A stretch of DNA of 64,000 nt, from assembly GCA_031292255.1 (NCBI GenBank), contig JARLHN010000029.1:93341-157340 (forward strand), given 5' to 3'. Positions 1 through 64,000 of this stretch are shown here, piece by piece. Position 1 is the first letter of the stretch, and every line of letters begins with the position of its first letter. The position numbers and the translations under genes were made by a program. The DNA is from Oryzomonas sp. Lineage in GTDB: Bacteria; Desulfobacterota; Desulfuromonadia; Geobacterales; Pseudopelobacteraceae. The notes under the pieces were generated by a model. It had not been told where the DNA came from. It made no database searches and saw only the letters and a list, made by a program, of their open reading frames with translations.

Positions 1-1103
1 ATCTCATGGCGCTTGGCGGCTTCCACCAGCTCAGCGGGGACGCCGTTAGTTACATACTCCCGGATGATCCTCCTGATGGTCTCCACCATGGGCCGGCCGT
101 CCTCCCCCTGGGGAAATGCCGCCAGGGCAAAACCGTATCCCATCTTGGGCAAGGCGTAACTGTCAAAGCTCGCAGAGAGCGCCTTTCCTTCCGGGACAAG
201 GGCATAGAGGTTGGCGCGCCGGCTGGACAGGACATCCGACAATACCATCCCGGCGGCATAATCGGGGCTCTCCAGCCCCGGGAACCGGTATGCGGTTACC
301 GCCAGCCCATAGGACAGATCCGAGTCAAGCTCCAGTTCGGCAGGCTTGAGGGGAGACAGGTCAATGGGGGTGCGGCTCGGCAGCTTTTTCCCGGGGATCG
401 ATCCGAACAGGCGCTTGACCATCGCCAGGGTTCGTTGCGGGTCAACATTGCCCACGATGACCAGGATCGCGTTGTTCGGCGCATACCAGTCATTGTGGAA
501 CGTCTTGAGCATGGCGCCGGTCGTTTTGTCGAATGAAGGCACCGTGCCAAGGGCGTCATGCTCGTAAGGGGACCCCTCGAACAGCTTGCCCAGCAGACGG
601 GTGCTCAGGATATACTCGGGATCGGACAGGTCCTGAACCACCTCCTGCTCGATGGCCCCGCGCTCCTCTCCCCATGCCTTGTCGGAATCGAGGATTCCGC
701 GCATCCGCACCGCCTCCACGTGAAGAGCGGTCTCCATGTCTTCAACCGGCACGGTAAAGAAGTATTGCGTCAGGGACTGTTCGGTTTGGGCGTTGAAATT
801 CCCCCCCATGGCAGCGATTATGGATGACAACTGATCGGAGGAAAGCCCCGGACTGCCACGGAACATCATGTGTTCCTGGGCATGCGCCATCCCCGGAAAA
901 CCGGGAGGGGCCTCGTTTGAGCCGACGAGGTAGTTGACCTGGGTCGTGACGACCGGGGCCAGTGAGTTCTGAACGATGACCACCCGCAGACCATTTTTCA
1001 GGGTAGCCCTGGTAACCTCGCCGCATAATGCGGGGTTAGCTCCGGCAAGGAGAAAGACGGCCAAGGCGATAACGAGCCCGACATATTTGTTGATCCTGTT
1101 CAT
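1..1103 (-). CDS. M16 family zinc peptidase, N-terminal part (runs off the window)
   Basis: An uninterrupted frame starts at an ATG at 1103 and leaves the window at base 1, giving about 367 residues without a stop. The first 25 or so residues form a hydrophobic signal peptide, so the protein is probably periplasmic. Residues 74-78 read HAQEH, the inverted HxxEH zinc motif of the insulinase/pitrilysin family (H74, E77, H78), and a distal glutamate follows in the helix containing EERGAIEQE. After the catalytic domain comes the usual linker (NNAILVIVGNVDP) and the start of the second M16 domain. The start is the first in-frame ATG before the signal peptide. Substrate unknown; probably peptide turnover in the envelope. 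The C-terminal part cannot be seen. Confidence 0.9.
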   Translation of the reverse strand, partial: MNRINKYVGLVIALAVFLLAGANPALCGEVTRATLKNGLRVVIVQNSLAPVVTTQVNYLVGSNEAPPGFPGMAHAQEHMMFRGSPGLSSDQLSSIIAAMGGNFNAQTEQSLTQYFFTVPVEDMETALHVEAVRMRGILDSDKAWGEERGAIEQEVVQDLSDPEYILSTRLLGKLFEGSPYEHDALGTVPSFDKTTGAMLKTFHNDWYAPNNAILVIVGNVDPQRTLAMVKRLFGSIPGKKLPSRTPIDLSPLKPAELELDSDLSYGLAVTAYRFPGLESPDYAAGMVLSDVLSSRRANLYALVPEGKALSASFDSYALPKMGYGFALAAFPQGEDGRPMVETIRRIIREYVTNGVPAELVEAAKRHE

Positions 1104-1142
1104 TAATCCCTCCCCCGCAACTTGCAGACTGTTTAAAAAATG

Positions 1143-1346
1143 AGGTTGTTCAAAAATAGTCAGATCGTCGCACCCGCAGTATAATCGCCTCAGGCGATTA
1201 TCGGTGACGGAGCGCCAGCGGAGTTCATCCCGAAGGGACAGAACCGGAACGGTTCAGCTAAAGGCACAGAGGGAGGCGTGAGCCTCGCTACGCCGCACGA
1301 AAGAGCCTTCGAGGATGGCGGCGAGACGGCTGTTTTTCAACAACCT
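1143..1346. repeat. MITE-like intergenic repeat with terminal inverted repeats
   Basis: The non-coding gap between the M16 peptidase start and the zinc-binding lipoprotein stop is bounded by aggttgttcaaaaa (1143-1156) and tttttcaacaacct (1333-1346), which are inverted copies matching at 13 of 14 positions. The interior has further short dyads (cctcaggcgattatc, gaggcgtgagcctc). It carries no convincing reading frame. Its look is that of short non-autonomous repeats scattered through Geobacter genomes; that resemblance is from memory and untested. Confidence 0.55.
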
Positions 1347-1353
1347 TCCAAGC

Positions 1354-2325
1354 TTACTTACACTGCAAACCGGTCCTCAGATTGTCAAGGTTCTTTTTCA
1401 TCAGGGAGATGAAGGTTACGCCGTGATCCAGATCATCCTTACTGATATTATGGGCGCCATGAAGCAAAAGTACGGTCGCCCCGGTCTCCATGGCGATCAC
1501 CTCCGAGACGCGCGGCGAAAGAAGCTCCTCGCTGTAAACGAACTTCAGGTCCATGGCTTTCACCTGCTTGACGAGCGCGATCAGTTTGGCCGGCGTCGGT
1601 TCGGCATCGGCGTTTACCGCCGAGGCGGACTCATACCGGAGACCGTAGCGGTGGGCAAGATAGCCGAAGGCGTAGTGGCCGCCATGCAGGAATACCCGCT
1701 TGGCGCAGGTGGACAGCCCGGTCCGGTAATCGTCGTCGAGCCTCTTCAGTTCCGCCTTATAAGCAGCGGCATTGGCCAGGTAATACGCCTTATTGGCCGG
1801 GTCCCTGGCAACCAAAGCCCCGGCGATGTTGTCCACCATGATCTGCGCGTTACCGAAGTCAAGCCAGATGTGCGGGTCCATGCCGCCACCATGGTGGTGG
1901 TGCCCCGTGCCGTCGTGGCCATCGTGTTCGTCCTCCCCACCCTCCTCCCGGCCTGCCTTGAGAAAGGTAACGCCCCTGCTTGAGTCAACCAGCGCCACGT
2001 TCCCGGCATTCAGGCCTTTGACGAAATTCATCGCCCAGGGCTCCATGTACTCGTTGGTAAAGACGAAAAGGTCTGCCTTGGTGATCCTGGCGGCATCGTC
2101 CGGTTTTGGTTCAAAGGAGTGCGCCTCGACGCCCGGAGGGAGGATCAGGCTGACATCCGCCTTGTCCCCGCCGATGGTCCGGGCAAAATCGTACAGTGGA
2201 AACAGGGTCGTCACAACAACCAGCTTTTTCCGGGCCGAAGGGGAAGACGGCGCCTCCTTTTTCTGGCAGGCGCACACCAGCGTCAGGCAGACGAACAAGA
2301 TTACGGCGAACGATATACGCTTCAT
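1354..2325 (-). CDS. Metal ABC transporter substrate-binding lipoprotein (ZnuA-like) with His-rich loop
   Basis: This is a 323-residue cluster A-I (ZnuA/TroA-type) binding protein. Residues 1-20 form a lipoprotein signal with the lipidated Cys at position 20 (VCAC), so it is anchored in the envelope. Likely metal ligands are H69 (VEAHSFEP), H152 (DPHIWLD) and the HGGHYAFGY histidine, with a C-terminal acidic ligand. A flexible insert at about 131-148 is packed with His, Asp and Glu (EDEHDGHDG then HHHH), the metal-trapping loop typical of zinc-specific members. It is separated from the znuBC-like genes by an S9 peptidase gene, so it is an orphan receptor that may share that transporter. Zinc is inferred from the loop. 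Confidence 0.88.
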   Translation of the reverse strand: MKRISFAVILFVCLTLVCACQKKEAPSSPSARKKLVVVTTLFPLYDFARTIGGDKADVSLILPPGVEAHSFEPKPDDAARITKADLFVFTNEYMEPWAMNFVKGLNAGNVALVDSSRGVTFLKAGREEGGEDEHDGHDGTGHHHHGGGMDPHIWLDFGNAQIMVDNIAGALVARDPANKAYYLANAAAYKAELKRLDDDYRTGLSTCAKRVFLHGGHYAFGYLAHRYGLRYESASAVNADAEPTPAKLIALVKQVKAMDLKFVYSEELLSPRVSEVIAMETGATVLLLHGAHNISKDDLDHGVTFISLMKKNLDNLRTGLQCK

Positions 2326-2353
2326 GCGTGAGTCTCCAGTAATTGAATTATTT

Positions 2354-2384
2354 CCTGAATCTGAGAAGACGTCACGGATTCAGG
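2354..2384. other. Perfect 8-bp dyad upstream of the zinc lipoprotein gene
   Basis: cctgaatc (2354-2361) and gattcagg (2377-2384) are exact inverted copies separated by 15 bases, ending 29 bases before the lipoprotein start codon. It may be a leader hairpin or a regulator site. It does not resemble the 19-bp palindrome in front of the other metal operon. Confidence 0.35.
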
Positions 2385-2407
2385 TTATTTTTAACATGGC
2401 GGTCAGT

Positions 2408-2537
2408 AACCGCAACGACGCAAAGGGCGCAAAGAAATTGAACTGTTTATGAAAATAAAGACTCCGACCAAACAGGTGATAGACTTTAATAAGACAACTG
2501 ACCGATTTTCCACCGCGTACTTTGCGTCTTTGCGGTT
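2408..2537. repeat. Intergenic inverted-repeat element, 18-bp ends
   Basis: aaccgcaacgacgcaaag (2408-2425) and ctttgcgtctttgcggtt (2520-2537) are inverted copies matching at 17 of 18 positions around about 95 AT-rich bases with no credible gene. It fills most of the gap between the S9 peptidase stop and the zinc lipoprotein start. The GCAAAGACGCAAAG core is a familiar type of dispersed bacterial intergenic repeat. Confidence 0.55.
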
Positions 2538-2553
2538 CAAATGCTTTTCAGAT

Positions 2554-4470
2554 TTATTTACCGAGGTACTGACTGAAAAATGCCTCCATGGCGCCATAAA
2601 AGTCGAACTGATTTTCCTCATTGTGGAAACCGTGCCCCTCGTTCTCCTTGACCATATACTGAACCGCAACACCGCGTTTCCTTAATGCCTCAACCATCTG
2701 GTCGGATTCGTTCTTGTTCACACGGGGATCGTTGGTTCCCTGTGCGACGAAAAGCGGTGTTTTAATCCTGTCGGCATGGAAGACCGGAGAAGACGCGTTC
2801 AGCAGCTCCTTGTCCTTTTCCGGATCGCCGACCATTTCATGCATCATCTTCAGATACGGCGCCCAGTAAGGGGGAATGGACTTCATGAAGGTGAAAAGGT
2901 TCGCGACGCCGACATAGTCCACAGCGGCGGCATAGAGGTCGGGGGTAAAGGTCACGCCGGCCAACGTGGCATAGCCTCCATAGCTTCCGCCATAGATGCC
3001 GACACGTTTGGGATCGGCAATACCTTCGCGGATGAGCCACGCGACACCGTCGGTGATGTCGTCCTGCATGGTCCGCCCCCACTGTTTGAAGCTTTTTTCC
3101 CAGAAAGCCCTGCCGTAACCCGTGGAACCTCGATAGTTAATCTGGAAAACGGCAAACCCCCGGTTGGCCAGAAACTGGATTTCAGGATTAAAACCCCAGG
3201 AATCGCGACTCCAGGGACCGCCGTGAGGATTGACGATAACAGGGAGATTCCTGGCCTCGCGATTAAGGGGAAGTGTCAGATAGCCGTTAATCTTCAGGCC
3301 GTCCCTCGTTGTATAGGTTACGGCTTGCGTGGTTGCCATATGAGCCGGATCGATGCGGGGATTGATCTCCCCGAGAGTCGTCAGAGTGTCCGACCTGGCG
3401 GAATAGACGTAGCGGGTACCGGGAGTACGGTCGCTGTAGGCTGCCACAATGAACATGTCTTCAGCGAGATTTTCATTCTGGATGACCACCTCATAGCCGG
3501 GCAGTTTCCCTTGAAGCCGGGCAAAGAGGGCTTTGGTTTCAGGGTCGAAGAAATGCCGCTGTTCCTTCCAGGTGTTGAAATTTGCCTGGGTGAGCACCTT
3601 GCGTTTGTGGGAAAAGGACGCGCCATCGAGGTCCACATCGGGATTTTCAAAGAGTGGTTTTGATTCTTCGCCACTGTCCGGATCGAGAATCACGAGCGCC
3701 GTCTTATCCCGTCCGCGGTTTGAGAGGGCATAGAGAGATTTATTGTCGAAGGTGAAGAACAACGGCGCCACCGTGGTGCGGAAGTCCGTGGTCAGTACGG
3801 TCTTGAAAGGGTCCTTCTCCGAAGAACGAGACAGGAGGCTGGTGTTCACGCCATCGGTCGTCGTGGCGATGCGGACCCGGCCCGCATGGTCGGTAAGCCA
3901 CTGCGTGATGTTGCCCGGATTCTGCGCCACCAGCGTGGAATCACCGGTGATCACGTTGATCCGATACACGTCGAAAACCTTCGAATCCCTTTTGTTGTGT
4001 TGTACCAGCACATGGTCAGGGTCGTCTCGCAGATCGTCCACGATGGATGCCCGGATCTTTGGAAGCGGTGTAAGATCCTTTACCTTGCCGCTTAGCACAT
4101 CAACGGAGACAACATGATAGTTTTCGTCCCCGCCGAAGTCTTTGACATAGAGGATGTGGCTGTTCCCCTTCCAGAAGAAGCCTGCGATATCACGCTCCGT
4201 CTCCTCGGTGAGGCGCCTGGCCCTGTTAAAATCCGGCGCTGTGCCGTCCGGCGGCAGGAGCACCACATGCAGGTTTTCCCGTCGTTTGTAAGGCTGCATG
4301 AAGCCAAGCGTTTTCCCGTCAGGAGAGAGACGGAAGAATGAGCGGTCCGGCTTGCCGAAAAAGTCCCGCACATCGTAGCGCTTCAAGGGTTCCGAGGCCA
4401 TGACGGGACTGGCGATAATGGATAACAGCACGACGTTGCAAATGCTGTTTGCGAGTGAGGTATGCCTCAT
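2554..4470 (-). CDS. S9 family serine peptidase (prolyl oligopeptidase / acylaminoacyl peptidase type)
   Basis: The 638-residue product has a signal peptide (to about residue 25, ending near VMASEP), a beta-propeller region (about 30-370) with repeated WxxD-like blades, and a C-terminal alpha/beta hydrolase. The catalytic triad is visible: S496 in GGSYGG, D581 in GTNDPRVN and H613 in EGHGFHNEEN. The HGGPW oxyanion segment precedes it. It should cleave short peptides in the periplasm. AAGGAG sits a few bases before the start. It is transcribed in the same direction as the metal genes on both sides but has clear gaps to each, so a shared job is not implied. Confidence 0.92.
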   Translation of the reverse strand: MRHTSLANSICNVVLLSIIASPVMASEPLKRYDVRDFFGKPDRSFFRLSPDGKTLGFMQPYKRRENLHVVLLPPDGTAPDFNRARRLTEETERDIAGFFWKGNSHILYVKDFGGDENYHVVSVDVLSGKVKDLTPLPKIRASIVDDLRDDPDHVLVQHNKRDSKVFDVYRINVITGDSTLVAQNPGNITQWLTDHAGRVRIATTTDGVNTSLLSRSSEKDPFKTVLTTDFRTTVAPLFFTFDNKSLYALSNRGRDKTALVILDPDSGEESKPLFENPDVDLDGASFSHKRKVLTQANFNTWKEQRHFFDPETKALFARLQGKLPGYEVVIQNENLAEDMFIVAAYSDRTPGTRYVYSARSDTLTTLGEINPRIDPAHMATTQAVTYTTRDGLKINGYLTLPLNREARNLPVIVNPHGGPWSRDSWGFNPEIQFLANRGFAVFQINYRGSTGYGRAFWEKSFKQWGRTMQDDITDGVAWLIREGIADPKRVGIYGGSYGGYATLAGVTFTPDLYAAAVDYVGVANLFTFMKSIPPYWAPYLKMMHEMVGDPEKDKELLNASSPVFHADRIKTPLFVAQGTNDPRVNKNESDQMVEALRKRGVAVQYMVKENEGHGFHNEENQFDFYGAMEAFFSQYLGK

Positions 4471-4566
4471 CTAGGTACTCCTTGCAGGGAATCCGGCATG
4501 GTGTTGCCACCAAGTGCCGCATATTTTCGAATGTAACATACTCTGCCTGCTTTGTCCTGTCGGGTC

Positions 4567-5454
4567 TTATCCGGCAGCCGTGGTCCTGCGGGAGATGATG
4601 ATAGCGGCAACACTCCAGGCTACCGCGTAAAGCGCCCCCAGAAGGACGACATCCGTGGGGCCTACAGGCAAGTCCCACGTATACGCAATGAGAAACCCCA
4701 ACAATGCGACCACGCCGCCAATCAAGGAAGCCATTATGGTGAACTGGTGCATAGTGCGGGCAAACAGGTGAGCCGTCAAAGCGGGAATCAGCAGGAACCC
4801 GAATGCGATCAACGGGCCGACACTAAGCACCGCCATGGAAACGGTCAGGCCGATGAGGACATAGAGCACCACGTCCCATAAAACGACCTTTTTCCGCATT
4901 ATGATCGCCGTTTCGCGGTCGAACGATACGAGGAGCAGTTCTTTGTGGAATAGTCCCAGGATCGCAACCACGAGCGCAAGCGTTGCTGCGGTCAGCACGA
5001 GATCCGAATTTGAGATGGTGATGACTTCCCCTTTCATCATATCCAGCCAACCGATCTCACCATAGGGATTCTTCGCCAGCAATAGGATACTCAATGCGGA
5101 TGCCACGACATAGGCAGTGCCGAGCCGCCCCTCGGGTTGTCCGCGGCCGCGTCGTTCCAGAAACGCCAACAGTAGAATCGCGGACAACGAGAATGTCACC
5201 GAGCCGATGAAGGCGAGCGTGTGAGCGCTGTGCGAGCTGTGTTCGGCCAGCTTGAAACCGAACCACATGGGTAAGGAAAGTGCGATGGCAACACCGGTCG
5301 AGGAGATCTGCGGCAGCGCCACGCCCATGAACACGAGCCGGCGCACCACGAGAAATACGCCGACGAGTGGACAAGCGAGCCCGACGAGCACGCTCGTGTA
5401 GATTGAATTGCGCAACAGAAAATCAGGCGAGAGAATTTGAGAGAGTGTTTCCAT
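4567..5454 (-). CDS. znuB: Metal ABC transporter permease (ZnuB/TroC family)
   Basis: The 295-residue protein is an ABC-3 family integral membrane permease with about eight hydrophobic segments. Typical features are the N-terminal VVRRLVFMGVALPQISSTG loop, the ISNSDL segment and the late LSVGPLIAFGFLLIPALTA coupling region. The reading frame is open upstream into the ATPase gene, but the METLSQ start at 5454 is chosen because it falls one base after the ATPase stop and gives normal family length. Together with the ATPase and the binding protein upstream it forms a divalent-metal importer. Zinc is inferred from context; manganese or iron cannot be excluded from the permease alone. Confidence 0.9.
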   Translation of the reverse strand: METLSQILSPDFLLRNSIYTSVLVGLACPLVGVFLVVRRLVFMGVALPQISSTGVAIALSLPMWFGFKLAEHSSHSAHTLAFIGSVTFSLSAILLLAFLERRGRGQPEGRLGTAYVVASALSILLLAKNPYGEIGWLDMMKGEVITISNSDLVLTAATLALVVAILGLFHKELLLVSFDRETAIIMRKKVVLWDVVLYVLIGLTVSMAVLSVGPLIAFGFLLIPALTAHLFARTMHQFTIMASLIGGVVALLGFLIAYTWDLPVGPTDVVLLGALYAVAWSVAAIIISRRTTAAG

Positions 5455-5455
5455 A

Positions 5456-6169
5456 CTAGACTTCCCCCCTTTCAAACATTTCCGCCACCCGCTCGACTGA
5501 AAGCAGCTCACCTGTCGGGCCACACATGACAGTGCCCTCGTGAAGCCAGATGACATGCCCGGCATAGTGACGCGCCGAAGCGAAATCATGGGTGACGAGC
5601 AGGACGGTAATTTTTCGTTCCTTGTTGATGTGAGAAACAAACTCCAGCACCGCTTTGGTCGCCTCGCGATCCACCCCCGCAGTGGGTTCGTCCAGCACCA
5701 GCACTTCGGGGCGCGTCGCCAAGGCACGCGCTATGAGTACGCGCTGTTTCTGTCCGCCTGAGAGTTCGGCAAAGCGCCGGCCGCCAAACTCTTCGGCACC
5801 CGCAGCGCGAAGGCATTCGCGGGTGAAGTCGCGTTCGCCTGCCGGGACCATGCGTCCCGGCCCAATTCGCCCGTACACGCCCATGAGGGCGACATCGAAC
5901 CCCGTCAGCAGATAAATCGGGTCAAACTGGATTGATTGCGGGACGTAACCGAACACAAGCGGCGCACCCGACGTTGCGGCATCTATGCGGCCGGCGACCG
6001 GCGGAAGCAACCCAAGTATGGTTTTCAACAACGTCGATTTGCCTGAACCATTGACGCCGAGAATGGCCGTGAATGAGGCATCGGCTATAGAAAGCGAGAT
6101 GCCGGACAGCACCGGCTGACTGTTGTAGCCGATGCTCACGTTGTCCAGTGTGATAAGCGCCTTATTCAT
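5456..6169 (-). CDS. znuC: Metal ABC transporter ATP-binding protein (ZnuC-like)
   Basis: The 237-residue ATPase shows Walker A at 38-46 (GVNGSGKST), a Q-loop (GYVPQS, about 75-79), the signature LSGGQ at 136-140, Walker B VLVLDE at 156-161 and the switch histidine in LLVTHDF. It powers the adjacent permease. It lies 51 bases after the binding-protein gene, with a strong stem-loop between them, and ends one base before the permease start, so ATPase and permease are translationally coupled. Confidence 0.92.
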   Translation of the reverse strand: MNKALITLDNVSIGYNSQPVLSGISLSIADASFTAILGVNGSGKSTLLKTILGLLPPVAGRIDAATSGAPLVFGYVPQSIQFDPIYLLTGFDVALMGVYGRIGPGRMVPAGERDFTRECLRAAGAEEFGGRRFAELSGGQKQRVLIARALATRPEVLVLDEPTAGVDREATKAVLEFVSHINKERKITVLLVTHDFASARHYAGHVIWLHEGTVMCGPTGELLSVERVAEMFERGEV

Positions 6170-6177
6170 AGTATGTC

Positions 6178-6210
6178 ATATGCCCGCCCGAACCTGTTGG
6201 GCGGGCATAT
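6178..6210 (-). other. Intercistronic stem-loop between binding-protein and ATPase genes
   Basis: atatgcccgccc (6178-6189) and gggcgggcatat (6199-6210) are perfect 12-bp inverted arms with a 9-base loop. There is no T-run after it in the direction of transcription, so it is not a standard terminator. In binding-protein-dependent operons such hairpins often protect the upstream message and lower downstream expression, giving more binding protein than ATPase; that role is inferred. Confidence 0.7.
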
Positions 6211-6220
6211 CTCCCTCTCC

Positions 6221-7150
6221 TTATCTTTTTGGTGCTGCGGCAACCAGTGTATGGATAATGTAGTCCATCATCTTGATGTACGTTTCCGTGTGCGGCACAC
6301 CGCCCGGCATGATGGGGAGCGTTACCATCGTCGCGCCTGCTTGCTCGGCGATACGTTTCGGCGCCTTTTCAGGGAACTGCGGCTCGCGCACGACGATAGG
6401 CACATGTCCGGCCCTCATAGCCGTGACCAATTCCTGGATATGACGCGGGGTCGGATCGACACCCGGCTTCAGTTCGATGGTCTCGAAGTAGTTCATGCCG
6501 AAACGGGCCGCGAAGTATGGCCAATGCTCGTGATAGGATACGAATTTCGTCCCCCTGATCGGTTTGACCGCTTTCTCCCACTCGACGATTCTGGCATTGA
6601 GTTTGGCGAGATAGGCATCGCGGTTGCGCGTGAATTCGGCCTTGTGCTGCGGCGCAAACGTCACCAGCGCGTTGTAGATGTTCGCGATGGCGGTCTTTGC
6701 CAATACCGGGTCGAGCATGTAGTGCGGATTGCCGTAAGGATGAACGTCCCCCTCGGAATGATCGGTTGATTTGGGTACTTCGCGCGGGATGATCCCCTTG
6801 GAGCAGTCAACATAACCGGGTTTGTTAACCTGGATGCGCGAATTCCTGCTCGCTTCCATGAGCGCCGGAAGGAAGGCATGTTCGCAATCGAACCCCACCA
6901 GGACCAGAAGGTCGGCCCGGTTCATCATCGGTACGAAGCTCGGCTTCATCGGCACTCCGTGGGTGTCTTCGACTCCGGTTGCCAAACTGCGGACCTCGAC
7001 CAGATCTCCCCCAACTTCGCGCGTGAAGTCCGCCAGGTCGGTAAGGGTAGTGACGACCCGGATTTTTGCCGCGTGAGCAGGCAGTGCACCCAGGCACAAA
7101 ACCCCGACCAGCACGATTATCGGGAATATTCGGAACAGTTTTGTATTCAT
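6221..7150 (-). CDS. Metal ABC transporter substrate-binding protein (ZnuA/TroA family)
   Basis: The 309-residue protein has a cleavable signal peptide (LPAHAA, cut near residue 27) and no lipobox, so it is a soluble periplasmic receptor. Candidate ligands are the histidines in EDTHGVP, in HPYGNPHYMLDP and in SYHEHWPYF, plus a C-terminal acidic residue. It lacks the long His-rich loop of the other receptor in this window (1354-2325), so metal choice is less certain. An in-frame TTG at 7156 exists, but the ATG at 7150 is 9 bases from GGAG and is preferred. It follows the barrel gene by 22 bases and feeds the ZnuCB-like transporter downstream. Confidence 0.88.
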   Translation of the reverse strand: MNTKLFRIFPIIVLVGVLCLGALPAHAAKIRVVTTLTDLADFTREVGGDLVEVRSLATGVEDTHGVPMKPSFVPMMNRADLLVLVGFDCEHAFLPALMEASRNSRIQVNKPGYVDCSKGIIPREVPKSTDHSEGDVHPYGNPHYMLDPVLAKTAIANIYNALVTFAPQHKAEFTRNRDAYLAKLNARIVEWEKAVKPIRGTKFVSYHEHWPYFAARFGMNYFETIELKPGVDPTPRHIQELVTAMRAGHVPIVVREPQFPEKAPKRIAEQAGATMVTLPIMPGGVPHTETYIKMMDYIIHTLVAAAPKR

Positions 7151-7172
7151 GGTCAATTTCTCCTTTCAAGCA

Positions 7173-8612
7173 TCAGCGTTGTTGCCAACCATGCGAGTGG
7201 GCGCCAATAATCCACGCCCATTGCAGGTAAACGGCATGATCGGGCCGCAGGCCGAATGCGGCTGTCGATTCGGCGTTGTGGTCGGTGTATGTATACTGGA
7301 GACGGATCTGGTTCCAGTGACTGGTGACCCACGTAACATACGGAGAATACGCGAAAGTTTTGGCTTTCTTGTCCACCGCGTCCTCCACAAATTCGTACAT
7401 GAAACCGGTAGTCCACTGCCGGTCGAACTTGTAGGCCAGGTACGAGTAGAGGCCGAGAGCGCCGACTGAGCCGCCAGGGATGGCGTTTCCCCCTGTATTG
7501 GTTATATCGTAGCGGTTGTCGCTGTAAAGGAGTTCGGTCCCCCAGGTTACGCTATTGAACTGATTGTCGCGGAGCGGCTTGTAGCTTAGCACCAGATCAG
7601 CTCCATAGAGACGGCGTTCGCGCTCAATGAATGTGTTTTTGGCCAGGGTCGCGGGAAAATCGGGATTGCCGCCGGGACCGCCGGGGTCAGCCCACTGCGA
7701 AGCCGTACGTGGGTTCCAAAGACCGGAGATGCCCGGCTCCAGCGAGATATCAGGAGTCAGATCGAAATAGGAGGACAAGCGGCTCCAGAAGTTCAAACCG
7801 CTGAGGTGGCGGAACTCGCCGGGATTGTTGGGAGGATTGTCGCCCCCGAACTGCGTGCCCAGGCCCGTTGTCAGGCTTACATAATGATCGACCGGCAAAA
7901 GCCAGTTCAGCTGCGCCCCGTCGGTCCTCGATTCGCCGCCGATGTATTGGGCAAGCGCCAGCGGGCGATTCACGACCGGGAGTTCATGGTCGTGGATGTA
8001 TCCCAGCCTGCCGAATTCGCCGAAGAACCGGCCCGCCTTCAACTCCAGGTTCCAGGGGAGTGACGTTGTCTGCAAAGCGGCTTCCTCAAGCCCCCAAGCC
8101 AGTTCGCCGGTTACCGGATCGGCCGACCCGTTGGCAACGATATAGGCCTTGGCGAACGGATCGACTGACGCTGCCGCGTTCAACTCCACCGAACGTTGGT
8201 ATACATCAAACCCTCCCGGCCGGTCGCTGCCGGTCTGGGACGGTCCCTTGCCGCGATAGCCGAAGATCGTCTCACCCACGACCCCGATGGCGGGATTGAA
8301 TATGCCGGGTTGAGTCCTGGTCTGGTTTTCGACCACCTTCTCCACCTTCTCTTTCAACTCCTCTACTTGCTGCTGCATCTCCCCGGCCGGCACCGGTTGC
8401 CCGGCAGCAACGCCCTCCGGCTGAGGCGATGGTTGCCGTTTTACCTCGGACTTCAATTCTTCAATCATTTTTCGCTGTTCATCAATGGTCTGTTCCTGTT
8501 TTTTCAGGGATTCCTCAAGAGCTTTTATTCGATCTTCCAGGGTTTGAGCAAATACACCCGTTGAAAACAAGGAAAGGACACAAAACGTGATGAGCGTGGT
8601 TATGACCTTCAT
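7173..8612 (-). CDS. Outer-membrane beta-barrel protein with N-terminal coiled coil, metal-uptake linked
   Basis: The 479-residue product begins with a signal peptide (ending GVFAQ, about residue 23), then a charged coiled coil of about 35 residues (LEDRIKALEESLKKQEQ onward), a Pro/Gln linker, and a long stretch of alternating polar and aromatic residues ending in QWAWIIG, typical of a transmembrane barrel. The start chosen is the ATG at 8612 with GGAGG seven bases ahead, not the longer frame. It is the gene just before the metal-binding protein and importer, so it probably lets metal or metal chelates across the outer membrane. I recognise no named porin family with certainty. Confidence 0.75.
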   Translation of the reverse strand: MKVITTLITFCVLSLFSTGVFAQTLEDRIKALEESLKKQEQTIDEQRKMIEELKSEVKRQPSPQPEGVAAGQPVPAGEMQQQVEELKEKVEKVVENQTRTQPGIFNPAIGVVGETIFGYRGKGPSQTGSDRPGGFDVYQRSVELNAAASVDPFAKAYIVANGSADPVTGELAWGLEEAALQTTSLPWNLELKAGRFFGEFGRLGYIHDHELPVVNRPLALAQYIGGESRTDGAQLNWLLPVDHYVSLTTGLGTQFGGDNPPNNPGEFRHLSGLNFWSRLSSYFDLTPDISLEPGISGLWNPRTASQWADPGGPGGNPDFPATLAKNTFIERERRLYGADLVLSYKPLRDNQFNSVTWGTELLYSDNRYDITNTGGNAIPGGSVGALGLYSYLAYKFDRQWTTGFMYEFVEDAVDKKAKTFAYSPYVTWVTSHWNQIRLQYTYTDHNAESTAAFGLRPDHAVYLQWAWIIGAHSHGWQQR

Positions 8613-8767
8613 GCCGCACCTCCACCTCTTCAGGTCGTCTGAATAAATTGTCAACGATGAATTGCCGAAAGATACCATTATCCCCATGCCATCCGTGATC
8701 AATGACGGCGCACGAGGGCATGACCGGGCTTGCGCCGGGGCTTGGCATCAGTTTTTTCGAGAGGAAT

Positions 8768-9088
8768 TCAGACGGGAGGAGCGCGGTTTTGCGGGGAATG
8801 ACAAAAACGGGTTACTACACAGATGAGGACAAGGATTGCAGAACAGGCTGGGAATGTGAACGGCAGGTAGGTGACGGCGTGAAGCGTTATCGTGACATCG
8901 GCGGTGCGATGGTGGGCAACGGCGCAGATGGGACAATCATCGTCGTGGTCGCGTCCATCGTCGTGGTGATGGAAGGCGGCCAGCAGGATCGAGAACAGCA
9001 TAAGCATCGACAGCGCAAGCGCAATAACACGGCGATGCTGCCTGTACTCCGGGATGCTGTTCCCGGTTATGCGTGATGGTGACTTCAT
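8768..9088 (-). CDS. Small His/Asp-rich membrane protein at the head of the metal operon
   Basis: The 106-residue protein has one strong N-terminal hydrophobic segment (about 21-39), then a dense metal-ligand patch (HHHDDGRDHDDDCPICAVAHH, residues 40-60), and a second hydrophobic segment. A CPIC pair sits inside the patch. Such small proteins are often found beside zinc transporters, and the patch could bind zinc. The candidate promoter places the transcript start at about the ATG, so translation may be leaderless; no ribosome site is visible. No family is recognised with certainty. Confidence 0.6.
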   Translation of the reverse strand: MKSPSRITGNSIPEYRQHRRVIALALSMLMLFSILLAAFHHHDDGRDHDDDCPICAVAHHRTADVTITLHAVTYLPFTFPACSAILVLICVVTRFCHSPQNRAPPV

Positions 9089-9095
9089 GATTACA

Positions 9096-9124
9096 AATAG
9101 AAACAGTTTCTATTCATATGTCAA
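9096..9124 (-). promoter_or_regulatory. Candidate sigma-70 promoter overlapped by a 19-bp palindromic operator (Zur-type candidate)
   Basis: Reading on the minus strand, TTGACA (9124-9119) is followed after 17 bases by TCTATT (9101-9096). The spacer and -10 are covered by aatagaaacagtttctatt (9096-9114), a perfect palindrome of 9-bp arms around one base. A 7-1-7 type dyad over the promoter is the architecture used by Fur-family repressors. Because the transcript would encode the His-rich protein, barrel and metal importer, Zur is the favoured binder. That is inference; the bases do not match a consensus I can name. Confidence 0.6.
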
Positions 9125-9161
9125 GCGTTTAATGGCAGAGGAATGGCGCCGCCGGAACTTT

Positions 9162-10025
9162 TCATACGCCCAATCGATGGAACATGAACACGAAGAGCGA
9201 GGCGCAGAGGCAATAATAGCCGAAGAAATGCCAGCGCCCTTTCTCCAGCCAGCTGGAGAGCCAGCGCAACGCCAGAAGCCCCGCCAGAAAACTCAGCACC
9301 ATCCCCACGATGCCGGGAAGAAAAAGACCCGCCAGATGTGCTCCCTGCCCTGAAGCGGGGAGCGCGTGCGCCTTCAAGAGCCGCAGGACTTCACGGGCGA
9401 TCACGGGCGGGGTCAGCACCACGGCCAGTGCGAAGCTGAATTCCTCGGCCTTCACCCTGGCGACCCCCAGCAAGAGGCCGACGGAGATGGTCGCCCCGGA
9501 GCGGGAAAAACCCCGGAACGGGAGACAGAGTCCCTGCACGGCCCCGATCAGGATCGATTCCCCGGCCCCTATCTCCCTGGGCCCCACCAAGCGTTTTCCT
9601 TTCAGGCCGGCGATGACGATCAAAAGCCCCGCCGCCGCCAGGGCCGCCGAGATGAGGCCCAGGTTGCCGAAGAGCATCTCGATCTCGGCATGGGAGACGT
9701 TACCCAGGACAAAACGCTCGATCAACACCTTCAGCGACAGCCCAACCGCACCGGTCAGGATCGTGGCGAGAACGATCAGTTTGAGCGACGCCATGAATTG
9801 ATGGCGCGAGGCAAAGAACCCTGCTTTCCAGGAGTTCCAAAAATAGCAGATCACCGCGAACATGGTTCCGGTGTGGAGCATGACCAATAGCAGCGTCATC
9901 TCCGGGATGGTCGGATCGAGCCCCATCAATTTCGCGATCACGATGACGTGGGCGGAACTGGACACGGGCAATAACTCGGCAGCCCCCTGGACTGCCGCAA
10001 GGATGAGGATCTGGATCATGGTCAT
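9162..10025 (-). CDS. uppP: Undecaprenyl-diphosphate phosphatase (UppP/BacA)
   Basis: The 287-residue integral membrane enzyme recycles undecaprenyl diphosphate, the sugar-carrier lipid of peptidoglycan and glycan synthesis. The N-terminal motif QGAAELLPVSSSAH matches the family QGxxExLPISSSxH box, and the second box FRGFSRSGATI carries the catalytic Arg/Ser. About eight hydrophobic segments are present. The open frame extends far upstream, but this extension has no membrane or family signature and is a GC-rich shadow; the MTMIQ start at 10025 is taken. It is transcribed towards the metal operon but ends 38 bases before that operon's promoter. Confidence 0.92.
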   Translation of the reverse strand: MTMIQILILAAVQGAAELLPVSSSAHVIVIAKLMGLDPTIPEMTLLLVMLHTGTMFAVICYFWNSWKAGFFASRHQFMASLKLIVLATILTGAVGLSLKVLIERFVLGNVSHAEIEMLFGNLGLISAALAAAGLLIVIAGLKGKRLVGPREIGAGESILIGAVQGLCLPFRGFSRSGATISVGLLLGVARVKAEEFSFALAVVLTPPVIAREVLRLLKAHALPASGQGAHLAGLFLPGIVGMVLSFLAGLLALRWLSSWLEKGRWHFFGYYCLCASLFVFMFHRLGV

Positions 10026-10253
10026 ATTGGGTGTTACCTGCCGATCGGTCGGGATATGGTGAAACGAAGCGCAGCCTAGCATAAAAAATACGGCTGTGCC
10101 ATCGCCTAAAAATGATTGCATTATCTCATACCGATGGCAGAATGTGAGACATGCGGGCACACTCACCGTCTCGCAGGGCCCGGTGTCCCGGCCCCCTGCC
10201 TGCGGTTGACCGCAGTCACCACCAGTCCCAACAAAGAGCGAGGCACAACATCC

Positions 10254-10763
10254 ATGCGCACCCAAACCGCCGCTTATTGGATCGACAAGCTGCATCTCAC
10301 CCGCCATCCCGAAGGCGGCTGGTTCCGCGAAACCTACCGCGCTACGGAGACCATCCCCGAGGCCGGACTGCCGACCCGCTTTCAGGGCGAACGGGCCTTT
10401 TCCACCGCCATCCAGTTCCTGCTGGAGCGGGACGACTGCTCGGCGCTGCACCGCCTGAAGTCCGACGAGATGTGGCACTTCTACGAAGGCTCGCCCCTGA
10501 CGGTGCATCTCATCGCTCCGGACGGCGAGTACCGCCCCATCCTGCTCGGCCGCGATCCGGAACAGGGAGAGCAACTCCAGGCCGTGACGCCGGCCGGGAG
10601 CTGGTTTGGGGCCGATTTGGCCGGCTCCGGCGAATTCGCTCTGGTGGGGTGTACGGTGGCGCCCGGCTTTGATTTTACCGATTTCGAAATGGGCGGCCGC
10701 GGCAACCTGGCGGAACTCTTCCCGCAACACGAAGCGCTCATCAGGCGCTTGACCAGGGGCTAG
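10254..10763 (+). CDS. DUF985 cupin-fold protein
   Basis: The 169-residue protein is a single-domain cupin of the DUF985 (cupin_5) family. Family marks are WIDKLHLTRHPEGGWFRETYR at the start, FSTAIQFLL, and the core HRLKSDEMWHFYEGSPL with the later APGFDFTDFEMG strand. Catalytic role is not established for the family. The frame is open for another 46 codons upstream, but those residues are out of family character, so the ATG at 10254 is used. It is followed after three bases by an unrecognised gene, probably in the same transcript. Confidence 0.85.
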   Translation: MRTQTAAYWIDKLHLTRHPEGGWFRETYRATETIPEAGLPTRFQGERAFSTAIQFLLERDDCSALHRLKSDEMWHFYEGSPLTVHLIAPDGEYRPILLGRDPEQGEQLQAVTPAGSWFGADLAGSGEFALVGCTVAPGFDFTDFEMGGRGNLAELFPQHEALIRRLTRG

Positions 10764-10766
10764 GCG

Positions 10767-11345
10767 GTGTCCCTCCCGCACCAGCAGGAGATCGCCTGCC
10801 AGCAGGTCCTGGTGGAGGATTCGTCGGTCTTCTCCATCCAGTGGAGCGTCTTCCCGGCCCCCCTTGCGGCGCGGCTCACCCCGGAAATGCTCCTGAACCG
10901 CTATCTGGCTTATATCCGCAGGTGCACCGCCACCATCATCCGCCCCCATTGCTCGGCCCCGGGCATCCGGTTTCGCCTGCTCGGCAGCCGCTGGAGCCTG
11001 ATCAGCTTTCGGGCGCCGGTCGAAGAGCAACATGCCGTGGTGCTGCGTATCTGCGGCGGCATGCTGGTGCAGCCGGGCCACCGCGAACGCGGCGAACTGC
11101 GCTTCGCCATCAAGGAAGAGCCGGACGGCATCCGGGTTTCGCTGGAACTCTCCGGGTATTGTCCGCTGATCCTCGGCAGTCCCTTGCCCTCACCGTTCCG
11201 CCGCCTGCTCTACCGCCTTTCCCAAGCGGCTATCCACCGTCTGGTGACGGTTCGTTTCCTGGCGCTGCTCTATCGGGAACTGTTCGGATCGACCGCGCGC
11301 GTCCGCGTGGTGGGCGTCAAGGTACGGGACGGACAGCCGGTTTAG
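10767..11345 (+). CDS. Conserved-looking protein of unknown function
   Basis: A 192-residue frame starting at GTG three bases after the cupin stop. It has no signal peptide and no clear membrane segment. The composition is Arg-, Leu- and Pro-rich, with beta-like segments (RFRLLGSRWSLISF, VVLRICGGML, GIRVSLELSGYCPLIL) and an amphipathic C-terminal half. I do not recognise a family. Codon use is like its neighbours, and the tight spacing supports expression with the cupin gene. Confidence 0.6.
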   Translation: MSLPHQQEIACQQVLVEDSSVFSIQWSVFPAPLAARLTPEMLLNRYLAYIRRCTATIIRPHCSAPGIRFRLLGSRWSLISFRAPVEEQHAVVLRICGGMLVQPGHRERGELRFAIKEEPDGIRVSLELSGYCPLILGSPLPSPFRRLLYRLSQAAIHRLVTVRFLALLYRELFGSTARVRVVGVKVRDGQPV

Positions 11346-11550
11346 CAGGTTCTTGAACACCTTCTGTCGGGGACGCTCTGCGGCGAACCATGGTTGTCAC
11401 GTTTCCGCATAACATACTGAAATACGTCGTTATATACATGTCGGCTCCGGCAGGATCGTGGTTTTTAGGTTTAGTTTTTTGAATACGCCTCAAAATATGT
11501 TACAAGAATACGATACTGTTAATATCTCTTTAGACAAGGAATGAGCTTCC

Positions 11551-13875
<2,325 letters not shown>

Positions 13876-13883
13876 GCGGGTTT

Positions 13884-13966
13884 ACCACGAGGACACGGGG
13901 AAAAGACAAGCAAAACAAAATCTTGGCTTTTGCCTCTCCTCCGTGAAACCACATGTCTTCCGTGGT
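13884..13966. repeat. Short intergenic inverted repeat
   Basis: accacgaggacacg (13884-13897) and catgtcttccgtggt (13952-13966) form an imperfect inverted pair between lon and mlaE. The accacggagacacgg theme is a widespread small intergenic repeat. It could act as a weak transcription barrier after lon; there is no T-run. Confidence 0.4.
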
Positions 13967-13990
13967 CAAGCTTTATAAAAAAGGTACCGA

Positions 13991-14764
13991 ATGAACACCA
14001 CCGTCATCGACAGGATCATGCTGCTCTTCTTCGCCGAGCTACAGGGGTGGTTCGCCCTGGCGGCCAAGACCTTTGCGCGCATGTTCCAGCGCCCCTTCTA
14101 CTACCGGGAATTCGCCGTGCAGTTCGACAAGCTCGGTTTTTCCTCCCTCTTCATCTGCATGCTGACCGGCCTGTTCACCGGCATGGTCATGGCCCTGCAG
14201 GCCCTGGTCCAGCTCAAGCCTTTTGCCGCCACCAGCTACGTGGGCGGCATGGTGGCAGTGACCATGATCAAGGAGTTGGGACCGGTGCTGGCCTCGCTCA
14301 TGGTAGCCGGCCGCGTCGGGTCCGCCATTACCGCCGAACTGGGCACCATGGTGGTCACCGAACAGGTTGACGCCATGCGGGTGGAGGGGACCGACATCGT
14401 CAAGCGCCTGGTGGCACCGAGGCTGAAGGCCATGCTCCTGGCGCTGCCGCTCTTGACCGCGGTGGCCGACGCCATCTCGCTCCTTGGGGGGTATATCATG
14501 TCGTCGGGCTACGGTATCAATCCCACCATGTATCTCAAGGGCATCCCCCAGTTCATGGTCTTCCAGGACTTGATCGAGGGGTTGGTCAAACCGACCGTCT
14601 TCGGGCTCCTGATCGCCATGACCGGCTGCTACGTGGGACTCAACACCCGCGGCGGGGCCGAAGGGGTGGGCAACGCAGCCAAACAGGCGGTGGTGGTCTC
14701 CTCGGTGCTGATCCTGATATTCGATTTCTTCCTGACCAAGATCTTCGTGGCATTCAGGGGATAA
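13991..14764 (+). CDS. mlaE: MlaE-type ABC permease of the lipid-asymmetry transporter
   Basis: The 257-residue membrane protein is the permease subunit of an MCE/Mla phospholipid transporter. Family marks are the amphipathic N-terminus, FTGMVMALQALVQL, the long MVAVTMIKELGPVLASLMVAGRVGSAITAELGTM motif region, and the C-terminal GLNTRGGAEGVG coupling segment. It works with MlaF (ATPase) and MlaD (MCE protein) encoded just downstream to move lipids between inner and outer membranes. It is eight bases upstream of the EVE-domain gene. Confidence 0.93.
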   Translation: MNTTVIDRIMLLFFAELQGWFALAAKTFARMFQRPFYYREFAVQFDKLGFSSLFICMLTGLFTGMVMALQALVQLKPFAATSYVGGMVAVTMIKELGPVLASLMVAGRVGSAITAELGTMVVTEQVDAMRVEGTDIVKRLVAPRLKAMLLALPLLTAVADAISLLGGYIMSSGYGINPTMYLKGIPQFMVFQDLIEGLVKPTVFGLLIAMTGCYVGLNTRGGAEGVGNAAKQAVVVSSVLILIFDFFLTKIFVAFRG

Positions 14765-14771
14765 GGCAACC

Positions 14772-15242
14772 ATGGCATTTTGGCTCTTCAAAACCGAACC
14801 GGGCTGTTTTTCCTTCGATGACCTGAAGGCCTGCCCGAATATGACCGAACACTGGGACGGGGTGCGTAACTACCAGGCCCGCAACTTCCTGCGGGATCAG
14901 ATCAGACCGGGCGACGGAGTGCTGTTCTACCACGGCAGCATCCCCGAGCCGGCCGTCGTGGGCATCGCAGAGGTGGTGCGGGAGGGGTATCCGGATTTCA
15001 CGGCCCTGAACCCGGACAGCGAGCATTTCGACCCCAAGGCGTCGCCCGGCAACCCGATCTGGTACATGGTGGACGTACGCTATGGCGAGCCGTTGCCCCA
15101 ACCGGTCTGCCTTGAGCGGATCAAGGCCAATCCCCTCCTGGCCCACATGCCGCTGGTCAATCGCAGCCGCCTCTCCATCCAGCCGGTAACCGCCGATGAA
15201 TGGCGGATCATCCTGATCATGGGCGGAGTGGAGACCCGATGA
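14772..15242 (+). CDS. EVE-domain protein
   Basis: The 156-residue protein is one complete EVE domain (PUA-like fold), recognisable from the opening FWLFKTEPGCFSFDDL, the WDGVRNYQARNFLRDQIRPGD block, and VLFYHGS followed by VVGIAEVV. EVE domains bind modified nucleobases in DNA or RNA. It is placed between mlaE and mlaF and its stop codon overlaps the mlaF start (ATGA), so it is co-translated with the lipid transporter although no lipid role is known. Confidence 0.9.
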   Translation: MAFWLFKTEPGCFSFDDLKACPNMTEHWDGVRNYQARNFLRDQIRPGDGVLFYHGSIPEPAVVGIAEVVREGYPDFTALNPDSEHFDPKASPGNPIWYMVDVRYGEPLPQPVCLERIKANPLLAHMPLVNRSRLSIQPVTADEWRIILIMGGVETR

Positions 15243-15991
15243 GCGGCAACAATTGCATCCGCATGGAAAAACTGTGCTACTCCGTGGGCGGCCGAAAGAT
15301 CCTGGATGACTTCGACTTCTGTCTGGAACGGGGCGTCAACCGCACCATCCTGGGAGTGAGCGGCGCCGGCAAGACCACCATCCTCAAACTGCTTCTCGGG
15401 CTTTTGATCCCCCAAGCCGGCCGGGTCTACATCGGCGACGTCTGCATCACCGGCCGGCCGGAGTCAACATTCAGTGAACAACGCAAACGGATCGCCATTG
15501 TTTTCCAGGGAGGGGCGCTGTTCGACTCCATGACCGTCGGCGAAAACGTGGGCTACCGCATGTTCGAGGAGGGACGGCTTTCGGAAGGGGAAATCGAGCG
15601 GATCGTGCTGGAAAAACTTTCGTTCGTTGGCGTGGAGCAGGCGGTCAATCTCTATCCGGCCGAACTGTCGGGCGGCATGAAGAAACGGGTGGCCATCGCC
15701 CGAGCCCTGGCGGCCAACCCGGATTACATCTTCTTCGACGAGCCGACCACCGGCCTCGACCCCATCGGGGTCTACAACATCTGTAACCTGATGCAGCGCC
15801 TGCAGGCCGAAGGCAAGACCACCCTGATGGTGACCCACGACCTGGAGACAGCCTTCGCCACCTCGGAGCGTTTCACCTTCCTGCATCAGGCGCGGATGAT
15901 CTTCGAGGGGACCGAGACAGAGATGCGGGCCAGCACGATCCCGGAGGTGCAGGAGTTTTTACAGCCGACGGAACAGTCGCTGTTTGTATGA
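15239..15991 (+). CDS. mlaF: MlaF-type ABC ATPase
   Basis: The 250-residue ATPase has Walker A at 39-47 (GVSGAGKTT), a Q-loop (VFQGGALF), signature LSGGMKKR and Walker B YIFFDEPTTG followed by THDLET. The LSGGM signature and QGGALFDSMTV stretch are typical of the Mla/Ttg2 group. The frame is open further upstream, but the start at 15239 overlapping the EVE gene stop gives family length. It energises lipid transport with MlaE and MlaD. Confidence 0.94.
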   Translation: MSGNNCIRMEKLCYSVGGRKILDDFDFCLERGVNRTILGVSGAGKTTILKLLLGLLIPQAGRVYIGDVCITGRPESTFSEQRKRIAIVFQGGALFDSMTVGENVGYRMFEEGRLSEGEIERIVLEKLSFVGVEQAVNLYPAELSGGMKKRVAIARALAANPDYIFFDEPTTGLDPIGVYNICNLMQRLQAEGKTTLMVTHDLETAFATSERFTFLHQARMIFEGTETEMRASTIPEVQEFLQPTEQSLFV

Positions 15992-15995
15992 AAAA

Positions 15996-16121
15996 ATCCA
16001 CGACGTCAGATTTGAGATGATAACAAGGCGGCAGGGAGAAAGCGACGGAGGCATAGTGCAACTATGTCGAGGAGCTTTCGACGAGCCAACGCGGTTGGCG
16101 CTCAAATAGGGCATCGTGTCC
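15996..16121. repeat. Palindromic intergenic repeat inside the mla operon
   Basis: The 147-base gap between mlaF and mlaD is filled by a nested palindrome. Outer arms are cacgacgtcagatttgag near 16000 and ctcaaatagggcatcgtg near 16100-16117 (imperfect); the centre holds gcatagtgcaactatgt and the flanks aaagc / gcttt. No reading frame fits. Its resemblance to Geobacter dispersed repeats is from memory. It leaves an AGGTGG ribosome site for mlaD at its downstream edge. Confidence 0.6.
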
Positions 16122-16138
16122 GACAGGTGGAAATGGAT

Positions 16139-17221
16139 ATGGAACGAAGCAACAAGATAGGCTGGGCCCAGGTACGCGCCGGCGTGTTCATCTGCATAGC
16201 GCTGGTATTCGTTGCCGGCGGGGTGCTGCTGATGGGGCAGAAGAACAAGATGTTCGTCCCCAAGGGTAAGTTGCAGGTGGTAATGGACGATGTGGCCGGC
16301 CTCAAGGAAGGCGCTCCGGTCTGGCTGGCCGGCGTGGACGTGGGGGTCGTGACCGATATCCGCTTTGCCGATCCTAAAAAGAACAACGAGGTGAACATCC
16401 GCCTGGAGATCGATGACAAAGCGCTGAAAAAGATCGGTGCAGATTCGACGATCACCATCAAGACCCGCGGCCTGATGGGCGAAAAATACGTGGACATCAC
16501 CCCGTCGCAGCACTACTTCGAAAATCCGGCCGCAGTCCTGCGCGGCACGCCGGTCGTGAAACTGGATGACGTCATGCAGAAAGCCGGCGCCACCTTCGAC
16601 CGCCTGAACAAGGTCGTGGACAATATCACCCAGGGCAAGGGGACACTGGGCATGCTGACTACCGACGCCACCCTCTACACCAACATCGTCAACCTGACCG
16701 GCGAACTCCACTCGCTGGCCGTCAGCATCAACCGCGGCGAAGGAACCCTGGGCAAGCTGAACCGCAGCCCGGAGCCCTATGACAGAATGGTCAGCATCCT
16801 CAACCGGGCCGACAAGACCCTCCAGGACATCCAGCAGTCCGACGGCACCCTGAACAAACTGATCTACGACAAGGCGCTCTACAACAAGCTGGTCACCCTC
16901 GCGGAAAAGAGCAATCAGGCCGCGGACGACGTGCGTGAACTGAACAGAAAGATTTCTTCCAAGGACAGCACCCTTGGCCTGTTGATCAATGACCGGGAGT
17001 TCTACGACAAGGGGATGTCGCTCTTGACCCGGGCCGATGATTCCGTCAAATCCATCGAAGAGGTCTCCGCCAACATCAGGAGCGGCAAGGGAACGGCCGG
17101 CAAACTGGTGACCGACAAGGAGTTGTATGAGCGCATGAACCGCATGGTGGAAAACCTGGATGCCCTGGTGAAAGACTTCAAGGAACATCCCCGCAAGTAC
17201 ATCAAATTCTCGTTGTTTTAA
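16139..17221 (+). CDS. mlaD: MlaD/MCE-domain lipid-transport protein
   Basis: The 360-residue protein has one N-terminal membrane anchor (about 9-29), one MCE domain (about 36-115, with VWLAGVDVGVVTDI and TRGLMGEKYVDIT) and a long helical tail. The tail repeats a unit of the form G-x-GTLGKL followed by D-x-x-LY at least five times, suggesting a periplasmic coiled bundle. ATG 16139 is chosen over the ATG six bases earlier because AGGTGG is then eight bases away. No mlaC or mlaB gene follows; an M16 peptidase comes next. Confidence 0.9.
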   Translation: MERSNKIGWAQVRAGVFICIALVFVAGGVLLMGQKNKMFVPKGKLQVVMDDVAGLKEGAPVWLAGVDVGVVTDIRFADPKKNNEVNIRLEIDDKALKKIGADSTITIKTRGLMGEKYVDITPSQHYFENPAAVLRGTPVVKLDDVMQKAGATFDRLNKVVDNITQGKGTLGMLTTDATLYTNIVNLTGELHSLAVSINRGEGTLGKLNRSPEPYDRMVSILNRADKTLQDIQQSDGTLNKLIYDKALYNKLVTLAEKSNQAADDVRELNRKISSKDSTLGLLINDREFYDKGMSLLTRADDSVKSIEEVSANIRSGKGTAGKLVTDKELYERMNRMVENLDALVKDFKEHPRKYIKFSLF

Positions 17222-17298
17222 CGGGTCCGCCGCTTTACCATTGCTATTGTTTCGGCGATCAAAAATGCAAATCCTTAAATAACACAAGGGGTAAGCCT

Positions 17299-18786
17299 AT
17301 GAAACGTATCTGGTTGCTTGTCGTAGCGCTGTGCCTGTGCTCAACCAGCCTCCGGGCCTCGGGCCTGGAAGACAAGGTCGTCGAACATACCCTGGAGAAC
17401 GGCATGAAACTCCTGCTGGTGGAGCGCCACACCTCCCCGACCGTTGCGGCCTGGATCCGTTTCCGGGTAGGGAGCGTGGACGAGCGCAGCGACGAGCAAG
17501 GCATCGCCCACATGCTGGAACATATGTTGTTCAAGGGTACCACCACCCTGGGGACAAAGAACTATGCCGCTGAAAGACCGTTTTTGGACAAGATCGAACA
17601 GACCGCCCAGGCCATGATCGCCGAGAAAGCCAAACGGGACCAGGGGGACAAGGCCAGGATTGCCGCGTTGGAGAAACAGCTGGCGGCGTTGGAGGCTGAG
17701 GCGTCCCAGTACGTCATAAAGGATGAATTTTTCGAACTCTACGCCAAAAACGGCGGTGTCGGGTACAACGCCTTCACCAGCCGCGACGGCACAACTTACC
17801 TGATCAACCTGCCTGCCAACAAACTGGAGTTGTGGGCGGCCATCGAGTCCGACCGCATGCAGAACGCCGTGCTGCGCGAGTTCTATTCCGAACGCGCCGT
17901 GGTGATGGAGGAGCGCCGCCGCTCCACCGACGCCGACCCGGAAAACAAACTGTGGGAGACTTTCGTCGCCTCCGGCTTTCTGGCACATCCCTACGGCCAC
18001 CCCACCATCGGCTGGCAGTCGGACATCGAGAATCTGACCCGCACCAAGGCAGAACGGTTCTTCCATGCCTACTACGGCCCCCAGAGCGCCGTCGTGGCCA
18101 TTGTGGGAGATATCGACACCAAGGCCGCCATCGCCCTGGTGGAGCGTTATTTCGGCGCCATCCCGCCTGGCAAGGTACATGCTCCCGTCACTGCCGAAGA
18201 ACCGAAGCAGGAGGGGGAACGGCGCATCGAACTCGTAGCCGAGGCCGAACCGACTCTGATGATCGGTTTCCACAAACCTGCCATCAATGCCCCCGACGAC
18301 TTCGTCTTCGACGTAATCAGCATGATCCTGGGCAACGGCCGCACCTCGCGCCTGTATAAAAAATTGGTCATCGAAAAGCAGATCGCCACCGAGGTGGGGG
18401 TCTTCGATGCCCCCGGCAGCCGCTACCCCAACCTCTTCCTCGTCAACGCCACCCCCCGTGCGCCCCACACGTCCACGGAGGTTGAGGAGGCCATCCTCAG
18501 TGAGCTTGAACTGCTCAAGACGGAACCGGTCGCCGAACGCGACCTGCAGCGCGTCCTCAACAAGATCGAATATGATGAGGCCAGCCGGTTGGGCACCAAC
18601 GGCGGCCTGGCCCGCAACCTGACCGAGTACGAAGCGGTCGCCGGCACGTGGCGCTACATGGCCGAATATCGACGCAAGGTGGCTGCGGTCGCTGCCGCGG
18701 ATATCCAGCGAGTGGCCCGGCAGTATTTCACCAGGGAGAACCGCATGGTCGGATTCATCACCAAAAAAGGGGGTGAAGGCAAATGA
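17299..18786 (+). CDS. M16 peptidase, catalytic subunit
   Basis: The 495-residue product has a signal peptide (LCSTSLRASG, cut near 21) and the zinc motif HMLEH at residues 71-75 (H71, E74, H75). Between this motif and the distal glutamate (YSERAVVMEE) lies an extra charged coiled coil of about 50 residues (about 95-145, rich in Ala, Lys, Glu, Gln). The second M16 domain follows. It overlaps the next M16 gene by four bases (ATGA), so the two are made together and probably form a heterodimer in the periplasm, as in mitochondrial-type processing peptidases. Confidence 0.93.
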   Translation: MKRIWLLVVALCLCSTSLRASGLEDKVVEHTLENGMKLLLVERHTSPTVAAWIRFRVGSVDERSDEQGIAHMLEHMLFKGTTTLGTKNYAAERPFLDKIEQTAQAMIAEKAKRDQGDKARIAALEKQLAALEAEASQYVIKDEFFELYAKNGGVGYNAFTSRDGTTYLINLPANKLELWAAIESDRMQNAVLREFYSERAVVMEERRRSTDADPENKLWETFVASGFLAHPYGHPTIGWQSDIENLTRTKAERFFHAYYGPQSAVVAIVGDIDTKAAIALVERYFGAIPPGKVHAPVTAEEPKQEGERRIELVAEAEPTLMIGFHKPAINAPDDFVFDVISMILGNGRTSRLYKKLVIEKQIATEVGVFDAPGSRYPNLFLVNATPRAPHTSTEVEEAILSELELLKTEPVAERDLQRVLNKIEYDEASRLGTNGGLARNLTEYEAVAGTWRYMAEYRRKVAAVAAADIQRVARQYFTRENRMVGFITKKGGEGK

Positions 18787-20234
18787 AACGACTGGTCATC
18801 TCCCTCTTGTTTCTTGTCACGGCAGGTATGTCCGTGGCCGTTGCTGCCGGCGGAAAAGCCGACCCCCGAACCATGAGCTTCCCCGAGCTGCGCTTCGAGA
18901 TACCTGCGGCCGAACGGGTGGTGCTGGAATGCGGCATGCCGGTTTACCTGCTGAGGGATACGGAACTTCCCATCATCAACATTACGGCCATGGTCCGCAC
19001 CGGATCGGTCTATGAGCCGGCCGCGAAAGCCGGCCTGGCCTCGCTGACCGGCAGCGTCATGCGAAGCGGCGGCGCCGGCGGGCTTTCTCCGGAAAAGATG
19101 GACGACGAGTTGGAGTTCATGGCATCGGCAGTGGAAAGCGGCATCGGTTCCGACATGGGCACGGTCTCCCTGACATCGCTCACCAAGAACTTCCGCCGCA
19201 CCCTGCGCATCTTCTGCGATGTGCTCCTGCGTCCCGATTTCAGCCAGAAGCGGGTCGATATCGCCCGCAGACACCTGATCGAAGGTCTGCGGAGGCAGAA
19301 CGACGACCCCAAGGGGATCTCCGGCCGGGAGATCAACCGGGCCATTTACGCCGGCCACCCTCTGGGCGTCGTCCCCACATTTGCCTCGGCCAACGCCATC
19401 ACACGCCAGGACATGGTTGATTTCCACCGCCGTTTCTTCCGGCCGGACGCAATGATCCTGGCGGTGTCGGGAGATTTCGACCGCACGGCCCTGCTCAAAG
19501 AGCTGAACGCTGCTTTCGGCAAACCGGCCACAACCGCTCCGCCGGCGCTGCCGGACATCCCCCAGCCGACAGCCGACTTTCGCCCCGAGGTGATCTACGG
19601 CAAAAAAGAGGTCAACCAAACCGTGATCCGCATGGGGCACCTGGGGATCACCAAAGCAGATCCCGATATTTACGCCCTGCGCGTCCTGGATTATATCCTG
19701 GGGGGCAGCTTCACCTCGCGCCTGACCATGGAGATCCGCACCAATCAGGGCCTGGCCTACAACGTTGACAGCCGTTTCGATGCCGGCCGGCGCTTCACCG
19801 GCACCTTTATCGCCGAAACCGAGACCAAGGCCGAATCCACCGGCAAAGCCATCTCCCTGATGGAGGAGATCATCGCCGGCATGACCAGGGAGCCGGTCAG
19901 CGACCAGGAATTGAAGGCCGCCAAGGAGTACATCATCAACTCATTCATGTTCGGTTTCACCAGCCCGGCCTCGATAGCGACCCAGCGGGCGCGGCTGGAG
20001 TTCTACGACTATCCTCCCGGCTATCTGGAAAACTACCGCAACAACATCGCCAGGGTGACGAAGGAGGATGTGCTGGCCGCCGCCCGGAGGCATCTGAAGC
20101 CCGAGGCGTTCAAACTGGTGGTGGTGGGCAATGCCGCCAAATTCGACAAACCGCTCGCTTCCTTCGGCCCTGTCCGCGAACTGGATCTCGGGCAGCAACC
20201 TGGAACGCAAGGAGGGAACCATGACATCCATTGA
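18783..20234 (+). CDS. M16 peptidase homologue, non-catalytic subunit
   Basis: The 483-residue secreted protein (signal peptide to about residue 21) has the two M16 domains but no HxxEH; the matching place reads with alanines and glycines (AGLASLTGSVM). It keeps the C-terminal Arg/Tyr pair region (FTSRLTMEIRTNQGLAYNV), the substrate-clamping element supplied in trans by the inactive partner of two-subunit M16 enzymes. It starts inside the stop of the catalytic gene and its end overlaps the hemerythrin gene by 14 bases. Confidence 0.92.
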   Translation: MKRLVISLLFLVTAGMSVAVAAGGKADPRTMSFPELRFEIPAAERVVLECGMPVYLLRDTELPIINITAMVRTGSVYEPAAKAGLASLTGSVMRSGGAGGLSPEKMDDELEFMASAVESGIGSDMGTVSLTSLTKNFRRTLRIFCDVLLRPDFSQKRVDIARRHLIEGLRRQNDDPKGISGREINRAIYAGHPLGVVPTFASANAITRQDMVDFHRRFFRPDAMILAVSGDFDRTALLKELNAAFGKPATTAPPALPDIPQPTADFRPEVIYGKKEVNQTVIRMGHLGITKADPDIYALRVLDYILGGSFTSRLTMEIRTNQGLAYNVDSRFDAGRRFTGTFIAETETKAESTGKAISLMEEIIAGMTREPVSDQELKAAKEYIINSFMFGFTSPASIATQRARLEFYDYPPGYLENYRNNIARVTKEDVLAAARRHLKPEAFKLVVVGNAAKFDKPLASFGPVRELDLGQQPGTQGGNHDIH

Positions 20235-20625
20235 ATGGGATGAAAGCATGGCGTTGCATCTTCCCGCCATCGACAGCCAGCACCAACAGCTTATCGGCTG
20301 GATAAAAGCGCTCAGCGACGCGGTCCTGAAAGGGGAAGGTGCCCAGGTCATCGATGATGTGCTGCTGAAGCTGGTCAGCTACGTGCAGGAACACTTCTCC
20401 TATGAGGAGCGCCTGATGCTCTCCCATAACTTTCCCGGCTTTACGGGTCACCGCCAGGAACACGACTTTTTCGTTACCAAGCTCGCAGATATGCACGCCA
20501 GGATCACAAACGGCGAGGAGTTGAGCATCAAGACCCTGGAGTTTCTGATCGATTGGACGATAAAACATATCAAGGGGACCGACCAGATTTACGGCCGCTT
20601 TCTCCGGGAGGCCGCGGGGGGGTAA
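20221..20625 (+). CDS. Bacteriohemerythrin
   Basis: The 134-residue protein is a single hemerythrin domain binding a di-iron centre and oxygen. Visible ligands are the histidines in DSQHQQL, HFSYEE, HRQEHDFF and the late TIKHIKGTD with its aspartate. AAGGAGG lies six bases before the ATG, within the end of the preceding M16 gene. In anaerobes such proteins buffer or sense oxygen. It is last in the M16 operon. Confidence 0.92.
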   Translation: MTSIEWDESMALHLPAIDSQHQQLIGWIKALSDAVLKGEGAQVIDDVLLKLVSYVQEHFSYEERLMLSHNFPGFTGHRQEHDFFVTKLADMHARITNGEELSIKTLEFLIDWTIKHIKGTDQIYGRFLREAAGG

Positions 20626-20634
20626 AAATTCAAT

Positions 20635-20662
20635 TAAAGCTTTACCCCTACTTTGCCGATGT
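20635..20662 (+). promoter_or_regulatory. Candidate sigma-28 (FliA) promoter for flgM
   Basis: TAAA (20635-20638) is followed after 16 bases by GCCGATGT (20655-20662), close to the flagellar consensus TAAA-N15-GCCGATAA. It sits 43 bases before the flgM start. The spacer is one base longer than the enteric ideal. Confidence 0.6.
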
Positions 20663-20705
20663 AAATAAAAAGGGTAAAATGAGTATAGGTTTGTAGGAGG
20701 TTGCC

Positions 20706-20990
20706 ATGAAGATCGACACCGGAATTCAGCCCCCGTCCGGGCCGCAGAATAAAACAATCAAGGGTTCCTCCGCGCAGAAGAGCGCCGCTGCCAAGTCAGC
20801 ACAGGAGGAGGGAGACGCATTCAGCGTGAAGCTCTCATCGACCACGGAACAGCTTTTATCGGGAACGCCTGCGGAGGAACCTGTCAACTGGGAGAAGGTG
20901 ACATCCATCAGGAACCAGTTGGCTGCGGGCTCATACAATATCAGCGGCACGGACGTCGCGACCAAGTTGCTCAATGTCCTTGCCGGCTGA
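20706..20990 (+). CDS. flgM: Anti-sigma-28 factor FlgM
   Basis: The 94-residue protein has the disordered polar N-terminal half and the conserved C-terminal sigma-binding helix (VNWEKVTSIRNQLAAGSYNIS then ATKLLNVL) of FlgM. It would hold FliA inactive until the flagellar hook is complete and FlgM is exported. TAGGAGG lies before the ATG. It is a single-gene unit between a sigma-28-like promoter and a terminator; no other flagellar genes are near. Confidence 0.85.
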   Translation: MKIDTGIQPPSGPQNKTIKGSSAQKSAAAKSAQEEGDAFSVKLSSTTEQLLSGTPAEEPVNWEKVTSIRNQLAAGSYNISGTDVATKLLNVLAG

Positions 20991-21062
20991 ATAAAAACAC
21001 CCCGCAAAATTTGAAGCATGGGGAAAAATTATATGTTTTCATGATTGTATGAAACCCCGGGC

Positions 21063-21095
21063 AATAGCCTTCTAATTTGTTAGAAGGCTATTTTT
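21063..21095 (+). terminator. Rho-independent terminator after flgM
   Basis: aatagccttctaa (21063-21075) and ttagaaggctatt (21080-21092) are perfect 13-bp arms with a tttg loop, followed by a T-run to 21095. It works for the plus strand; the minus side lacks a T-run for metH. Confidence 0.9.
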
Positions 21096-21218
21096 GCATG
21101 AAAACCGTCCGTTTCAATCAGGTCAATCCTTCAATCCAACTTCACAATCCACAGCCGAAACTTGAATATTGTTTAATAGCTGAACCTGAACCCGCAGATG
21201 GTTCCAGACGAAAACGAC

Positions 21219-24200
21219 TCAGCGTCCGACGGCAAAATAGTGTGCCTGGGGATGGTGGAACACCAGGGCCGAGACGCTCGCCTCCGGGTCCATCATGTGC
21301 CCCTCGGTCAGCTGCATTCCGATCCGCTCGGGCCGCAACAGGGCGAAGATCTTCTCCTGGTCCGCCATCTCGGGGCAGGAAGCATAGCCGGGGGACACCC
21401 GGATGCCGCGGTAATCCCCCTTCAGGATGTCGGCGCTGGACCGTGCCGGGTCGTCGCTGATCCCCCAGGCATCCCGGATGCGCCGGTGTACGAACTCGGC
21501 CGTTGATTCGGCCATCTCCAGCGCCAGGGCCTGCAAGAGGTGGGACTTCAAGTAGAGCCCCTCCCCCTTCCAGGTCTCGGCCTGTTGTCGGACCCCGGCA
21601 CCGGCGGTGGTGACGAACAGGGCCACGCTGTCCAGCTCGCCGCTGGTGACGGGCCGCACGTAGTCGGCCAGGCAGAGGTGCTCCTCCCCCGGCTGGCGGG
21701 GAAAGGTGAAGCGCATGACCTCATTCCCGGAGCCGTCCGGATCGTAGAGGATCAGGTCATTGCCGTCCCCGGCGGCCGGGTAGAAGCGGTATAGGGCGCG
21801 GGGGTGGATAAGCCCCTGGCTACGGACCAGGTCGATGATCTCCTGTACCTCCCCATGCAGCTTGAGAGCCTTCCCGTCCTTGTCGGCCAGAAGCTTGTCC
21901 ACCACGCCGATCAGTCCCAGGTGCTTGCTGTAGAGCATCTGGCGGTTGAGATAGGTGAGCACGTGGTCCAGGGGGATCTCCCGGAGGATGTGCTCCTGGA
22001 AGTCCGAGGCAACGGGAAGCGGCAAATCGGCGGCTGTTGCCGAGCGGATGCCGGACCCGGCCGTTTGGGGAGCAGGCGGCCGTGTGGCTGCCTCCCGGCG
22101 CGACTCCTCCTGGCGTTCCTCCAGGGCGCGGAGCAGTTCGGGACGCTGGGCCTGGTCGGCCAACCGGCCGGCGATCTCCAGCCCCTGCATGGCGTCCTTG
22201 GCGTACAGTACCGGGCCGCCGTACTCCCCGGCGATGCGGGTGTCGGCAAAACGGCGGGACAAGGCAGCACCCCCCACCATCAGGGGAACCCCGATACCGG
22301 CCGCTTTCAGGTCGGCGGCGGTAACAGCCATCTGTTGGGCGCTCTTGACCAGGAGCCCGGAGAGGCCGATAAAATCGGGGTTTTCCCGACGCGCCGCGGC
22401 GATCAGCTCCTCCGGCGGCACCTTGATCCCCAGGTTGACCACCTGGAAGCCGTTGTTGCCCAGGATGATCTCCACCAGGTTCTTGCCGATGTCGTGAACA
22501 TCCCCCTTTACCGTAGCCAGAAGCAACTTCCCCTTGGCGGCGCTGTCCCCTTTTTCCATATGTGGTTCCAGGTGCGCCACCGCACTCTTCATGGATTCCG
22601 CCGACTGGAGCACCTCGGCCACGATCATCTGGTTGTCGTTGAACAACCGCCCCACTTCGGCCATACCGGCCATGAGCGGCCCGTTGATGATGCCCAGCGG
22701 TTTGTCGCCCCGCGCCAGGGCCGCATCAAGGTCCGCCGCCAGGCCGTCCTTGCTCCCCTCGATGATGTAGCGGGGGAGCCGCTCGTCCAACGGCAGAGCC
22801 GCGGCCGGTGTCCGGGGCGTGGCCGCCCGCTCGCGGAAATGAGCGGCAAAGGCGGCCACCGGGTCGCTGCCGCGCCAGAAGAGCAGATCTTCCGCCAGAC
22901 GCAACTCCTCGGCCGGGATGCCGGCGTAGCGCTCCAGCTTCTCGGTGTTGACGATGGCATAGGTCAGGCCCGCTTTGACGCAGTGGTGCAGAAAGACCGA
23001 GTTCAGCACCTCGCGACCCGCCGCGGGGAGGCCGAAGGAGACGTTGGAGATTCCCAGGATGGTGCTGCAGGCGGGAAAGGCCTCGCTAATCAGGCGCACC
23101 CCCTCGATGGTCTCCCGGGCCGAACCGATGTAGTTCTCGTCGCCGGTCCCCACCGGGAAGACAAGAGGGTCGAAGATCAGGTCCTCGGGACGCAGGCCGT
23201 AGCGCTCCACCAGCAGGTCGTGGGAACGCCGGGCGATCTCCAGCTTGCGTTGGCTGGTGACAGCCATGCCGTGCTGCGGGTCTTCGTCGATGCAACCCAC
23301 GACCACGGCGCCGCCGTAACGTTGCAGCAGCGGGGCCACCCGGGCGAACCGCTCCTCCCCGTCCTCCAGGTTGATGGAGTTGAGGATGGATTTCCCCTGG
23401 ATGCGTTGCAGGGACAACTCCATCACCCGGGCATCGGTGCTGTCGATCATGACCGGCACCCGCACCTTGCGAGGGACAAACCGGAGCAACTGCTCCATGT
23501 CGGCCGCCTCGTCCCGGTCCGGGTTGGCCACGCAGACGTCGATGACTTGGGCGCCCCCCCGGACCTGGGCCCGGGCGATCTCGCTCCCCTCCTCGAACCG
23601 CTCGGCCACGATCAGGTTCTTGAAGCGGCGCGAGCCGATGACATTGGTCCGCTCCCCCACCAGTACCGGCCGCACGTCATCCTCCACGAACAACGGCTCG
23701 ATCCCGGCGATCACCCGGCTGCGCCCTCCCCGGAGGCGGCGGGGCGCCTTCCCCTCCACCATCCGGGCGATGGCTGCGATGTGGGCCGGGGTGGTGCCGC
23801 AGCAGCCGCCGACGATATTGAGCCACCCCTCGTCCACGAAGCGGGCCAGTTTGTGGGCCAGGGACGCGGGGGTCTCGGCGTACCGGCCATGCTCGTCCGG
23901 CAGCCCGGCATTGGGGTAGACCGACACATGACAGGCGGCCAGCCCCGACAGGGCCCGCAGGTGGTCGGTCATGAACTCCGGCCCGGTGGCGCAGTTGAGG
24001 CCGATGCTGATCATCCCCAGGTGATCCTCCAGATGGGCCAGGCTGGCATAGAGCGCCTCGGCGCCCTGGCCGGCCAGCATGGTCCCGCTGGCCTCGATGG
24101 TACCGGAGATCATCAACGGAACCCGGCTACCGTGTTCCGCGAACGCCAGGCGTATCCCTTCAGCGCCGGCCTTGAGGTTGAGGGTGTCCTGGGCCGTTTC

Positions 24201-24680
24201 CAGGAGCAGCAGGTCGGCCCCGCCGGCCAAAAGTCCCAGGGCCTGGAGCCGGAAGGCCTCCACCAGTTGCGGGAAGGTCACCCCGCCGGTGACGGAGATG
24301 GTACGGGTGGTGGGGCCCATGGAGCCGGCCACCCACCGCGGTCTTGCCGCCGTGGCCAGGGCGTCGCAGGCGGCCCGGGCAAGCTCGGCGGCCCGGCGGT
24401 TGAGCTCGAAGGCCTGCCCCTCCAGGCCGTATTCGGCCAGGACGATGGTGGTGGCGCCGAAGGTGTTGGTCTCGACGATGTCGGCCCCGGCCGCCAGGTA
24501 ATCCCGGTGAATGGCGCTGATCACATCGGGGCGGGTCAGGGTCAGGTGCTCGTTGCACCCATCAAAGGCGGGGCCGCCGAAATCGTCGGCCGTCAGATGC
24601 CGTTCCTGAAGTTGAGTGCCCATGGCGCCGTCGATGACCAGGATACGCTCGGCAAGGGCAGAAATGATCGACTGAGGCAT
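21219..24680 (-). CDS. metH: Cobalamin-dependent methionine synthase
   Basis: The 1153-residue enzyme methylates homocysteine from methyltetrahydrofolate through methylcobalamin. All four modules are present in order: homocysteine domain (about 8-310) with zinc ligands C230 (GLNCATG) and C293/C294 (GGCCGTT); pterin domain (about 330-590, GERTNVIGS); B12 cap and B12-binding domains (about 640-860) with the cobalt-ligating H729 in GDVHDIGKN; and the AdoMet activation domain (about 890-1153). No cobalamin-riboswitch box is visible upstream. The opposite strand carries a long empty frame that is a shadow of this gene. Confidence 0.97.
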   Translation of the reverse strand: MPQSIISALAERILVIDGAMGTQLQERHLTADDFGGPAFDGCNEHLTLTRPDVISAIHRDYLAAGADIVETNTFGATTIVLAEYGLEGQAFELNRRAAELARAACDALATAARPRWVAGSMGPTTRTISVTGGVTFPQLVEAFRLQALGLLAGGADLLLLETAQDTLNLKAGAEGIRLAFAEHGSRVPLMISGTIEASGTMLAGQGAEALYASLAHLEDHLGMISIGLNCATGPEFMTDHLRALSGLAACHVSVYPNAGLPDEHGRYAETPASLAHKLARFVDEGWLNIVGGCCGTTPAHIAAIARMVEGKAPRRLRGGRSRVIAGIEPLFVEDDVRPVLVGERTNVIGSRRFKNLIVAERFEEGSEIARAQVRGGAQVIDVCVANPDRDEAADMEQLLRFVPRKVRVPVMIDSTDARVMELSLQRIQGKSILNSINLEDGEERFARVAPLLQRYGGAVVVGCIDEDPQHGMAVTSQRKLEIARRSHDLLVERYGLRPEDLIFDPLVFPVGTGDENYIGSARETIEGVRLISEAFPACSTILGISNVSFGLPAAGREVLNSVFLHHCVKAGLTYAIVNTEKLERYAGIPAEELRLAEDLLFWRGSDPVAAFAAHFRERAATPRTPAAALPLDERLPRYIIEGSKDGLAADLDAALARGDKPLGIINGPLMAGMAEVGRLFNDNQMIVAEVLQSAESMKSAVAHLEPHMEKGDSAAKGKLLLATVKGDVHDIGKNLVEIILGNNGFQVVNLGIKVPPEELIAAARRENPDFIGLSGLLVKSAQQMAVTAADLKAAGIGVPLMVGGAALSRRFADTRIAGEYGGPVLYAKDAMQGLEIAGRLADQAQRPELLRALEERQEESRREAATRPPAPQTAGSGIRSATAADLPLPVASDFQEHILREIPLDHVLTYLNRQMLYSKHLGLIGVVDKLLADKDGKALKLHGEVQEIIDLVRSQGLIHPRALYRFYPAAGDGNDLILYDPDGSGNEVMRFTFPRQPGEEHLCLADYVRPVTSGELDSVALFVTTAGAGVRQQAETWKGEGLYLKSHLLQALALEMAESTAEFVHRRIRDAWGISDDPARSSADILKGDYRGIRVSPGYASCPEMADQEKIFALLRPERIGMQLTEGHMMDPEASVSALVFHHPQAHYFAVGR

Positions 24681-24834
24681 GTAGACTCCTTATGCAGCTT
24701 CCGGAACGGCATTGGCACGATTGGGTGGGCAAACGAATAATTAGATAATCTTAGGATAATAACGGGAAGCGGTCAACCACTGAAAAGTGAAAAGGCGAAG
24801 CCATCGCGTGTGTGTATTCACCGGAGGAAATCAG

Positions 24835-24900
24835 ATAGGGTTGCGTCACCCTCAATTGGCCCGAGGATAGGCCGGCCAGAGCCAATATATTGCAACCTAT
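24835..24900. other. Nested stem-loop region upstream of metH
   Basis: Outer arms ataggGttgc (24835-24844) and gcaacctat (24892-24900) pair over nine bases with one bulged G; inside them attggc (24855-24860) pairs with gccaat (24881-24886), and a GGCC/GGCC core lies within. It sits in the 230-base non-coding stretch between the metH start and the IS200 remnant. It may be part of a decayed mobile-element end or a structured leader. Nothing else convincing was seen in 24681-24909. Confidence 0.45.
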
Positions 24901-24909
24901 TATTTTATA

Positions 24910-25134
24910 TCAGTTTAAAAGTATCCGTAAATTATGGTTTAGAACCCTTAAATAAAATATGTATAATGTATCGGATAAATTCCTCTGGGTATCTTGCTCT
25001 TTTTTGTGTCTTGCAAGAGTGTGCAACAGGTCTGCAGGGTCATTCCAAATTCGACCAAACAGCACCTTGCTGCGATATTTGGATATCCAGACCATGTGAT
25101 ACTTGCATTCCCGCTTCGTGTGTGTGTCGTCCAT
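24910..25134 (-). pseudogene. IS200/IS605-type TnpA transposase remnant
   Basis: From the ATG at 25134 (AAGGAGG five bases ahead) the frame opens with the IS200 signature KRECKYHMVWISKYRSKVLFG, matching TnpA N-termini (family pattern CKYHVVWIPKYRRKVLYG). After about 45 residues (TLARHKKEQD) the similarity stops; the HUH motif and catalytic Tyr are missing and the rest is unrelated AT-rich sequence. It is a dead fragment of about the first third of a transposase. Confidence 0.8.
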
Positions 25135-25216
25135 GAAGCCTCCTTTTTCATGCACTTTGAGCGGTTCACGTTAAGGAGGCTTCTCCATAGTTCAGGAACT
25201 GCCAAACTTTTGGGGT

Positions 25217-25235
25217 CCTCCGGCAGAGCCGGGGG
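25217..25235. mobile_element. Left-end hairpin of the decayed IS200-type element
   Basis: cctccggc (25217-25224) and gccggggg (25228-25235) form an 8-bp hairpin (one G-T wobble) with an aga loop, about 85-100 bases upstream of the transposase start. IS200/IS605 elements carry subterminal hairpins rather than inverted repeats, recognised by TnpA. The right end was not found, agreeing with truncation. Confidence 0.55.
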
Positions 25236-25312
25236 ATTACGCCGAGGAATTTAGCTGTCTTGACAACCGGGAGTAGTTTGTCCCACGACCTATCAGTTGG
25301 AGCCAGGGAAAT

Positions 25313-28300
25313 ATGCTGTCTTCCATGATCAATAAAAAAATCATCACAATCGGAATTATCGTGTTCACAGGTGTGGCGCTGTCAGCAGGGGCCTTCATTA
25401 AAGCACGTAATTGGGACCGTCAACGGTTATTGGAAGACTTTGATCGAGCCGCAGAAATCCGTCATGCCTTTTTAAAACGAGAAATTGAATCTGATCTGAA
25501 TGCATTATTTGTTCTCAAGTCATATTACGTTCTTTCGGGAATAAGTTCGAGAGCAGGTTTCCACGGCTTCACAGCCCCGCTATTAATGAAGTATCCCAGC
25601 ATTCAGGCGCTTGAATGGATACCTCGAATAACAGATAGACAGCGTAATGCATATGAAAAGTCAGTCCGAAAAGATGGTTTCTCAAATTTCCAGATAACTG
25701 AACGAACAGCTCAAGGGCAAATCATCCGTGCCGGTCAAAGGCAAGATTATTTCCCTGTCTATTTTGTAGAGCCATTCCGAGGCAATGAAATCGCCTTGGG
25801 GTTTGATCTGGCTTCGAACTCTCAACGAAAAGAATCGCTTGAGCGATCTTGCGATATCGGTGCGGAGTTTGCCACGGGACGGATAACGCTGGTGCAGGAA
25901 AAGGCGAATCAATTTGGCTTTCTTGTCTTTTCGCCAATTTACCAGAAGAGAATGACCGGTAATTCGGTAATGGTCCGACGAGAAGGGTTGGAGGGGTTTG
26001 TTTTGGGCGTTTTCCGGATCGGCGACACGGTCGAGAAAGCCTTATCGTATCTAACGCCCGAGGGAATTGACGTCTATATTTACGATAACACCGCGCAGGA
26101 AAATGAGTCTCTTCTCTACTACCACTCGTCACGCATGAGAAAAACAGCCGTTTCGCCAATAAACAGTCGCGCAGTAGAGCCGGTTAAAGGTCTCAGATAT
26201 ACCCGATTCTTCAATGTGGGGGGGCGCGAATGGCAGATAGTGTGCGTGCCGACACCAGAATACATCGCAAACAAGGAAAGCTTGCAGTCTTGGGGATTTT
26301 TATTGATTGGGTTGCTGTCGACCGGTCTTCTGACGGCGTTTCTTTTGGTCGATTCCCGGCGGGCTGAAGAACTTTCAATTACCAATCAGCGGCTCGAGCT
26401 TGCGACAACGTCAGGACTCCTGGGTGTCTGGGACTGGGATATCCAGGCTGATGTTTTAAGATGGAATGACAGAATGTTTGAATTGTTTGGCATAACTCAA
26501 GGTGAATTTGAGGGACATGCCGACGATTTCCCAAAGGCCCTGCATCCTGATGACGTTGTCAGGGTCAATGAGGCGACCAAAGCAGCAATTGAGGGGCAAG
26601 AGTATAACGATATCGAGTTTCGTGTCGTACATCCCGATGGATCCATCAAGATAATCAAAACCCATGCCCTTATCATTAGAGATCATGCCGGCATGGCGAT
26701 AAGGATGATCGGTCTGGATCATGACATAACCGAGCGCAAACTGGCCGAAATGGAACTCAGGCTGAGCGAGGAACGTCTCCGTACAATATTTGAAGAAGCT
26801 CCCATTGGCATCGCCTTCCTTGGCACACAGCGCGAAATCACTCACATAAATAAGCGCTATCGCGAATTATTGGGATACAGCGAAGCGGAGATAATTGAGC
26901 GAGGACCGGCTGGACTTCTGCACCCGGACGATGTGGAAACCTCGATAGCGCTGAGCACCAAACTGCACACGGGAGAAATTCCCCGATTTCACATGGAGCA
27001 AAGATACATCCGCAAAGATGGCGCAATCGTTTGGTCCGACACAAACATTTCTGTTCTTCGCGATAAAGACGGGCAGTTGATCCACACCATTGGCTGGGCC
27101 CAAGACATCACTGAACGCAAGCAGGCCGAGTTGTATGGAGAAATAGGGCAGATAGCTCTACAAATACTGAACGAGCCGGGAAATCTCAGGGAGGCCATCC
27201 AACGCATACTTGCATTATTCAAGAGACGAACTGGGTTTGATGCGGTTGGCATTCGCCTGCAAGAAGGGGATGATTATCCTTACTTTGCCCAAGAGGGATT
27301 TTCCGCCGATTTTCTTCTCAGAGAAAACAAGCTGGCCGAATATGATGCTAATGGCGAAATATGCCGGGGCAAGGGCGACTGCGTTTGCCTGGTTTGTACC
27401 TGTGGTCTGGTCATTTCCGGCAAGGCCGACTTGGCCAATCCACTCTTTACCTCGGGGGGTAGCTTTTGGACGAATGATTCCTTCCTCCTCACGGCCATCC
27501 ACCCCAGTGAAGACCCTCGCCATCATCCCCGCAACCAGTGCATGCACCAAGGCTATGCCTCCTTGGCTCTGGTGCCCATCCGGAACATGGACAGAATAAT
27601 TGGCCTGATTCAACTCAGCGATCGATGCAAAGGACAGTTTACCCGCAATATAATCGAAATCGTTGAAGGTATCGCCTCACACATTGGAGAGGCCCTGATA
27701 CGCAAGCAGATTGAGGCTGCTTTACAGGAAAGTGAAGATCGCTATCGAACCATCGTGGAGAACTCACCGAATTTTGTCATGATCCATGTTAATGGCAAAT
27801 TCGTTTATCTGAACCCGACGGCAGTGGCGAAATTTGGCATTGCCGATCAACAAGAGCTTATCGGTAAACCGATTACCGAGGTTATCAGCCCTGATTTCCG
27901 TGACATTGCCTGCGAGCGTGTCGGCAAAATTTTGGCAAGCAACCAAATCAACCAGAAAACAGAAGAAAGATTACTCCGGAAAGATGGCAGCACATTCTGG
28001 GTTGAGCTAACCGGTATCCCTTATAACTACAACGGAAATAAGGCGGTGCTCGTCATCGCTGTCGACATTACCGAGCGCAAACAGTCGGAAGAGAACCTTT
28101 TAGAATACAACAACCTGCTCAAAGAGGCACGTGAACAGGCAGAATCCGCCAACCGAACCAAGAGCGCATTCCTGGCCAACATGAGCCATGAAATCCGCAC
28201 CCCTATGAACGGTGTCATCGGCATGGCTCAGTTACTTGCAATGACTGAATTAGACACGGAACAGTTCGATTATGTCGAGAAGCTAAAGGTCTCCGGCAAC

Positions 28301-29665
28301 AACCTGCTGTCAATCATCAATAATATCCTTGATCTTTCCAAGATTGAGGCGGGCATGGTTGAAATAAATTTATCCGCATTCAGCCTGCTGCAATGCATCG
28401 GCGATGTTGCTCTGACGCTAAGCGCGACCACCTATGACAAAGGTATTTATCTTGACGTTGATGTAAGTGCCGATATCCCCGACATCCTGATTGGAGACCA
28501 ATTAAGAATCAATCAGATACTCTCCAACCTGCTGGGAAATGCCATCAAGTTCACCAGACAGGGGGGTATCACCATTTCGTCGCACGTCCTGAAACAAGAC
28601 GAGACGTCCGTGCTCGTGCAGATAGCAGTGAGAGACACCGGTATCGGCATATCTGCGGAAACAATTGATAACATATTCCTGCCGTTTGTCCAGGAAGACG
28701 GGTCAATAACACGGAGGTTTGGCGGGACAGGATTAGGGCTTTCCATCAGCAAGCAATTGGTTGAGCTTATTGGAGGTGAAATAGGGGTCGAGAGCCAACA
28801 GGGTAAAGGCTCGACATTTTGGTTTACTGTCCCATTCAAAAGATCATCGGAAGGAAAAATTGCCGTACCACAGCCCAAGATTACACCCAATTTGCCAGGC
28901 GCGCCTGCCGGTTCGGGCAGTGATATTCAAATATTATTGGCTGAGGATGACGAGATCAATCAGAGTGTTGCCAAGGCATATATTGCAAAGCTCGGGTATG
29001 CCGTGGATACGGTTAGTAATGGTAATGAAGCGTTACGCGCATTGGCAACAAAAGACTACTCCCTGGTGCTGATGGACTGCCAGATGCCGGAAAAGGGGGG
29101 ATTAGAGGCCACGACCATAATACGTGACCCTGAATCCGATGTACGGAACCATACTCTGCCGATTATTGCCTTGACCGCCAATGCCATCACGGGAGAACGT
29201 GAGAAATGCCTCAATGCGGGCATGGACGATTACCTGGCTAAACCGCTCAAATATGAGGAATTGGTTGAAGTTTTGTCAAAATGGTTGTCAGGCACCCCCA
29301 AAACGGAGGTTCAGGTTTTCGATGAAGCCGGATGTATCAAACAGCACCTGGATGACGAACAATTTGCGAAAGATACGGTAACCCTGTTCTTAACAAGAGT
29401 CTCCGGCTATTTTGCCGCTATTCGGGAATGCCTTGCGACAGGGGATGCCGAAGGCCTACGACTCCATTCACATACGTTTAAAGGCGCATCGGCAACGATC
29501 CATGCCAACAGGCTCTCCTTGTGCGCCGCTGAACTCCAGGAAATAGGTGAGCGCAATGACGTCGCTTTGTCCGATCAACTGATGCTACCGCTTGTGAATG
29601 AGTTTAACATCTTGAAGGCGGAATTGGCTAAACGTGGTTGGAACCAGCAAAAGCAGGAGAAGTGA
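25313..29665 (+). CDS. Large hybrid sensor histidine kinase (CHASE-PAS-PAS-GAF-PAS-HisKA-HATPase-REC-HPt)
   Basis: The 1450-residue protein has a membrane segment (about 8-26), a periplasmic CHASE-like domain (about 45-310), a second membrane segment (about 320-342), two PAS domains (about 355-470, 485-600), a GAF domain (about 610-790), a third PAS (about 805-925), HisKA with phospho-acceptor H960 ([11 protein letters not shown]), HATPase (about 1065-1185, with DTGIGI and GGTGLGL), a receiver with Asp near 1254 ([11 protein letters not shown]) and an HPt domain (HSHTFKGAS, about 1388). The GAF domain holds a cysteine knot of CxC/CxxCxC form near 684-695. A full phosphorelay is in one chain; the output regulator is not next door. 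AGGGA precedes the ATG. Confidence 0.92.
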
Positions 29666-29914
29666 GCAACTGATTTCCAGACAAGTACCACGCGCCAGAA
29701 GAATGTTCCAAAAGGAATGGTAAAAAACATGCCCATGGCAATGAATAAAACCTCATTCCTTTCCCGCATGCCGGTTGTAGATGATGAGGAAGTCTCTCGA
29801 TATGACCTGCCGGGATACAGACTGCGATAGTCGGCTTTTTTATCGAAAGGTAATTTATGGACATGGGGGTTTGGCCTTATGACCCCAAAAAGGAGGAATC
29901 GTTGTCGTATCCCC

Positions 29915-30931
29915 CTACACCGATTCACCCTTCGACCCGGCCGCCATCCCCACGGCCATCCTGACGGCCGCCAGCAGGCTCTTTTCCGAGGCCCGTCCCG
30001 TCCCTGCCAAGTCATAGGCAGTGCCATGGTCCACCGACGTGCGGATGATCGGCAAGCCAAGCGTGACGTTGACCCCATCGTCGAAATGGAGCATCTTGAG
30101 CGGTATCAACCCCTGGTCGTGGTACATGGCCACTACCCCATCGTACACACCCTGCTGGGCAAAATAAAAGAGAGTGTCCGCCGAATGCGGCCCCGTGGCG
30201 TCGATTCCCTCGTGCTTCGCCGTTTCGACGGCCGGCGCGATGTATTCCTGTTCCTCGTTGCCGAACATCCCCCCCTCGCCGCAATGAGGGTTGAGGGCCA
30301 ACACCGCCAGGCGGGGACGGGCCTTGCCGGTGAGGCGCCGCACCCCGTCCGCCGTAATCCGGATCGTGTTCAACACCCGCTCCCGGCTGATCAGGCCGGG
30401 CACATCACGAAGCGCCTCGTGAATCGTCACCAGGCTGACCCGGAGCAGATCGCCCGCCAGCATCATCACATAATCATCGACCCCGCACAGCTCGGCCAAA
30501 AGCTCGGTGTGCCCGTGGAAATCATGGCCGGCGCGGTTCATGGCCTCTTTGTTGATGGGCGCCGTGGCCATAGCCGCCACCCGGCCCGCAAGGCAAAGGC
30601 GTGCAGCCGTGCAGATATAGCGATAAACGGCTTCGCCGGCTGCCAATGTCGGCCTGCCGTAGCGCAGATCCTCTTCAGACAGGCGGGAGAGCGGTAAAAT
30701 GGCCATGGCACCGTCCGGGACCCGGTACGCCTCCTCAGGCTCAGCGACCTCCACTATCCCCAGCCGCGAGCCGCAGACCTGTAATGCCCGCTCAAGCGCC
30801 GGCCTGTCGCCCACGACAAGCGGGGTACAAAGCGCGGCAACCTCGGGATGCCTCCACGCCTTGACGATAATCTCCGGCCCAACGGCACAGGGATCTCCCA
30901 TGGTGATGGCTATCAGGGGCTTTTCAGGCAT
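29915..30931 (-). CDS. pdxA: 4-hydroxythreonine-4-phosphate dehydrogenase
   Basis: The 338-residue enzyme belongs to pyridoxal phosphate synthesis, oxidising 4-phosphohydroxy-L-threonine with NAD. It opens with ITMGDPCAVGPEI (family ITMGDPAGIGPE) and contains the metal-binding histidines in FHGHTELLAE, MYHDQGLIPLK and the terminal TSVDHGTAYDLAGTG. The CA for AG change in the first box is a small departure. It overlaps the end of cbiG by eight bases, so vitamin B6 and B12 genes share an operon. Confidence 0.93.
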   Translation of the reverse strand: MPEKPLIAITMGDPCAVGPEIIVKAWRHPEVAALCTPLVVGDRPALERALQVCGSRLGIVEVAEPEEAYRVPDGAMAILPLSRLSEEDLRYGRPTLAAGEAVYRYICTAARLCLAGRVAAMATAPINKEAMNRAGHDFHGHTELLAELCGVDDYVMMLAGDLLRVSLVTIHEALRDVPGLISRERVLNTIRITADGVRRLTGKARPRLAVLALNPHCGEGGMFGNEEQEYIAPAVETAKHEGIDATGPHSADTLFYFAQQGVYDGVVAMYHDQGLIPLKMLHFDDGVNVTLGLPIIRTSVDHGTAYDLAGTGRASEKSLLAAVRMAVGMAAGSKGESV

Positions 30932-32000
30932 AGGGTTCCTCTTCCTTCATCTCTGCAACCGCCAGGGTGACATTCTCGGATTTGACCTTCTTCAGCAGCA
31001 GCCGGCCGCCGCCCGACCCAAGTATGGCGGACGGTTCCGCCACGCCCGAGACGCCGACGGCCGCCAGGGCATGCGGCGACGGCGGGGACGGGACCGCGAC
31101 GGCATTCAATTCGTTTGCCCCGAAGCATGTCAGCGGAACGCCCAGCCGTTCGGCAAAGGCAATCAACCCCGCTTCATCGCGCTTGACCGTTATCGTGGCG
31201 ATCAACCGCACACTCTTTCGGGAGAGGAATATGCGTTTGAGCTGGGCCGTGACAAAATCATCGATTTCATCCACTGCTGTGCCGCGGTTGCATCCGATGC
31301 CCAGCACCAGGTTGCAGGGGCGCAGGATCAACAAGTTGTCAGGATGGGTCTGGGGCGGCAGATGGCGATTGGTGACGAACAGGAAGCCGTGCGCCGGGCT
31401 ATCCATCGCCTCGGCGAAGGTATCGTGAAAAGAGGTTTTGCCCCGGCCGTACAGCCAGAAACGCGTCTTACCCGTGGGATCGACGACGGCGATCTCCTCG
31501 TCGTCCAAAAGCAGCCTGTTGAGCAGCTTGACCCGGCTGATGTCGTCGATAACCCACCCCTGCTCCTTGGCCAGAAGGTCGAACGAAGGAAGCCCATTGG
31601 CGTCCGTTGCGGTGGTGATGACCGGCCGGGCCCCGCTGATGAAGGCGCAGCGTTCGGCCAGTTCGTTGGCGCCGCCCAGATGGCCCGCGATGAGCGAAAT
31701 GGCAAATTTGCCCGCATCGTCCATCACCACAACCGCCGGGTCTGTTTCCTTGGACTCGAGAAGCGGTGCGATCATGCGCACCACGATGCCGGCGGCCATG
31801 ATGAAGACGAAACCGTCGTACGCCCTCCAGAGCGATGCCGTCAGCGTCCTCAGGTCGGCAGGATCGAATAGGCACCTGTTCGTTCCGGCTTGTCCGGCAT
31901 AGCGGTTGGAAACTTGCAGATCCGCACCGGGCAACCCGCCCCGCAATCTTTGCCCCAGTTGAGCCCCGTTGCGGGTTATGGCGATCACGGCGACGCGCAT
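30924..32000 (-). CDS. cbiG: Cobalt-precorrin-5A hydrolase (CbiG)
   Basis: The 358-residue protein opens the ring lactone of cobalt-precorrin-5A in the anaerobic cobalamin path, releasing acetaldehyde. N-terminal domain marks are FIMAAGIVVRMIAPLL and GGANELAERCA; the C-terminal CbiG domain has LGIGCNRGT and the late GVSGVAEPSAIL. The frame is open further upstream, but the ATG at 32000 lies one base after the cbiF stop and starts the typical MRVAVIAITRNG. It overlaps pdxA. Confidence 0.93.
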   Translation of the reverse strand: MRVAVIAITRNGAQLGQRLRGGLPGADLQVSNRYAGQAGTNRCLFDPADLRTLTASLWRAYDGFVFIMAAGIVVRMIAPLLESKETDPAVVVMDDAGKFAISLIAGHLGGANELAERCAFISGARPVITTATDANGLPSFDLLAKEQGWVIDDISRVKLLNRLLLDDEEIAVVDPTGKTRFWLYGRGKTSFHDTFAEAMDSPAHGFLFVTNRHLPPQTHPDNLLILRPCNLVLGIGCNRGTAVDEIDDFVTAQLKRIFLSRKSVRLIATITVKRDEAGLIAFAERLGVPLTCFGANELNAVAVPSPPSPHALAAVGVSGVAEPSAILGSGGGRLLLKKVKSENVTLAVAEMKEEEPYA

Positions 32001-32001
32001 G

Positions 32002-32781
32002 TCATGCAACGGCGCTGCCGCGAAAACCGTGGGAGAAGCCGTCATCGTAGAGCTGCGACCGCGCCTTGAGCCCTTCACGCCGAGCCGCCAGAACATCTCC
32101 GACGATAATCAGGGCTTGGCGCTCGATGCCGGCTTCACGGATCTTGGCGGCGATATCGGCCAGGGTACCCTCGACGATCAGTTCGTCCTCCCAAGAGGCG
32201 CGACAGACCACGGCGGCCGCAGTCGCCGGTGTGTAGGCCCCGGTCAGAAGTTCTTCGACCACCCGGTCGATCATGCCAACCGAGAGGTAGATCACCAGGG
32301 TAGCGCCAATGCCGGCGATGCGGCCGAGGTTTTCCCGTTCCGGCACCGGCGTGCGCCCCTCCATACGGGTGAAGATCACTGTCTGGGAAACCTCCGGCAG
32401 GGTCAGTTCCTGCTTGAGGGCGGCGGCAGCGGCAAAGGCGCTGGTCACACCGGGCACCACACGGTACGCCACGCCAAGACGATCAAGGGCTTCCATCTGT
32501 TCCTGGATGGCGCCGTAGATCGAGGGGTCCCCGGTGTGAAGGCGCACCACGCTCTTGCCGGCCGGGACGGCATCCATGATGACGTTCATGACCTCGTCGA
32601 GCGTCATGCCGGCCGAGTCGTACACAGAGGCATTGGCGGCGTAGCGGCGGACCAGTTCCCGGTCCACCAGACTGCCGGCATAGATGACCACATCGGCATG
32701 GCGTAAAAGCCGCGCCCCACGGATGGTGATGAGGTCGGATGCCCCCGGTCCCGCGCCGACAAATGAAACCTGCTCTGACAT
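32002..32781 (-). CDS. cbiF: Precorrin-4 C11-methyltransferase (CobM/CbiF)
   Basis: The 259-residue SAM-dependent methyltransferase adds the C11 methyl of the corrin ring. Family marks are VSFVGAGPGASDLITIRG, YAGSLV, RLHTGDPSIYGA, VPGVTS and TRMEGRTPVP. With CbiG beside it the anaerobic name CbiF is preferred to CobM. AGGAG stands six bases before the chosen ATG at 32781; the longer frame runs into the promoter. It is the first gene of the cbiF-cbiG-pdxA operon. Confidence 0.95.
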   Translation of the reverse strand: MSEQVSFVGAGPGASDLITIRGARLLRHADVVIYAGSLVDRELVRRYAANASVYDSAGMTLDEVMNVIMDAVPAGKSVVRLHTGDPSIYGAIQEQMEALDRLGVAYRVVPGVTSAFAAAAALKQELTLPEVSQTVIFTRMEGRTPVPERENLGRIAGIGATLVIYLSVGMIDRVVEELLTGAYTPATAAAVVCRASWEDELIVEGTLADIAAKIREAGIERQALIIVGDVLAARREGLKARSQLYDDGFSHGFRGSAVA

Positions 32782-32838
32782 GATGTATCTGCTCCTTAAT
32801 TTCTTTGGCAAAACAAGATGATGGCGTTCCCTGCTGAA

Positions 32839-32867
32839 TTTGTAGTCCGAAACCAGCCTCATGTCAA
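32839..32867 (-). promoter_or_regulatory. Candidate sigma-70 promoter for cbiF-cbiG-pdxA
   Basis: On the minus strand TTGACA (32867-32862) is followed after exactly 17 bases by TACAAA (32844-32839), about 58 bases before the cbiF start. No cobalamin-riboswitch box lies between it and the gene. Confidence 0.6.
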
Positions 32868-32910
32868 GATTGAGAGGCGAAATGGCCCCGCACCGCCGTT
32901 GTTTTTTCAA

Positions 32911-32938
32911 TTGACAATTTGCATGAAAGTATTAGGAT
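32911..32938 (+). promoter_or_regulatory. Candidate sigma-70 promoter for a tiny transcription unit
   Basis: TTGACA (32911-32916), 16-base spacer, TAGGAT (32933-32938). It drives to the right, back-to-back with the cbiF promoter, and leads into a ribosome site and a 24-codon ORF. Confidence 0.55.
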
Positions 32939-32992
32939 TAATTATATCTTGTTAGATACGTCATCAGTAAACCATGAAAGGAGAACCCGATT

Positions 32993-33067
32993 ATGTGGAC
33001 CTCAAGATTCAGGATTCGTCCGGTATCCCACTGCAAAGAGGGTTGCCCTAGCCGGCCCGCCGCATGA
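32993..33067 (+). CDS. 24-residue peptide ORF (MWTSRFRIRPVSHCKEGCP...) of unknown role
   Basis: A short frame begins at the ATG at 32993 with AAAGGAG nine bases before it and ends at TGA 33065-33067. The peptide is basic at the N-terminal side (five Arg in all), has a CKEGC pair and ends in SRPAA. The stop codon lies in the loop of a hairpin (33056-33064 with 33070-33078), and a strong terminator follows at once. It could be a leader peptide controlling the thioesterase operon, a small functional or modified peptide, or just the reading part of a small RNA. An overlapping frame from 32974 lacks a ribosome site. I recognise no family. Confidence 0.55.
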   Translation: MWTSRFRIRPVSHCKEGCPSRPAA

Positions 33068-33078
33068 CCTGTGGCGGG
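33056..33078 (+). other. Hairpin enclosing the stop codon of the 24-residue ORF
   Basis: cccgccgca (33056-33064) pairs with tgtggcggg (33070-33078) over nine bases with one G-T wobble; the five-base loop tgacc holds the TGA stop. A second, terminator-type hairpin begins 11 bases later. Confidence 0.65.
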
Positions 33079-33088
33079 CGTTCCGATT

Positions 33089-33124
33089 AAAGCCCCCTGC
33101 CCCATGGACAGGGGGCTTTTTTTT
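33089..33124 (+). terminator. Rho-independent terminator of the tiny unit
   Basis: aaagccccctg (33089-33099) and cagggggcttt (33109-33119) pair perfectly around a nine-base loop and run into eight T residues (33117-33124). It could end the short transcript or attenuate read-through into the thioesterase gene 126 bases on. Confidence 0.9.
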
Positions 33125-33180
33125 TGGAGGTAATCTGCTATGATGCCGTTGCGATAAGATACGACATACTACCCAGATCT

Positions 33181-33227
33181 GTGAATCGTGAAGATTGCAT
33201 CTTTACCAACCACGTTTCACCATTCAC
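33181..33227. repeat. Short inverted repeat before the thioesterase gene
   Basis: gtgaatcgtgaa (33181-33192) and ttcaccattcac (33216-33227) match at 11 of 12 positions as inverted copies. A small dispersed-repeat type; no T-run. Confidence 0.4.
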
Positions 33228-33249
33228 CAGCCACAAAATCAAGGCACAC

Positions 33250-33996
33250 ATGGAACAAGGGCTCTTTACGAAGGATTTTCCGGTTCGCTACCACGAATTG
33301 GACAGTTGCGGCAACCTGCGGGTAGCGACCCTGCTTAACTATCTGCAGGACACGGCAGGGATGCATGCGGCGCTTCTGGGGGTATCCTTGGCCGACCTGC
33401 GAAAGCTGAGGCTGACCTGGGTGCTGTCACGCATCCACCTGGTGGTGGAACGCTATCCGCGAGCCGGGGAAACCGTAACGGTCCGCACCTGGCCGGCAAT
33501 ACGCCAGGAGATATTTACCTGCCGTGAATTCGAACTGCGCGACAATCATGGCGCCTGGGTTGCGCGGGCAACCACCTCATGGGCGGTATTGAACGTTGAC
33601 ACCCGTCGCGCGGTCAGGCTGGAAGGCAATCTCCCCCCTTATCCGCTGACGCCGAGACGGGCAGTGGATGACGACTTCGCCTCCCTGCCGGCCTTCCCCG
33701 AGGCAGCCACAGCGGAGATAGGCTTCCGGGTCCTGCGAAACGATCTGGACGTCAACAACCACGTCAACAACACCGTCTATGTCGGGTGGGCGCTGGAAGC
33801 GGTCCCGGACTCCGTGGCGAAGGGCAACCTGACAGAGTTGGAGATTGCCTTCCGGACAGAGGTCCACCGCGGAGATTGCGTTATCTCACGCTGTGCCGTC
33901 GCGGACACTGGACCGGTAACCAGCTGCCTGCACCAGATTTCGAGCCAACGGGACGACAGGGAACTGGCGCGCCTGAGGACCTGCTGGGAAAAATGA
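33250..33996 (+). CDS. Acyl-ACP thioesterase (FatA/B-like)
   Basis: The 248-residue protein is a double hot-dog thioesterase that releases fatty acids from acyl carrier protein. Family features are the opening FPVRYHELDSCGNLRVATLLNYLQD, RLTWVLSRIHLVVERYP and the second-domain catalytic block NDLDVNNHVNNTVYVGW (Asp-Asn-His). The frame is open to 33124, but the leading residues are not family-like and AAGG lies five bases before the ATG at 33250. It heads an operon with a HIT protein and an M16 peptidase. Confidence 0.88.
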   Translation: MEQGLFTKDFPVRYHELDSCGNLRVATLLNYLQDTAGMHAALLGVSLADLRKLRLTWVLSRIHLVVERYPRAGETVTVRTWPAIRQEIFTCREFELRDNHGAWVARATTSWAVLNVDTRRAVRLEGNLPPYPLTPRRAVDDDFASLPAFPEAATAEIGFRVLRNDLDVNNHVNNTVYVGWALEAVPDSVAKGNLTELEIAFRTEVHRGDCVISRCAVADTGPVTSCLHQISSQRDDRELARLRTCWEK

Positions 33997-34015
33997 GAGA
34001 GCGCCGGAGCCATTC

Positions 34016-34435
34016 ATGACACTGTTACCTTGCCCCATGTGCCACCGTTGGGAGAGCGATGTCGAGCTGCGCATCGCCGAATTCGACCACTCCTACGTCA
34101 TCCTCAACCGCGATCAGTTCTTCCCCGGTTATACGCTGCTGTTCAGCAAGACCCACGTGACCGAGCTGTTCCACCTCGACCGCCGGGTACGGGGCGAACT
34201 GATGGAAGAGGTCAACCGGACAGCCAAGGCGCTGTTCGACGTCTTCCGGCCCGACAAGATCAACTACGAACTCCTGGGCAACATGGTGCCGCACATGCAC
34301 TGGCATCTCGTGCCGCGTTTCGCGTCGGAAAAGGCCTGGCCGCGCCCGATCTGGGCCGACCCCCATGACGAGTTGTTCCTGACACCGGAAGAATACCGCC
34401 GTCTCATCGCACAAATACAGGAGGCGCTGACATGA
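34016..34435 (+). CDS. HIT family nucleotide hydrolase/transferase
   Basis: The 139-residue protein carries the histidine triad in NMVPHMHWHLVPR (HxHxH). A CPMC pair at residues 6-9 may hold zinc with a downstream histidine. HIT enzymes act on nucleoside phosphoramidates or dinucleotides in the cytoplasm. Its stop overlaps the start of the M16 gene by four bases. Confidence 0.92.
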   Translation: MTLLPCPMCHRWESDVELRIAEFDHSYVILNRDQFFPGYTLLFSKTHVTELFHLDRRVRGELMEEVNRTAKALFDVFRPDKINYELLGNMVPHMHWHLVPRFASEKAWPRPIWADPHDELFLTPEEYRRLIAQIQEALT

Positions 34436-35721
34436 TCAGGCCGTTTTTTCACTCCCTGGCCAACGGCTTGCGGGTCGTTTGTGTCGAGATGCCCCATCTG
34501 CACTCGGCCGAACTCGCCATCTACGTCAAGGCCGGAGGACGCAACGACCCGCCCGGCAGGGAAGGACTTTCCCACTTTCTCGAGCACATTCTCTTTCGCG
34601 GCACAACCGATTATGCCTCGTCGCTTGAGATCGAAGCCGCCTTCGAGGCCGTCGGCGGGAACCCCAATGCCGCCACCGACGCTGAATCAACCTGTTACTA
34701 CTCACGCGTCCACCCCGCCCATGTGCGGCAAGGCATGGAAATCTTCGCTTCCATGCTGCTTCGGCCGCTTCTGGAGGGGATCGCAATCGAGCAGCGCATC
34801 ATCACGGAAGAGGCGCGGGAAGACTTGAACGAGTTGGGCGACGAGATCAACCCCGACACCATTGCCAGCCGCCTGCTCTGGCCGCGGCACCCTCTGGGCA
34901 TGCCCACGATCGGCACCCTGGAGAGTATTGCCGCCATCGACCGGACAGACCTTGGGGCACACCTGAGGCGGTACTATGTCCCGAGCGCAACGGTAATCGT
35001 GGTTGCCGGCCCGGTATGCTGCCACGATATATTTACCGCCGCGGGCAAGGTATTCGACGGTTGGCAGGGTAGCGCACCCCCGGCGGTCCCCCTGGTCACC
35101 AAGCGTAATAACACTCCACAGATTCGATTCGTGCGCGACTCGGATAGCCAGATGAACCTGCAACTCGCTTTTCTCGGGTTTCCCCGCAGGGATCGGCGAT
35201 TCATGGCCGTTCGTCTTTTGCGCCGGATTCTTGCGGGTGGCGGCAGTTCCCGCCTGCACCTGCGGCTGCGGGAGGAGTTGGGAATCGTCTATTCCGTGGA
35301 GGGGGCCATTGGGGCCTATGACGAAACCGGCTGCCTGACCTTTGATCTCTCCACTGCCCCGAACAACCTGCTCCAAGCGGTCGAGGTCACCCTTGAAGAG
35401 ATCCGGCGCATTGCCGACGAACCGATCACAGCGGCGGAACTGGAACGGATCCGGCAGTCGTACATCTTTGATCTGGAATATAGTCGCGATTCGGCATATG
35501 AGATGGGGGTGCGCTACGGCTGGGGTGAATTGGTCGGGGTAAAACGCAGCATCGAGGAAGACCAGGAAGAGGCGCGGCACATCACGGCAGATGTGGTGCA
35601 GGAGGCTGCCCGCAGCCTCTTTGCACCGCAAAATCTGAACCTGGTGGCTGTCGGGCCGTACAAGAAGGGGATGAAAAAGAAGACACGGGAACTGGTCGGA
35701 CACTATGCAAACCGTTTTTAA
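34432..35721 (+). CDS. Cytoplasmic M16 family peptidase
   Basis: The 429-residue protein is a two-domain M16 zinc peptidase with HFLEH at residues 48-52 (H48, E51, H52) and the distal glutamate in QRIITEEAREDLNE. The second domain keeps GGGSSRLHLRLREELGIVYSV, the Arg/Tyr-type substrate element. There is no signal peptide, so it is cytoplasmic, unlike the other M16 proteins in the window. It resembles the single-gene bacterial processing peptidases often called YmxG/PepR. It is coupled to the HIT gene by a four-base overlap. Confidence 0.92.
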   Translation: MIRPFFHSLANGLRVVCVEMPHLHSAELAIYVKAGGRNDPPGREGLSHFLEHILFRGTTDYASSLEIEAAFEAVGGNPNAATDAESTCYYSRVHPAHVRQGMEIFASMLLRPLLEGIAIEQRIITEEAREDLNELGDEINPDTIASRLLWPRHPLGMPTIGTLESIAAIDRTDLGAHLRRYYVPSATVIVVAGPVCCHDIFTAAGKVFDGWQGSAPPAVPLVTKRNNTPQIRFVRDSDSQMNLQLAFLGFPRRDRRFMAVRLLRRILAGGGSSRLHLRLREELGIVYSVEGAIGAYDETGCLTFDLSTAPNNLLQAVEVTLEEIRRIADEPITAAELERIRQSYIFDLEYSRDSAYEMGVRYGWGELVGVKRSIEEDQEEARHITADVVQEAARSLFAPQNLNLVAVGPYKKGMKKKTRELVGHYANRF

Positions 35722-35732
35722 ACCCTGTCAGA

Positions 35733-37859
35733 TCATGCTCCCTTGAATTTATTATCCAGCTTGATGACCAGTTCACAGGGCGACGCGTAGCCGATGCGGA
35801 TACCGCCCCAGTGCCTGCCGTTGATCAAGAGCGGCCGCGACATGTCGTTGAGGATTTCACCGGTATCGCGGCGGTAGGTCTGAAGCAGGAACCCATCGGT
35901 GTTGTGGGCGCAACGGATGCCGGTGTGGTCGTTGAAGATCCGTTTGGTGCGGTTATTGTTCTTGTCCACCTCCGGGTCTCCGGTCAAAGGCTTTGTGTAG
36001 CGCAGATTGTGGCACGGGCAATAACCGTTGTTGTCCACGCAGATGGCATAAAAGAGTTTGTTGTCCTTGCCGACGATCTTCTCCTGAAAAGACGATACCA
36101 CGCGGTCGAAGAAGGCATCGAATTTGGTCGTGAACTTTTGGGGGGCGGTATTGGGAATCGGGGCATAGCTCCTGTCGAACAGGGCTTCCAATGTGATCGA
36201 CCGGTCACGCAACGCTGTTTCGATTGCCCCCAGGACCTGTCCCTCCATCTCGCGAACATACGCCTTGACGGTATCGTGATAATTGCCCACCGCGAACTTG
36301 CCCATCGTGCCGTAAATCTGCTCAACAAGATCCGAGAACGTCACGAATGCCTTATTGATCGTCTGCGTCATTTCGAACGTTTCGTTCGCCGTCGCGGAAA
36401 CGCCCTGGATCTTTTCCGAGATCTCATGGGTGGTGGCACTCTGCTGTTCGGAAGCGGTCGCAATCTGCTCGATCATGATGCGTGATTCGACGGCATGGCT
36501 CTTGATGTTCTCAAGACGCTGGCGGGCATCCTCAGCCCTGGCCAGACCGGTCTGGACGAGGCCGGTTTCGGTCCCGATCATTGCAGCCGCCTTACGGCTG
36601 GCCTGCTGAATACTGGCAACAACCCGCTCGATCTCCCGGGTGGACCTGGTTGTCTTTTCAGCCAACCCTTTGACTTCGCTGGCCACCACGGCAAAACCCT
36701 TCCCGGCATCACCGGCACGGGCTGCCTCGATGGAAGCGTTCAACGCCAGCAGGTTGGTCTGATCGGCGATATCCTCGATCAGAACCACCATCTCGCCGAT
36801 ACTCGTGGATGAAGCCTCCAACTGGCGGATGGTATCCAACGTGCCATTCACGCTTTCGCTGATCTGCCGCATGCAGTTCCAGGTCTCTTCCACAACCGTC
36901 ATGCCATCGCTCGCGGCAACATCCACGGCGGACGAAAGTGTCGCTGCACGTTGGGTGTTGTCGGCCACGCTGTTGATGGTCATGGACATCTCCTCCGATG
37001 CCACGGCCACCGCCGAGGCCTGTTCCTTCTGATCCTGGCTCATTTCCAGGGTGCGGTCCGTACCGAACGAAAGTTCGCAAACGCCGCCGCCGATTATGCA
37101 GGCCTGCTGGTACAGTTGCAAGATGGTTTCCCGGATCTTTGTCGTCAGCCGGTTGACTTCTGTTCCAACATTGCCCAGTTCATCGTCGGAGCGGACAAGC
37201 AGGACCTTGGTCAGGTCGCCCTCGCCACTGGCCATCTCGGCTAACTGTTCATGCAACTCCCTGACCTGCAACACCAGGGTCCGGCTGAAAAAAAGGTACA
37301 ACGCCCCCAGAATTGCAAAGAAAAAACAGAACCCGACCGCCGTCAGCACGACGGTAAGCTTGTATGCGCTCGTATAGCCCTCTTCCAGGGAAGTCGTCAC
37401 GATCACCCCGCCTCTATAGCGGGCAGCCGCATCATGGCAACCATGGCAGCGCTGTTCATTCTCCAGCGGCAGTGCCAGGCTGAGGATATGTTTGCCTTCC
37501 TTCTTGTCAAGAACCTCCAGGCTCCTGCCTGACTTCAGGGCACTGCGCACCTCGTCGCTCGTCGCGCCGCTCCCCCCCCACTCCCGACCGTCGGCGTTGA
37601 ATATCCTGACATCCAAAATTCCGCCCTTGGCCACGATGTCCTTCACATTGGAGCCGAAGTTCTTCATATCGCCGCCGGCCATCAGGTCGAGGATATCGTG
37701 GTTCACGGTTGCCGCGATCCGGCGGGAATTGCTCTTTTCCAGATCCATGGTGGCGCTCCATTCGAGATAGATGGAGAGAACCCCCAATCCGGCAAAACCG
37801 ATACAGAGGATACCGCCGATAATGGTGAGGATTTTGCGGGTCAGTTTTGATTTAAACAT
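35733..37859 (-). CDS. Methyl-accepting chemotaxis protein with periplasmic haem c motif and C-terminal extra domain
   Basis: The 708-residue receptor has membrane segments at about 10-32 and 168-190 enclosing a PAS-like periplasmic domain with a CHGCH (CxxCH) haem c motif at 138-142, then a HAMP domain (about 192-245) and the signalling coil (about 270-530) with the hairpin [34 protein letters not shown]. After the coil is an unusual 165-residue domain (about 545-708) with [20 protein letters not shown] and GGIRIGYA, looking like a second cytoplasmic Cache/PAS sensor. AGAGG precedes the start. It follows the rplU-rpmA terminator on the same strand, so it needs its own promoter. Confidence 0.92.
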
Positions 37860-38008
37860 GAAGAGCCTCTGGAATAAGGAAAGTTGTTATATCTGTATTA
37901 TTAACACCAACTCATCATAATGATTTGATATTTTCAATATACTGTAAACAGTATGCTAGAGCAAATATATTATGTTTAAACACCGTTCTGTAAATTGCGG
38001 CAGGTCAT

Positions 38009-38042
38009 AAAAAAAGCCCGGAAGAATATTCTTCCGGGCTTT
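38009..38042 (-). terminator. Rho-independent terminator of rplU-rpmA
   Basis: aaagcccggaagaat (38013-38027) and attcttccgggcttt (38028-38042) form a 30-base perfect palindrome; on the minus strand it is followed by seven T residues (38015-38009). It ends the ribosomal operon 23 bases after rpmA. Confidence 0.92.
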
Positions 38043-38065
38043 GAGAGACTGTTCGACAAGTCGTC

Positions 38066-38320
38066 TTAGTTTGGATATACAGAGACCTTTTTCCGGTCTT
38101 TACCCAAACGTTCAAAGGTTACTATCCCGTCAATCAGGGCGAACAGGGTATAATCCTTGCCGCAGCCCACGTTGTTGCCGGGATGAATCTGGGTGCCGTG
38201 CTGGCGGTAGATTATGTTGCCTGCCCTGACCGCCTCGCCGCCGAATTTCTTGCAACCAAGCCTTTGGCCGTCCGAATCCCTGCCGTTCCGTGAGCTGCCT
38301 ACACCTTTCTTATGTGCCAT
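38066..38320 (-). CDS. rpmA: 50S ribosomal protein L27
   Basis: The 84-residue protein begins [16 protein letters not shown] and continues [36 protein letters not shown], all standard L27. The N-terminal tail reaches the peptidyl-transferase centre. There is no N-terminal cleavage extension of the Firmicutes type. It lies 31 bases after rplU and is followed by a terminator rather than the usual obgE. Confidence 0.98.
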
Positions 38321-38351
38321 TTCCGTTTCTCCTGGGAAAATATCGTATTGT

Positions 38352-38660
38352 TTATGCGCTGATCTTTTCTATCTTGAGCACTGTCCGCTCCTGGCGATGG
38401 CCGCGAAGCTTGCGGGAATCCTTCCGGCGCTTGGACTTGAATACGAGCACCTTCTTGTCCTTGCCCTGAGCCGCAATCCTGGCGGTCACCGTGGCGCCGC
38501 TGACCAACGGGGCGCCAATGGCTACCCTTTCGCCGCCAACCATGAGAACCTCGGCGAACTCGATACTGTCACCGATGTTTCCTTCAAGCTTCTCGACCTT
38601 GAGGAACTCCCCTTCACTCACCTTGTACTGCTTGCCGCCTGTCTTGATAACCGCATACAT
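38352..38660 (-). CDS. rplU: 50S ribosomal protein L21
   Basis: The 102-residue protein begins [14 protein letters not shown] and ends with the basic [19 protein letters not shown] stretch that binds 23S rRNA. It is the first gene of a two-gene operon with rpmA. Confidence 0.98.
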
Positions 38661-38698
38661 ATGTTGTCTCCATCCAATTCATTTTTAAAGAGTTATGA

Positions 38699-38727
38699 AC
38701 TATAGGCAAGCAGGCGGCACAAGTCAA
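38699..38727 (-). promoter_or_regulatory. Sigma-70 promoter of rplU-rpmA
   Basis: On the minus strand TTGACT (38727-38722), a 17-base spacer and TATAGT (38704-38699) make a near-ideal promoter 38 bases before the rplU start. Confidence 0.8.
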
Positions 38728-39258
38728 GAAAAAATTTACTACCCGCGCCCGCCCGCCGTTCCCTGCGACGACGAGCCACTATCAGGCGCGCCCATACGGC
38801 TCTTCCATCCCATGAAAGCCGGGTTTTCCATTGTGGCGCGAGATGCTGCCGAGGCATATTTCGAGCAGCTTGTCGTCCGGTTGACGAGGCGATAGCAGGG
38901 CTATTGGCGAGAAAACCGGGTGGGTAGCGCCCCGTGTGGTTAGTCGCGGGAAGTAATTCCGGGATATTTGGGCTGGTGCCAAGGCGCGGCGATGTAGATG
39001 TAGCAGGTTTTGCATCAAGGATGCCGCAACGACGGCAGCGCCCCAAAGAGCCGGAATGACGAGTATGGACCAACCGCACGGGACACTCATATGCCGGAAG
39101 ATGTCCGGCAGGGCTCGTGCAGGGGCTCTGCTCCGCTTAATGGAATATCCGGGTTTAAAACTTACGACTTCCAAAACTGCTCGAAATAGTGTACAAAAGG
39201 GGTGGTATAGACAATGCCGTAAGGGCCGATTTCAAGTTGTGTCCCGAACAAATATCTC
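38728..39258. other. Non-coding stretch with a dispersed-repeat-like segment
   Basis: About 530 bases between the rplU promoter and the lipoprotein gene hold no supportable gene. The part 38819-38932 has imperfect ends ccgggttttcc and gagaaaaccggg around aggcatatttcgagcagcttgtcg, echoing the palindrome in the mla operon. A string ggttagtcgcggga at about 38938-38951 recurs at about 60013-60026. A small dyad atgccggaagatgtccggca lies near 39091. Promoters for the downstream gene are not clear. Confidence 0.4.
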
Positions 39259-39276
39259 ATGTGTCAGGAGCAAAAA

Positions 39277-40017
39277 ATGAATGCACGCAGCAAAGCAGTT
39301 GCCGTAGGATGTTCACTTGTTCTCGCAGCAGCCCTCCAGACCGGCTGTGCAACCACACAAAAGACGACCGACTCGGCGCCAAAAGCAGCCACCCCCATTA
39401 CCCAGGCCACACCGCAGTCCGAAAATCAACTGATTACCGGCAAGGTCGTGGAAACCATGGACAGCGGCGGATACACCTACGTCAATCTTGAAAAGGATGG
39501 AAAGCGCACGTGGGTGGCTATTCCCCTCCTAAAGGTCGAGGTCGGGCAGGAGCTTAAACTCTTACCTGGTGTGCAAATGGGCACATTCACCAGCAGAACC
39601 CTGAATCGCACCTTCGACAGCATCATCTTCTCATACGGAGTACCAAAAGATAACGCACCGAAGAAATCCGGAGCGGCCACCAGCGCAGACTCGCAGCCGT
39701 CATTGCCCCCGGGACACCCCTCGATGGGTCAGCCGGCACAGCCGCAGGGGCATCCTTCGGCAATCCCCCAGAGCGCGTCAAGCGGTTCTACGATCTCCGG
39801 CAAGGTTGTGGAAACCATGAACAGCGGCGGATACACATACGTCAACCTCGAAAAAAACGGCAAAAAGACGTGGGTGGCTGCACCCACCATGCAGGTATCC
39901 GTGGGACAGGAACTGAAACTCACGAATGGGGCGGTAATGACGAATTTTTCCAGTAAAAGCCTGAATAGAACCTTTGACAGCATTATCTTTTCCGGCGGCC
40001 CGGCCACCGACAAATAG
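39277..40017 (+). CDS. Lipoprotein with two tandem NrfJ-like domains
   Basis: The 246-residue protein has a signal ending LQTGC (Cys near residue 23; Gln at -3 is unusual for a lipobox) and two copies of one domain of about 75 residues (about 50-120 and 165-243), joined by a Pro/Gly/Gln/Ser linker. Each copy runs GKVVETMxSGGYTYVNLEK, WVA, VGQELKL, then SxxLNRTFDSIIFS. The pattern resembles the small OB-like NrfJ proteins tied to cytochrome c nitrite reductase. Start at 39277 has AGGAG six bases ahead. Function unknown; no nrf genes are near. Confidence 0.75.
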   Translation: MNARSKAVAVGCSLVLAAALQTGCATTQKTTDSAPKAATPITQATPQSENQLITGKVVETMDSGGYTYVNLEKDGKRTWVAIPLLKVEVGQELKLLPGVQMGTFTSRTLNRTFDSIIFSYGVPKDNAPKKSGAATSADSQPSLPPGHPSMGQPAQPQGHPSAIPQSASSGSTISGKVVETMNSGGYTYVNLEKNGKKTWVAAPTMQVSVGQELKLTNGAVMTNFSSKSLNRTFDSIIFSGGPATDK

Positions 40018-40190
40018 ACAACGTCTTTTACTCGCGTGGCCCTTGAGCATCTCAACCTCATACCTGACGGGTGATCTCTCGTGCTCGTACCGCAACCGTA
40101 AAGAGATAAGAGTGCACTACGGACAACATAAAATAATTTTTTTAGCTGTGACGCTTTTGAAAAAATAACTGCATCCAGGATATCGGAACA

Positions 40191-40940
40191 ATGTTGAACG
40201 GAAAAAATATCGTGGTGGTTCTCCCCGCCTACAATGCCGCCAGAACCCTTGAAAAGACCTATCGGGAAATACCGCTCGATATTGTGGACGAGGTGATTCT
40301 CGTAGATGACGCCAGTCGTGATAATACCGCGGAAGTGGCACGCGGGCTCGGTATTCGCACCATCATACACCCAGTCAACAAGGGGTATGGCGGCAACCAG
40401 AAGACATGTTATCGCACAGCCCTGGACCACGGTGCGGACATCGTGGTCATGCTGCACCCCGATTATCAGTACACTCCCAAGTTGCTGCCGGCCATGGCGG
40501 CCATGATCGCCTATGACGAATTCGATGCCGTACTCGCTTCAAGAATACTTGGCACAGGTGCGCTTAAGGGTGGGATGCCGTTTTACAAATATGTTGCCAA
40601 CCGCTTTCTGACCTTTACCGAAAACGTCCTTCTTGGTCAGAAACTGTCGGAATACCATACCGGTTACCGGGCTTTTTCGCGAACTGTACTCGAAAGCCTA
40701 CCGCTGGATAACAACTCGGATGATTTCGTCTTCGATAACGAGATGCTGGCCCAGATAGCTTGGCATAATTTCAGAATCGGCGAACTCTCCTGCCCGACCA
40801 AATATTTTGACGATGCATCGTCAATTAATTTCCGGCGCAGCGTGATCTATGGGCTGGGTGTACTTGGTACTGCACTGAAATTCAGATTATGTAGGATGAA
40901 ACTGAGAGATGGTACGCGGATATACGGGGCAAAAAAGTAA
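40191..40940 (+). CDS. GT2 glycosyltransferase, polyprenyl-phosphate-sugar synthase-like
   Basis: The 249-residue GT-A enzyme opens [16 protein letters not shown], has the nucleotide-site [13 protein letters not shown] and an HPDYQYTP segment in place of the common DxD, and no membrane segment. It belongs with dolichol/undecaprenyl-phosphate hexose synthases (DPM1-like group), which load sugar from a nucleotide donor on the lipid carrier. It is a single gene closed by a convergent terminator. The lipid acceptor is inferred from family; the sugar is unknown. Confidence 0.85.
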
Positions 40941-40944
40941 CAGC

Positions 40945-40975
40945 AAGGGGAATTCAAGCAATTTGAATTCCCCTT
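40945..40975. terminator. Convergent stem-loop terminator
   Basis: aaggggaattcaa (40945-40957) and ttgaattcccctt (40963-40975) are perfect 13-bp arms around gcaat, between convergent GT2 and radical SAM genes. T-runs are weak on both sides. Confidence 0.6.
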
Positions 40976-41041
40976 ACTTAATCGTAAACCAATAGTTTCC
41001 GTCCCGAGATTCCGGATGGAAACTATTCCAACATTCCTGTT

Positions 41042-42505
41042 CTACGCAGTCATCACGCCGGTGTTGAAATGCATCGGCATATCGGAACCGGCAAAATCGA
41101 AGTGTTCGCCGTGGTCTTTCATCATTTCACGAAAAGCGCTGAGCATGTACTTCCTTTTGAAGCCGTCCTCGAGTTCGACAATCTCCTGCACCTTGTTGCT
41201 GTAAAACTTCATGTAACAAGTGCCCAGCGCCTGGGTAACCTCATCCATCGTCATCTCATACGGCTCGATAATGGGGGTCACCAAGTTGTATTTCGAGTAG
41301 TCGAAGACCCTGATGCGCTCCTTCATATCCTTGTAAATCGGCGTGAACGGGAAGGGGGTGACCACCGGGAACACGGCAATGTCCGGGTTGAGATACTTGG
41401 CGGATTCGATGGTGTTCTCTATGGTTTCCCAGGTTTCGTTCGGGAAGCCGACCATGAACGATGCTTCCGTAATGATTTCCGCCTCCCTCAGCAGGTCCAG
41501 GGCTGTTTTGTTCTGCTCGAAACTGGTCCCCTTGTTCAGGCTGTTCAGAGTGTCCTTGTCGGCGCTCTCCGCACCCAGATAGACGTGGATGATCCCGGCC
41601 TTGCGGTACTTGTCCAGGATATCCGCATCCCTGATGATATCCTCGACGCGGGTCTCGATCAGGAAGTACACCCCCAGGTTGCGTTCGATCAGCATGTCGA
41701 GCAGCAACTCCCACCGGTCGCGGTGCTTGGTGGGGTACGGGTCGATCAGGGTGATGAATTTGATGTCGTAGGTGGTGATGAGGTGTTCTATCTCCTCGAT
41801 GACGTTCTCTGGGGTACGGCAGCGCCAGTCCTCGCGCCAGAACATCCGCTGACTGCAGAAGGCGCACCCCATGTCGCAGCCCCGAGAGGTCAGAATGGAG
41901 GCCATCCTGCCGCCGGGTGCGACCTTGTACTGGTAGTCGTCCCAATCGAGGAGGTGCCAAGCGGGTTTGAGGTCGTCGAGCTTGACGATGTGGTGGTGCC
42001 GCTTGTTGGCCACAATCTTATCGCCGTCACGGAACGCGATGCCGGCGACATTCCTGGCCTCACCCTTCGGAAGCGCGGCGATCATATCCTTCAGGGTCTG
42101 TTCCGGCTCGCCGCAAAGGATGTAGTCAACCCGGTTTTCCCGGTCCTCGTAGATTTCCTCGTACATGAAGCTCGGATGCGGGCCACCCAGGAGGGTGACG
42201 ATGTTCGGGTTAACCTCCTTGGCAATGTTCATAATTCGGAGCGCGGCGGGCACCGTGGCGGTGCTGATGGCCCCGGTGACCGGGAGGTAGTCCAGGGTCA
42301 TGACATAATCAGGCTGGTAACGCTGTATCTCCTCCCTGATATTCTCGAACGAATGCTTCTTGTTCATGGCATCATATATCCTGGCCTCGGCCCCGACCTC
42401 AAGCGCCGCGCCCGCGAGATAGGCCAGATGCAGCGGCGGCCAGGTGCCGACAACCTGCACCCCCCAGCAAAAATATGGTGCCGTTACAAAAAGAATCTTG
42501 CTCAT
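41042..42505 (-). CDS. BchE-like B12-binding radical SAM enzyme
   Basis: The 487-residue protein has an N-terminal cobalamin-binding fold (about 1-140; GGPHPSF) and a radical SAM barrel with the 4Fe-4S motif CDMGCAFC followed by SQRMFW. The whole pattern (CSQ-x-x-FW, TPFPFTP, FDYSKYNLVTPI) resembles BchE, the anaerobic Mg-protoporphyrin monomethyl ester cyclase, and its relatives of unknown function. There are no chlorophyll genes here. Start at 42505 has GGGAG six bases ahead. A paralogue lies at 44587-46062. The substrate is unknown; glycan or lipid modification is a guess from context. Confidence 0.85.
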   Translation of the reverse strand: MSKILFVTAPYFCWGVQVVGTWPPLHLAYLAGAALEVGAEARIYDAMNKKHSFENIREEIQRYQPDYVMTLDYLPVTGAISTATVPAALRIMNIAKEVNPNIVTLLGGPHPSFMYEEIYEDRENRVDYILCGEPEQTLKDMIAALPKGEARNVAGIAFRDGDKIVANKRHHHIVKLDDLKPAWHLLDWDDYQYKVAPGGRMASILTSRGCDMGCAFCSQRMFWREDWRCRTPENVIEEIEHLITTYDIKFITLIDPYPTKHRDRWELLLDMLIERNLGVYFLIETRVEDIIRDADILDKYRKAGIIHVYLGAESADKDTLNSLNKGTSFEQNKTALDLLREAEIITEASFMVGFPNETWETIENTIESAKYLNPDIAVFPVVTPFPFTPIYKDMKERIRVFDYSKYNLVTPIIEPYEMTMDEVTQALGTCYMKFYSNKVQEIVELEDGFKRKYMLSAFREMMKDHGEHFDFAGSDMPMHFNTGVMTA

Positions 42506-42705
42506 TCGTTTCTCCCGTCCAACAAAGGTATCTGCAACCGATTGTATTCCGGCTGCGCCGGCACGTCTAACGAACCACGGCGTGCGGGGCTCATGTACAG
42601 CCAAATTTACCCTAACAAAGAAACGTGAAGAGGTAATAATGGAAATGTAAAGTTTTGGTAAAGAAGTGAATGGCGGGACTTTTGCCGAACTCCTGCAAAT
42701 TGACT

Positions 42706-42726
42706 CCCCTCCCGTGACGGGAGGGG
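42706..42726. other. GC-rich hairpin after the sensor kinase gene
   Basis: cccctcccg (42706-42714) and cgggagggg (42718-42726) are perfect 9-bp arms with a tga loop, between the kinase stop and the first BchE-like start, all on the minus strand. No T-run follows, so termination is uncertain. Confidence 0.5.
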
Positions 42727-42785
42727 GCCTGAAGGGACTTTTTAGATTTTTGCAAAAGCCTCAGGTGAGTAGTGAAAAAGGCGAA

Positions 42786-43859
42786 TTAGCCTTCTGTTGG
42801 GAGCCAGAACCATACGCGCGTTCCGTCCGCGTCGCTTTCGGCACCAACCGTACCGCCGTGCGCCTCGACCAACTCCTTGACGATCGCCAACCCGATACCG
42901 GCGCCTCCCGCGTCGCGGGAGCGGGAACGATCCGCCCGGAAAAAACGTTCAAACAGGTAGGGAATATCCTGCTTGGCGATCACGGCGCCGCTGTTGGCGA
43001 AGACGGTCTTGATGCCGTCCGCGTTCCGCAGGGTGGAAATCGTAACGGTTCCTCCACGCGGGGTGTATTTCCAGGCGTTATCGGTCAGGTTGCGGATCGC
43101 CTGCAGCAACTTGTCGCGGTCCGCGGACACCATCTCGCTGCCCGGTTCGAGACGCCACTGCACATTGATCTCCTTCTCCAGGAAGTTGGGCCGATACAGA
43201 TTCATGATCTGTTCGAGCAGTTCGTGAAGAGAGAGTTCCTGGCGGTCGAGGAACGCCCGGGCCGCATCGGCCCGAGCCAGTTGCTGGAGGTCCTCTACCA
43301 GGTTTACCAGGCGCAAGACCTCTTGCTCAAGCATGCGAAAGGTTTCCGGGGATGGGGGTATGACGGAGTCGCTTAGTCCCTCCAGGTAACCGCGCAGGTT
43401 GGTCAGCGGGGTGCGCAGTTCATGGGAGATGTCGGCCACCATATTCTTGCGCAGCCGTTCGATCTTCTCAAGGTTGTCAGCCATGTGGTTAAAGGCATCG
43501 GCCAACTGGCCCACCTCATAGCGGGAGGCGACATTCACTCGCTCGGAATAATTACCGTCGGCGACCTTCCTGGTGATGGCGGTTATCCGGGAAAGGGGGC
43601 GCAATACCCAGTGGGTGAGCATATAGGTCAGAAAGAGGGTCAGCGCCAACGCCGTGAGGGTGCCCCAGAACAGATCCCGGTGAATCACCTCCAGAAATTG
43701 GCGATGCTCGTTGATCGGCGCAACACGGAAGCGCCCCGCAAGGACCGTATAATAGTCGGACGCTTGCCGGTCGATGGCACGCCAGACCAGCAGATATATG
43801 ACGGCAAAAACAGGAACGATGTGGCCGACCAACAACTTCCAGAGCAGGCGCTGTCTCAT
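42786..43859 (-). CDS. Sensor histidine kinase (BaeS/EnvZ type)
   Basis: The 357-residue kinase has a membrane segment (about 10-28), a short periplasmic loop, a second membrane segment (about 62-82), HAMP (about 83-135), HisKA with H146 (DISHELRTPLTN) and a HATPase domain with N-box LTDNAWKYTP and GGAGIGLAIVKELVEAHGG. The periplasmic loop is short, so it may sense membrane state. Its gene begins immediately after the response-regulator stop, forming a two-component pair. Confidence 0.93.
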   Translation of the reverse strand: MRQRLLWKLLVGHIVPVFAVIYLLVWRAIDRQASDYYTVLAGRFRVAPINEHRQFLEVIHRDLFWGTLTALALTLFLTYMLTHWVLRPLSRITAITRKVADGNYSERVNVASRYEVGQLADAFNHMADNLEKIERLRKNMVADISHELRTPLTNLRGYLEGLSDSVIPPSPETFRMLEQEVLRLVNLVEDLQQLARADAARAFLDRQELSLHELLEQIMNLYRPNFLEKEINVQWRLEPGSEMVSADRDKLLQAIRNLTDNAWKYTPRGGTVTISTLRNADGIKTVFANSGAVIAKQDIPYLFERFFRADRSRSRDAGGAGIGLAIVKELVEAHGGTVGAESDADGTRVWFWLPTEG

Positions 43860-44582
43860 CTAGCCTTCCTCATCATCATTCTCGTCACTGAACCGGTAGC
43901 CATGTCCCCGCACGGTCTTGATAAACCGGGGCCGGGAGGGGTCATCCTCGATCTTTTGCCTGAGCTTGCCGATGTGCACATCAATGACCCGGTCAATGAC
44001 CACCTCGCCTTGAGGATAGCATTGACTCAGGAGCTCTTCCCGGGAGAAAGCCTTCCCGGGAGAACTCATCAGCGCCAGCAGGATCTTGAATTCCGATGAA
44101 GTCAGCATGATCGGGCGCCCATCACGGGCGACCCTGTGTTTTTCGGTATCCAGTTCGAGACCGGCAAAAGAGAAAACGGACACCGGCAGCGGTGATGACG
44201 GCCTGCTGCGACGGAGAATGGCCTTTACCCGCTCCACCAGTTCACGGGGGCTGAAGGGCTTGACCACGTAATCGTCGGCCCCCATCGCCAATCCCGCGAC
44301 CCGGTCGAGCTCTTCCTCCCGCGCCGTAAGCATCAGAATCGGGACATCGGAAGTTTTCCGCAGTGTCCGGCAGATTTCCCAGCCGTCCATTCCGGGCAGC
44401 ATGACATCAAGGATTACGAACACCGGCTTGCAAGCGGCGGCGGCCTCGATCGCTTGCAAGCCGTCGTGGACGACCAGCGTTGAAAAACCATCTCGCTCAA
44501 GATAAGTCGAAACCAACGCAGCGGTATTGCGGTCGTCTTCGACGATCAGCACGGTGTCCTGATTACTGACGGATTGGGACAT
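43860..44582 (-). CDS. OmpR/PhoB family response regulator
   Basis: The 240-residue regulator has a receiver with acidic pair ED at about 17-18, phospho-acceptor D59 (LDVMLPGMDG) and a conserved Lys in VVKPFSPRE, then a winged-helix DNA-binding domain ending VIDVHIGKLRQKIEDDPSRPRFIKTVRGHGYRF. Start at 44582 has GGAGG ten bases ahead. It lies four bases after the second BchE-like gene, so the radical SAM enzyme, regulator and kinase are one operon. Confidence 0.95.
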   Translation of the reverse strand: MSQSVSNQDTVLIVEDDRNTAALVSTYLERDGFSTLVVHDGLQAIEAAAACKPVFVILDVMLPGMDGWEICRTLRKTSDVPILMLTAREEELDRVAGLAMGADDYVVKPFSPRELVERVKAILRRSRPSSPLPVSVFSFAGLELDTEKHRVARDGRPIMLTSSEFKILLALMSSPGKAFSREELLSQCYPQGEVVIDRVIDVHIGKLRQKIEDDPSRPRFIKTVRGHGYRFSDENDDEEG

Positions 44583-44586
44583 GAAA

Positions 44587-46062
44587 TTAGTTTCCTCCCC
44601 CCTGGCCATCCGTCTTGCCGCCTTCGACTTTCAACTTTATTTTGCCCAACAATCCGATGCCGAGCTTCCTGATGACAAAAGGGCTGCTCATGAACAGTTT
44701 CGTTGCCCGCAGCAGGTAGCCCCGCTTGAAGTCATCCTTCATAGTCATGACATCAAGTATCTTGCCCATGTAAAATTTACGGAAACAGTCCGCCAGCGCA
44801 ACATCGACCTGAAGCATGCTCATGCCCTTCGGCTCCAGCACCGGGTCCACCAGGTTGTATTTCGAGTAGTCCCATTGCCGGATATACTGTTTCACATCCT
44901 CGTACATGTCGCTGTACGGCCAGGGGGTAAGCGCCATAAAGTTCGCATTGTCCGGGTTGTAGTGCCGGACCAGCTTCATGGTATCATTTATATGCTCGGG
45001 CGTCTCGTCGGGAAAACCGATGATGAAGGAGGTTTCCGAAACTATCCCTTGCTCATGGATCAGCTCCAGGGCGCGTTTGGCCACATCGCTTTGAATATTT
45101 TTCCCGATGGCGTCGAGAATGCCCTGATTGGTCGCCTCGACACCGATTGAAATATGAATGATCCCTGCTTTCCGGTATTTCCAGAGGATATCCCCGTCGC
45201 GAACGATGTCATCCGGCCTGGTCTCCATCAGGAAATGAATCGGGAGGTTTCGCGCGATGAGCAGATCGAGGAAGTTTTCCCAACGTCCCCGGTCCCTCGT
45301 AGGATATTCGTCGGTTATCAGGACAACATTGACCTTGCAGGTCGCATGAAGGTATTCCAGTTCCTCCACCACATTAACGGGATTACGCGCACGCCATGTT
45401 TTTTCCCAGAACTTCCGCTGTGAGCAGAAAATGCAGTCATGGTCACATCCGCGCGAAGTGCTTATCGCCCCAAGCCTCGAATCAGGGATGACAAAATAAG
45501 TGTAGTCTTCCCACTCCAGCAGGTCCCATGCCATTGGCAGACCGTCGAGTTCCTCCACGAGGGGGCGTCTTGCGGTCCTGACGACAGCCCCCTCCCGCCG
45601 AAAAGCCACACCTGGGACCGTCGCCGGGTCTTCGCCACTCTCCAGCACCGTAAGCAGGTGGCGCAGCGTGGCCTCACCTTCACCGATAACGATATAATCC
45701 ACGGCAGCCGGTGCAGCTGCAAGCACCTCTTCGTACATGAACGTGGGATGAACCCCGCCGAGAATGGTCACGGTGCCGGGATTGATGCGTTTGGCAAGTT
45801 CGAGAGTCTTAACGGCATCGTTGATGGTCGCGGTCATGGCGGTGGACGCGACATAATCGGCCGCCATTTCACCCATGTGCATTTCCATCTCGGGATAGCC
45901 GTGGTTTTTTGCGGCAGCGTCGTAAATCCCGGCCACCAAGCCCGCCTGACGGGCAGCGCCCGCCAGATACACGAGGTTGAGCGGCATCCAGCGGCCGATG
46001 ACTTCCGCCACGCCGCAATGATACGGGGGGGTGATGAATATGATTTTCTTGGTCTGCGACAA
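44587..46062 (-). CDS. BchE-like B12-binding radical SAM enzyme (paralogue)
   Basis: The 491-residue enzyme is a close-patterned paralogue of the 41042-42505 gene: B12-binding N-terminus (PYHCGVAEVIGRWMPLNLVYLAGAA, GGVHPTFMYEEV), radical SAM motif CDHDCIFC then SQRKFW, and the tail TPWPYSD and WDYSKYNLVDPV. As with BchE the B12 domain lacks a clear DxHxxG box, so cobalamin may bind base-off without a His ligand or loosely. It begins ten bases after the TPR membrane protein upstream and is followed by the two-component genes. Confidence 0.85.
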   Translation of the reverse strand: MSQTKKIIFITPPYHCGVAEVIGRWMPLNLVYLAGAARQAGLVAGIYDAAAKNHGYPEMEMHMGEMAADYVASTAMTATINDAVKTLELAKRINPGTVTILGGVHPTFMYEEVLAAAPAAVDYIVIGEGEATLRHLLTVLESGEDPATVPGVAFRREGAVVRTARRPLVEELDGLPMAWDLLEWEDYTYFVIPDSRLGAISTSRGCDHDCIFCSQRKFWEKTWRARNPVNVVEELEYLHATCKVNVVLITDEYPTRDRGRWENFLDLLIARNLPIHFLMETRPDDIVRDGDILWKYRKAGIIHISIGVEATNQGILDAIGKNIQSDVAKRALELIHEQGIVSETSFIIGFPDETPEHINDTMKLVRHYNPDNANFMALTPWPYSDMYEDVKQYIRQWDYSKYNLVDPVLEPKGMSMLQVDVALADCFRKFYMGKILDVMTMKDDFKRGYLLRATKLFMSSPFVIRKLGIGLLGKIKLKVEGGKTDGQGGGN

Positions 46063-46071
46063 CTTATTCCC

Positions 46072-47961
46072 TCACTTCTGCGGTGCGTAACGGCCGTTGT
46101 TTTCCGGGAAATAGCCGGCAATCAGCCGGTTGAAGGAGGGTAACCGCCGGAGTGCATCAAGCTCAGGATTGCGGGTGATAGCTTCCAGGTTCCGGTAACC
46201 AAGCTTCAGAGCCTCTTCAAGATGCTGTAATGACTTCTCATAGTCTTTTGAAAGGGCCTCGACACAGGCCATGTTATACTGAAGATCAGGGCTGTTCCCG
46301 CCATTTTCGTAGGACTTTTGATACAATGCCCGTGCTTCGGCAACTCTCCCCGTTTCGAGGCATATATTCCCGAGTGAAACAAGTGCTTGAGAAGAACCTG
46401 GCTCAATCGATAATGCCTGGCGGTATGCCTTTTCCGCATTCGCCTGATCCCGCGAAAGGTAATAACAGTATCCGAGGTTAATAAACCCGGGAAAGAAGTC
46501 TGGAAACTTCGTTGTAAGAGTGGCCAGGAGCGGCTTTGCCTTCACGAGCAATCCGGCATTTATGTAGAGGCCTGCGGCCTCATTCAATGCCTTTCGCTCG
46601 ATCGCGGGCTCGGAAAACCCCCCTTCCGAGGCAAATACTTCGTTGTAGGTTGTGAGGGCTCTCTCCGTTTGGCCGGAATTAAGGTATGCTTCGGCAAGGG
46701 AAGCGCGTGTTTCTTTAGTCGGGAGTTTCTTTGCGGCATCGATCCAGAGGGTAACGGAGTTTTGCCAGACTTCCGCCCGCTGATAAGAGAGCGGCACCAA
46801 GAATACGAGGATCAACGAAATGAGCAGGTGTGCCGGGTTCACCCTTTTTTCGGGAAACATATCGTTCAATCGGGACAACCCGCCTCCGGCAACCCATGCG
46901 GCGCCAAGCATGGGGAAATAGAGATACCGGTCATTCATCAGGGTCACGAGTGGAACAATCTGGGACACCGGAACAAGGCCGAGGAAGAAGAGGGCAAAGC
47001 CGAAGAACAAGCGTTGTTCCCGGCGCAAGAGATATATTCCGGCGCAACAGAGCGCCCCGACTAAAAGGAGGGCAAAAATGACTTCTCCATCGACACCGGT
47101 TTTTATCCCGAAGATATAAATCAGCTTTAGATTAGAGGGCCAGATTAGAATATGCAGGTAACTGGTCAGAACGGTGAGCATTGTAAGGATTTTAGCAGCC
47201 ATGTTACCGGCAAAGTAATCAAAGCTCCCTCCGCCCTTTTCGAAAGACTGGGTAATCAAAGCAACAACGGACGTAACTGCCGCAGCGGCAAAATAAGGAA
47301 TCTTGTCTACGATAATTCCTTTTCTTCTTCCTGCCTTTTCGAGAAAAATATCGTACAGGAGAAAGACGAACGGCATGATGACTGCCACCGACTTTGATAG
47401 GAGAGCAAGCACCAGGAAAATTATGGAAAAAGTATAGGCTCGCTTCCTTCCCTTCTCCGTCCTTTGGCGATACGCGATGTATGAGAGGAAGGAACAGAGT
47501 GAGAAAAACATCGCCAAGAGGTTCTTGCGCTGAGATATCCATGCAACCGACTCAACCTGGACCGGGTGCAGGAGAAAAAGGGCGGACGACGCAAATGCCC
47601 AAAAAGGTTTTCCCGTCAAGCGCCGGACCAGTAAGTAGAAGAGGAGCCCATTGACAATATGAAGTACGACATTAACCCCATGGAACCAAGCCGGATTCAT
47701 CCCTACCAGTTGAAAATCAAGCATGTAAGAAAGGAGATGGACCGGTGCATAGTTGCCGACATACGACGTTGAAAAGAGATGAACCAGATTTTTAGCGGTT
47801 ACTCCCTGAATATCCGGATTGTACGTTACATAGAGGTTATCATCCCAATTGGAAAGAAAATCGTACCCCACGGTCTGTCCATAAACGGCAAGGGTAAGGA
47901 GTATAAGCCCCATTGCGGGAATGAGATGCTTTCGTAATCTGGCAAAAAGAGCTTGCAACAT
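46072..47961 (-). CDS. TMTC/PMT-like GT-C membrane protein with TPR repeats (paralogue A)
   Basis: The 629-residue protein has a hydrophobic N-terminal two thirds (about ten membrane segments to residue 420) and a soluble TPR domain (about 430-610). A paired acidic site D40-D41 (NWDDNLY) follows the first membrane helix, where PMT, OST and TMTC enzymes keep catalytic Asp. Other shared blocks are YVGNYAPVHLLSYMLDF, HPVQVESVAWISQRK and LMNDRYLYFP. The architecture equals that of bacterial TPR proteins related to eukaryotic TMTC O-mannosyltransferases. It heads the operon with the second BchE-like gene. Sugar transfer to a secreted protein or lipid is inferred. Confidence 0.8.
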   Translation of the reverse strand: MLQALFARLRKHLIPAMGLILLTLAVYGQTVGYDFLSNWDDNLYVTYNPDIQGVTAKNLVHLFSTSYVGNYAPVHLLSYMLDFQLVGMNPAWFHGVNVVLHIVNGLLFYLLVRRLTGKPFWAFASSALFLLHPVQVESVAWISQRKNLLAMFFSLCSFLSYIAYRQRTEKGRKRAYTFSIIFLVLALLSKSVAVIMPFVFLLYDIFLEKAGRRKGIIVDKIPYFAAAAVTSVVALITQSFEKGGGSFDYFAGNMAAKILTMLTVLTSYLHILIWPSNLKLIYIFGIKTGVDGEVIFALLLVGALCCAGIYLLRREQRLFFGFALFFLGLVPVSQIVPLVTLMNDRYLYFPMLGAAWVAGGGLSRLNDMFPEKRVNPAHLLISLILVFLVPLSYQRAEVWQNSVTLWIDAAKKLPTKETRASLAEAYLNSGQTERALTTYNEVFASEGGFSEPAIERKALNEAAGLYINAGLLVKAKPLLATLTTKFPDFFPGFINLGYCYYLSRDQANAEKAYRQALSIEPGSSQALVSLGNICLETGRVAEARALYQKSYENGGNSPDLQYNMACVEALSKDYEKSLQHLEEALKLGYRNLEAITRNPELDALRRLPSFNRLIAGYFPENNGRYAPQK

Positions 47962-48243
47962 CTTTTTTAGTCACCTTTATCTATCGCATTCAGATTGGTT
48001 CTTGTTCCCACAACCCGGCACCGGTTTTCCCTTCATGTCGCAATTCACACGAGGCAATGCCCCGGGATGCCGCGCCTTACCGCCGGTGTTTTACCAAGAC
48101 GTAATAACGTACCATACATAATTCTGGTTATCAATGGCCGCCAACTATGATATATAGTGTAAAAATGAAGAAAAAGCGGTGTTGGAACAACGTTGCTCGT
48201 ATCATCCGGTAAATGGCCGGTCAATGGGGCATCAGGAAAACCA

Positions 48244-49197
48244 ATGAAACTTATCATCCAGATCCCATGCTACAATGAAGCGGATGTACTGCCCGTTACC
48301 CTGAAAGAGCTGCCGCGCGAGGTGGCCGGATTCAGCAGCGTCATGTGGCTTGTCATAAATGACGGCAGCACCGACAACACCGCTGAAGTGGCCAAACGTC
48401 ACGGAGCGGACCACATTATCAGCTTTACCAAGAACCAGGGGCTGGCTAAAGGCTTCATCGCGGGACTGGATGCGTGCATCAGGCTGGGCGCGGATGTCAT
48501 CGTCAACACCGATGCGGACAACCAATACAGGGCTGCCGACATACCGCTCCTAACAGCGCCGATCCTGGCGGGAAAAGCGGATGTCGTTATCGGTGCGAGA
48601 CCGATCGATGAAATAGAGTCCTTTTCACTCATAAAAAAGATGTTGCAAAAAATCGGCAGTGCTGCCGTGCGGTTTTTAAGCAAGACCAACATACCTGATG
48701 CACCAAGCGGATTCAGGGCCATGAGTCGCGAAGCCGCCATGCGGTTCAATGTTTTCAATGATTATACCTACACACTTGAAACAATAATCCAGGCTGGGCA
48801 AAAAAATATTGCCATCATGTCTGTGCCGGTACGGGTGAACGGAGTGTTGCGCGCTTCCCGACTCGTTAAAAGCATCCCTTCTTACATCAAATTGTCCCTT
48901 GTGACACTCATAAGAATATTCGTTGTCTATAAGGCATTCAGATTTTTCATGTCGGTGGGATTATTGGTTTTCAGTGCTGGTTTTGTAGTCGGTCTCAGGT
49001 TCATTTATTTCTACTTTGCCGGAGCAGGTTCCGGACATATTCAGTCGCTGATTCTATCGTCAATACTTTTGGGTATTGGATTCCAAACCATGTTGACGGC
49101 GTTTTTGGCGGATCTTCTGGCCGTCAACAGGAGGCTGATGGAGGAAGTCCAATACAGGGTAAAGGCGATGGAGTATACCGGTGTGCACCTGCCCTAA
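48244..49197 (+). CDS. GT2 polyprenyl-phosphate sugar synthase with two C-terminal membrane helices
   Basis: The 317-residue enzyme starts IIQIPCYNEADVLPVTL, has VINDGSTDNTAEVA and the metal-site NTDADNQY, and ends with two hydrophobic segments (about 232-258 and 270-295), the layout of GtrB/ArnC-type undecaprenyl-phosphate sugar synthases. The start at 48244 has AGGA seven bases ahead; the longer frame is not family-like. It is followed by TPR paralogue B after 116 bases, a likely donor-maker and user pair. Confidence 0.88.
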   Translation: MKLIIQIPCYNEADVLPVTLKELPREVAGFSSVMWLVINDGSTDNTAEVAKRHGADHIISFTKNQGLAKGFIAGLDACIRLGADVIVNTDADNQYRAADIPLLTAPILAGKADVVIGARPIDEIESFSLIKKMLQKIGSAAVRFLSKTNIPDAPSGFRAMSREAAMRFNVFNDYTYTLETIIQAGQKNIAIMSVPVRVNGVLRASRLVKSIPSYIKLSLVTLIRIFVVYKAFRFFMSVGLLVFSAGFVVGLRFIYFYFAGAGSGHIQSLILSSILLGIGFQTMLTAFLADLLAVNRRLMEEVQYRVKAMEYTGVHLP

Positions 49198-49313
49198 TCC
49201 CCGGGGGAAACAGGGTGCTCAGGGAACCGGAGACGGCCAATCCTGTAAACTTGATCAATAGCCGCTGAAAAGAAACCTTCCAGTCCAGAAAAACATTGTC
49301 ACAGGACCTCGTT

Positions 49314-51182
49314 GTGTCGAAATCTTCAAGCAAAACAACTCCAGTGTTTTCCTTTGCCCAGAACCACAGACTCCTGGGTGCGCTGTTTCTGTTCGCTGCG
49401 ACAGTCGCGGTATTCTGCCAATCCCTTAACCACACTTTTCTTACAACGTGGGATGACAATCTTTATGTTACCAATAACCCCGATATCATCGGGCTTACCT
49501 TTGATCACGTAAAGAATGCGTTTACCAAATTTTATGTCGGCAATTATGCTCCGTTGCATATTATTTCCTACATGTTTGATTTCTCTCTCTGGGGGATGAA
49601 TCCGGCAGGTTTTGTCGGCGTTAACATAGTATTGCACGCAACGAACGGCCTGCTGTATTACCGGCTCATTCTTAAGCTGACCGATAATATGCGGTTGGCC
49701 TTTTTTTCCGCTTTCATCTTCCTCCTCCATCCAGTGCAGGTCGAATCGGTTGTCTGGATTTCGCAACGCAAAACCCTGCTGGCGATGTTGTTCTTTCTCA
49801 TCTCTCTCCTTTCCTATATTTCCTGGAGCGAAAAAAGATCAAGATCCGGTTTCGCCGTCTACACCATTTCAATCCTTACCTTTATCTTCGCTCTCCTTTC
49901 AAAGTCCGTGGCTGTCATCCTGCCGTTTGTTCTGGTGTTCTATGACATTTGCTGCGTATCGGGGAAACGCAACTCAAAATGGCTGCTTGACAAGATACCC
50001 TTCTTCGCCGTCGCAGCGGTCATATTCCTGTTTGCACTGAAAAGCCAGGGCCAGGAACAGGGGGGCGGAATTGTCCCTTATCTTGGCGGTAGTCCCCTCA
50101 CGACATTCTATACCATGCTGCCGGTCTTTGTTCGCTATGCGGAGATACTCATCTGGCCGATAAACTTGAACATTCTCTATTTCCCGCAAATGCGCACGAG
50201 CGTCGATGGCGCCGTGGCCCTGTCCGGGATTCTCCTGTTAGTGGCATGCATCGGCCTTTGGCGTCTTTATCGTAAAGACACCCGCTTGTTCTTCTGGGCG
50301 GCCGTTGGGATTGCCGGCATTTTACCTGTATCGCAAATTATTCCGCTCATTACGCTGATGAACGACCGTTATCTTTATTTCCCCCTCCTTGGTTGCGCGC
50401 TTCTCTTCGTCCGTGGAGCCCTGTTCTGTCTTGATAAATTCGTGAACCGGCCGGTATGGATTGGGACTCTCTTGGTAAGCCTTCTGCTCCTTCCCTTGCC
50501 GGTTCTCTCTTGGCAGCGTTCCAAGGTTTGGCACGACCCGCTGACTCTTTGGACCGATGCCTCTGGGAAATCGCCGAACTTCTGCACCTGGGCGGGATTG
50601 GGCAACAGCCTGTGGGAAATAGGGAATGAAGGCGAAGCCAGGGCGATTTACCGGAAAGCGGTTTCATCGGAGATCACCAGTGAAAAAAACTTCTTCGATG
50701 CCGGCGTCCTATTCCTGGAGGTTCTTGCCGATTACCCGAAAGCGGTAAAGTCTTTACAGCGTTATGTCACGAACTTTCCCAATGATGCCGCAGGGTACAG
50801 GTTTCTGGGCATTGCCTGCTTGCAGACGGGAAACCTTCAGGAAGGAGAAGCGGCATTGAGTCGTTCGCTGCAACTGGAACCGGATAATGGCCGTGCGCTC
50901 CGGAACCTCGGTCGTAATTATGAAGAGGGGGGCGTTTATCCGTTGGCCATTACCTGTTATCAGCAGGCAATGGCGTTTGGCGGTGAAGATCCGGAACTGC
51001 ACTATTATCTGGCGGACCTGTACGCCGCTATCGGCCAACCGGAGACAGGCTTGGCGCACCTGGAAAAAGCCCTGAGCCTCGGTCTTGGAGATACGCAGCG
51101 TATTGTACGGGATCCGGCCCTGAGTTCGATACGTGCTTTGCCGGGATTCCAAAAGATTCTGCCCATACTGGGCGGCAAATAA
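49314..51182 (+). CDS. TMTC/PMT-like GT-C membrane protein with TPR repeats (paralogue B)
   Basis: The 622-residue protein has the same plan as paralogue A: D47-D48 (TTWDDNLYVT) after the first helix, NYAPLHIISYMFDFSLWGMNPAGF, HPVQVESVVWISQRK, LMNDRYLYFPLLG and about four TPR units from about 435. A GTG at 49314 is preferred to the TTG at 49296 because AGGA is seven bases from it. It lies between two GT2 genes on the same strand. Predicted to use a polyprenyl-phosphate sugar on the periplasmic side. Confidence 0.8.
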   Translation: MSKSSSKTTPVFSFAQNHRLLGALFLFAATVAVFCQSLNHTFLTTWDDNLYVTNNPDIIGLTFDHVKNAFTKFYVGNYAPLHIISYMFDFSLWGMNPAGFVGVNIVLHATNGLLYYRLILKLTDNMRLAFFSAFIFLLHPVQVESVVWISQRKTLLAMLFFLISLLSYISWSEKRSRSGFAVYTISILTFIFALLSKSVAVILPFVLVFYDICCVSGKRNSKWLLDKIPFFAVAAVIFLFALKSQGQEQGGGIVPYLGGSPLTTFYTMLPVFVRYAEILIWPINLNILYFPQMRTSVDGAVALSGILLLVACIGLWRLYRKDTRLFFWAAVGIAGILPVSQIIPLITLMNDRYLYFPLLGCALLFVRGALFCLDKFVNRPVWIGTLLVSLLLLPLPVLSWQRSKVWHDPLTLWTDASGKSPNFCTWAGLGNSLWEIGNEGEARAIYRKAVSSEITSEKNFFDAGVLFLEVLADYPKAVKSLQRYVTNFPNDAAGYRFLGIACLQTGNLQEGEAALSRSLQLEPDNGRALRNLGRNYEEGGVYPLAITCYQQAMAFGGEDPELHYYLADLYAAIGQPETGLAHLEKALSLGLGDTQRIVRDPALSSIRALPGFQKILPILGGK

Positions 51183-51286
51183 TCCCCCTGGACATTCTCG
51201 GCCTGCATGTATATTGAATTTCGGATATGCAACTACGAAAGATCTTCCTCAGCTTTGTGTCATGACTCGATCAGATATGGTACTCA

Positions 51287-52018
51287 ATGCCCAGTTTATC
51301 CATAATCATCCCGGCGTACAACGAAGAGGACCGCCTTCCCCGGTATCTCGGAAGTATCGTAAAATATCTGACAGAAAAGAATACCTCATATGAGCTTATC
51401 ATTGTGGATGATGGCAGCACCGATTCTACAGCAACGGTTGTTGAAAAAATCATGGAAACAAACCCCCATGTGAAAATCATCCGCACTAGTCAAAATCATG
51501 GAAAGGGCTTCGCTGTGAAAGCGGGGATGCTAAATGCGTGCGGCAAATTGCGTTTGTTTGCCGACGCAGATGGCGCAACGCCGATCAAAGAATTGGAACG
51601 ACTAAGACAAGGTATTGAGAGCGGCGCGGACATTGCCATTGCTTCTCGAGCTTTACATGATGGGTCCACTACAGTAACTGCACGATTGCATAGAAAGATC
51701 ATCGGCACTATTTTCAATCTTGTAGTCGGGTTATTGGCTGTACAAGACGTTAACGATACACAGTGCGGTTTCAAACTTTTTACCGAGGCGTCTGCAAACG
51801 CCATCTTTCCGCTCCAGCGCATATCAGGATTTGGCTTTGATGTGGAAATCCTTTTCATTTGTAAAAAAAAAGGATATCGAGTAAAAGAGATTCCCGTCAA
51901 CTGGATTGATATCAAAGGCTCGAAGGTTAAACTGTTCCGGGATTCCTGGAAAATGTTTATCGATGTGATTGCAATACGTCTTAATGATTTGAGAGGGGTC
52001 TACAGCAATCGCATCTAA
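51287..52018 (+). CDS. GT2 glycosyltransferase of the ALG5/DPG-synthase type
   Basis: The 243-residue enzyme begins LSIIIPAYNEEDRLPRYL and has VDDGSTDSTATVV, FADADGATPI (the DxD metal site), RLHRKIIGTIFNLVVG and DTQCGFKLF, the hallmark blocks of dolichyl-phosphate glucosyltransferase (ALG5) relatives. It should form a polyprenyl-phosphate hexose. It follows TPR paralogue B by 104 bases in the same direction. Confidence 0.88.
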   Translation: MPSLSIIIPAYNEEDRLPRYLGSIVKYLTEKNTSYELIIVDDGSTDSTATVVEKIMETNPHVKIIRTSQNHGKGFAVKAGMLNACGKLRLFADADGATPIKELERLRQGIESGADIAIASRALHDGSTTVTARLHRKIIGTIFNLVVGLLAVQDVNDTQCGFKLFTEASANAIFPLQRISGFGFDVEILFICKKKGYRVKEIPVNWIDIKGSKVKLFRDSWKMFIDVIAIRLNDLRGVYSNRI

Positions 52019-52078
52019 GTGTTCTATCATAAAATAATACACTTATTATGTTGAAGCCATTTCAACGGAGGAAACGTC

Positions 52079-52900
52079 ATGAAGAAACTTCTATTAATAA
52101 TACTGGTTGGCACACTGCTCCTCGCAACCTCCATTGCAACCCATGCTGCCGACTCGCTGCAGACCTCCAATTTCGCTGCCACCGCATCGCCCTCGACAAC
52201 AGCCCCCTACATAGATGCCATCACCGGCATGAGATTCGTCTTTGTCAAGGGTGGCTGCTATATGATGGGTTCATCTAATGGTCGGAACGACGCACATCCA
52301 ATCCACCAGGTATGTATCAATGATTTTTACATCGGCAAATACGAAGTCACCCAGGGGCAGTGGGAAGTTGTCATGGGGAACAACTCAAGCTATTTCAAAC
52401 AATGCGGGCCCGACTGCCCGGCAGATGCCGTTTCCTGGAACAATGCCCAGAAATTCATCAATATACTGAACGCCAAAAGTGGCAAAAAATACCGTCTCCC
52501 CTCCGAAGCTGAATGGGAGTATGCCGCCAGAAGTGGCGGTCAGGACGAGAAATGGGCCGGCACCAACGATGAGGCAAGCCTTGGGGAATATGCTTGGTAC
52601 AAAAAGAACAGTGACAAGATCACGCACAAGGTCGGCCTGAAGAAACCCAATGGGCTGGGTATCCACGACATGTCCGGCAATGAATTGGAATGGTGCCAGG
52701 ACTGGTTCAAAGAGGATTACTACAAAGACAGCCCCAAGAATAACCCCCTCGGCCCAAACAATGGTGAAATGCGCGTCCTGCGCGGCGGTTTCTACGGCGG
52801 CAACGCCAAAGACAGCTTGATGACTTCATATCGGGTTAAGGCCAAGCCGGACTTCAATGGTATCGCCTTCGGCATGCGACTCGTGCTTCCCGCCCAATAG
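52079..52900 (+). CDS. Secreted SUMF1/FGE-like domain protein
   Basis: The 273-residue protein has a signal peptide (cut after THAA near 24) and one formylglycine-generating-enzyme-like (C-type lectin fold) domain: FVKGGCYMMGS, FYIGKYEVTQGQW, RLPSEAEWEYAARSGG, GNELEWCQDW, RVLRGGFYGG and a terminal GIAFGMRLVL. The second catalytic cysteine region of true FGE is absent (GGFYGG for GGSW), so it is probably a binding or structural member. GGAGG lies before the ATG. Confidence 0.88.
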   Translation: MKKLLLIILVGTLLLATSIATHAADSLQTSNFAATASPSTTAPYIDAITGMRFVFVKGGCYMMGSSNGRNDAHPIHQVCINDFYIGKYEVTQGQWEVVMGNNSSYFKQCGPDCPADAVSWNNAQKFINILNAKSGKKYRLPSEAEWEYAARSGGQDEKWAGTNDEASLGEYAWYKKNSDKITHKVGLKKPNGLGIHDMSGNELEWCQDWFKEDYYKDSPKNNPLGPNNGEMRVLRGGFYGGNAKDSLMTSYRVKAKPDFNGIAFGMRLVLPAQ

Positions 52901-52931
52901 CCTTTGTATTCTGAGCCTGGGTTTTTGTTTT

Positions 52932-53870
52932 ATGTTTTTGAATGCTGATGCACCATATTGTTTTGGTTTTATAATGTTATTAAAGAATAAAAGTGGCGTT
53001 GATTCGGACGAGGGATTTCCATCCAGCAAACAACTCAGTGGGGTCGCTGTGTTCCTGCTGGTTTATTTTGGCCTACGGCTCATCTACTTCGTCACCAACA
53101 TTGCTCCATTTGTTCCACCGGATGAGGTAACTCATTATGGATGTAGCAGAATCTTCTCTGAAGTATTATTTTTTCCGGTTTACCAGACGGGATGTACCTG
53201 CGCCTCCTAAATATGCCTTATGCCCTCTGCACGGTGTTTTTTGTTTGACGCACTCTCCGTCGTCTGACCTATGACCGGTTCCCCCAGATGCTTTCACTGG
53301 TCGCCATGACAAACACCTTGATGTTCTCATTCATCTCTGCTGTTTCTTATGACAATCTAACGAATCTTCTGGCTGCCATGTCAATATACTATCTGCTCAT
53401 ATTCTTCAAGAAACGGTCTGGCAACTTGCTGGTGCTTTCCGTTATATGTCAACTAACCGGAAGCCTCACAAAAACTACATTCCTGATACTGGTCATGAAC
53501 TCTCTGCTGTTAGTCCACGAATTTAGGAAGATACGTTATCTTCCCAAGGCATTACCCATCTGGTTCAGGTTGGCCCTGAATGGAGCATGTCTGACACTTG
53601 TAGCCCTTCTCGCGCTCGCGCTGAACATACAACTTTACGGCGTAAACGACCTCCACCACCAAAACATTTCACCCGAAATGTATGAAGTTCTGCCTCATGA
53701 GATCGTTATTCGTCGGGACGAGTTACGTTGTTGCTTGTCATTACCTGCTGAGTCTTTTCAGAAGCCGTCATACCCGGATCGATATTGCACGGGCAGTCTC
53801 TTTTCTTTTTCTTGCCTCAGACTTTCCATTTTTTCTGCTTCATGTGACTCCAGCATGGCTCATCTAGCCG
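52932..53870 (+). pseudogene. Degenerate DUF2142-like membrane protein (broken paralogue of the 55960-57513 gene)
   Basis: Three pieces in three frames match the intact gene on the other strand: an N-terminal piece (52932-53180, APFVPPDEVTHYGC), a middle piece from 53192 (MYLRLLNMPYALCTVFF, then an in-frame TGA, then MLSLVAMTNTLMFSF to ISPEMYEVLPHE near 53700), and a C-terminal piece (about 53715-53867, GTSYVVACHYL to HVTPAWLI). Compared with the intact protein about 39 residues are lost at the first joint and about 160 at the second. It cannot make a working product. Confidence 0.88.
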
Positions 53871-53992
53871 TGGAAATAGCTTGATCTCGTGATGTTATTA
53901 TTTCTATGATTTTATAATTATACTATCCTAGCATCTTTGGGTACTGGTTTGACCAAATAACCAATGAACAACAAGGCGGAAACAGGACATTT

Positions 53993-55888
53993 ATGACTAT
54001 CTTTCTAAATAAATTACAACCTGGAAACATCTCCGCATTGATACATCCGTTTTTCGCAAAAAACAGGAATATACAGTTATTATTACTAGTTATGTGCGCT
54101 TTTGCAGTCAATATTAACACATTATCCAACAATTTTGTTTATGACGATGTGCCGCAAATAGTCAACAACTCATGGATTACGAATGTAAAATATATTCCGG
54201 ATATCTTTACTCACGATGCCACTCATGCCGATCAAATGGGGGCATCAAACTATTATCGTCCGCTGATGAATCTTATATACATGATCGAATACTATGCATT
54301 TTCCGGCCTTAAACCTTGGGGATTTCACTTAGTCAACGTTATTTTTCACATCGGAGTGACCGTGCTCGTATTCATCGCGGCTTCCCTGCTTATGCGCGAT
54401 GTCGGATCAACATTTTTCAGCCCCTTTCTTTCGGCTCCCTTTGTGTCGGCGCTGATATTCACTCTCCACCCCATACACGCGGAAGTTGTCGCATGGGTAG
54501 CCTGTGTACCCGAATTGACCTTCACTTTTTTCTGTCTGCTCTCCCTCTGCTTCCATATAAAATCCCTTCATGCTTTTGATCGAGGCCACTTTATATCCCT
54601 GGCTTTTTTTGGTATCGCGATCTTCTGTAAGGAAACGACTGTCGCATTAGTACCGATATTGGCACTCTATGACTCAATGTATCGTGCCGATAAATCAAAT
54701 TTGCGCCATTATGTCACAAGGTATGCTCCTTTCGTTCTGGTTGTCGGCATTTACGCACTTCTTCGGTCCATTGCCCTTGGCGGAATGGCCCCTGTCAGCA
54801 GGCACCCCGAACTCGACACGTTTGAAGTGATCCTTAATATCATACCGCTTTTCGGCCAGTACCTTGAAAAGCTCATTTTACCGATCAACTTGAATGCCTT
54901 TTACGTGTTGCATCCTGCTCATTCCATTACAGAACCCACGTGGTTATTTTCCCTTTTAGTTGTCACGGCATTTTCTGTGTTAAGCTATGTTTTGTTTCAT
55001 AAAAACAAATCTGCATTCTTGGGACTCATAATAATAACCATCCCCCTTTTACCTGTTCTCTATATACCATGGTCGGGTATAACAACTTTTGCCGATAGGT
55101 ATCTTTATTTCCCCTCAATCGGTTTTGCAATAACGACAGTTTCATTGCTCGCTGACATGAAAATAAGCAAAGATCGTTGGCGAACACCGCTTTCCATGCT
55201 TTTGGCGTCTATCCTGATTGCATATTCAATTGGAACAATACGAAGAAACAGGATCTGGCATGACGAATTAAGCCTTTGGACCGATACGGTACGCAAATCT
55301 CCCGATGGAAGCCATGTCCATTTTAGCCTGGGTCTTGCTCTTGCCGGGAAAGGCGACCGAGATGCAGCGGTCAATGAGTTTCGGGAGGCTCTCAGGATAA
55401 CCCCCGATTTCGCTCAAGCGCATAACAGCCTGGGTCTTGTTTTTGCCAAGGAAGGGAACATGGATGAAGCGATCAGGGAATTTCAGAAGGCTCTGGCGAT
55501 AAAGCCCGATGACACAAAAACGCATGTAAATATGGGACTTGCTCTTGGTGAGAAGGGGGATCAGGATGCGGCAATCAAGGAATTTTACACGGCTCTTTCA
55601 ATAGACCCCCAGTCCATTGAGGCGCATAATAATCTGGGACGTGCTTTTATAAGGAAAGGAGCCCTGGATGCAGCGATCAAGGAGTTTCAGGCGGCTCTAG
55701 CGATAAACGCCAATTACAATGACGCTCATCACAACCTAGGGCTTGCCCTTGCCAATAAAGGGGACCTGGATGCAGCTATCAGGGAGTTTCGGGAAGCTTT
55801 GGCGATAAACCCCGATGACTTTGCATCGCGCAACATCCTGGAGATTGCCCTTAAACAAAAGAATCTACAGGGCGAAACAAGGAAATAG
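53993..55888 (+). CDS. TMTC/PMT-like GT-C membrane protein with TPR repeats (paralogue C, most divergent)
   Basis: The 631-residue protein has about ten to eleven membrane helices and D51-D52 (FVYDDVPQIVNN) after the first. It reads HPIHAEVVAWVACVPE where the other paralogues have HPVQVESVVWISQRK, and FADRYLYFPSIG for MNDRYLYFP, closer to animal TMTC proteins in these blocks. Five clean 34-residue TPR units fill about 440-620 (KGDLDAAIREFREALAINPDD type). AGGA lies five bases before the ATG. Acceptor and sugar are unknown. Confidence 0.82.
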   Translation: MTIFLNKLQPGNISALIHPFFAKNRNIQLLLLVMCAFAVNINTLSNNFVYDDVPQIVNNSWITNVKYIPDIFTHDATHADQMGASNYYRPLMNLIYMIEYYAFSGLKPWGFHLVNVIFHIGVTVLVFIAASLLMRDVGSTFFSPFLSAPFVSALIFTLHPIHAEVVAWVACVPELTFTFFCLLSLCFHIKSLHAFDRGHFISLAFFGIAIFCKETTVALVPILALYDSMYRADKSNLRHYVTRYAPFVLVVGIYALLRSIALGGMAPVSRHPELDTFEVILNIIPLFGQYLEKLILPINLNAFYVLHPAHSITEPTWLFSLLVVTAFSVLSYVLFHKNKSAFLGLIIITIPLLPVLYIPWSGITTFADRYLYFPSIGFAITTVSLLADMKISKDRWRTPLSMLLASILIAYSIGTIRRNRIWHDELSLWTDTVRKSPDGSHVHFSLGLALAGKGDRDAAVNEFREALRITPDFAQAHNSLGLVFAKEGNMDEAIREFQKALAIKPDDTKTHVNMGLALGEKGDQDAAIKEFYTALSIDPQSIEAHNNLGRAFIRKGALDAAIKEFQAALAINANYNDAHHNLGLALANKGDLDAAIREFREALAINPDDFASRNILEIALKQKNLQGETRK

Positions 55889-55959
55889 TTTCTTCTCAAC
55901 ATTCGTCATTGTTGATCTTGGCGTACAAGTCTGGTGCCGACACATTTTCCAGACAGCCG

Positions 55960-57513
55960 TTATCCAGCCGGGAAATCAAACCACTGCGGCGTGACATGGG
56001 AGAAAAAGAGAGGGATGTTGGCAGCCATAAACATGAGGGCAGTCGCGACTGCAACGGACAAGCGAACATACCGGTTGCTGAAAAGGCGCATCAGATAGCA
56101 GATCGCAAGCACATAGATCGGGCCGATAACGGGAAAGATGTAGCGCCCCTGCAAGGCAATCCCGGGCTGTTCGTAGTAAAGGTACGCCTTGTAACAGACA
56201 AAATACAGAAGAAACAGGGCGTAAAACGCTCCGATGACCGCCATACAGGGAGGCAGCCATCCTTCCCTGCCAGGCCGCCACCGGCGCATAAATCCGAGGG
56301 CCGACAGGAGGAACAAACCGACAAAAGGGACAATAACCCTCACATCATCGTACAACAACCCCTCGTGGCACTTGATGCCGAACACCGTCAACATTATGTT
56401 GTAGCCCCATAGCTTGCTGTACGCCGGCAGTCCGAACATCCGGACTCCAGAATTCATGACATAATCGTGGTTTTCGATGAGTATGGCCGTGTCCTCGCGG
56501 TCACTCGTATTGCTGATTTGCCCGGTCATCGCCAGCGCCTGTTCTTTGGTGACCTGCCCGTTCTTGAAAAGCCTGAAGATAATCTCCCGAGCCGCTAGCC
56601 GGTTCTGCATGGCGGCCTTCATGGGGAGGACGTCGGCAATCTCGGGCGCCAGACTTCCATAACTGAGATAATTGCCCGCGTAAAGCTGGATGTTCAGCCC
56701 CGTACCGACGAGGATCGCGAACAAGAGCCAAAGACCCCGACGCCCCGCTCCATGGAACCACGACAGCAGTTCGGCAGGGAGTTCCCTGATATTGCCAACC
56801 TCGTGGAGGCACAACAGAACATTCAAGACCAGCACCAGCGGCAGGAAAGAGGACTTGGTGAGCCCCCCCGCCAACTGGCACAGCAGAGAAAATGCGAGCA
56901 GGCTCCCGGACCGGTTCTTGAAAAAGGCGAGCAGATAGTAGACGGCCATGGCTGCCAGGAGATTCGCCAGATTGTCGTACGATACCGCGGCGGAGAGAAA
57001 CGAGAACATCAGGGTGTTGGTCATGGCGACCAGCAGGAGGAGCCGGCTGAGCCGGTCGTCGGTCAGAAGGCGCAGCGTGCGACAGACATAGAAAACCGTG
57101 CCGAAAGCAAGCGGGATATTGAGGAGGCGGAGAAACAGCAGGTCCGGGATGCCGAAAAAATTGACATGCAGCAGTTTCCCCATGCTCCAGTAGTAGAGCC
57201 ACGGGATGTTGGTGATCAGTCCGTACTGGTAGGATTCGGGAGAGTTATCAGGGAGAAAAAACTCCTTGGAGAAGATCGTACAGCATCCGAAATGGGTCGC
57301 CTCGTCCGGCGGCACAAAAGGGGCAATGCTGATGGCGAAGAAGAGGAGCTGAAGGCCGAAATAGCCCAGAAGAATTATCACAGCCCAATTGAAGAACCTG
57401 CGGGACGGGAATGCCCGTTCCGCAGCTATCACAGAAGAAGACGAATTTTCCGCGGAAATCCGTCCCTCTTCGGATAATTGGCGGGAAGCCGGGCATTCTC
57501 TATCTGTATTCAT
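55960..57513 (-). CDS. DUF2142-like multi-pass membrane protein, probable GT-C glycosyltransferase
   Basis: The 517-residue protein has a polar N-terminus, about ten membrane helices and, just after the first, the acidic motif APFVPPDEATHFG (PPDE), the place of the catalytic acidic residues in GT-C enzymes. AVSYDNLANLLAA and GRYIFPVIGPIY are further marks of the DUF2142 group, whose members occur in surface-polysaccharide and teichoic-type clusters. It ends the minus-strand run lipoprotein B > TPR D > lipoprotein A > DUF2142, with a 13-base gap to lipoprotein A. Confidence 0.7.
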   Translation of the reverse strand: MNTDRECPASRQLSEEGRISAENSSSSVIAAERAFPSRRFFNWAVIILLGYFGLQLLFFAISIAPFVPPDEATHFGCCTIFSKEFFLPDNSPESYQYGLITNIPWLYYWSMGKLLHVNFFGIPDLLFLRLLNIPLAFGTVFYVCRTLRLLTDDRLSRLLLLVAMTNTLMFSFLSAAVSYDNLANLLAAMAVYYLLAFFKNRSGSLLAFSLLCQLAGGLTKSSFLPLVLVLNVLLCLHEVGNIRELPAELLSWFHGAGRRGLWLLFAILVGTGLNIQLYAGNYLSYGSLAPEIADVLPMKAAMQNRLAAREIIFRLFKNGQVTKEQALAMTGQISNTSDREDTAILIENHDYVMNSGVRMFGLPAYSKLWGYNIMLTVFGIKCHEGLLYDDVRVIVPFVGLFLLSALGFMRRWRPGREGWLPPCMAVIGAFYALFLLYFVCYKAYLYYEQPGIALQGRYIFPVIGPIYVLAICYLMRLFSNRYVRLSVAVATALMFMAANIPLFFSHVTPQWFDFPAG

Positions 57514-57526
57514 TACGGATTACTGC

Positions 57527-57967
57527 TTATAACGCATCCATTTTCAGGCCAAAATCCGGGATTTTCATTGTGCTTGTTTCGATTGGCGTCATTTCTCGTA
57601 CGGAAAACGTATTATTTTGCCAGGTGATAATCATATTTTTACCGGATTTCATTGATTTGCCGTTAATTGCTATATAGATATTGCTACCCCGAGTCTTTTT
57701 ATCACCAGCCTGAATAGCCCCATTGATATAGCCCTCAACAACCTCGATAATTCCCTTGGGCTTTCTCACCGGTCCCCATATATTATTATTTGAAATCCAG
57801 TCAACGGCCTTTTGCTTTTCTTTTTTCGGCAGTCCCGATGATGAATATTTTATTATTACGAGTTCTGTCGGCTTCATGCCAGCTTCTTTGCCCGGTTCTT
57901 TGCTTTTTCCCTTGCCACACCCCACAACGGCCACTAAAACTAACAGCAGCAGACACATTTTCTTCAT
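57527..57967 (-). CDS. Small lipoprotein A (paralogue of 60051-60443)
   Basis: The 146-residue protein has a lipobox VVGC with Cys17, a Lys/Gly/Glu linker, then a compact domain with KEKQKAVDWISNNNIWG, a Lys/Ser/Gly-rich MKSGKNMIITW and the end NTFSVREMTPIE through MKIPDFGLK. It is not recognised as any named family. It is encoded between TPR paralogue D and the DUF2142-like gene, probably in one transcript. Confidence 0.75.
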   Translation of the reverse strand: MKKMCLLLLVLVAVVGCGKGKSKEPGKEAGMKPTELVIIKYSSSGLPKKEKQKAVDWISNNNIWGPVRKPKGIIEVVEGYINGAIQAGDKKTRGSNIYIAINGKSMKSGKNMIITWQNNTFSVREMTPIETSTMKIPDFGLKMDAL

Positions 57968-58109
57968 CGTATATTCTCCCGGAACAGTATTTATAGATAT
58001 GTTTTACCTGCGTTTTGCCCTTGATCCGCAACTGATATTCAACGCTTGTTCATAGCACAAAAGCACATTAAAAAACAAGAATTTCTTACGCAACCAAAGA
58101 GAGCCGCCG

Positions 58110-59954
58110 TCAATTGAGAAGCTTCCGGAATTCAGGCAAGGAACGTAATGAATCCAGCGCAGGATCCTGCAGAATCTGTCTCGTATCCTTGAACCCACGG
58201 CGCAGCGCCTGTCCCAGATTTTCCAGCCCTTCGCCCCGCCTGCCGATGATGGCGTCCAGTCGCGCAAGATCGTAATAATACGCTGGGGCCTCTCCTCCCA
58301 CGGCAATGGCTTGTTGATAACAGGTGAGCGCAACCTCAAAATTACCCGCTCTTTCGTAGACATGTCCGTATTTATTGATCATTGCGCCGTTATCAGGCTC
58401 CAGTTGCAGCGAGCGGCTCAGCGCCCGCTTCCCATCCTGCGCGTTCCCCATCAGCAGATAAGCCAGGCCCAGCAATCTATAACCTTTGGCATACCCGGGA
58501 TTGGCGGATACCAGTTTTTCCAGATTGTTCACCGTATGATCATACCTGCCGAGGATCAGGTAGACATCGCCGAGGTTATTCAGGGCATCCCTGTCGTCCG
58601 GGACCAGAAGCAGCGCATTTTCGTTCGCTGCGGCAGACTCGGCGAATCTGCCGGCGCTGTACATTATGTCGCCAAACACCACCCATGCGTCGGCGGTTGG
58701 GTACTTTTGTACCGTATCGCTGACCAGGGCCAATGAATCGTGCCAAACCTGAGAACGCTGCCACGACATGACGGGAAGAGGAAGCAGGATCAGGCAGAGC
58801 AAACACGTCCCGGCCCATGTAGCCCGAGGCAGCAGCCTGTCGAAGAGAAGTAACGCTCCCCATGAAAAAATTGCCGCACAGCCGAGAAGGGGGAAATAGA
58901 GGTAGCGGTCATTCATCAGCGATACGAGCGGAACGATCTGTGCTACCGGCAGGATGGCGATCGGAACGATGGCCGCCCAGAAAAACATCCGCCTGTTTTT
59001 GCGGAAAAGGCACCAAAGGCCGAAACATGACAGTATCACCAGGAATCCGGCAACGGCAACGCTGCCATCAATGGTGGTCTTTATCGGTGGCGTGTAAATA
59101 AGACTCAGGTCCGTCGGCCAGAAAAACATGCCGGCATAGCGCATGAACACAGTCAGCATGGTCAGGAATGTCGCAAACGCGCTCCCGCCATGATAGGAGG
59201 TGATCGCCCCCCCATACTGCTGGCTCTTTACTGCCAAAAAGCATGTCATAGCGGCGGCGGCCACGAAGGGAAGCTTGTCGAGCAGCCATCGCCCGCGATT
59301 TTCCCGCGCGACAAAACAGCAGTCATAGAGAACGAGGATCGGCGGCAATATTACAGCTATGGACTTTGACAACAGGGCAAGGGAGAATGCGAAAATGGAC
59401 AGGACATAGCTTGAATATCTATCGGAACCGTTTTTATTGCGATACCTGATATAGGAAAGCAGGGAGACGAGCAGGAAAAACATCGCCAGTACGTTTTTCC
59501 TTTCCGATATCCAGACAACAGATTCAACCTGCACTGGATGGAACAGAAAGATGAAGGCGGCAAAAAATGCCAGTCTGGCATTCGCAGTAAGCCTGACAAG
59601 GAGGTGATAATACAGCAGGCCGTTCAGCGCGTGCAGTATGATATTCGAGCAGATGAAGCCCGCCGGCTTCAACCCCCAGAGGGAATAGTCGAGCATATAG
59701 GAAATGATATGCAACGGCGCATAATTTCCCACGTAATAGCCAGTGAATGCCGCCCGCAGGTGGTCAAGGGTAAATCCGCGGATGGCGGGGTTGGCGATCA
59801 CATACAGCTTGTCATCATATTTATCGATGAACTGGTGCCCGAGCGATTGGTAGTAAACCGCCGCGGTTATGCCCAGCAACAATATCACGTTCAGGAGAGC
59901 ATGGTTCGAATGGCGGTCAAATTTATGAAAAATCCTATTCAACAACGAAACCAT
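58110..59954 (-). CDS. TMTC/PMT-like GT-C membrane protein with TPR repeats (paralogue D)
   Basis: The 614-residue protein has the family plan: D47-D48 (DKYDDKLYVI) after the first helix, YYVGNYAPLHIISYMLDYSLWG, HPVQVESVVWISERK, LMNDRYLYFPLLG, and four or five TPR units from about 430. Unlike A and B the residue before DD is Tyr. It lies between the two related small lipoprotein genes on the same strand, which suggests that the lipoproteins could be partners or acceptors. Confidence 0.8.
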   Translation of the reverse strand: MVSLLNRIFHKFDRHSNHALLNVILLLGITAAVYYQSLGHQFIDKYDDKLYVIANPAIRGFTLDHLRAAFTGYYVGNYAPLHIISYMLDYSLWGLKPAGFICSNIILHALNGLLYYHLLVRLTANARLAFFAAFIFLFHPVQVESVVWISERKNVLAMFFLLVSLLSYIRYRNKNGSDRYSSYVLSIFAFSLALLSKSIAVILPPILVLYDCCFVARENRGRWLLDKLPFVAAAAMTCFLAVKSQQYGGAITSYHGGSAFATFLTMLTVFMRYAGMFFWPTDLSLIYTPPIKTTIDGSVAVAGFLVILSCFGLWCLFRKNRRMFFWAAIVPIAILPVAQIVPLVSLMNDRYLYFPLLGCAAIFSWGALLLFDRLLPRATWAGTCLLCLILLPLPVMSWQRSQVWHDSLALVSDTVQKYPTADAWVVFGDIMYSAGRFAESAAANENALLLVPDDRDALNNLGDVYLILGRYDHTVNNLEKLVSANPGYAKGYRLLGLAYLLMGNAQDGKRALSRSLQLEPDNGAMINKYGHVYERAGNFEVALTCYQQAIAVGGEAPAYYYDLARLDAIIGRRGEGLENLGQALRRGFKDTRQILQDPALDSLRSLPEFRKLLN

Positions 59955-60050
59955 GACGCATGGACTCCCGCGACCGTGAATGTTGCCGCATTTCCACGTC
60001 CAGTGCCCGTGCGGTTAGTCGCGGGACACTGGTCGCGAAAATCCCACACT

Positions 60051-60443
60051 CTATAAATAACCCTTTTTCAGCCCGTAACCCGGAATCTTCATTTCGCTTA
60101 TTTCCTTTTCAGTCATCTCTCTTACGGAAAAGGTAGAATTCCTCCATATCAACGTCATATATTTTCCGGATTTCATCATCTTATTGCTAAAGTCGATATG
60201 AAAATTGCTACCTGCCGTGTTCTCAGAACTGCTATTGGCAGCAATCTTGATAGCATTATCAATATTTATTTCCACATACTTGACCAGGTTATCCGATTTT
60301 TTATCTAATCCCCAGACATTGTTGTTTTTAATCCATTCAACAGCCTTCTGTTTTTCTTCCAATGGAACACTATTTTTCATGACAACTTGCGTGCACCCCA
60401 CAATACTCATCAAGCAGACCAATAACATCACTACAATTTTCAT
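60051..60443 (-). CDS. Small lipoprotein B (paralogue of 57527-57967)
   Basis: The 130-residue protein has lipobox IVGC with Cys17 and shares with lipoprotein A the blocks EEKQKAVEWIKNNNVWG and MKSGKYMTLIW-x-NSTFSVREMT, ending MKIPGYGLK. The linker after the lipid Cys is shorter. Function unknown. It is the first gene of the minus-strand run through TPR paralogue D. Confidence 0.75.
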   Translation of the reverse strand: MKIVVMLLVCLMSIVGCTQVVMKNSVPLEEKQKAVEWIKNNNVWGLDKKSDNLVKYVEINIDNAIKIAANSSSENTAGSNFHIDFSNKMMKSGKYMTLIWRNSTFSVREMTEKEISEMKIPGYGLKKGYL

Positions 60444-60512
60444 AACAATCTCCTCCTGGGTTTATGTTGAACAATCGACTTTTATTATTTTTGAAATCAA
60501 CTCAAGGAGAAT

Positions 60513-61571
60513 TCAGTATGTCTCCATTATCTTTTTTAGCTCTTTCCCAATTACAGCAATACTGCATTTCTCCAAAAATGTCTTATACCCCGCTTCTGCA
60601 ATTTGCTCTCTCAACGTTGCGTTGTCCCTTAGTTCCAAAATAGCATTAACGAGAGATTCTGCATCAGCCATTTTAACGAAGAGTGCGTTTTTTTTATCCT
60701 TGAACAACTCATCGTTTGCCGGGCAATCTCCGACAATTACCGGTTTTTTCATGGCAATAAATTGATAAGTTTTCCCTGCTATGACCCTCGTAGCCTTATC
60801 TATATCTGAAAAGTGTCCACCGAGACAAACGTCAGCTTTTGCGATTTCCATCGGCAATTGCTCATAGGGAAGCCAGTCGATGAAGTGCGTATTGATAAGG
60901 CCAAGGCTCATTCCAAGATTTCGGGCCTTTTTTTTCTCTGGCCCATTACCAACAATGATGAATTCTATTTCACCCTCGTTTCGCAATAAGGCGGCGGCTT
61001 TCAAAATATACTCGGTACCGTGTAGCGGCAGAAAGGATGAGTAATAGAAAATCCGGAACTTTGAGTCATCCCTTGTGTTTTCTCGCGGGTAAAAGAGGGA
61101 TTCATCCGCACCTACAAACAGCCTGCTGAATTTTTCCCGAGGTAAATTGAACGTTTTCGTGAAATAGTTAATGTGTGCATTCGTGTCCAGCAATATTCTG
61201 TCGGCCCGTTCACAAGAATGTTTGTCCAGCCAATAAAATAATCTTCCAGCGTATGATGTTGGCTTACATTTTTTCCTATCATCGCACATCGTATCATATA
61301 TAGACAAAAAGGCATCAAAGATTATGGGTTTACTGGTAAACATTCCAATGAGCGGAACCAGGGGCTGTCCTAGAAAACCTATAAAAACCAACTTTATGTC
61401 AATACTACCCATAAGGATGTACTTACACATCACCTTTATATACCGTATCAAATAGAAAGCCGATGAATCCGTGCACTCAATGATTTCGACTTCGCTCCGT
61501 TTCAATCCATTTAATATCACGGAATTTCTGATATATGCCGGTTCACGACCTGAAATGAAAAGGATTCTCAC
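60513..61571 (-). CDS. GT4 family glycosyltransferase
   Basis: The 352-residue GT-B enzyme opens MRILFISGREPAYIRN and has the donor-site half with FRIFYYSSFLPLHGTEYI, IIVGNGPEKKKA, HFIDWLPYEQLP and KTYQFIAMKKPVIVGD, typical of family 4. It uses a nucleotide sugar on the cytoplasmic side. Base composition is distinctly AT-rich compared with the first half of the window, as in the next two genes, suggesting acquired glycan genes. Confidence 0.85.
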   Translation of the reverse strand: MRILFISGREPAYIRNSVILNGLKRSEVEIIECTDSSAFYLIRYIKVMCKYILMGSIDIKLVFIGFLGQPLVPLIGMFTSKPIIFDAFLSIYDTMCDDRKKCKPTSYAGRLFYWLDKHSCERADRILLDTNAHINYFTKTFNLPREKFSRLFVGADESLFYPRENTRDDSKFRIFYYSSFLPLHGTEYILKAAALLRNEGEIEFIIVGNGPEKKKARNLGMSLGLINTHFIDWLPYEQLPMEIAKADVCLGGHFSDIDKATRVIAGKTYQFIAMKKPVIVGDCPANDELFKDKKNALFVKMADAESLVNAILELRDNATLREQIAEAGYKTFLEKCSIAVIGKELKKIMETY

Positions 61572-61628
61572 CCTATCACCGCAAATGAAGCGGATCGATG
61601 GATTGTCGGAAAAAAACGCCTGGTTAAA

Positions 61629-62720
61629 TTATTTTTTTTGAATCTTTTCCAGCACATCACGATAAACCTCTACCGTCTTTTCCGACATTTTTTCCCAAGA
61701 AAATTCCCCGGCCCTTTCGATTGCTTTTGCAGATAGCTGCCCCCTCAATTCAGGCTCGGTTAAGACTTTCAATATGCTCTTTGCAATTTGATCTATGTCA
61801 TTTGGATTCACAAGGATTCCGGCATCGGAGAGAAATTCCGGAGCGTCGAGCACAGCGCCGACAATTACGGGTGTGCCGCATGCCATGGCCTCAAGAGTAG
61901 ACAAGCCGAAACCGCATCTGGATGGGAAGATCATGACGGTAGCCGTGGAATAGTATCCGGAGAGCTCATTTTCCGGAATGTATCCCTCGAAGGTAACGTT
62001 ATTCAATCCCATCTCGTTGACCATTTCTTCGAGGAATGGCTGGTCCCTGCTTCTTTTGCCGGCGATCACCAATTCCGCCTCAGCCATGAATTGCTTAACA
62101 ATGCCAAAGGCCCTGATAAGAGAATCCACGCCTTTGGATCGACTTACTTCACCAATGTAGAGAATCTTTCTGTTTTCCCTTTTGACCGATGTACGAGGAT
62201 GATACAACGCATGGTCAACACCATAGTTCACTACATATATTTTTGATTCAGGAATTCCAAAACGAGTAACAATCTCATCCTTGGTCACTTTATACGGTAC
62301 TACTATGGCACTGCTTCTCTTTACGCTTATCTTGATACAAAGTCTTACATACCAATATTTCCACGAATAATCATATCCTTTGAGATTGAAAGGGACCAGA
62401 TCGTGTATGGTAATTATAAGCGGGGATTTCCCCAATATGGCTGCCGTAGCTCCGCCAATGGGCGAGATGGCATGATACACGTCTGCTTTTGTGGTGAGTA
62501 AATCATATATGAATTTAAAGTGTTTTATTCCGGCGGTTAAGACCCCTTTAGAGCATCCTTGCTGCAATAGGCGCAACTTGATGCCGGCATGGATTTTTTC
62601 TATATTTTGCGTTAGCTCGGAAATATATCTGTCATGGCCTCTTCCCGTATTTTTCGATGGATAATAGGGATAACACATCATGCAGAGTTTGAATCTCGGT
62701 GCATCTTCATTATTATGCAT
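61629..62720 (-). CDS. GT4 family glycosyltransferase
   Basis: The 363-residue GT-B enzyme has GRGHDRYISEL early, DVYHAISPIGG, KILYIGEVSRSKGVDSLIRAF, LVIAGKRSRDQPFLEEM and the donor motif SRCGFGLSTLEAMACGTPVIVG with the usual E-x7-E pair. It probably adds a mannose-type sugar to a lipid-linked glycan. It is 57 bases upstream of the other GT4 gene on the same strand. Confidence 0.9.
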   Translation of the reverse strand: MHNNEDAPRFKLCMMCYPYYPSKNTGRGHDRYISELTQNIEKIHAGIKLRLLQQGCSKGVLTAGIKHFKFIYDLLTTKADVYHAISPIGGATAAILGKSPLIITIHDLVPFNLKGYDYSWKYWYVRLCIKISVKRSSAIVVPYKVTKDEIVTRFGIPESKIYVVNYGVDHALYHPRTSVKRENRKILYIGEVSRSKGVDSLIRAFGIVKQFMAEAELVIAGKRSRDQPFLEEMVNEMGLNNVTFEGYIPENELSGYYSTATVMIFPSRCGFGLSTLEAMACGTPVIVGAVLDAPEFLSDAGILVNPNDIDQIAKSILKVLTEPELRGQLSAKAIERAGEFSWEKMSEKTVEVYRDVLEKIQKK

Positions 62721-62796
62721 ATGATTATAACCTTTGTTAAGCGAGACGCCGCTATCTGTTTTCGATGTGACACACTGACACTTGGTTGTTTATGAG

Positions 62797-63750
62797 TTAT
62801 GTTTTTATATAACCCTCATTAATAAAATTGCGCATAAGCTTGAGTGCAATTACGCCGAGGAATATGTCTACCAGCATATTCACTATCCGGGAGGCAATCG
62901 GCAATATGAGTGACAATGAACCGGATAAAGCGCCACCCAGCATCATGTACATGAATCCCTCCCGAACCCCCAGCCCTCCGGGAACTATAACGGCCAGAAA
63001 TCCTATGACATCGGAGAGCAGCAACGATGACATTACCAACAGTATCTTACCAGGTTCAATGTGAAACCCAATACCTAAACATAACAGATATGCGCCAACC
63101 CCCAAAATGAATGCAGCGCCGATATGGATAACATGCAAATGCAGCAGCAGTTTTTTAGTTACATCGAAATGTTTGATGTTACATTTTAATATTTTGTTCA
63201 ACAACATTATTATCCTGTTGAATATTACAGAATTAAACTCTATAAAACAAATATCAATCAAGATAAATATAAGAAGCAGTGCAAGAGTGGCTGCAAAGGG
63301 AAATCTGTTCGGAGAATAGAGCAGGTAGGCAAGACCTACTATTATAGTAGTAATTATTGATATAATTATATTTATTATATTGACATAAAGTATCAAAGCT
63401 TTTGAATATCCAATATTTGCCAACCAATACATTTGCAGTGAAAATGACCATATCTTGCCAGGAATATATTTTGTAAGATTGCTGGCATTTACTATGGCAA
63501 TACTTTGAGAAAATGATAAATCGTTGCGGTTAGATATTGAATTAATGGTAATATACCATCCATACGTTGAAATAAGATAGGTACTCAGTATGGTTATAAA
63601 CGATGACGATAGAAATACATAATTAATTTCAAACCTATGCAACTGTATGCTGGACCAATTTCTCTGAAAGGTTTTATAAAAAAAAACAGATACGCTTAAA
63701 ATGATAATTATGGAAATAAACGTTTTAATTGCATTGCTTACTCTGGTCAT
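62797..63750 (-). CDS. AglD/UPF0104-type integral membrane protein
   Basis: The 317-residue protein has seven or eight membrane helices and the family block VPGGLGVREGFMYMMLG near 245-262. UPF0104 (lysylphosphatidylglycerol-synthase membrane region) proteins occur in glycan clusters and include archaeal AglD, linked to sugar transfer from dolichol phosphate. The start at 63750 (MTRVSNAI) is preferred to the longer frame, whose first residues are polar and unlike the family. The gene is very AT-rich. Confidence 0.78.
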   Translation of the reverse strand: MTRVSNAIKTFISIIIILSVSVFFYKTFQRNWSSIQLHRFEINYVFLSSSFITILSTYLISTYGWYITINSISNRNDLSFSQSIAIVNASNLTKYIPGKIWSFSLQMYWLANIGYSKALILYVNIINIIISIITTIIVGLAYLLYSPNRFPFAATLALLLIFILIDICFIEFNSVIFNRIIMLLNKILKCNIKHFDVTKKLLLHLHVIHIGAAFILGVGAYLLCLGIGFHIEPGKILLVMSSLLLSDVIGFLAVIVPGGLGVREGFMYMMLGGALSGSLSLILPIASRIVNMLVDIFLGVIALKLMRNFINEGYIKT

Positions 63751-63936
63751 AATTTTCTCACAGACGTATAATTCTGATTTACCAGATCGGCATTGTACTC
63801 CGGCACATTCTAAAAATCGGCAAGCTCCATAAACATCCAATAAAAAGCTTTTCATTCATTATGAGGTGGCCGGGGTTTGTGAGACAGCCTGAGCGGTAAA
63901 ATAAGCAATGCCCCGAAGTTGTTGTGGTTTCTGGCT

Positions 63937-64000
63937 TCAGGCTGCCAGTTTCAGTTGTTCGAGTCCTCGGTAATACGCCTCATCCGGTGTTAGTTTGTCA
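63937..64000 (-). CDS. C-terminal end of an IS3-type transposase (runs off the window)
   Basis: The last 20 codons before a stop at 63939-63937 read DKLTPDEAYYRGLEQLKLAA, the usual C-terminal tail of IS3-family OrfB integrases (the TPDE-x-Y element). The element end is expected between here and about 63860, where tgaggtggccggggtttgtgagaca could be the terminal sequence; the other end is outside the window. Confidence 0.7.
   Translation of the reverse strand, partial: DKLTPDEAYYRGLEQLKLAA

Follow-up and report, generated by a model that had tools for sequence, protein, structure and literature searches.

The enzymes considered here bear a distant likeness to the TMTC proteins, which are part of an O-mannosylation pathway and for which full-length prokaryotic homologues have been noted (PMC7801869). 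Other described systems include TfpW, a GT-C enzyme of Pseudomonas aeruginosa that arabinosylates pilin and is paired with a pilin gene (PMC11841053), and the three-component systems for O-antigen side chains, in which a polyprenyl-phosphate sugar synthase and a flippase accompany a GT-C enzyme; the known pentofuranose GT-C bears a carbohydrate-binding module (PMC11127046). In Geobacter the cytochrome filaments OmcS and OmcE are reported to be surface-glycosylated and OmcZ to lack such glycosylation (PMC9473688), and both pili and surface polysaccharide matter in electroactive biofilms (PMC5585712; PMC4974642). No enzyme is named for the OmcS and OmcE protein glycans in the Geobacter literature cited here. 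A multi-copy TMTC-like family, together with polyprenyl-phosphate sugar synthases and a lineage tied to pilins, supplies deletable candidate genes.

The window analysed is a stretch of 64,000 nt from Oryzomonas sp. (GCA_031292255.1, contig JARLHN010000029.1, positions 93,341-157,340 of the forward strand); it stops at the contig end, so the island described below may be incomplete. The reading that we prefer, and to which we give an even chance, is that the island encodes periplasmic GT-C-type glycosyltransferases that take sugar from a polyprenyl-phosphate carrier, with a TPR part that picks the acceptor, probably a secreted or envelope protein.

The TMTC-like paralogues

Four genes that a sequence-only reading of this DNA had picked out as paralogues are all real open reading frames with a polytopic GT-C-like domain and C-terminal TPRs, and alignment upholds the DD, HP..(V/A)E and (N/A)DRYLYFP blocks described as common to them. 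Three are of the A/S class (YAP/KS): 46072..47961 (minus strand), recognised by its TPRs, its motifs and a PMT_2 match over the cut-off; 49296..51182 (plus strand), recognised by Pfam, alignment motifs and topology; and 58110..59954 (minus strand), assigned by Pfam, alignment motifs and the tree, as was the fourth, the R/E-class (YYRP/KET) 53993..55888 (plus strand). The TTG start of 49296 is unsure, the previously proposed start at 49314 being a GTG seven codons in. The nearest relative of 49296 is 58110, and in an alignment of the four, 46072 is 43% identical to 49296, 39% to 58110 and 25% to 53993, from which the common EL2 arginine is absent; relatives 62-67% identical to 46072 occur in loci L009, L010, L011 and L093. 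A search with the four as profile yielded 175 longer relatives; D stands at each DD position in 170 of them (with three gaps), the KS/KE lysine is kept in 173 and the DRYxY arginine in 155, so that these blocks are conserved far beyond chance; the DD count is taken from this set since the 198-row set used below was itself selected for DD.

TPRs score over the Pfam cut-offs in all four paralogues. As to the PMT and TMTC profiles, PMT_2 lies over its cut-off in 46072 only (28.8 against 26.1 bits) and is matched by 12 of 44 relatives' N-domains at E 0.01, and PMT is matched below its cut-off in 58110, while TMTC_DUF1736 (PF08409; CAZy GT105) is matched by none of the four at E 0.1 among the matches listed (the best 25 of the 28 families in the case of 53993), by none of the 44 N-domains at E 0.01, and in none of the 76 genomes of the family. 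Among 395 genomes of the phylum the same search gave matches in 9, over the cut-off in 7, and the profile is thus able to detect bacterial members. With no DUF1736 match, and with YRP/KE replaced by YAP/KS in three of the four, the paralogues are, as judged from profiles and motifs, TMTC-like and not TMTC members. At E 1 a profile built from the 44 GT-C domains found no match among PDB sequences.

Averages of hydropathy and loop charge over 70 alignment rows predict that DD, DRYxY and the TPR tail all lie outside, which for DD is the side that the sequence-only reading had called for. About 11 TM helices are predicted by the same means, 11 being a reading in which one segment spans the KS motif and segment 268-286 may be a juxtamembrane helix. 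In 1526 of 1540 pairs among 56 rows the TPR part shows lower conservation than the GT-C part (mean identity 0.28 against 0.44), and this faster divergence fits the suggestion, still conjectural, that each paralogue may serve a different target.

Lipid-linked sugar donors

Three GT2 genes of the window had been described as polyprenyl-phosphate sugar synthase-like, and all three have Pfam matches and solved synthases as their closest PDB entries. The first (40191..40940, plus strand; PF00535) is closest to 5mlz, a dolichol-phosphate mannose synthase, at E 2e-7, and its relatives in L052 and L093 are 78% and 84% identical to it. The second (48193..49197, plus strand), DPM-synthase/AglJ-like with a C-terminal hydrophobic part, is also closest to 5mlz (E 1e-9) and matches the AglJ model at E 3e-29, below that model's cut-off; its 78% relative in L052 overlaps a TMTC-like gene by 4 bases. 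The third (51287..52018, plus strand) is GtrB/DPM-synthase-like, with 5eke/5ekp, the GtrB-type sll0501, as its closest structures (E 2e-18), followed by 5mlz (E 8e-18).

At loci with enough flank, the window excluded, the copies with a GT2 gene no more than 4 kb away number 11 of 39 in the A/S class, 11 of 12 in R/E, 2 of 14 in x/P (not significant) and 6 of 18 among the others; taking one copy per locus gives 14 of 49, and the background 3 of 80 windows. For the background five genomes belonging to the order were used (G052, G053, G056, G095 and G113), and for the tested loci named contigs from different genomes, including a few that belong to other phyla. Because GT2 genes are commoner near the relatives than in the background, and some overlap a TMTC-like gene by 4 bases (L052 and L075), a lipid-linked sugar donor is supported, and from their sequences the neighbouring genes probably make lipid-bound sugar for the TMTC-like enzymes. 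Mannose, the donor sugar that the comparison with TMTC and PMT enzymes had brought up, is indicated by no result.

A course of events can be proposed in which the DPM-synthase/GtrB-type GT2s, judging from homology, would load undecaprenyl phosphate with sugar in the cytoplasm, the lipid-sugar would be flipped, for which one of the membrane proteins encoded in the island is a possible agent, and the TMTC-like enzymes would transfer the sugar in the periplasm by way of the DD predicted to lie outside, the DRYxY loop and the conserved lysine. Choice of the acceptor, most likely a protein that is secreted or sits in the envelope, may then fall to the periplasmic TPR domain, which diverges faster, and paralogues would in this way serve different acceptors. 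In the three A/S paralogues the donor or metal site would be altered, and mannose transfer need not hold for them. It is also conceivable that the acceptor is a lipid, as lipid A is for ArnT, given that all three GT2s match ArnC-type structures as well and that the template nearest to the TMTCs is ArnT (PMC7801869); this we consider most improbable, as it leaves the TPR domains and the up to 24 matches per genome unexplained.

Family expansion and active-site classes

The island is one case of a wider gene expansion, with profile matches in 64 of the 76 family genomes, up to 24 in each and eight in the genome of the window. Across 198 aligned relatives (at least 430 aa with DD near the start, taken from 214 distinct ORFs after eight shorter ones and eight without DD there) the YxP and Kx positions covary, giving 55 R/E, 54 A/S and 46 x/P rows, and the three active-site classes are found side by side in one genome. 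The pairing was rejected as a record of independent change, since R/E needs two changes on the tree, which is a FastTree tree with long branches meeting, and independent pairs are too few; it is therefore usable only as a mark of lineage. The absence of YRP and KE from the three A/S paralogues, in which no DW was seen either, would be consistent with A/S copies being membrane-anchored TPR adaptors that lost sugar transfer through a changed active site. We think this very improbable, in that the three retain DD, the lysine, the EL2 arginine and DRYLY, the GT2 linkage of the class persists (11 of 39), and the class makes up 54 of the 198 rows.

Other genes of the island

A syntenic block on the minus strand consists of a B12-binding radical SAM protein (41042..42604; Pfam B12-binding and Radical_SAM) and a sensor histidine kinase (42786..43859; translation read by eye), each with 78% relatives in L010 and L011, a response regulator (43860..44609; translation read by eye) with a 79% relative in L011, and a second radical SAM-like protein (44587..46062), which clusters with 41042 and has 65-66% relatives in L010, L011 and L052. 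Geobacter sp. AOG1, an isolate carrying the A/S class, shares this block. Radical SAM neighbours, though syntenic in close relatives, were set aside, occurring at 5 of 42 A/S copies against 5 of 80 background windows, which is not significant. Elsewhere the island carries a SUMF1/FGE-like protein (52079..52900, plus strand; PF03781, E 1e-41) whose N-terminus looks signal-like by eye, and a polytopic membrane protein, possibly a GT-C (55960..57513, minus strand), to which proteins of two TMTC-like loci, L011 and L052, are 55% and 51% identical. It had been called DUF2142-like, a label that Pfam did not confirm, with no match at E 0.1; DUF2142 (PF09913, E 0.0017) is matched, below the cut-off, in a DUF2142-like membrane protein fragment (53288..53884, plus strand) that is 55% identical to 55960 over 142 residues. 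The polytopic membrane protein at 62797..63855 (minus strand), earlier termed AglD-like, matches no Pfam or NCBIfam model and might be a flippase.

Two GT4 enzymes had also been proposed. Pfam confirms the one at 61629..62720 (minus strand; PF00534, E 3e-31), and the one at 60513..61571 (minus strand) is GT4-like by sub-cut-off GT4-type NCBIfam matches, the best at E 2e-13. These genes in the window, together with exporter-like genes (read by eye) near a related donor gene, speak for polysaccharide work, and for an alternative in which the TMTC-like enzymes decorate surface polysaccharide (O antigen or exopolysaccharide) and the TPR part binds a partner in the polysaccharide machinery, not the acceptor. 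We regard it as a real possibility, if less likely than not; the three-component systems of O-antigen side chains (PMC11127046) are its precedent. It must contend with the fact that TPRs usually bind proteins, while the known pentofuranose GT-C has its carbohydrate-binding module.

Candidate acceptors

The protein O-glycosylation that the sequence-only reading had assigned to the copies of the window drew no support from their surroundings: the window holds no prepilin-like ORF, and small lipoproteins are not enriched near relatives. The latter were rejected as general acceptors, occurring at 3 of 39 A/S copies, or at 2 of 49 loci when each contributes a single copy, as compared with 8 of 80 background windows, by a filter that missed lipoprotein B of the window itself. 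This protein (60051..60443, minus strand; read by eye) is a paralogue of small lipoprotein A (57527..57967, minus strand; lipobox by eye, no Pfam family), the two being 49.5% identical over 103 residues, and lipoprotein A is a possible acceptor. Prepilins lie near 1 of 42 A/S copies, and no kind of candidate acceptor is conspicuous around this class.

Genes with at least three CXXCH lie within 4 kb of 14 of 42 A/S copies, compared with 13 of 80 windows of the background (p 0.04, a single result among many tests), and of 2 of 14 x/P, 2 of 13 R/E and 1 of 18 other copies; none was found in 20 loci of the C18 lineage discussed below. Cytochromes were accordingly not retained as acceptors beyond a weak lead. 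Behind one copy, C30, comes a gene in which CXXCH occurs 12 times. The patterns used for prepilins, lipoboxes and CXXCH were uncurated.

A pilin-linked lineage

Another copy of the same genome, C18, lies outside the window directly behind pilin genes, and the pilin link is limited to this copy and its lineage. Within the family a prepilin lies no more than 1.5 kb upstream of 18 of 27 C18-lineage copies, against 1 of 165 other copies. Outside the family the link is weaker: of the 12 order-level loci of the lineage (L159-L170), 11 gave a row, one with a prepilin within 1.5 kb. When 20 loci (19 chosen as being without a close prepilin, plus L190; some cut by contig ends) were read to about 8 kb, nine had a same-strand prepilin upstream, eight of them at 3.0-7.0 kb. 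The type IV pilin just upstream is the likely acceptor of the C18 copy.

A decaprenyl-phosphate phosphoribosyltransferase-like (UbiA-like) gene follows 11 of 32 C18-lineage copies, which raises the prospect of a pentofuranose. None of these 11 has a prepilin within 1.5 kb and six have one at 3.0-4.6 kb, and in L190, directly behind a prepilin, the next gene is not UbiA-like; that the UbiA-followed copies are not those nearest to pilins, and that L190 has no UbiA-like gene next to it, counts against pentofuranose on pilins. The case for polysaccharide also gains here: at several loci of the lineage ABC genes stand between the geopilin-like and UbiA-like genes (in L182 the ATPase is over the Pfam cut-off and the permease below), and the phosphoribosyltransferase-like gene of this genome adjoins exporter-like genes, as read by eye, and not a TMTC-like gene. 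In G. sulfurreducens GSU1498-1508 form an extracellular anchoring polysaccharide cluster (PMC3495685) that includes the ABC exporter xapD, GSU1501 (PMC5585712; PMC4974642), and because these genes are numbered right after pilA-N (GSU1496) and pilA-C (GSU1497) (PMC11934962), they were counted on the same side. Against this, several C18-lineage copies lie directly behind pilin genes. Pilin glycosylation with pentofuranose in the C18 lineage is put forward as a sharp hypothesis, with a surface-polysaccharide acceptor as its serious rival.

A broader picture can be drawn, although we think it unlikely. The Geobacterales TMTC-like GT-C/TPR family would comprise acceptor-specific periplasmic protein glycosyltransferases, of which the pilus-linked lineage, with most TMTC motifs kept, would put pentofuranose on geopilins by way of the decaprenyl-phosphate phosphoribosyltransferase-like enzyme, and the A/S and H/P lineages, which have expanded and whose donor sites are altered, some of them with DPM-type GT2s of their own, would glycosylate other surface proteins, perhaps cytochrome filaments. 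If this is true, TMTC-type chemistry is widespread in bacteria and not bound to mannose. The family, with three active-site classes together in one genome, would also show change of donor and acceptor on one GT-C scaffold.

Comparison with known systems

Likeness to the bacterial PMT O-mannosyltransferases (GT39) is confined to weak matches of some members to the PMT/PMT_2 clan, and unlike those enzymes the paralogues show no MIR domain in their listed Pfam matches, which in the case of 53993 are the best 25 of the 28. With three-component systems (Gtr type; GT136 pentofuranose) the island shares a polyprenyl-phosphate sugar synthase adjoining the GT-C enzyme, and its GT2 genes resemble a dedicated synthase by sequence and linkage; a possible flippase, 62797, matches no family, and the island differs in C-terminal TPRs and large paralogue numbers. 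TfpW is paralleled, by gene context, in the C18 lineage, which is likewise tied to pilins and has the phosphoribosyltransferase-like gene behind 11 of 32 copies, whereas the four copies of the window are without a prepilin neighbour. Of the motifs of TMTC1-4, the animal O-mannosyltransferases, M2 (YRP) and M4 (KE(T/Q)) are kept among the four by 53993 only, as YYRP/KET, and also by the C18 copy; 46072, 49296 and 58110 have YAP and KS instead. M3 (RxD, second outer loop) retains its R in three, as RKN or RKT with D absent, and is VPE in 53993; M5 (DW, fourth outer loop) is absent from the four in the alignment read by eye, and the proposed metal-binding glutamate is S in three. The earlier description of TMTC-like enzymes is not supported by the TMTC profile or, in three paralogues, by the YRP/KE pair, and is supported by GT2 coupling, by the predicted outer DD and by architecture: some 11 predicted TM helices, TPRs at a C-terminus predicted to face outward, the DD of M1 in the first outer loop of all four, and, in place of the ERxxY of M7, a DRYLY common to all four in which D replaces E.

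The Island and Its Four Paralogues

The four membrane-TPR genes recognized in the sequence-only reading (46072, 49296, 53993 and 58110, named by their start coordinates) are placed as it described them, and its observation as a whole was borne out: alignment recovers the DD, HP..(V/A)E and (N/A)DRYLYFP blocks in all four proteins, and Pfam profiles find TPRs in each. Its term "TMTC-like" stands as a likeness and not as membership, as the Pfam matches listed for the four at E 0.1 include none to TMTC_DUF1736; PMT_2 is matched over its cut-off by 46072 only, and 58110 matches PMT below the cut-off. Full-length prokaryotic TMTC homologues are mentioned in one paragraph of PMC7801869. Within the open-licence PMC literature we found no paper pairing "TMTC" with "Geobacter", and none on the TMTC-like expansion, the active-site classes or the pilin linkage among the matches listed (mostly the best 7 to 20).

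GC content is 49.3% across the island (40191-63750) vs 57.9% in bases 1-39000 of the window, with 55-60% in the genes of the block 41042-46062 and 35-37% at 60051-60443 and 62797-63855, a pattern that suggests an old block to which lower-GC DNA was added later. Contig C9 ends where the window does (G000:C9:93341-157340), and the island may therefore run on beyond it. In the block itself two radical SAM-type genes, of which 41042 has a B12-binding domain, flank a two-component system, and this group is syntenic with a TMTC-like gene in loci L010 and L011. There, a 46072 relative (64-65%) precedes relatives of 44587 (66%), 42786 (78%) and 41042 (78%), joined in L011 by a relative of 43860 (79%). 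L011 and L052 contain relatives of the GT2 gene 48193 (78-79%) and the membrane protein gene 55960 (51-55%); a relative of 51287 occurs in L010 (61%), and relatives of 40191 in L052 (78%) and L093 (84%). On the strand opposite to 55960, 53288-53884 encodes a short relative of it (55% over 142 residues) and looks like a remnant copy. Paralogous small lipoprotein-like genes without a Pfam family (57527-57967 and 60051-60443) flank 58110.

An Uneven, Often Tandem Expansion

The island is a single instance of a strong and uneven expansion that is often tandem. Its genome carries eight copies, four in the window and one each on contigs C6, C30, C42 and C18. Searching with the 49296 GT-C domain finds matches at E 1e-6 in 64 of 76 Pseudopelobacteraceae genomes, and in 50 of the 53 with completeness of 90% or more and contamination of 5% or less. 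The richest (G026, G037 and G048) have 24, 23 and 22 matches, at least that many for two of the three, counted as matches of which some are pieces of one gene; several lie in tandem rows. Among A/S-class copies with enough flank, the window's three included, 31 of 42 have a second copy within 4 kb, and most of the nearest named relatives of A/S copies are from Geobacteraceae/Geobacter genomes.

Fold, Topology and Sugar Donor

Averaged hydropathy over 70 aligned rows gives 11 segments. If 197-215 is taken to be a helix pair flanking the KS motif, and 268-286 to correspond to the juxtamembrane helix of TMTCs, the predicted total is again 11 transmembrane helices, with K/R-rich loops inside; by this reading of hydropathy and charge the DD pair, DRYLY and the TPR tail would lie outside. 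It would also make the short EL2 stretch WISQRK a charged loop on the outer face, as expected from its catalytic-site arginine. A profile of 44 GT-C domains matched no PDB sequence at E 1, and the putative GT-C fold is assigned from PMT_2 matches in 12 of the 44, the motifs and the topology.

In PDB comparisons, 40191 and 48193 are nearest to dolichol-phosphate mannose synthase (5mlz), and 51287 to GtrB-type sll0501 (5eke, 5ekp), followed by 5mlz; each of the three matches ArnC-type structures as well. Outside the window, counting copies with enough flank, 11 of 39 A/S, 11 of 12 R/E, 2 of 14 x/P and 6 of 18 others have a GT2 relative within 4 kb, compared with 3 of 80 background windows; taking one copy per locus, the figure is 14 of 49 (p 8.6e-5). 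By mechanically assigned starts, a GT2 and a TMTC-like reading frame overlap by 4 bases in L052, and in L075 a GT2 frame sits between two TMTC-like frames with a 4-base overlap on each side. This linkage, with the overlaps, is the strongest evidence that the TMTC-like enzymes would use lipid-linked sugar, and its transfer in the periplasm, though predicted, is well supported by context.

Candidate Acceptors and the C18 Lineage

Protein O-glycosylation, proposed in the sequence-only reading, is still the favoured account of the acceptor but unproven: no prepilin-like reading frame was found within the window, and small lipoproteins are not enriched near relatives. The cytochrome signal there is weak. 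At L126:9493-12507, on C30, an H/P-class TMTC-like gene precedes a reading frame whose 322 residues include 12 CXXCH motifs and which has cytochrome c7/c3-type Pfam matches. Divergence is faster in the TPR part than in the GT-C part, which fits different acceptors but also weak constraint.

The linkage to pilin genes belongs to copies beyond the window. Upstream of the C18 copy (L128:8105-10030; motifs DD, YYRP, GRTD, KEA and AERYIY) stand a PilR-like gene, a pair of 70-residue prepilins and a geopilin-domain-2-like gene, whose best PDB match is geopilin domain 2 (7tgg_a; weak, E 0.18). TPR/GT41 (OGT-like) proteins share this row of pilus and TMTC-like genes (L128:2059-12526). Leaving out 3 lineage copies and 19 others with too short a flank, a same-strand prepilin lies within 1.5 kb upstream of 18 of 27 C18-lineage copies vs 1 of 165 other fetched copies. 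The linkage weakens farther out, with a prepilin within 1.5 kb in 1 of 11 further order-level rows, and within about 8 kb in 9 of 20 loci, 19 of which were picked for having no close one. One reading is that the lineage may glycosylate pilin, as does TfpW, a GT-C enzyme that decorates its pilin with D-arabinofuranose (PMC11841053). A competing one is that it may decorate an extracellular anchoring polysaccharide: the G. sulfurreducens cluster for this polymer (GSU1498-1508; PMC3495685), with its ABC exporter xapD (GSU1501; PMC5585712, PMC4974642), is numbered directly after pilA-N (GSU1496) and pilA-C (GSU1497; PMC11934962), and GT-C enzymes that put pentofuranoses on O antigens have been described (PMC11127046).

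A UbiA-type gene comes next in 11 of 32 C18-lineage copies (L176, L178-L183 and L185-L188; 12 too short) vs none of 168 others (31 too short). The three proteins compared with an NCBIfam decaprenyl-phosphate phosphoribosyltransferase model (cut-off 207) score 217.3, 218.8 and 201.9 bits. The UbiA-followed copies are not those nearest to pilins: prepilins are absent within 1.5 kb of all 11, and six have a prepilin 3.0-4.6 kb away, separated from them by ABC genes. In L243 the order, by eye, is pilus genes, geopilin-like gene, TMTC-like gene, ABC genes and UbiA-like gene. Phosphoribosyltransferase-like genes at E 1e-20 occur in 51 of the 76 family genomes, 42 over the cut-off; that of the window's genome (205.8, slightly below) is on C18, some 41 kb away from the TMTC-like gene there, and adjoins exporter-like genes named by eye.

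Active-Site Classes and Comparison with TMTCs

A profile of the four retrieved 175 longer relatives, of which 170 keep D at each DD position; the lysine is kept in 173, the EL2 arginine in 158 and the DRYxY arginine in 155. Across 198 aligned GT-C domains, selected for holding DD, the residue before the P of YRP covaries with that after the K of KE (R/E 55, A/S 54, x/P 46, other 43). In the window, 46072, 49296 and 58110 belong to A/S and 53993 to R/E; the C18 copy is likewise R/E, as are all 29 aligned C18-lineage members, and the C6, C30 and C42 copies are H/P. On the tree R/E requires 2 changes and one supported set of 65 takes in 52 of 54 A/S rows, so the classes represent lineages, as opposed to swaps that arose repeatedly and independently. 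In models of TMTCs, the KE glutamate and the DW aspartate bind the metal and residues of the SHKSYRP motif contact mannose (PMC7801869). In contrast to TMTCs, A/S members are without YRP, KE and DW, and we infer from these absences that their use of donor or metal has probably changed.
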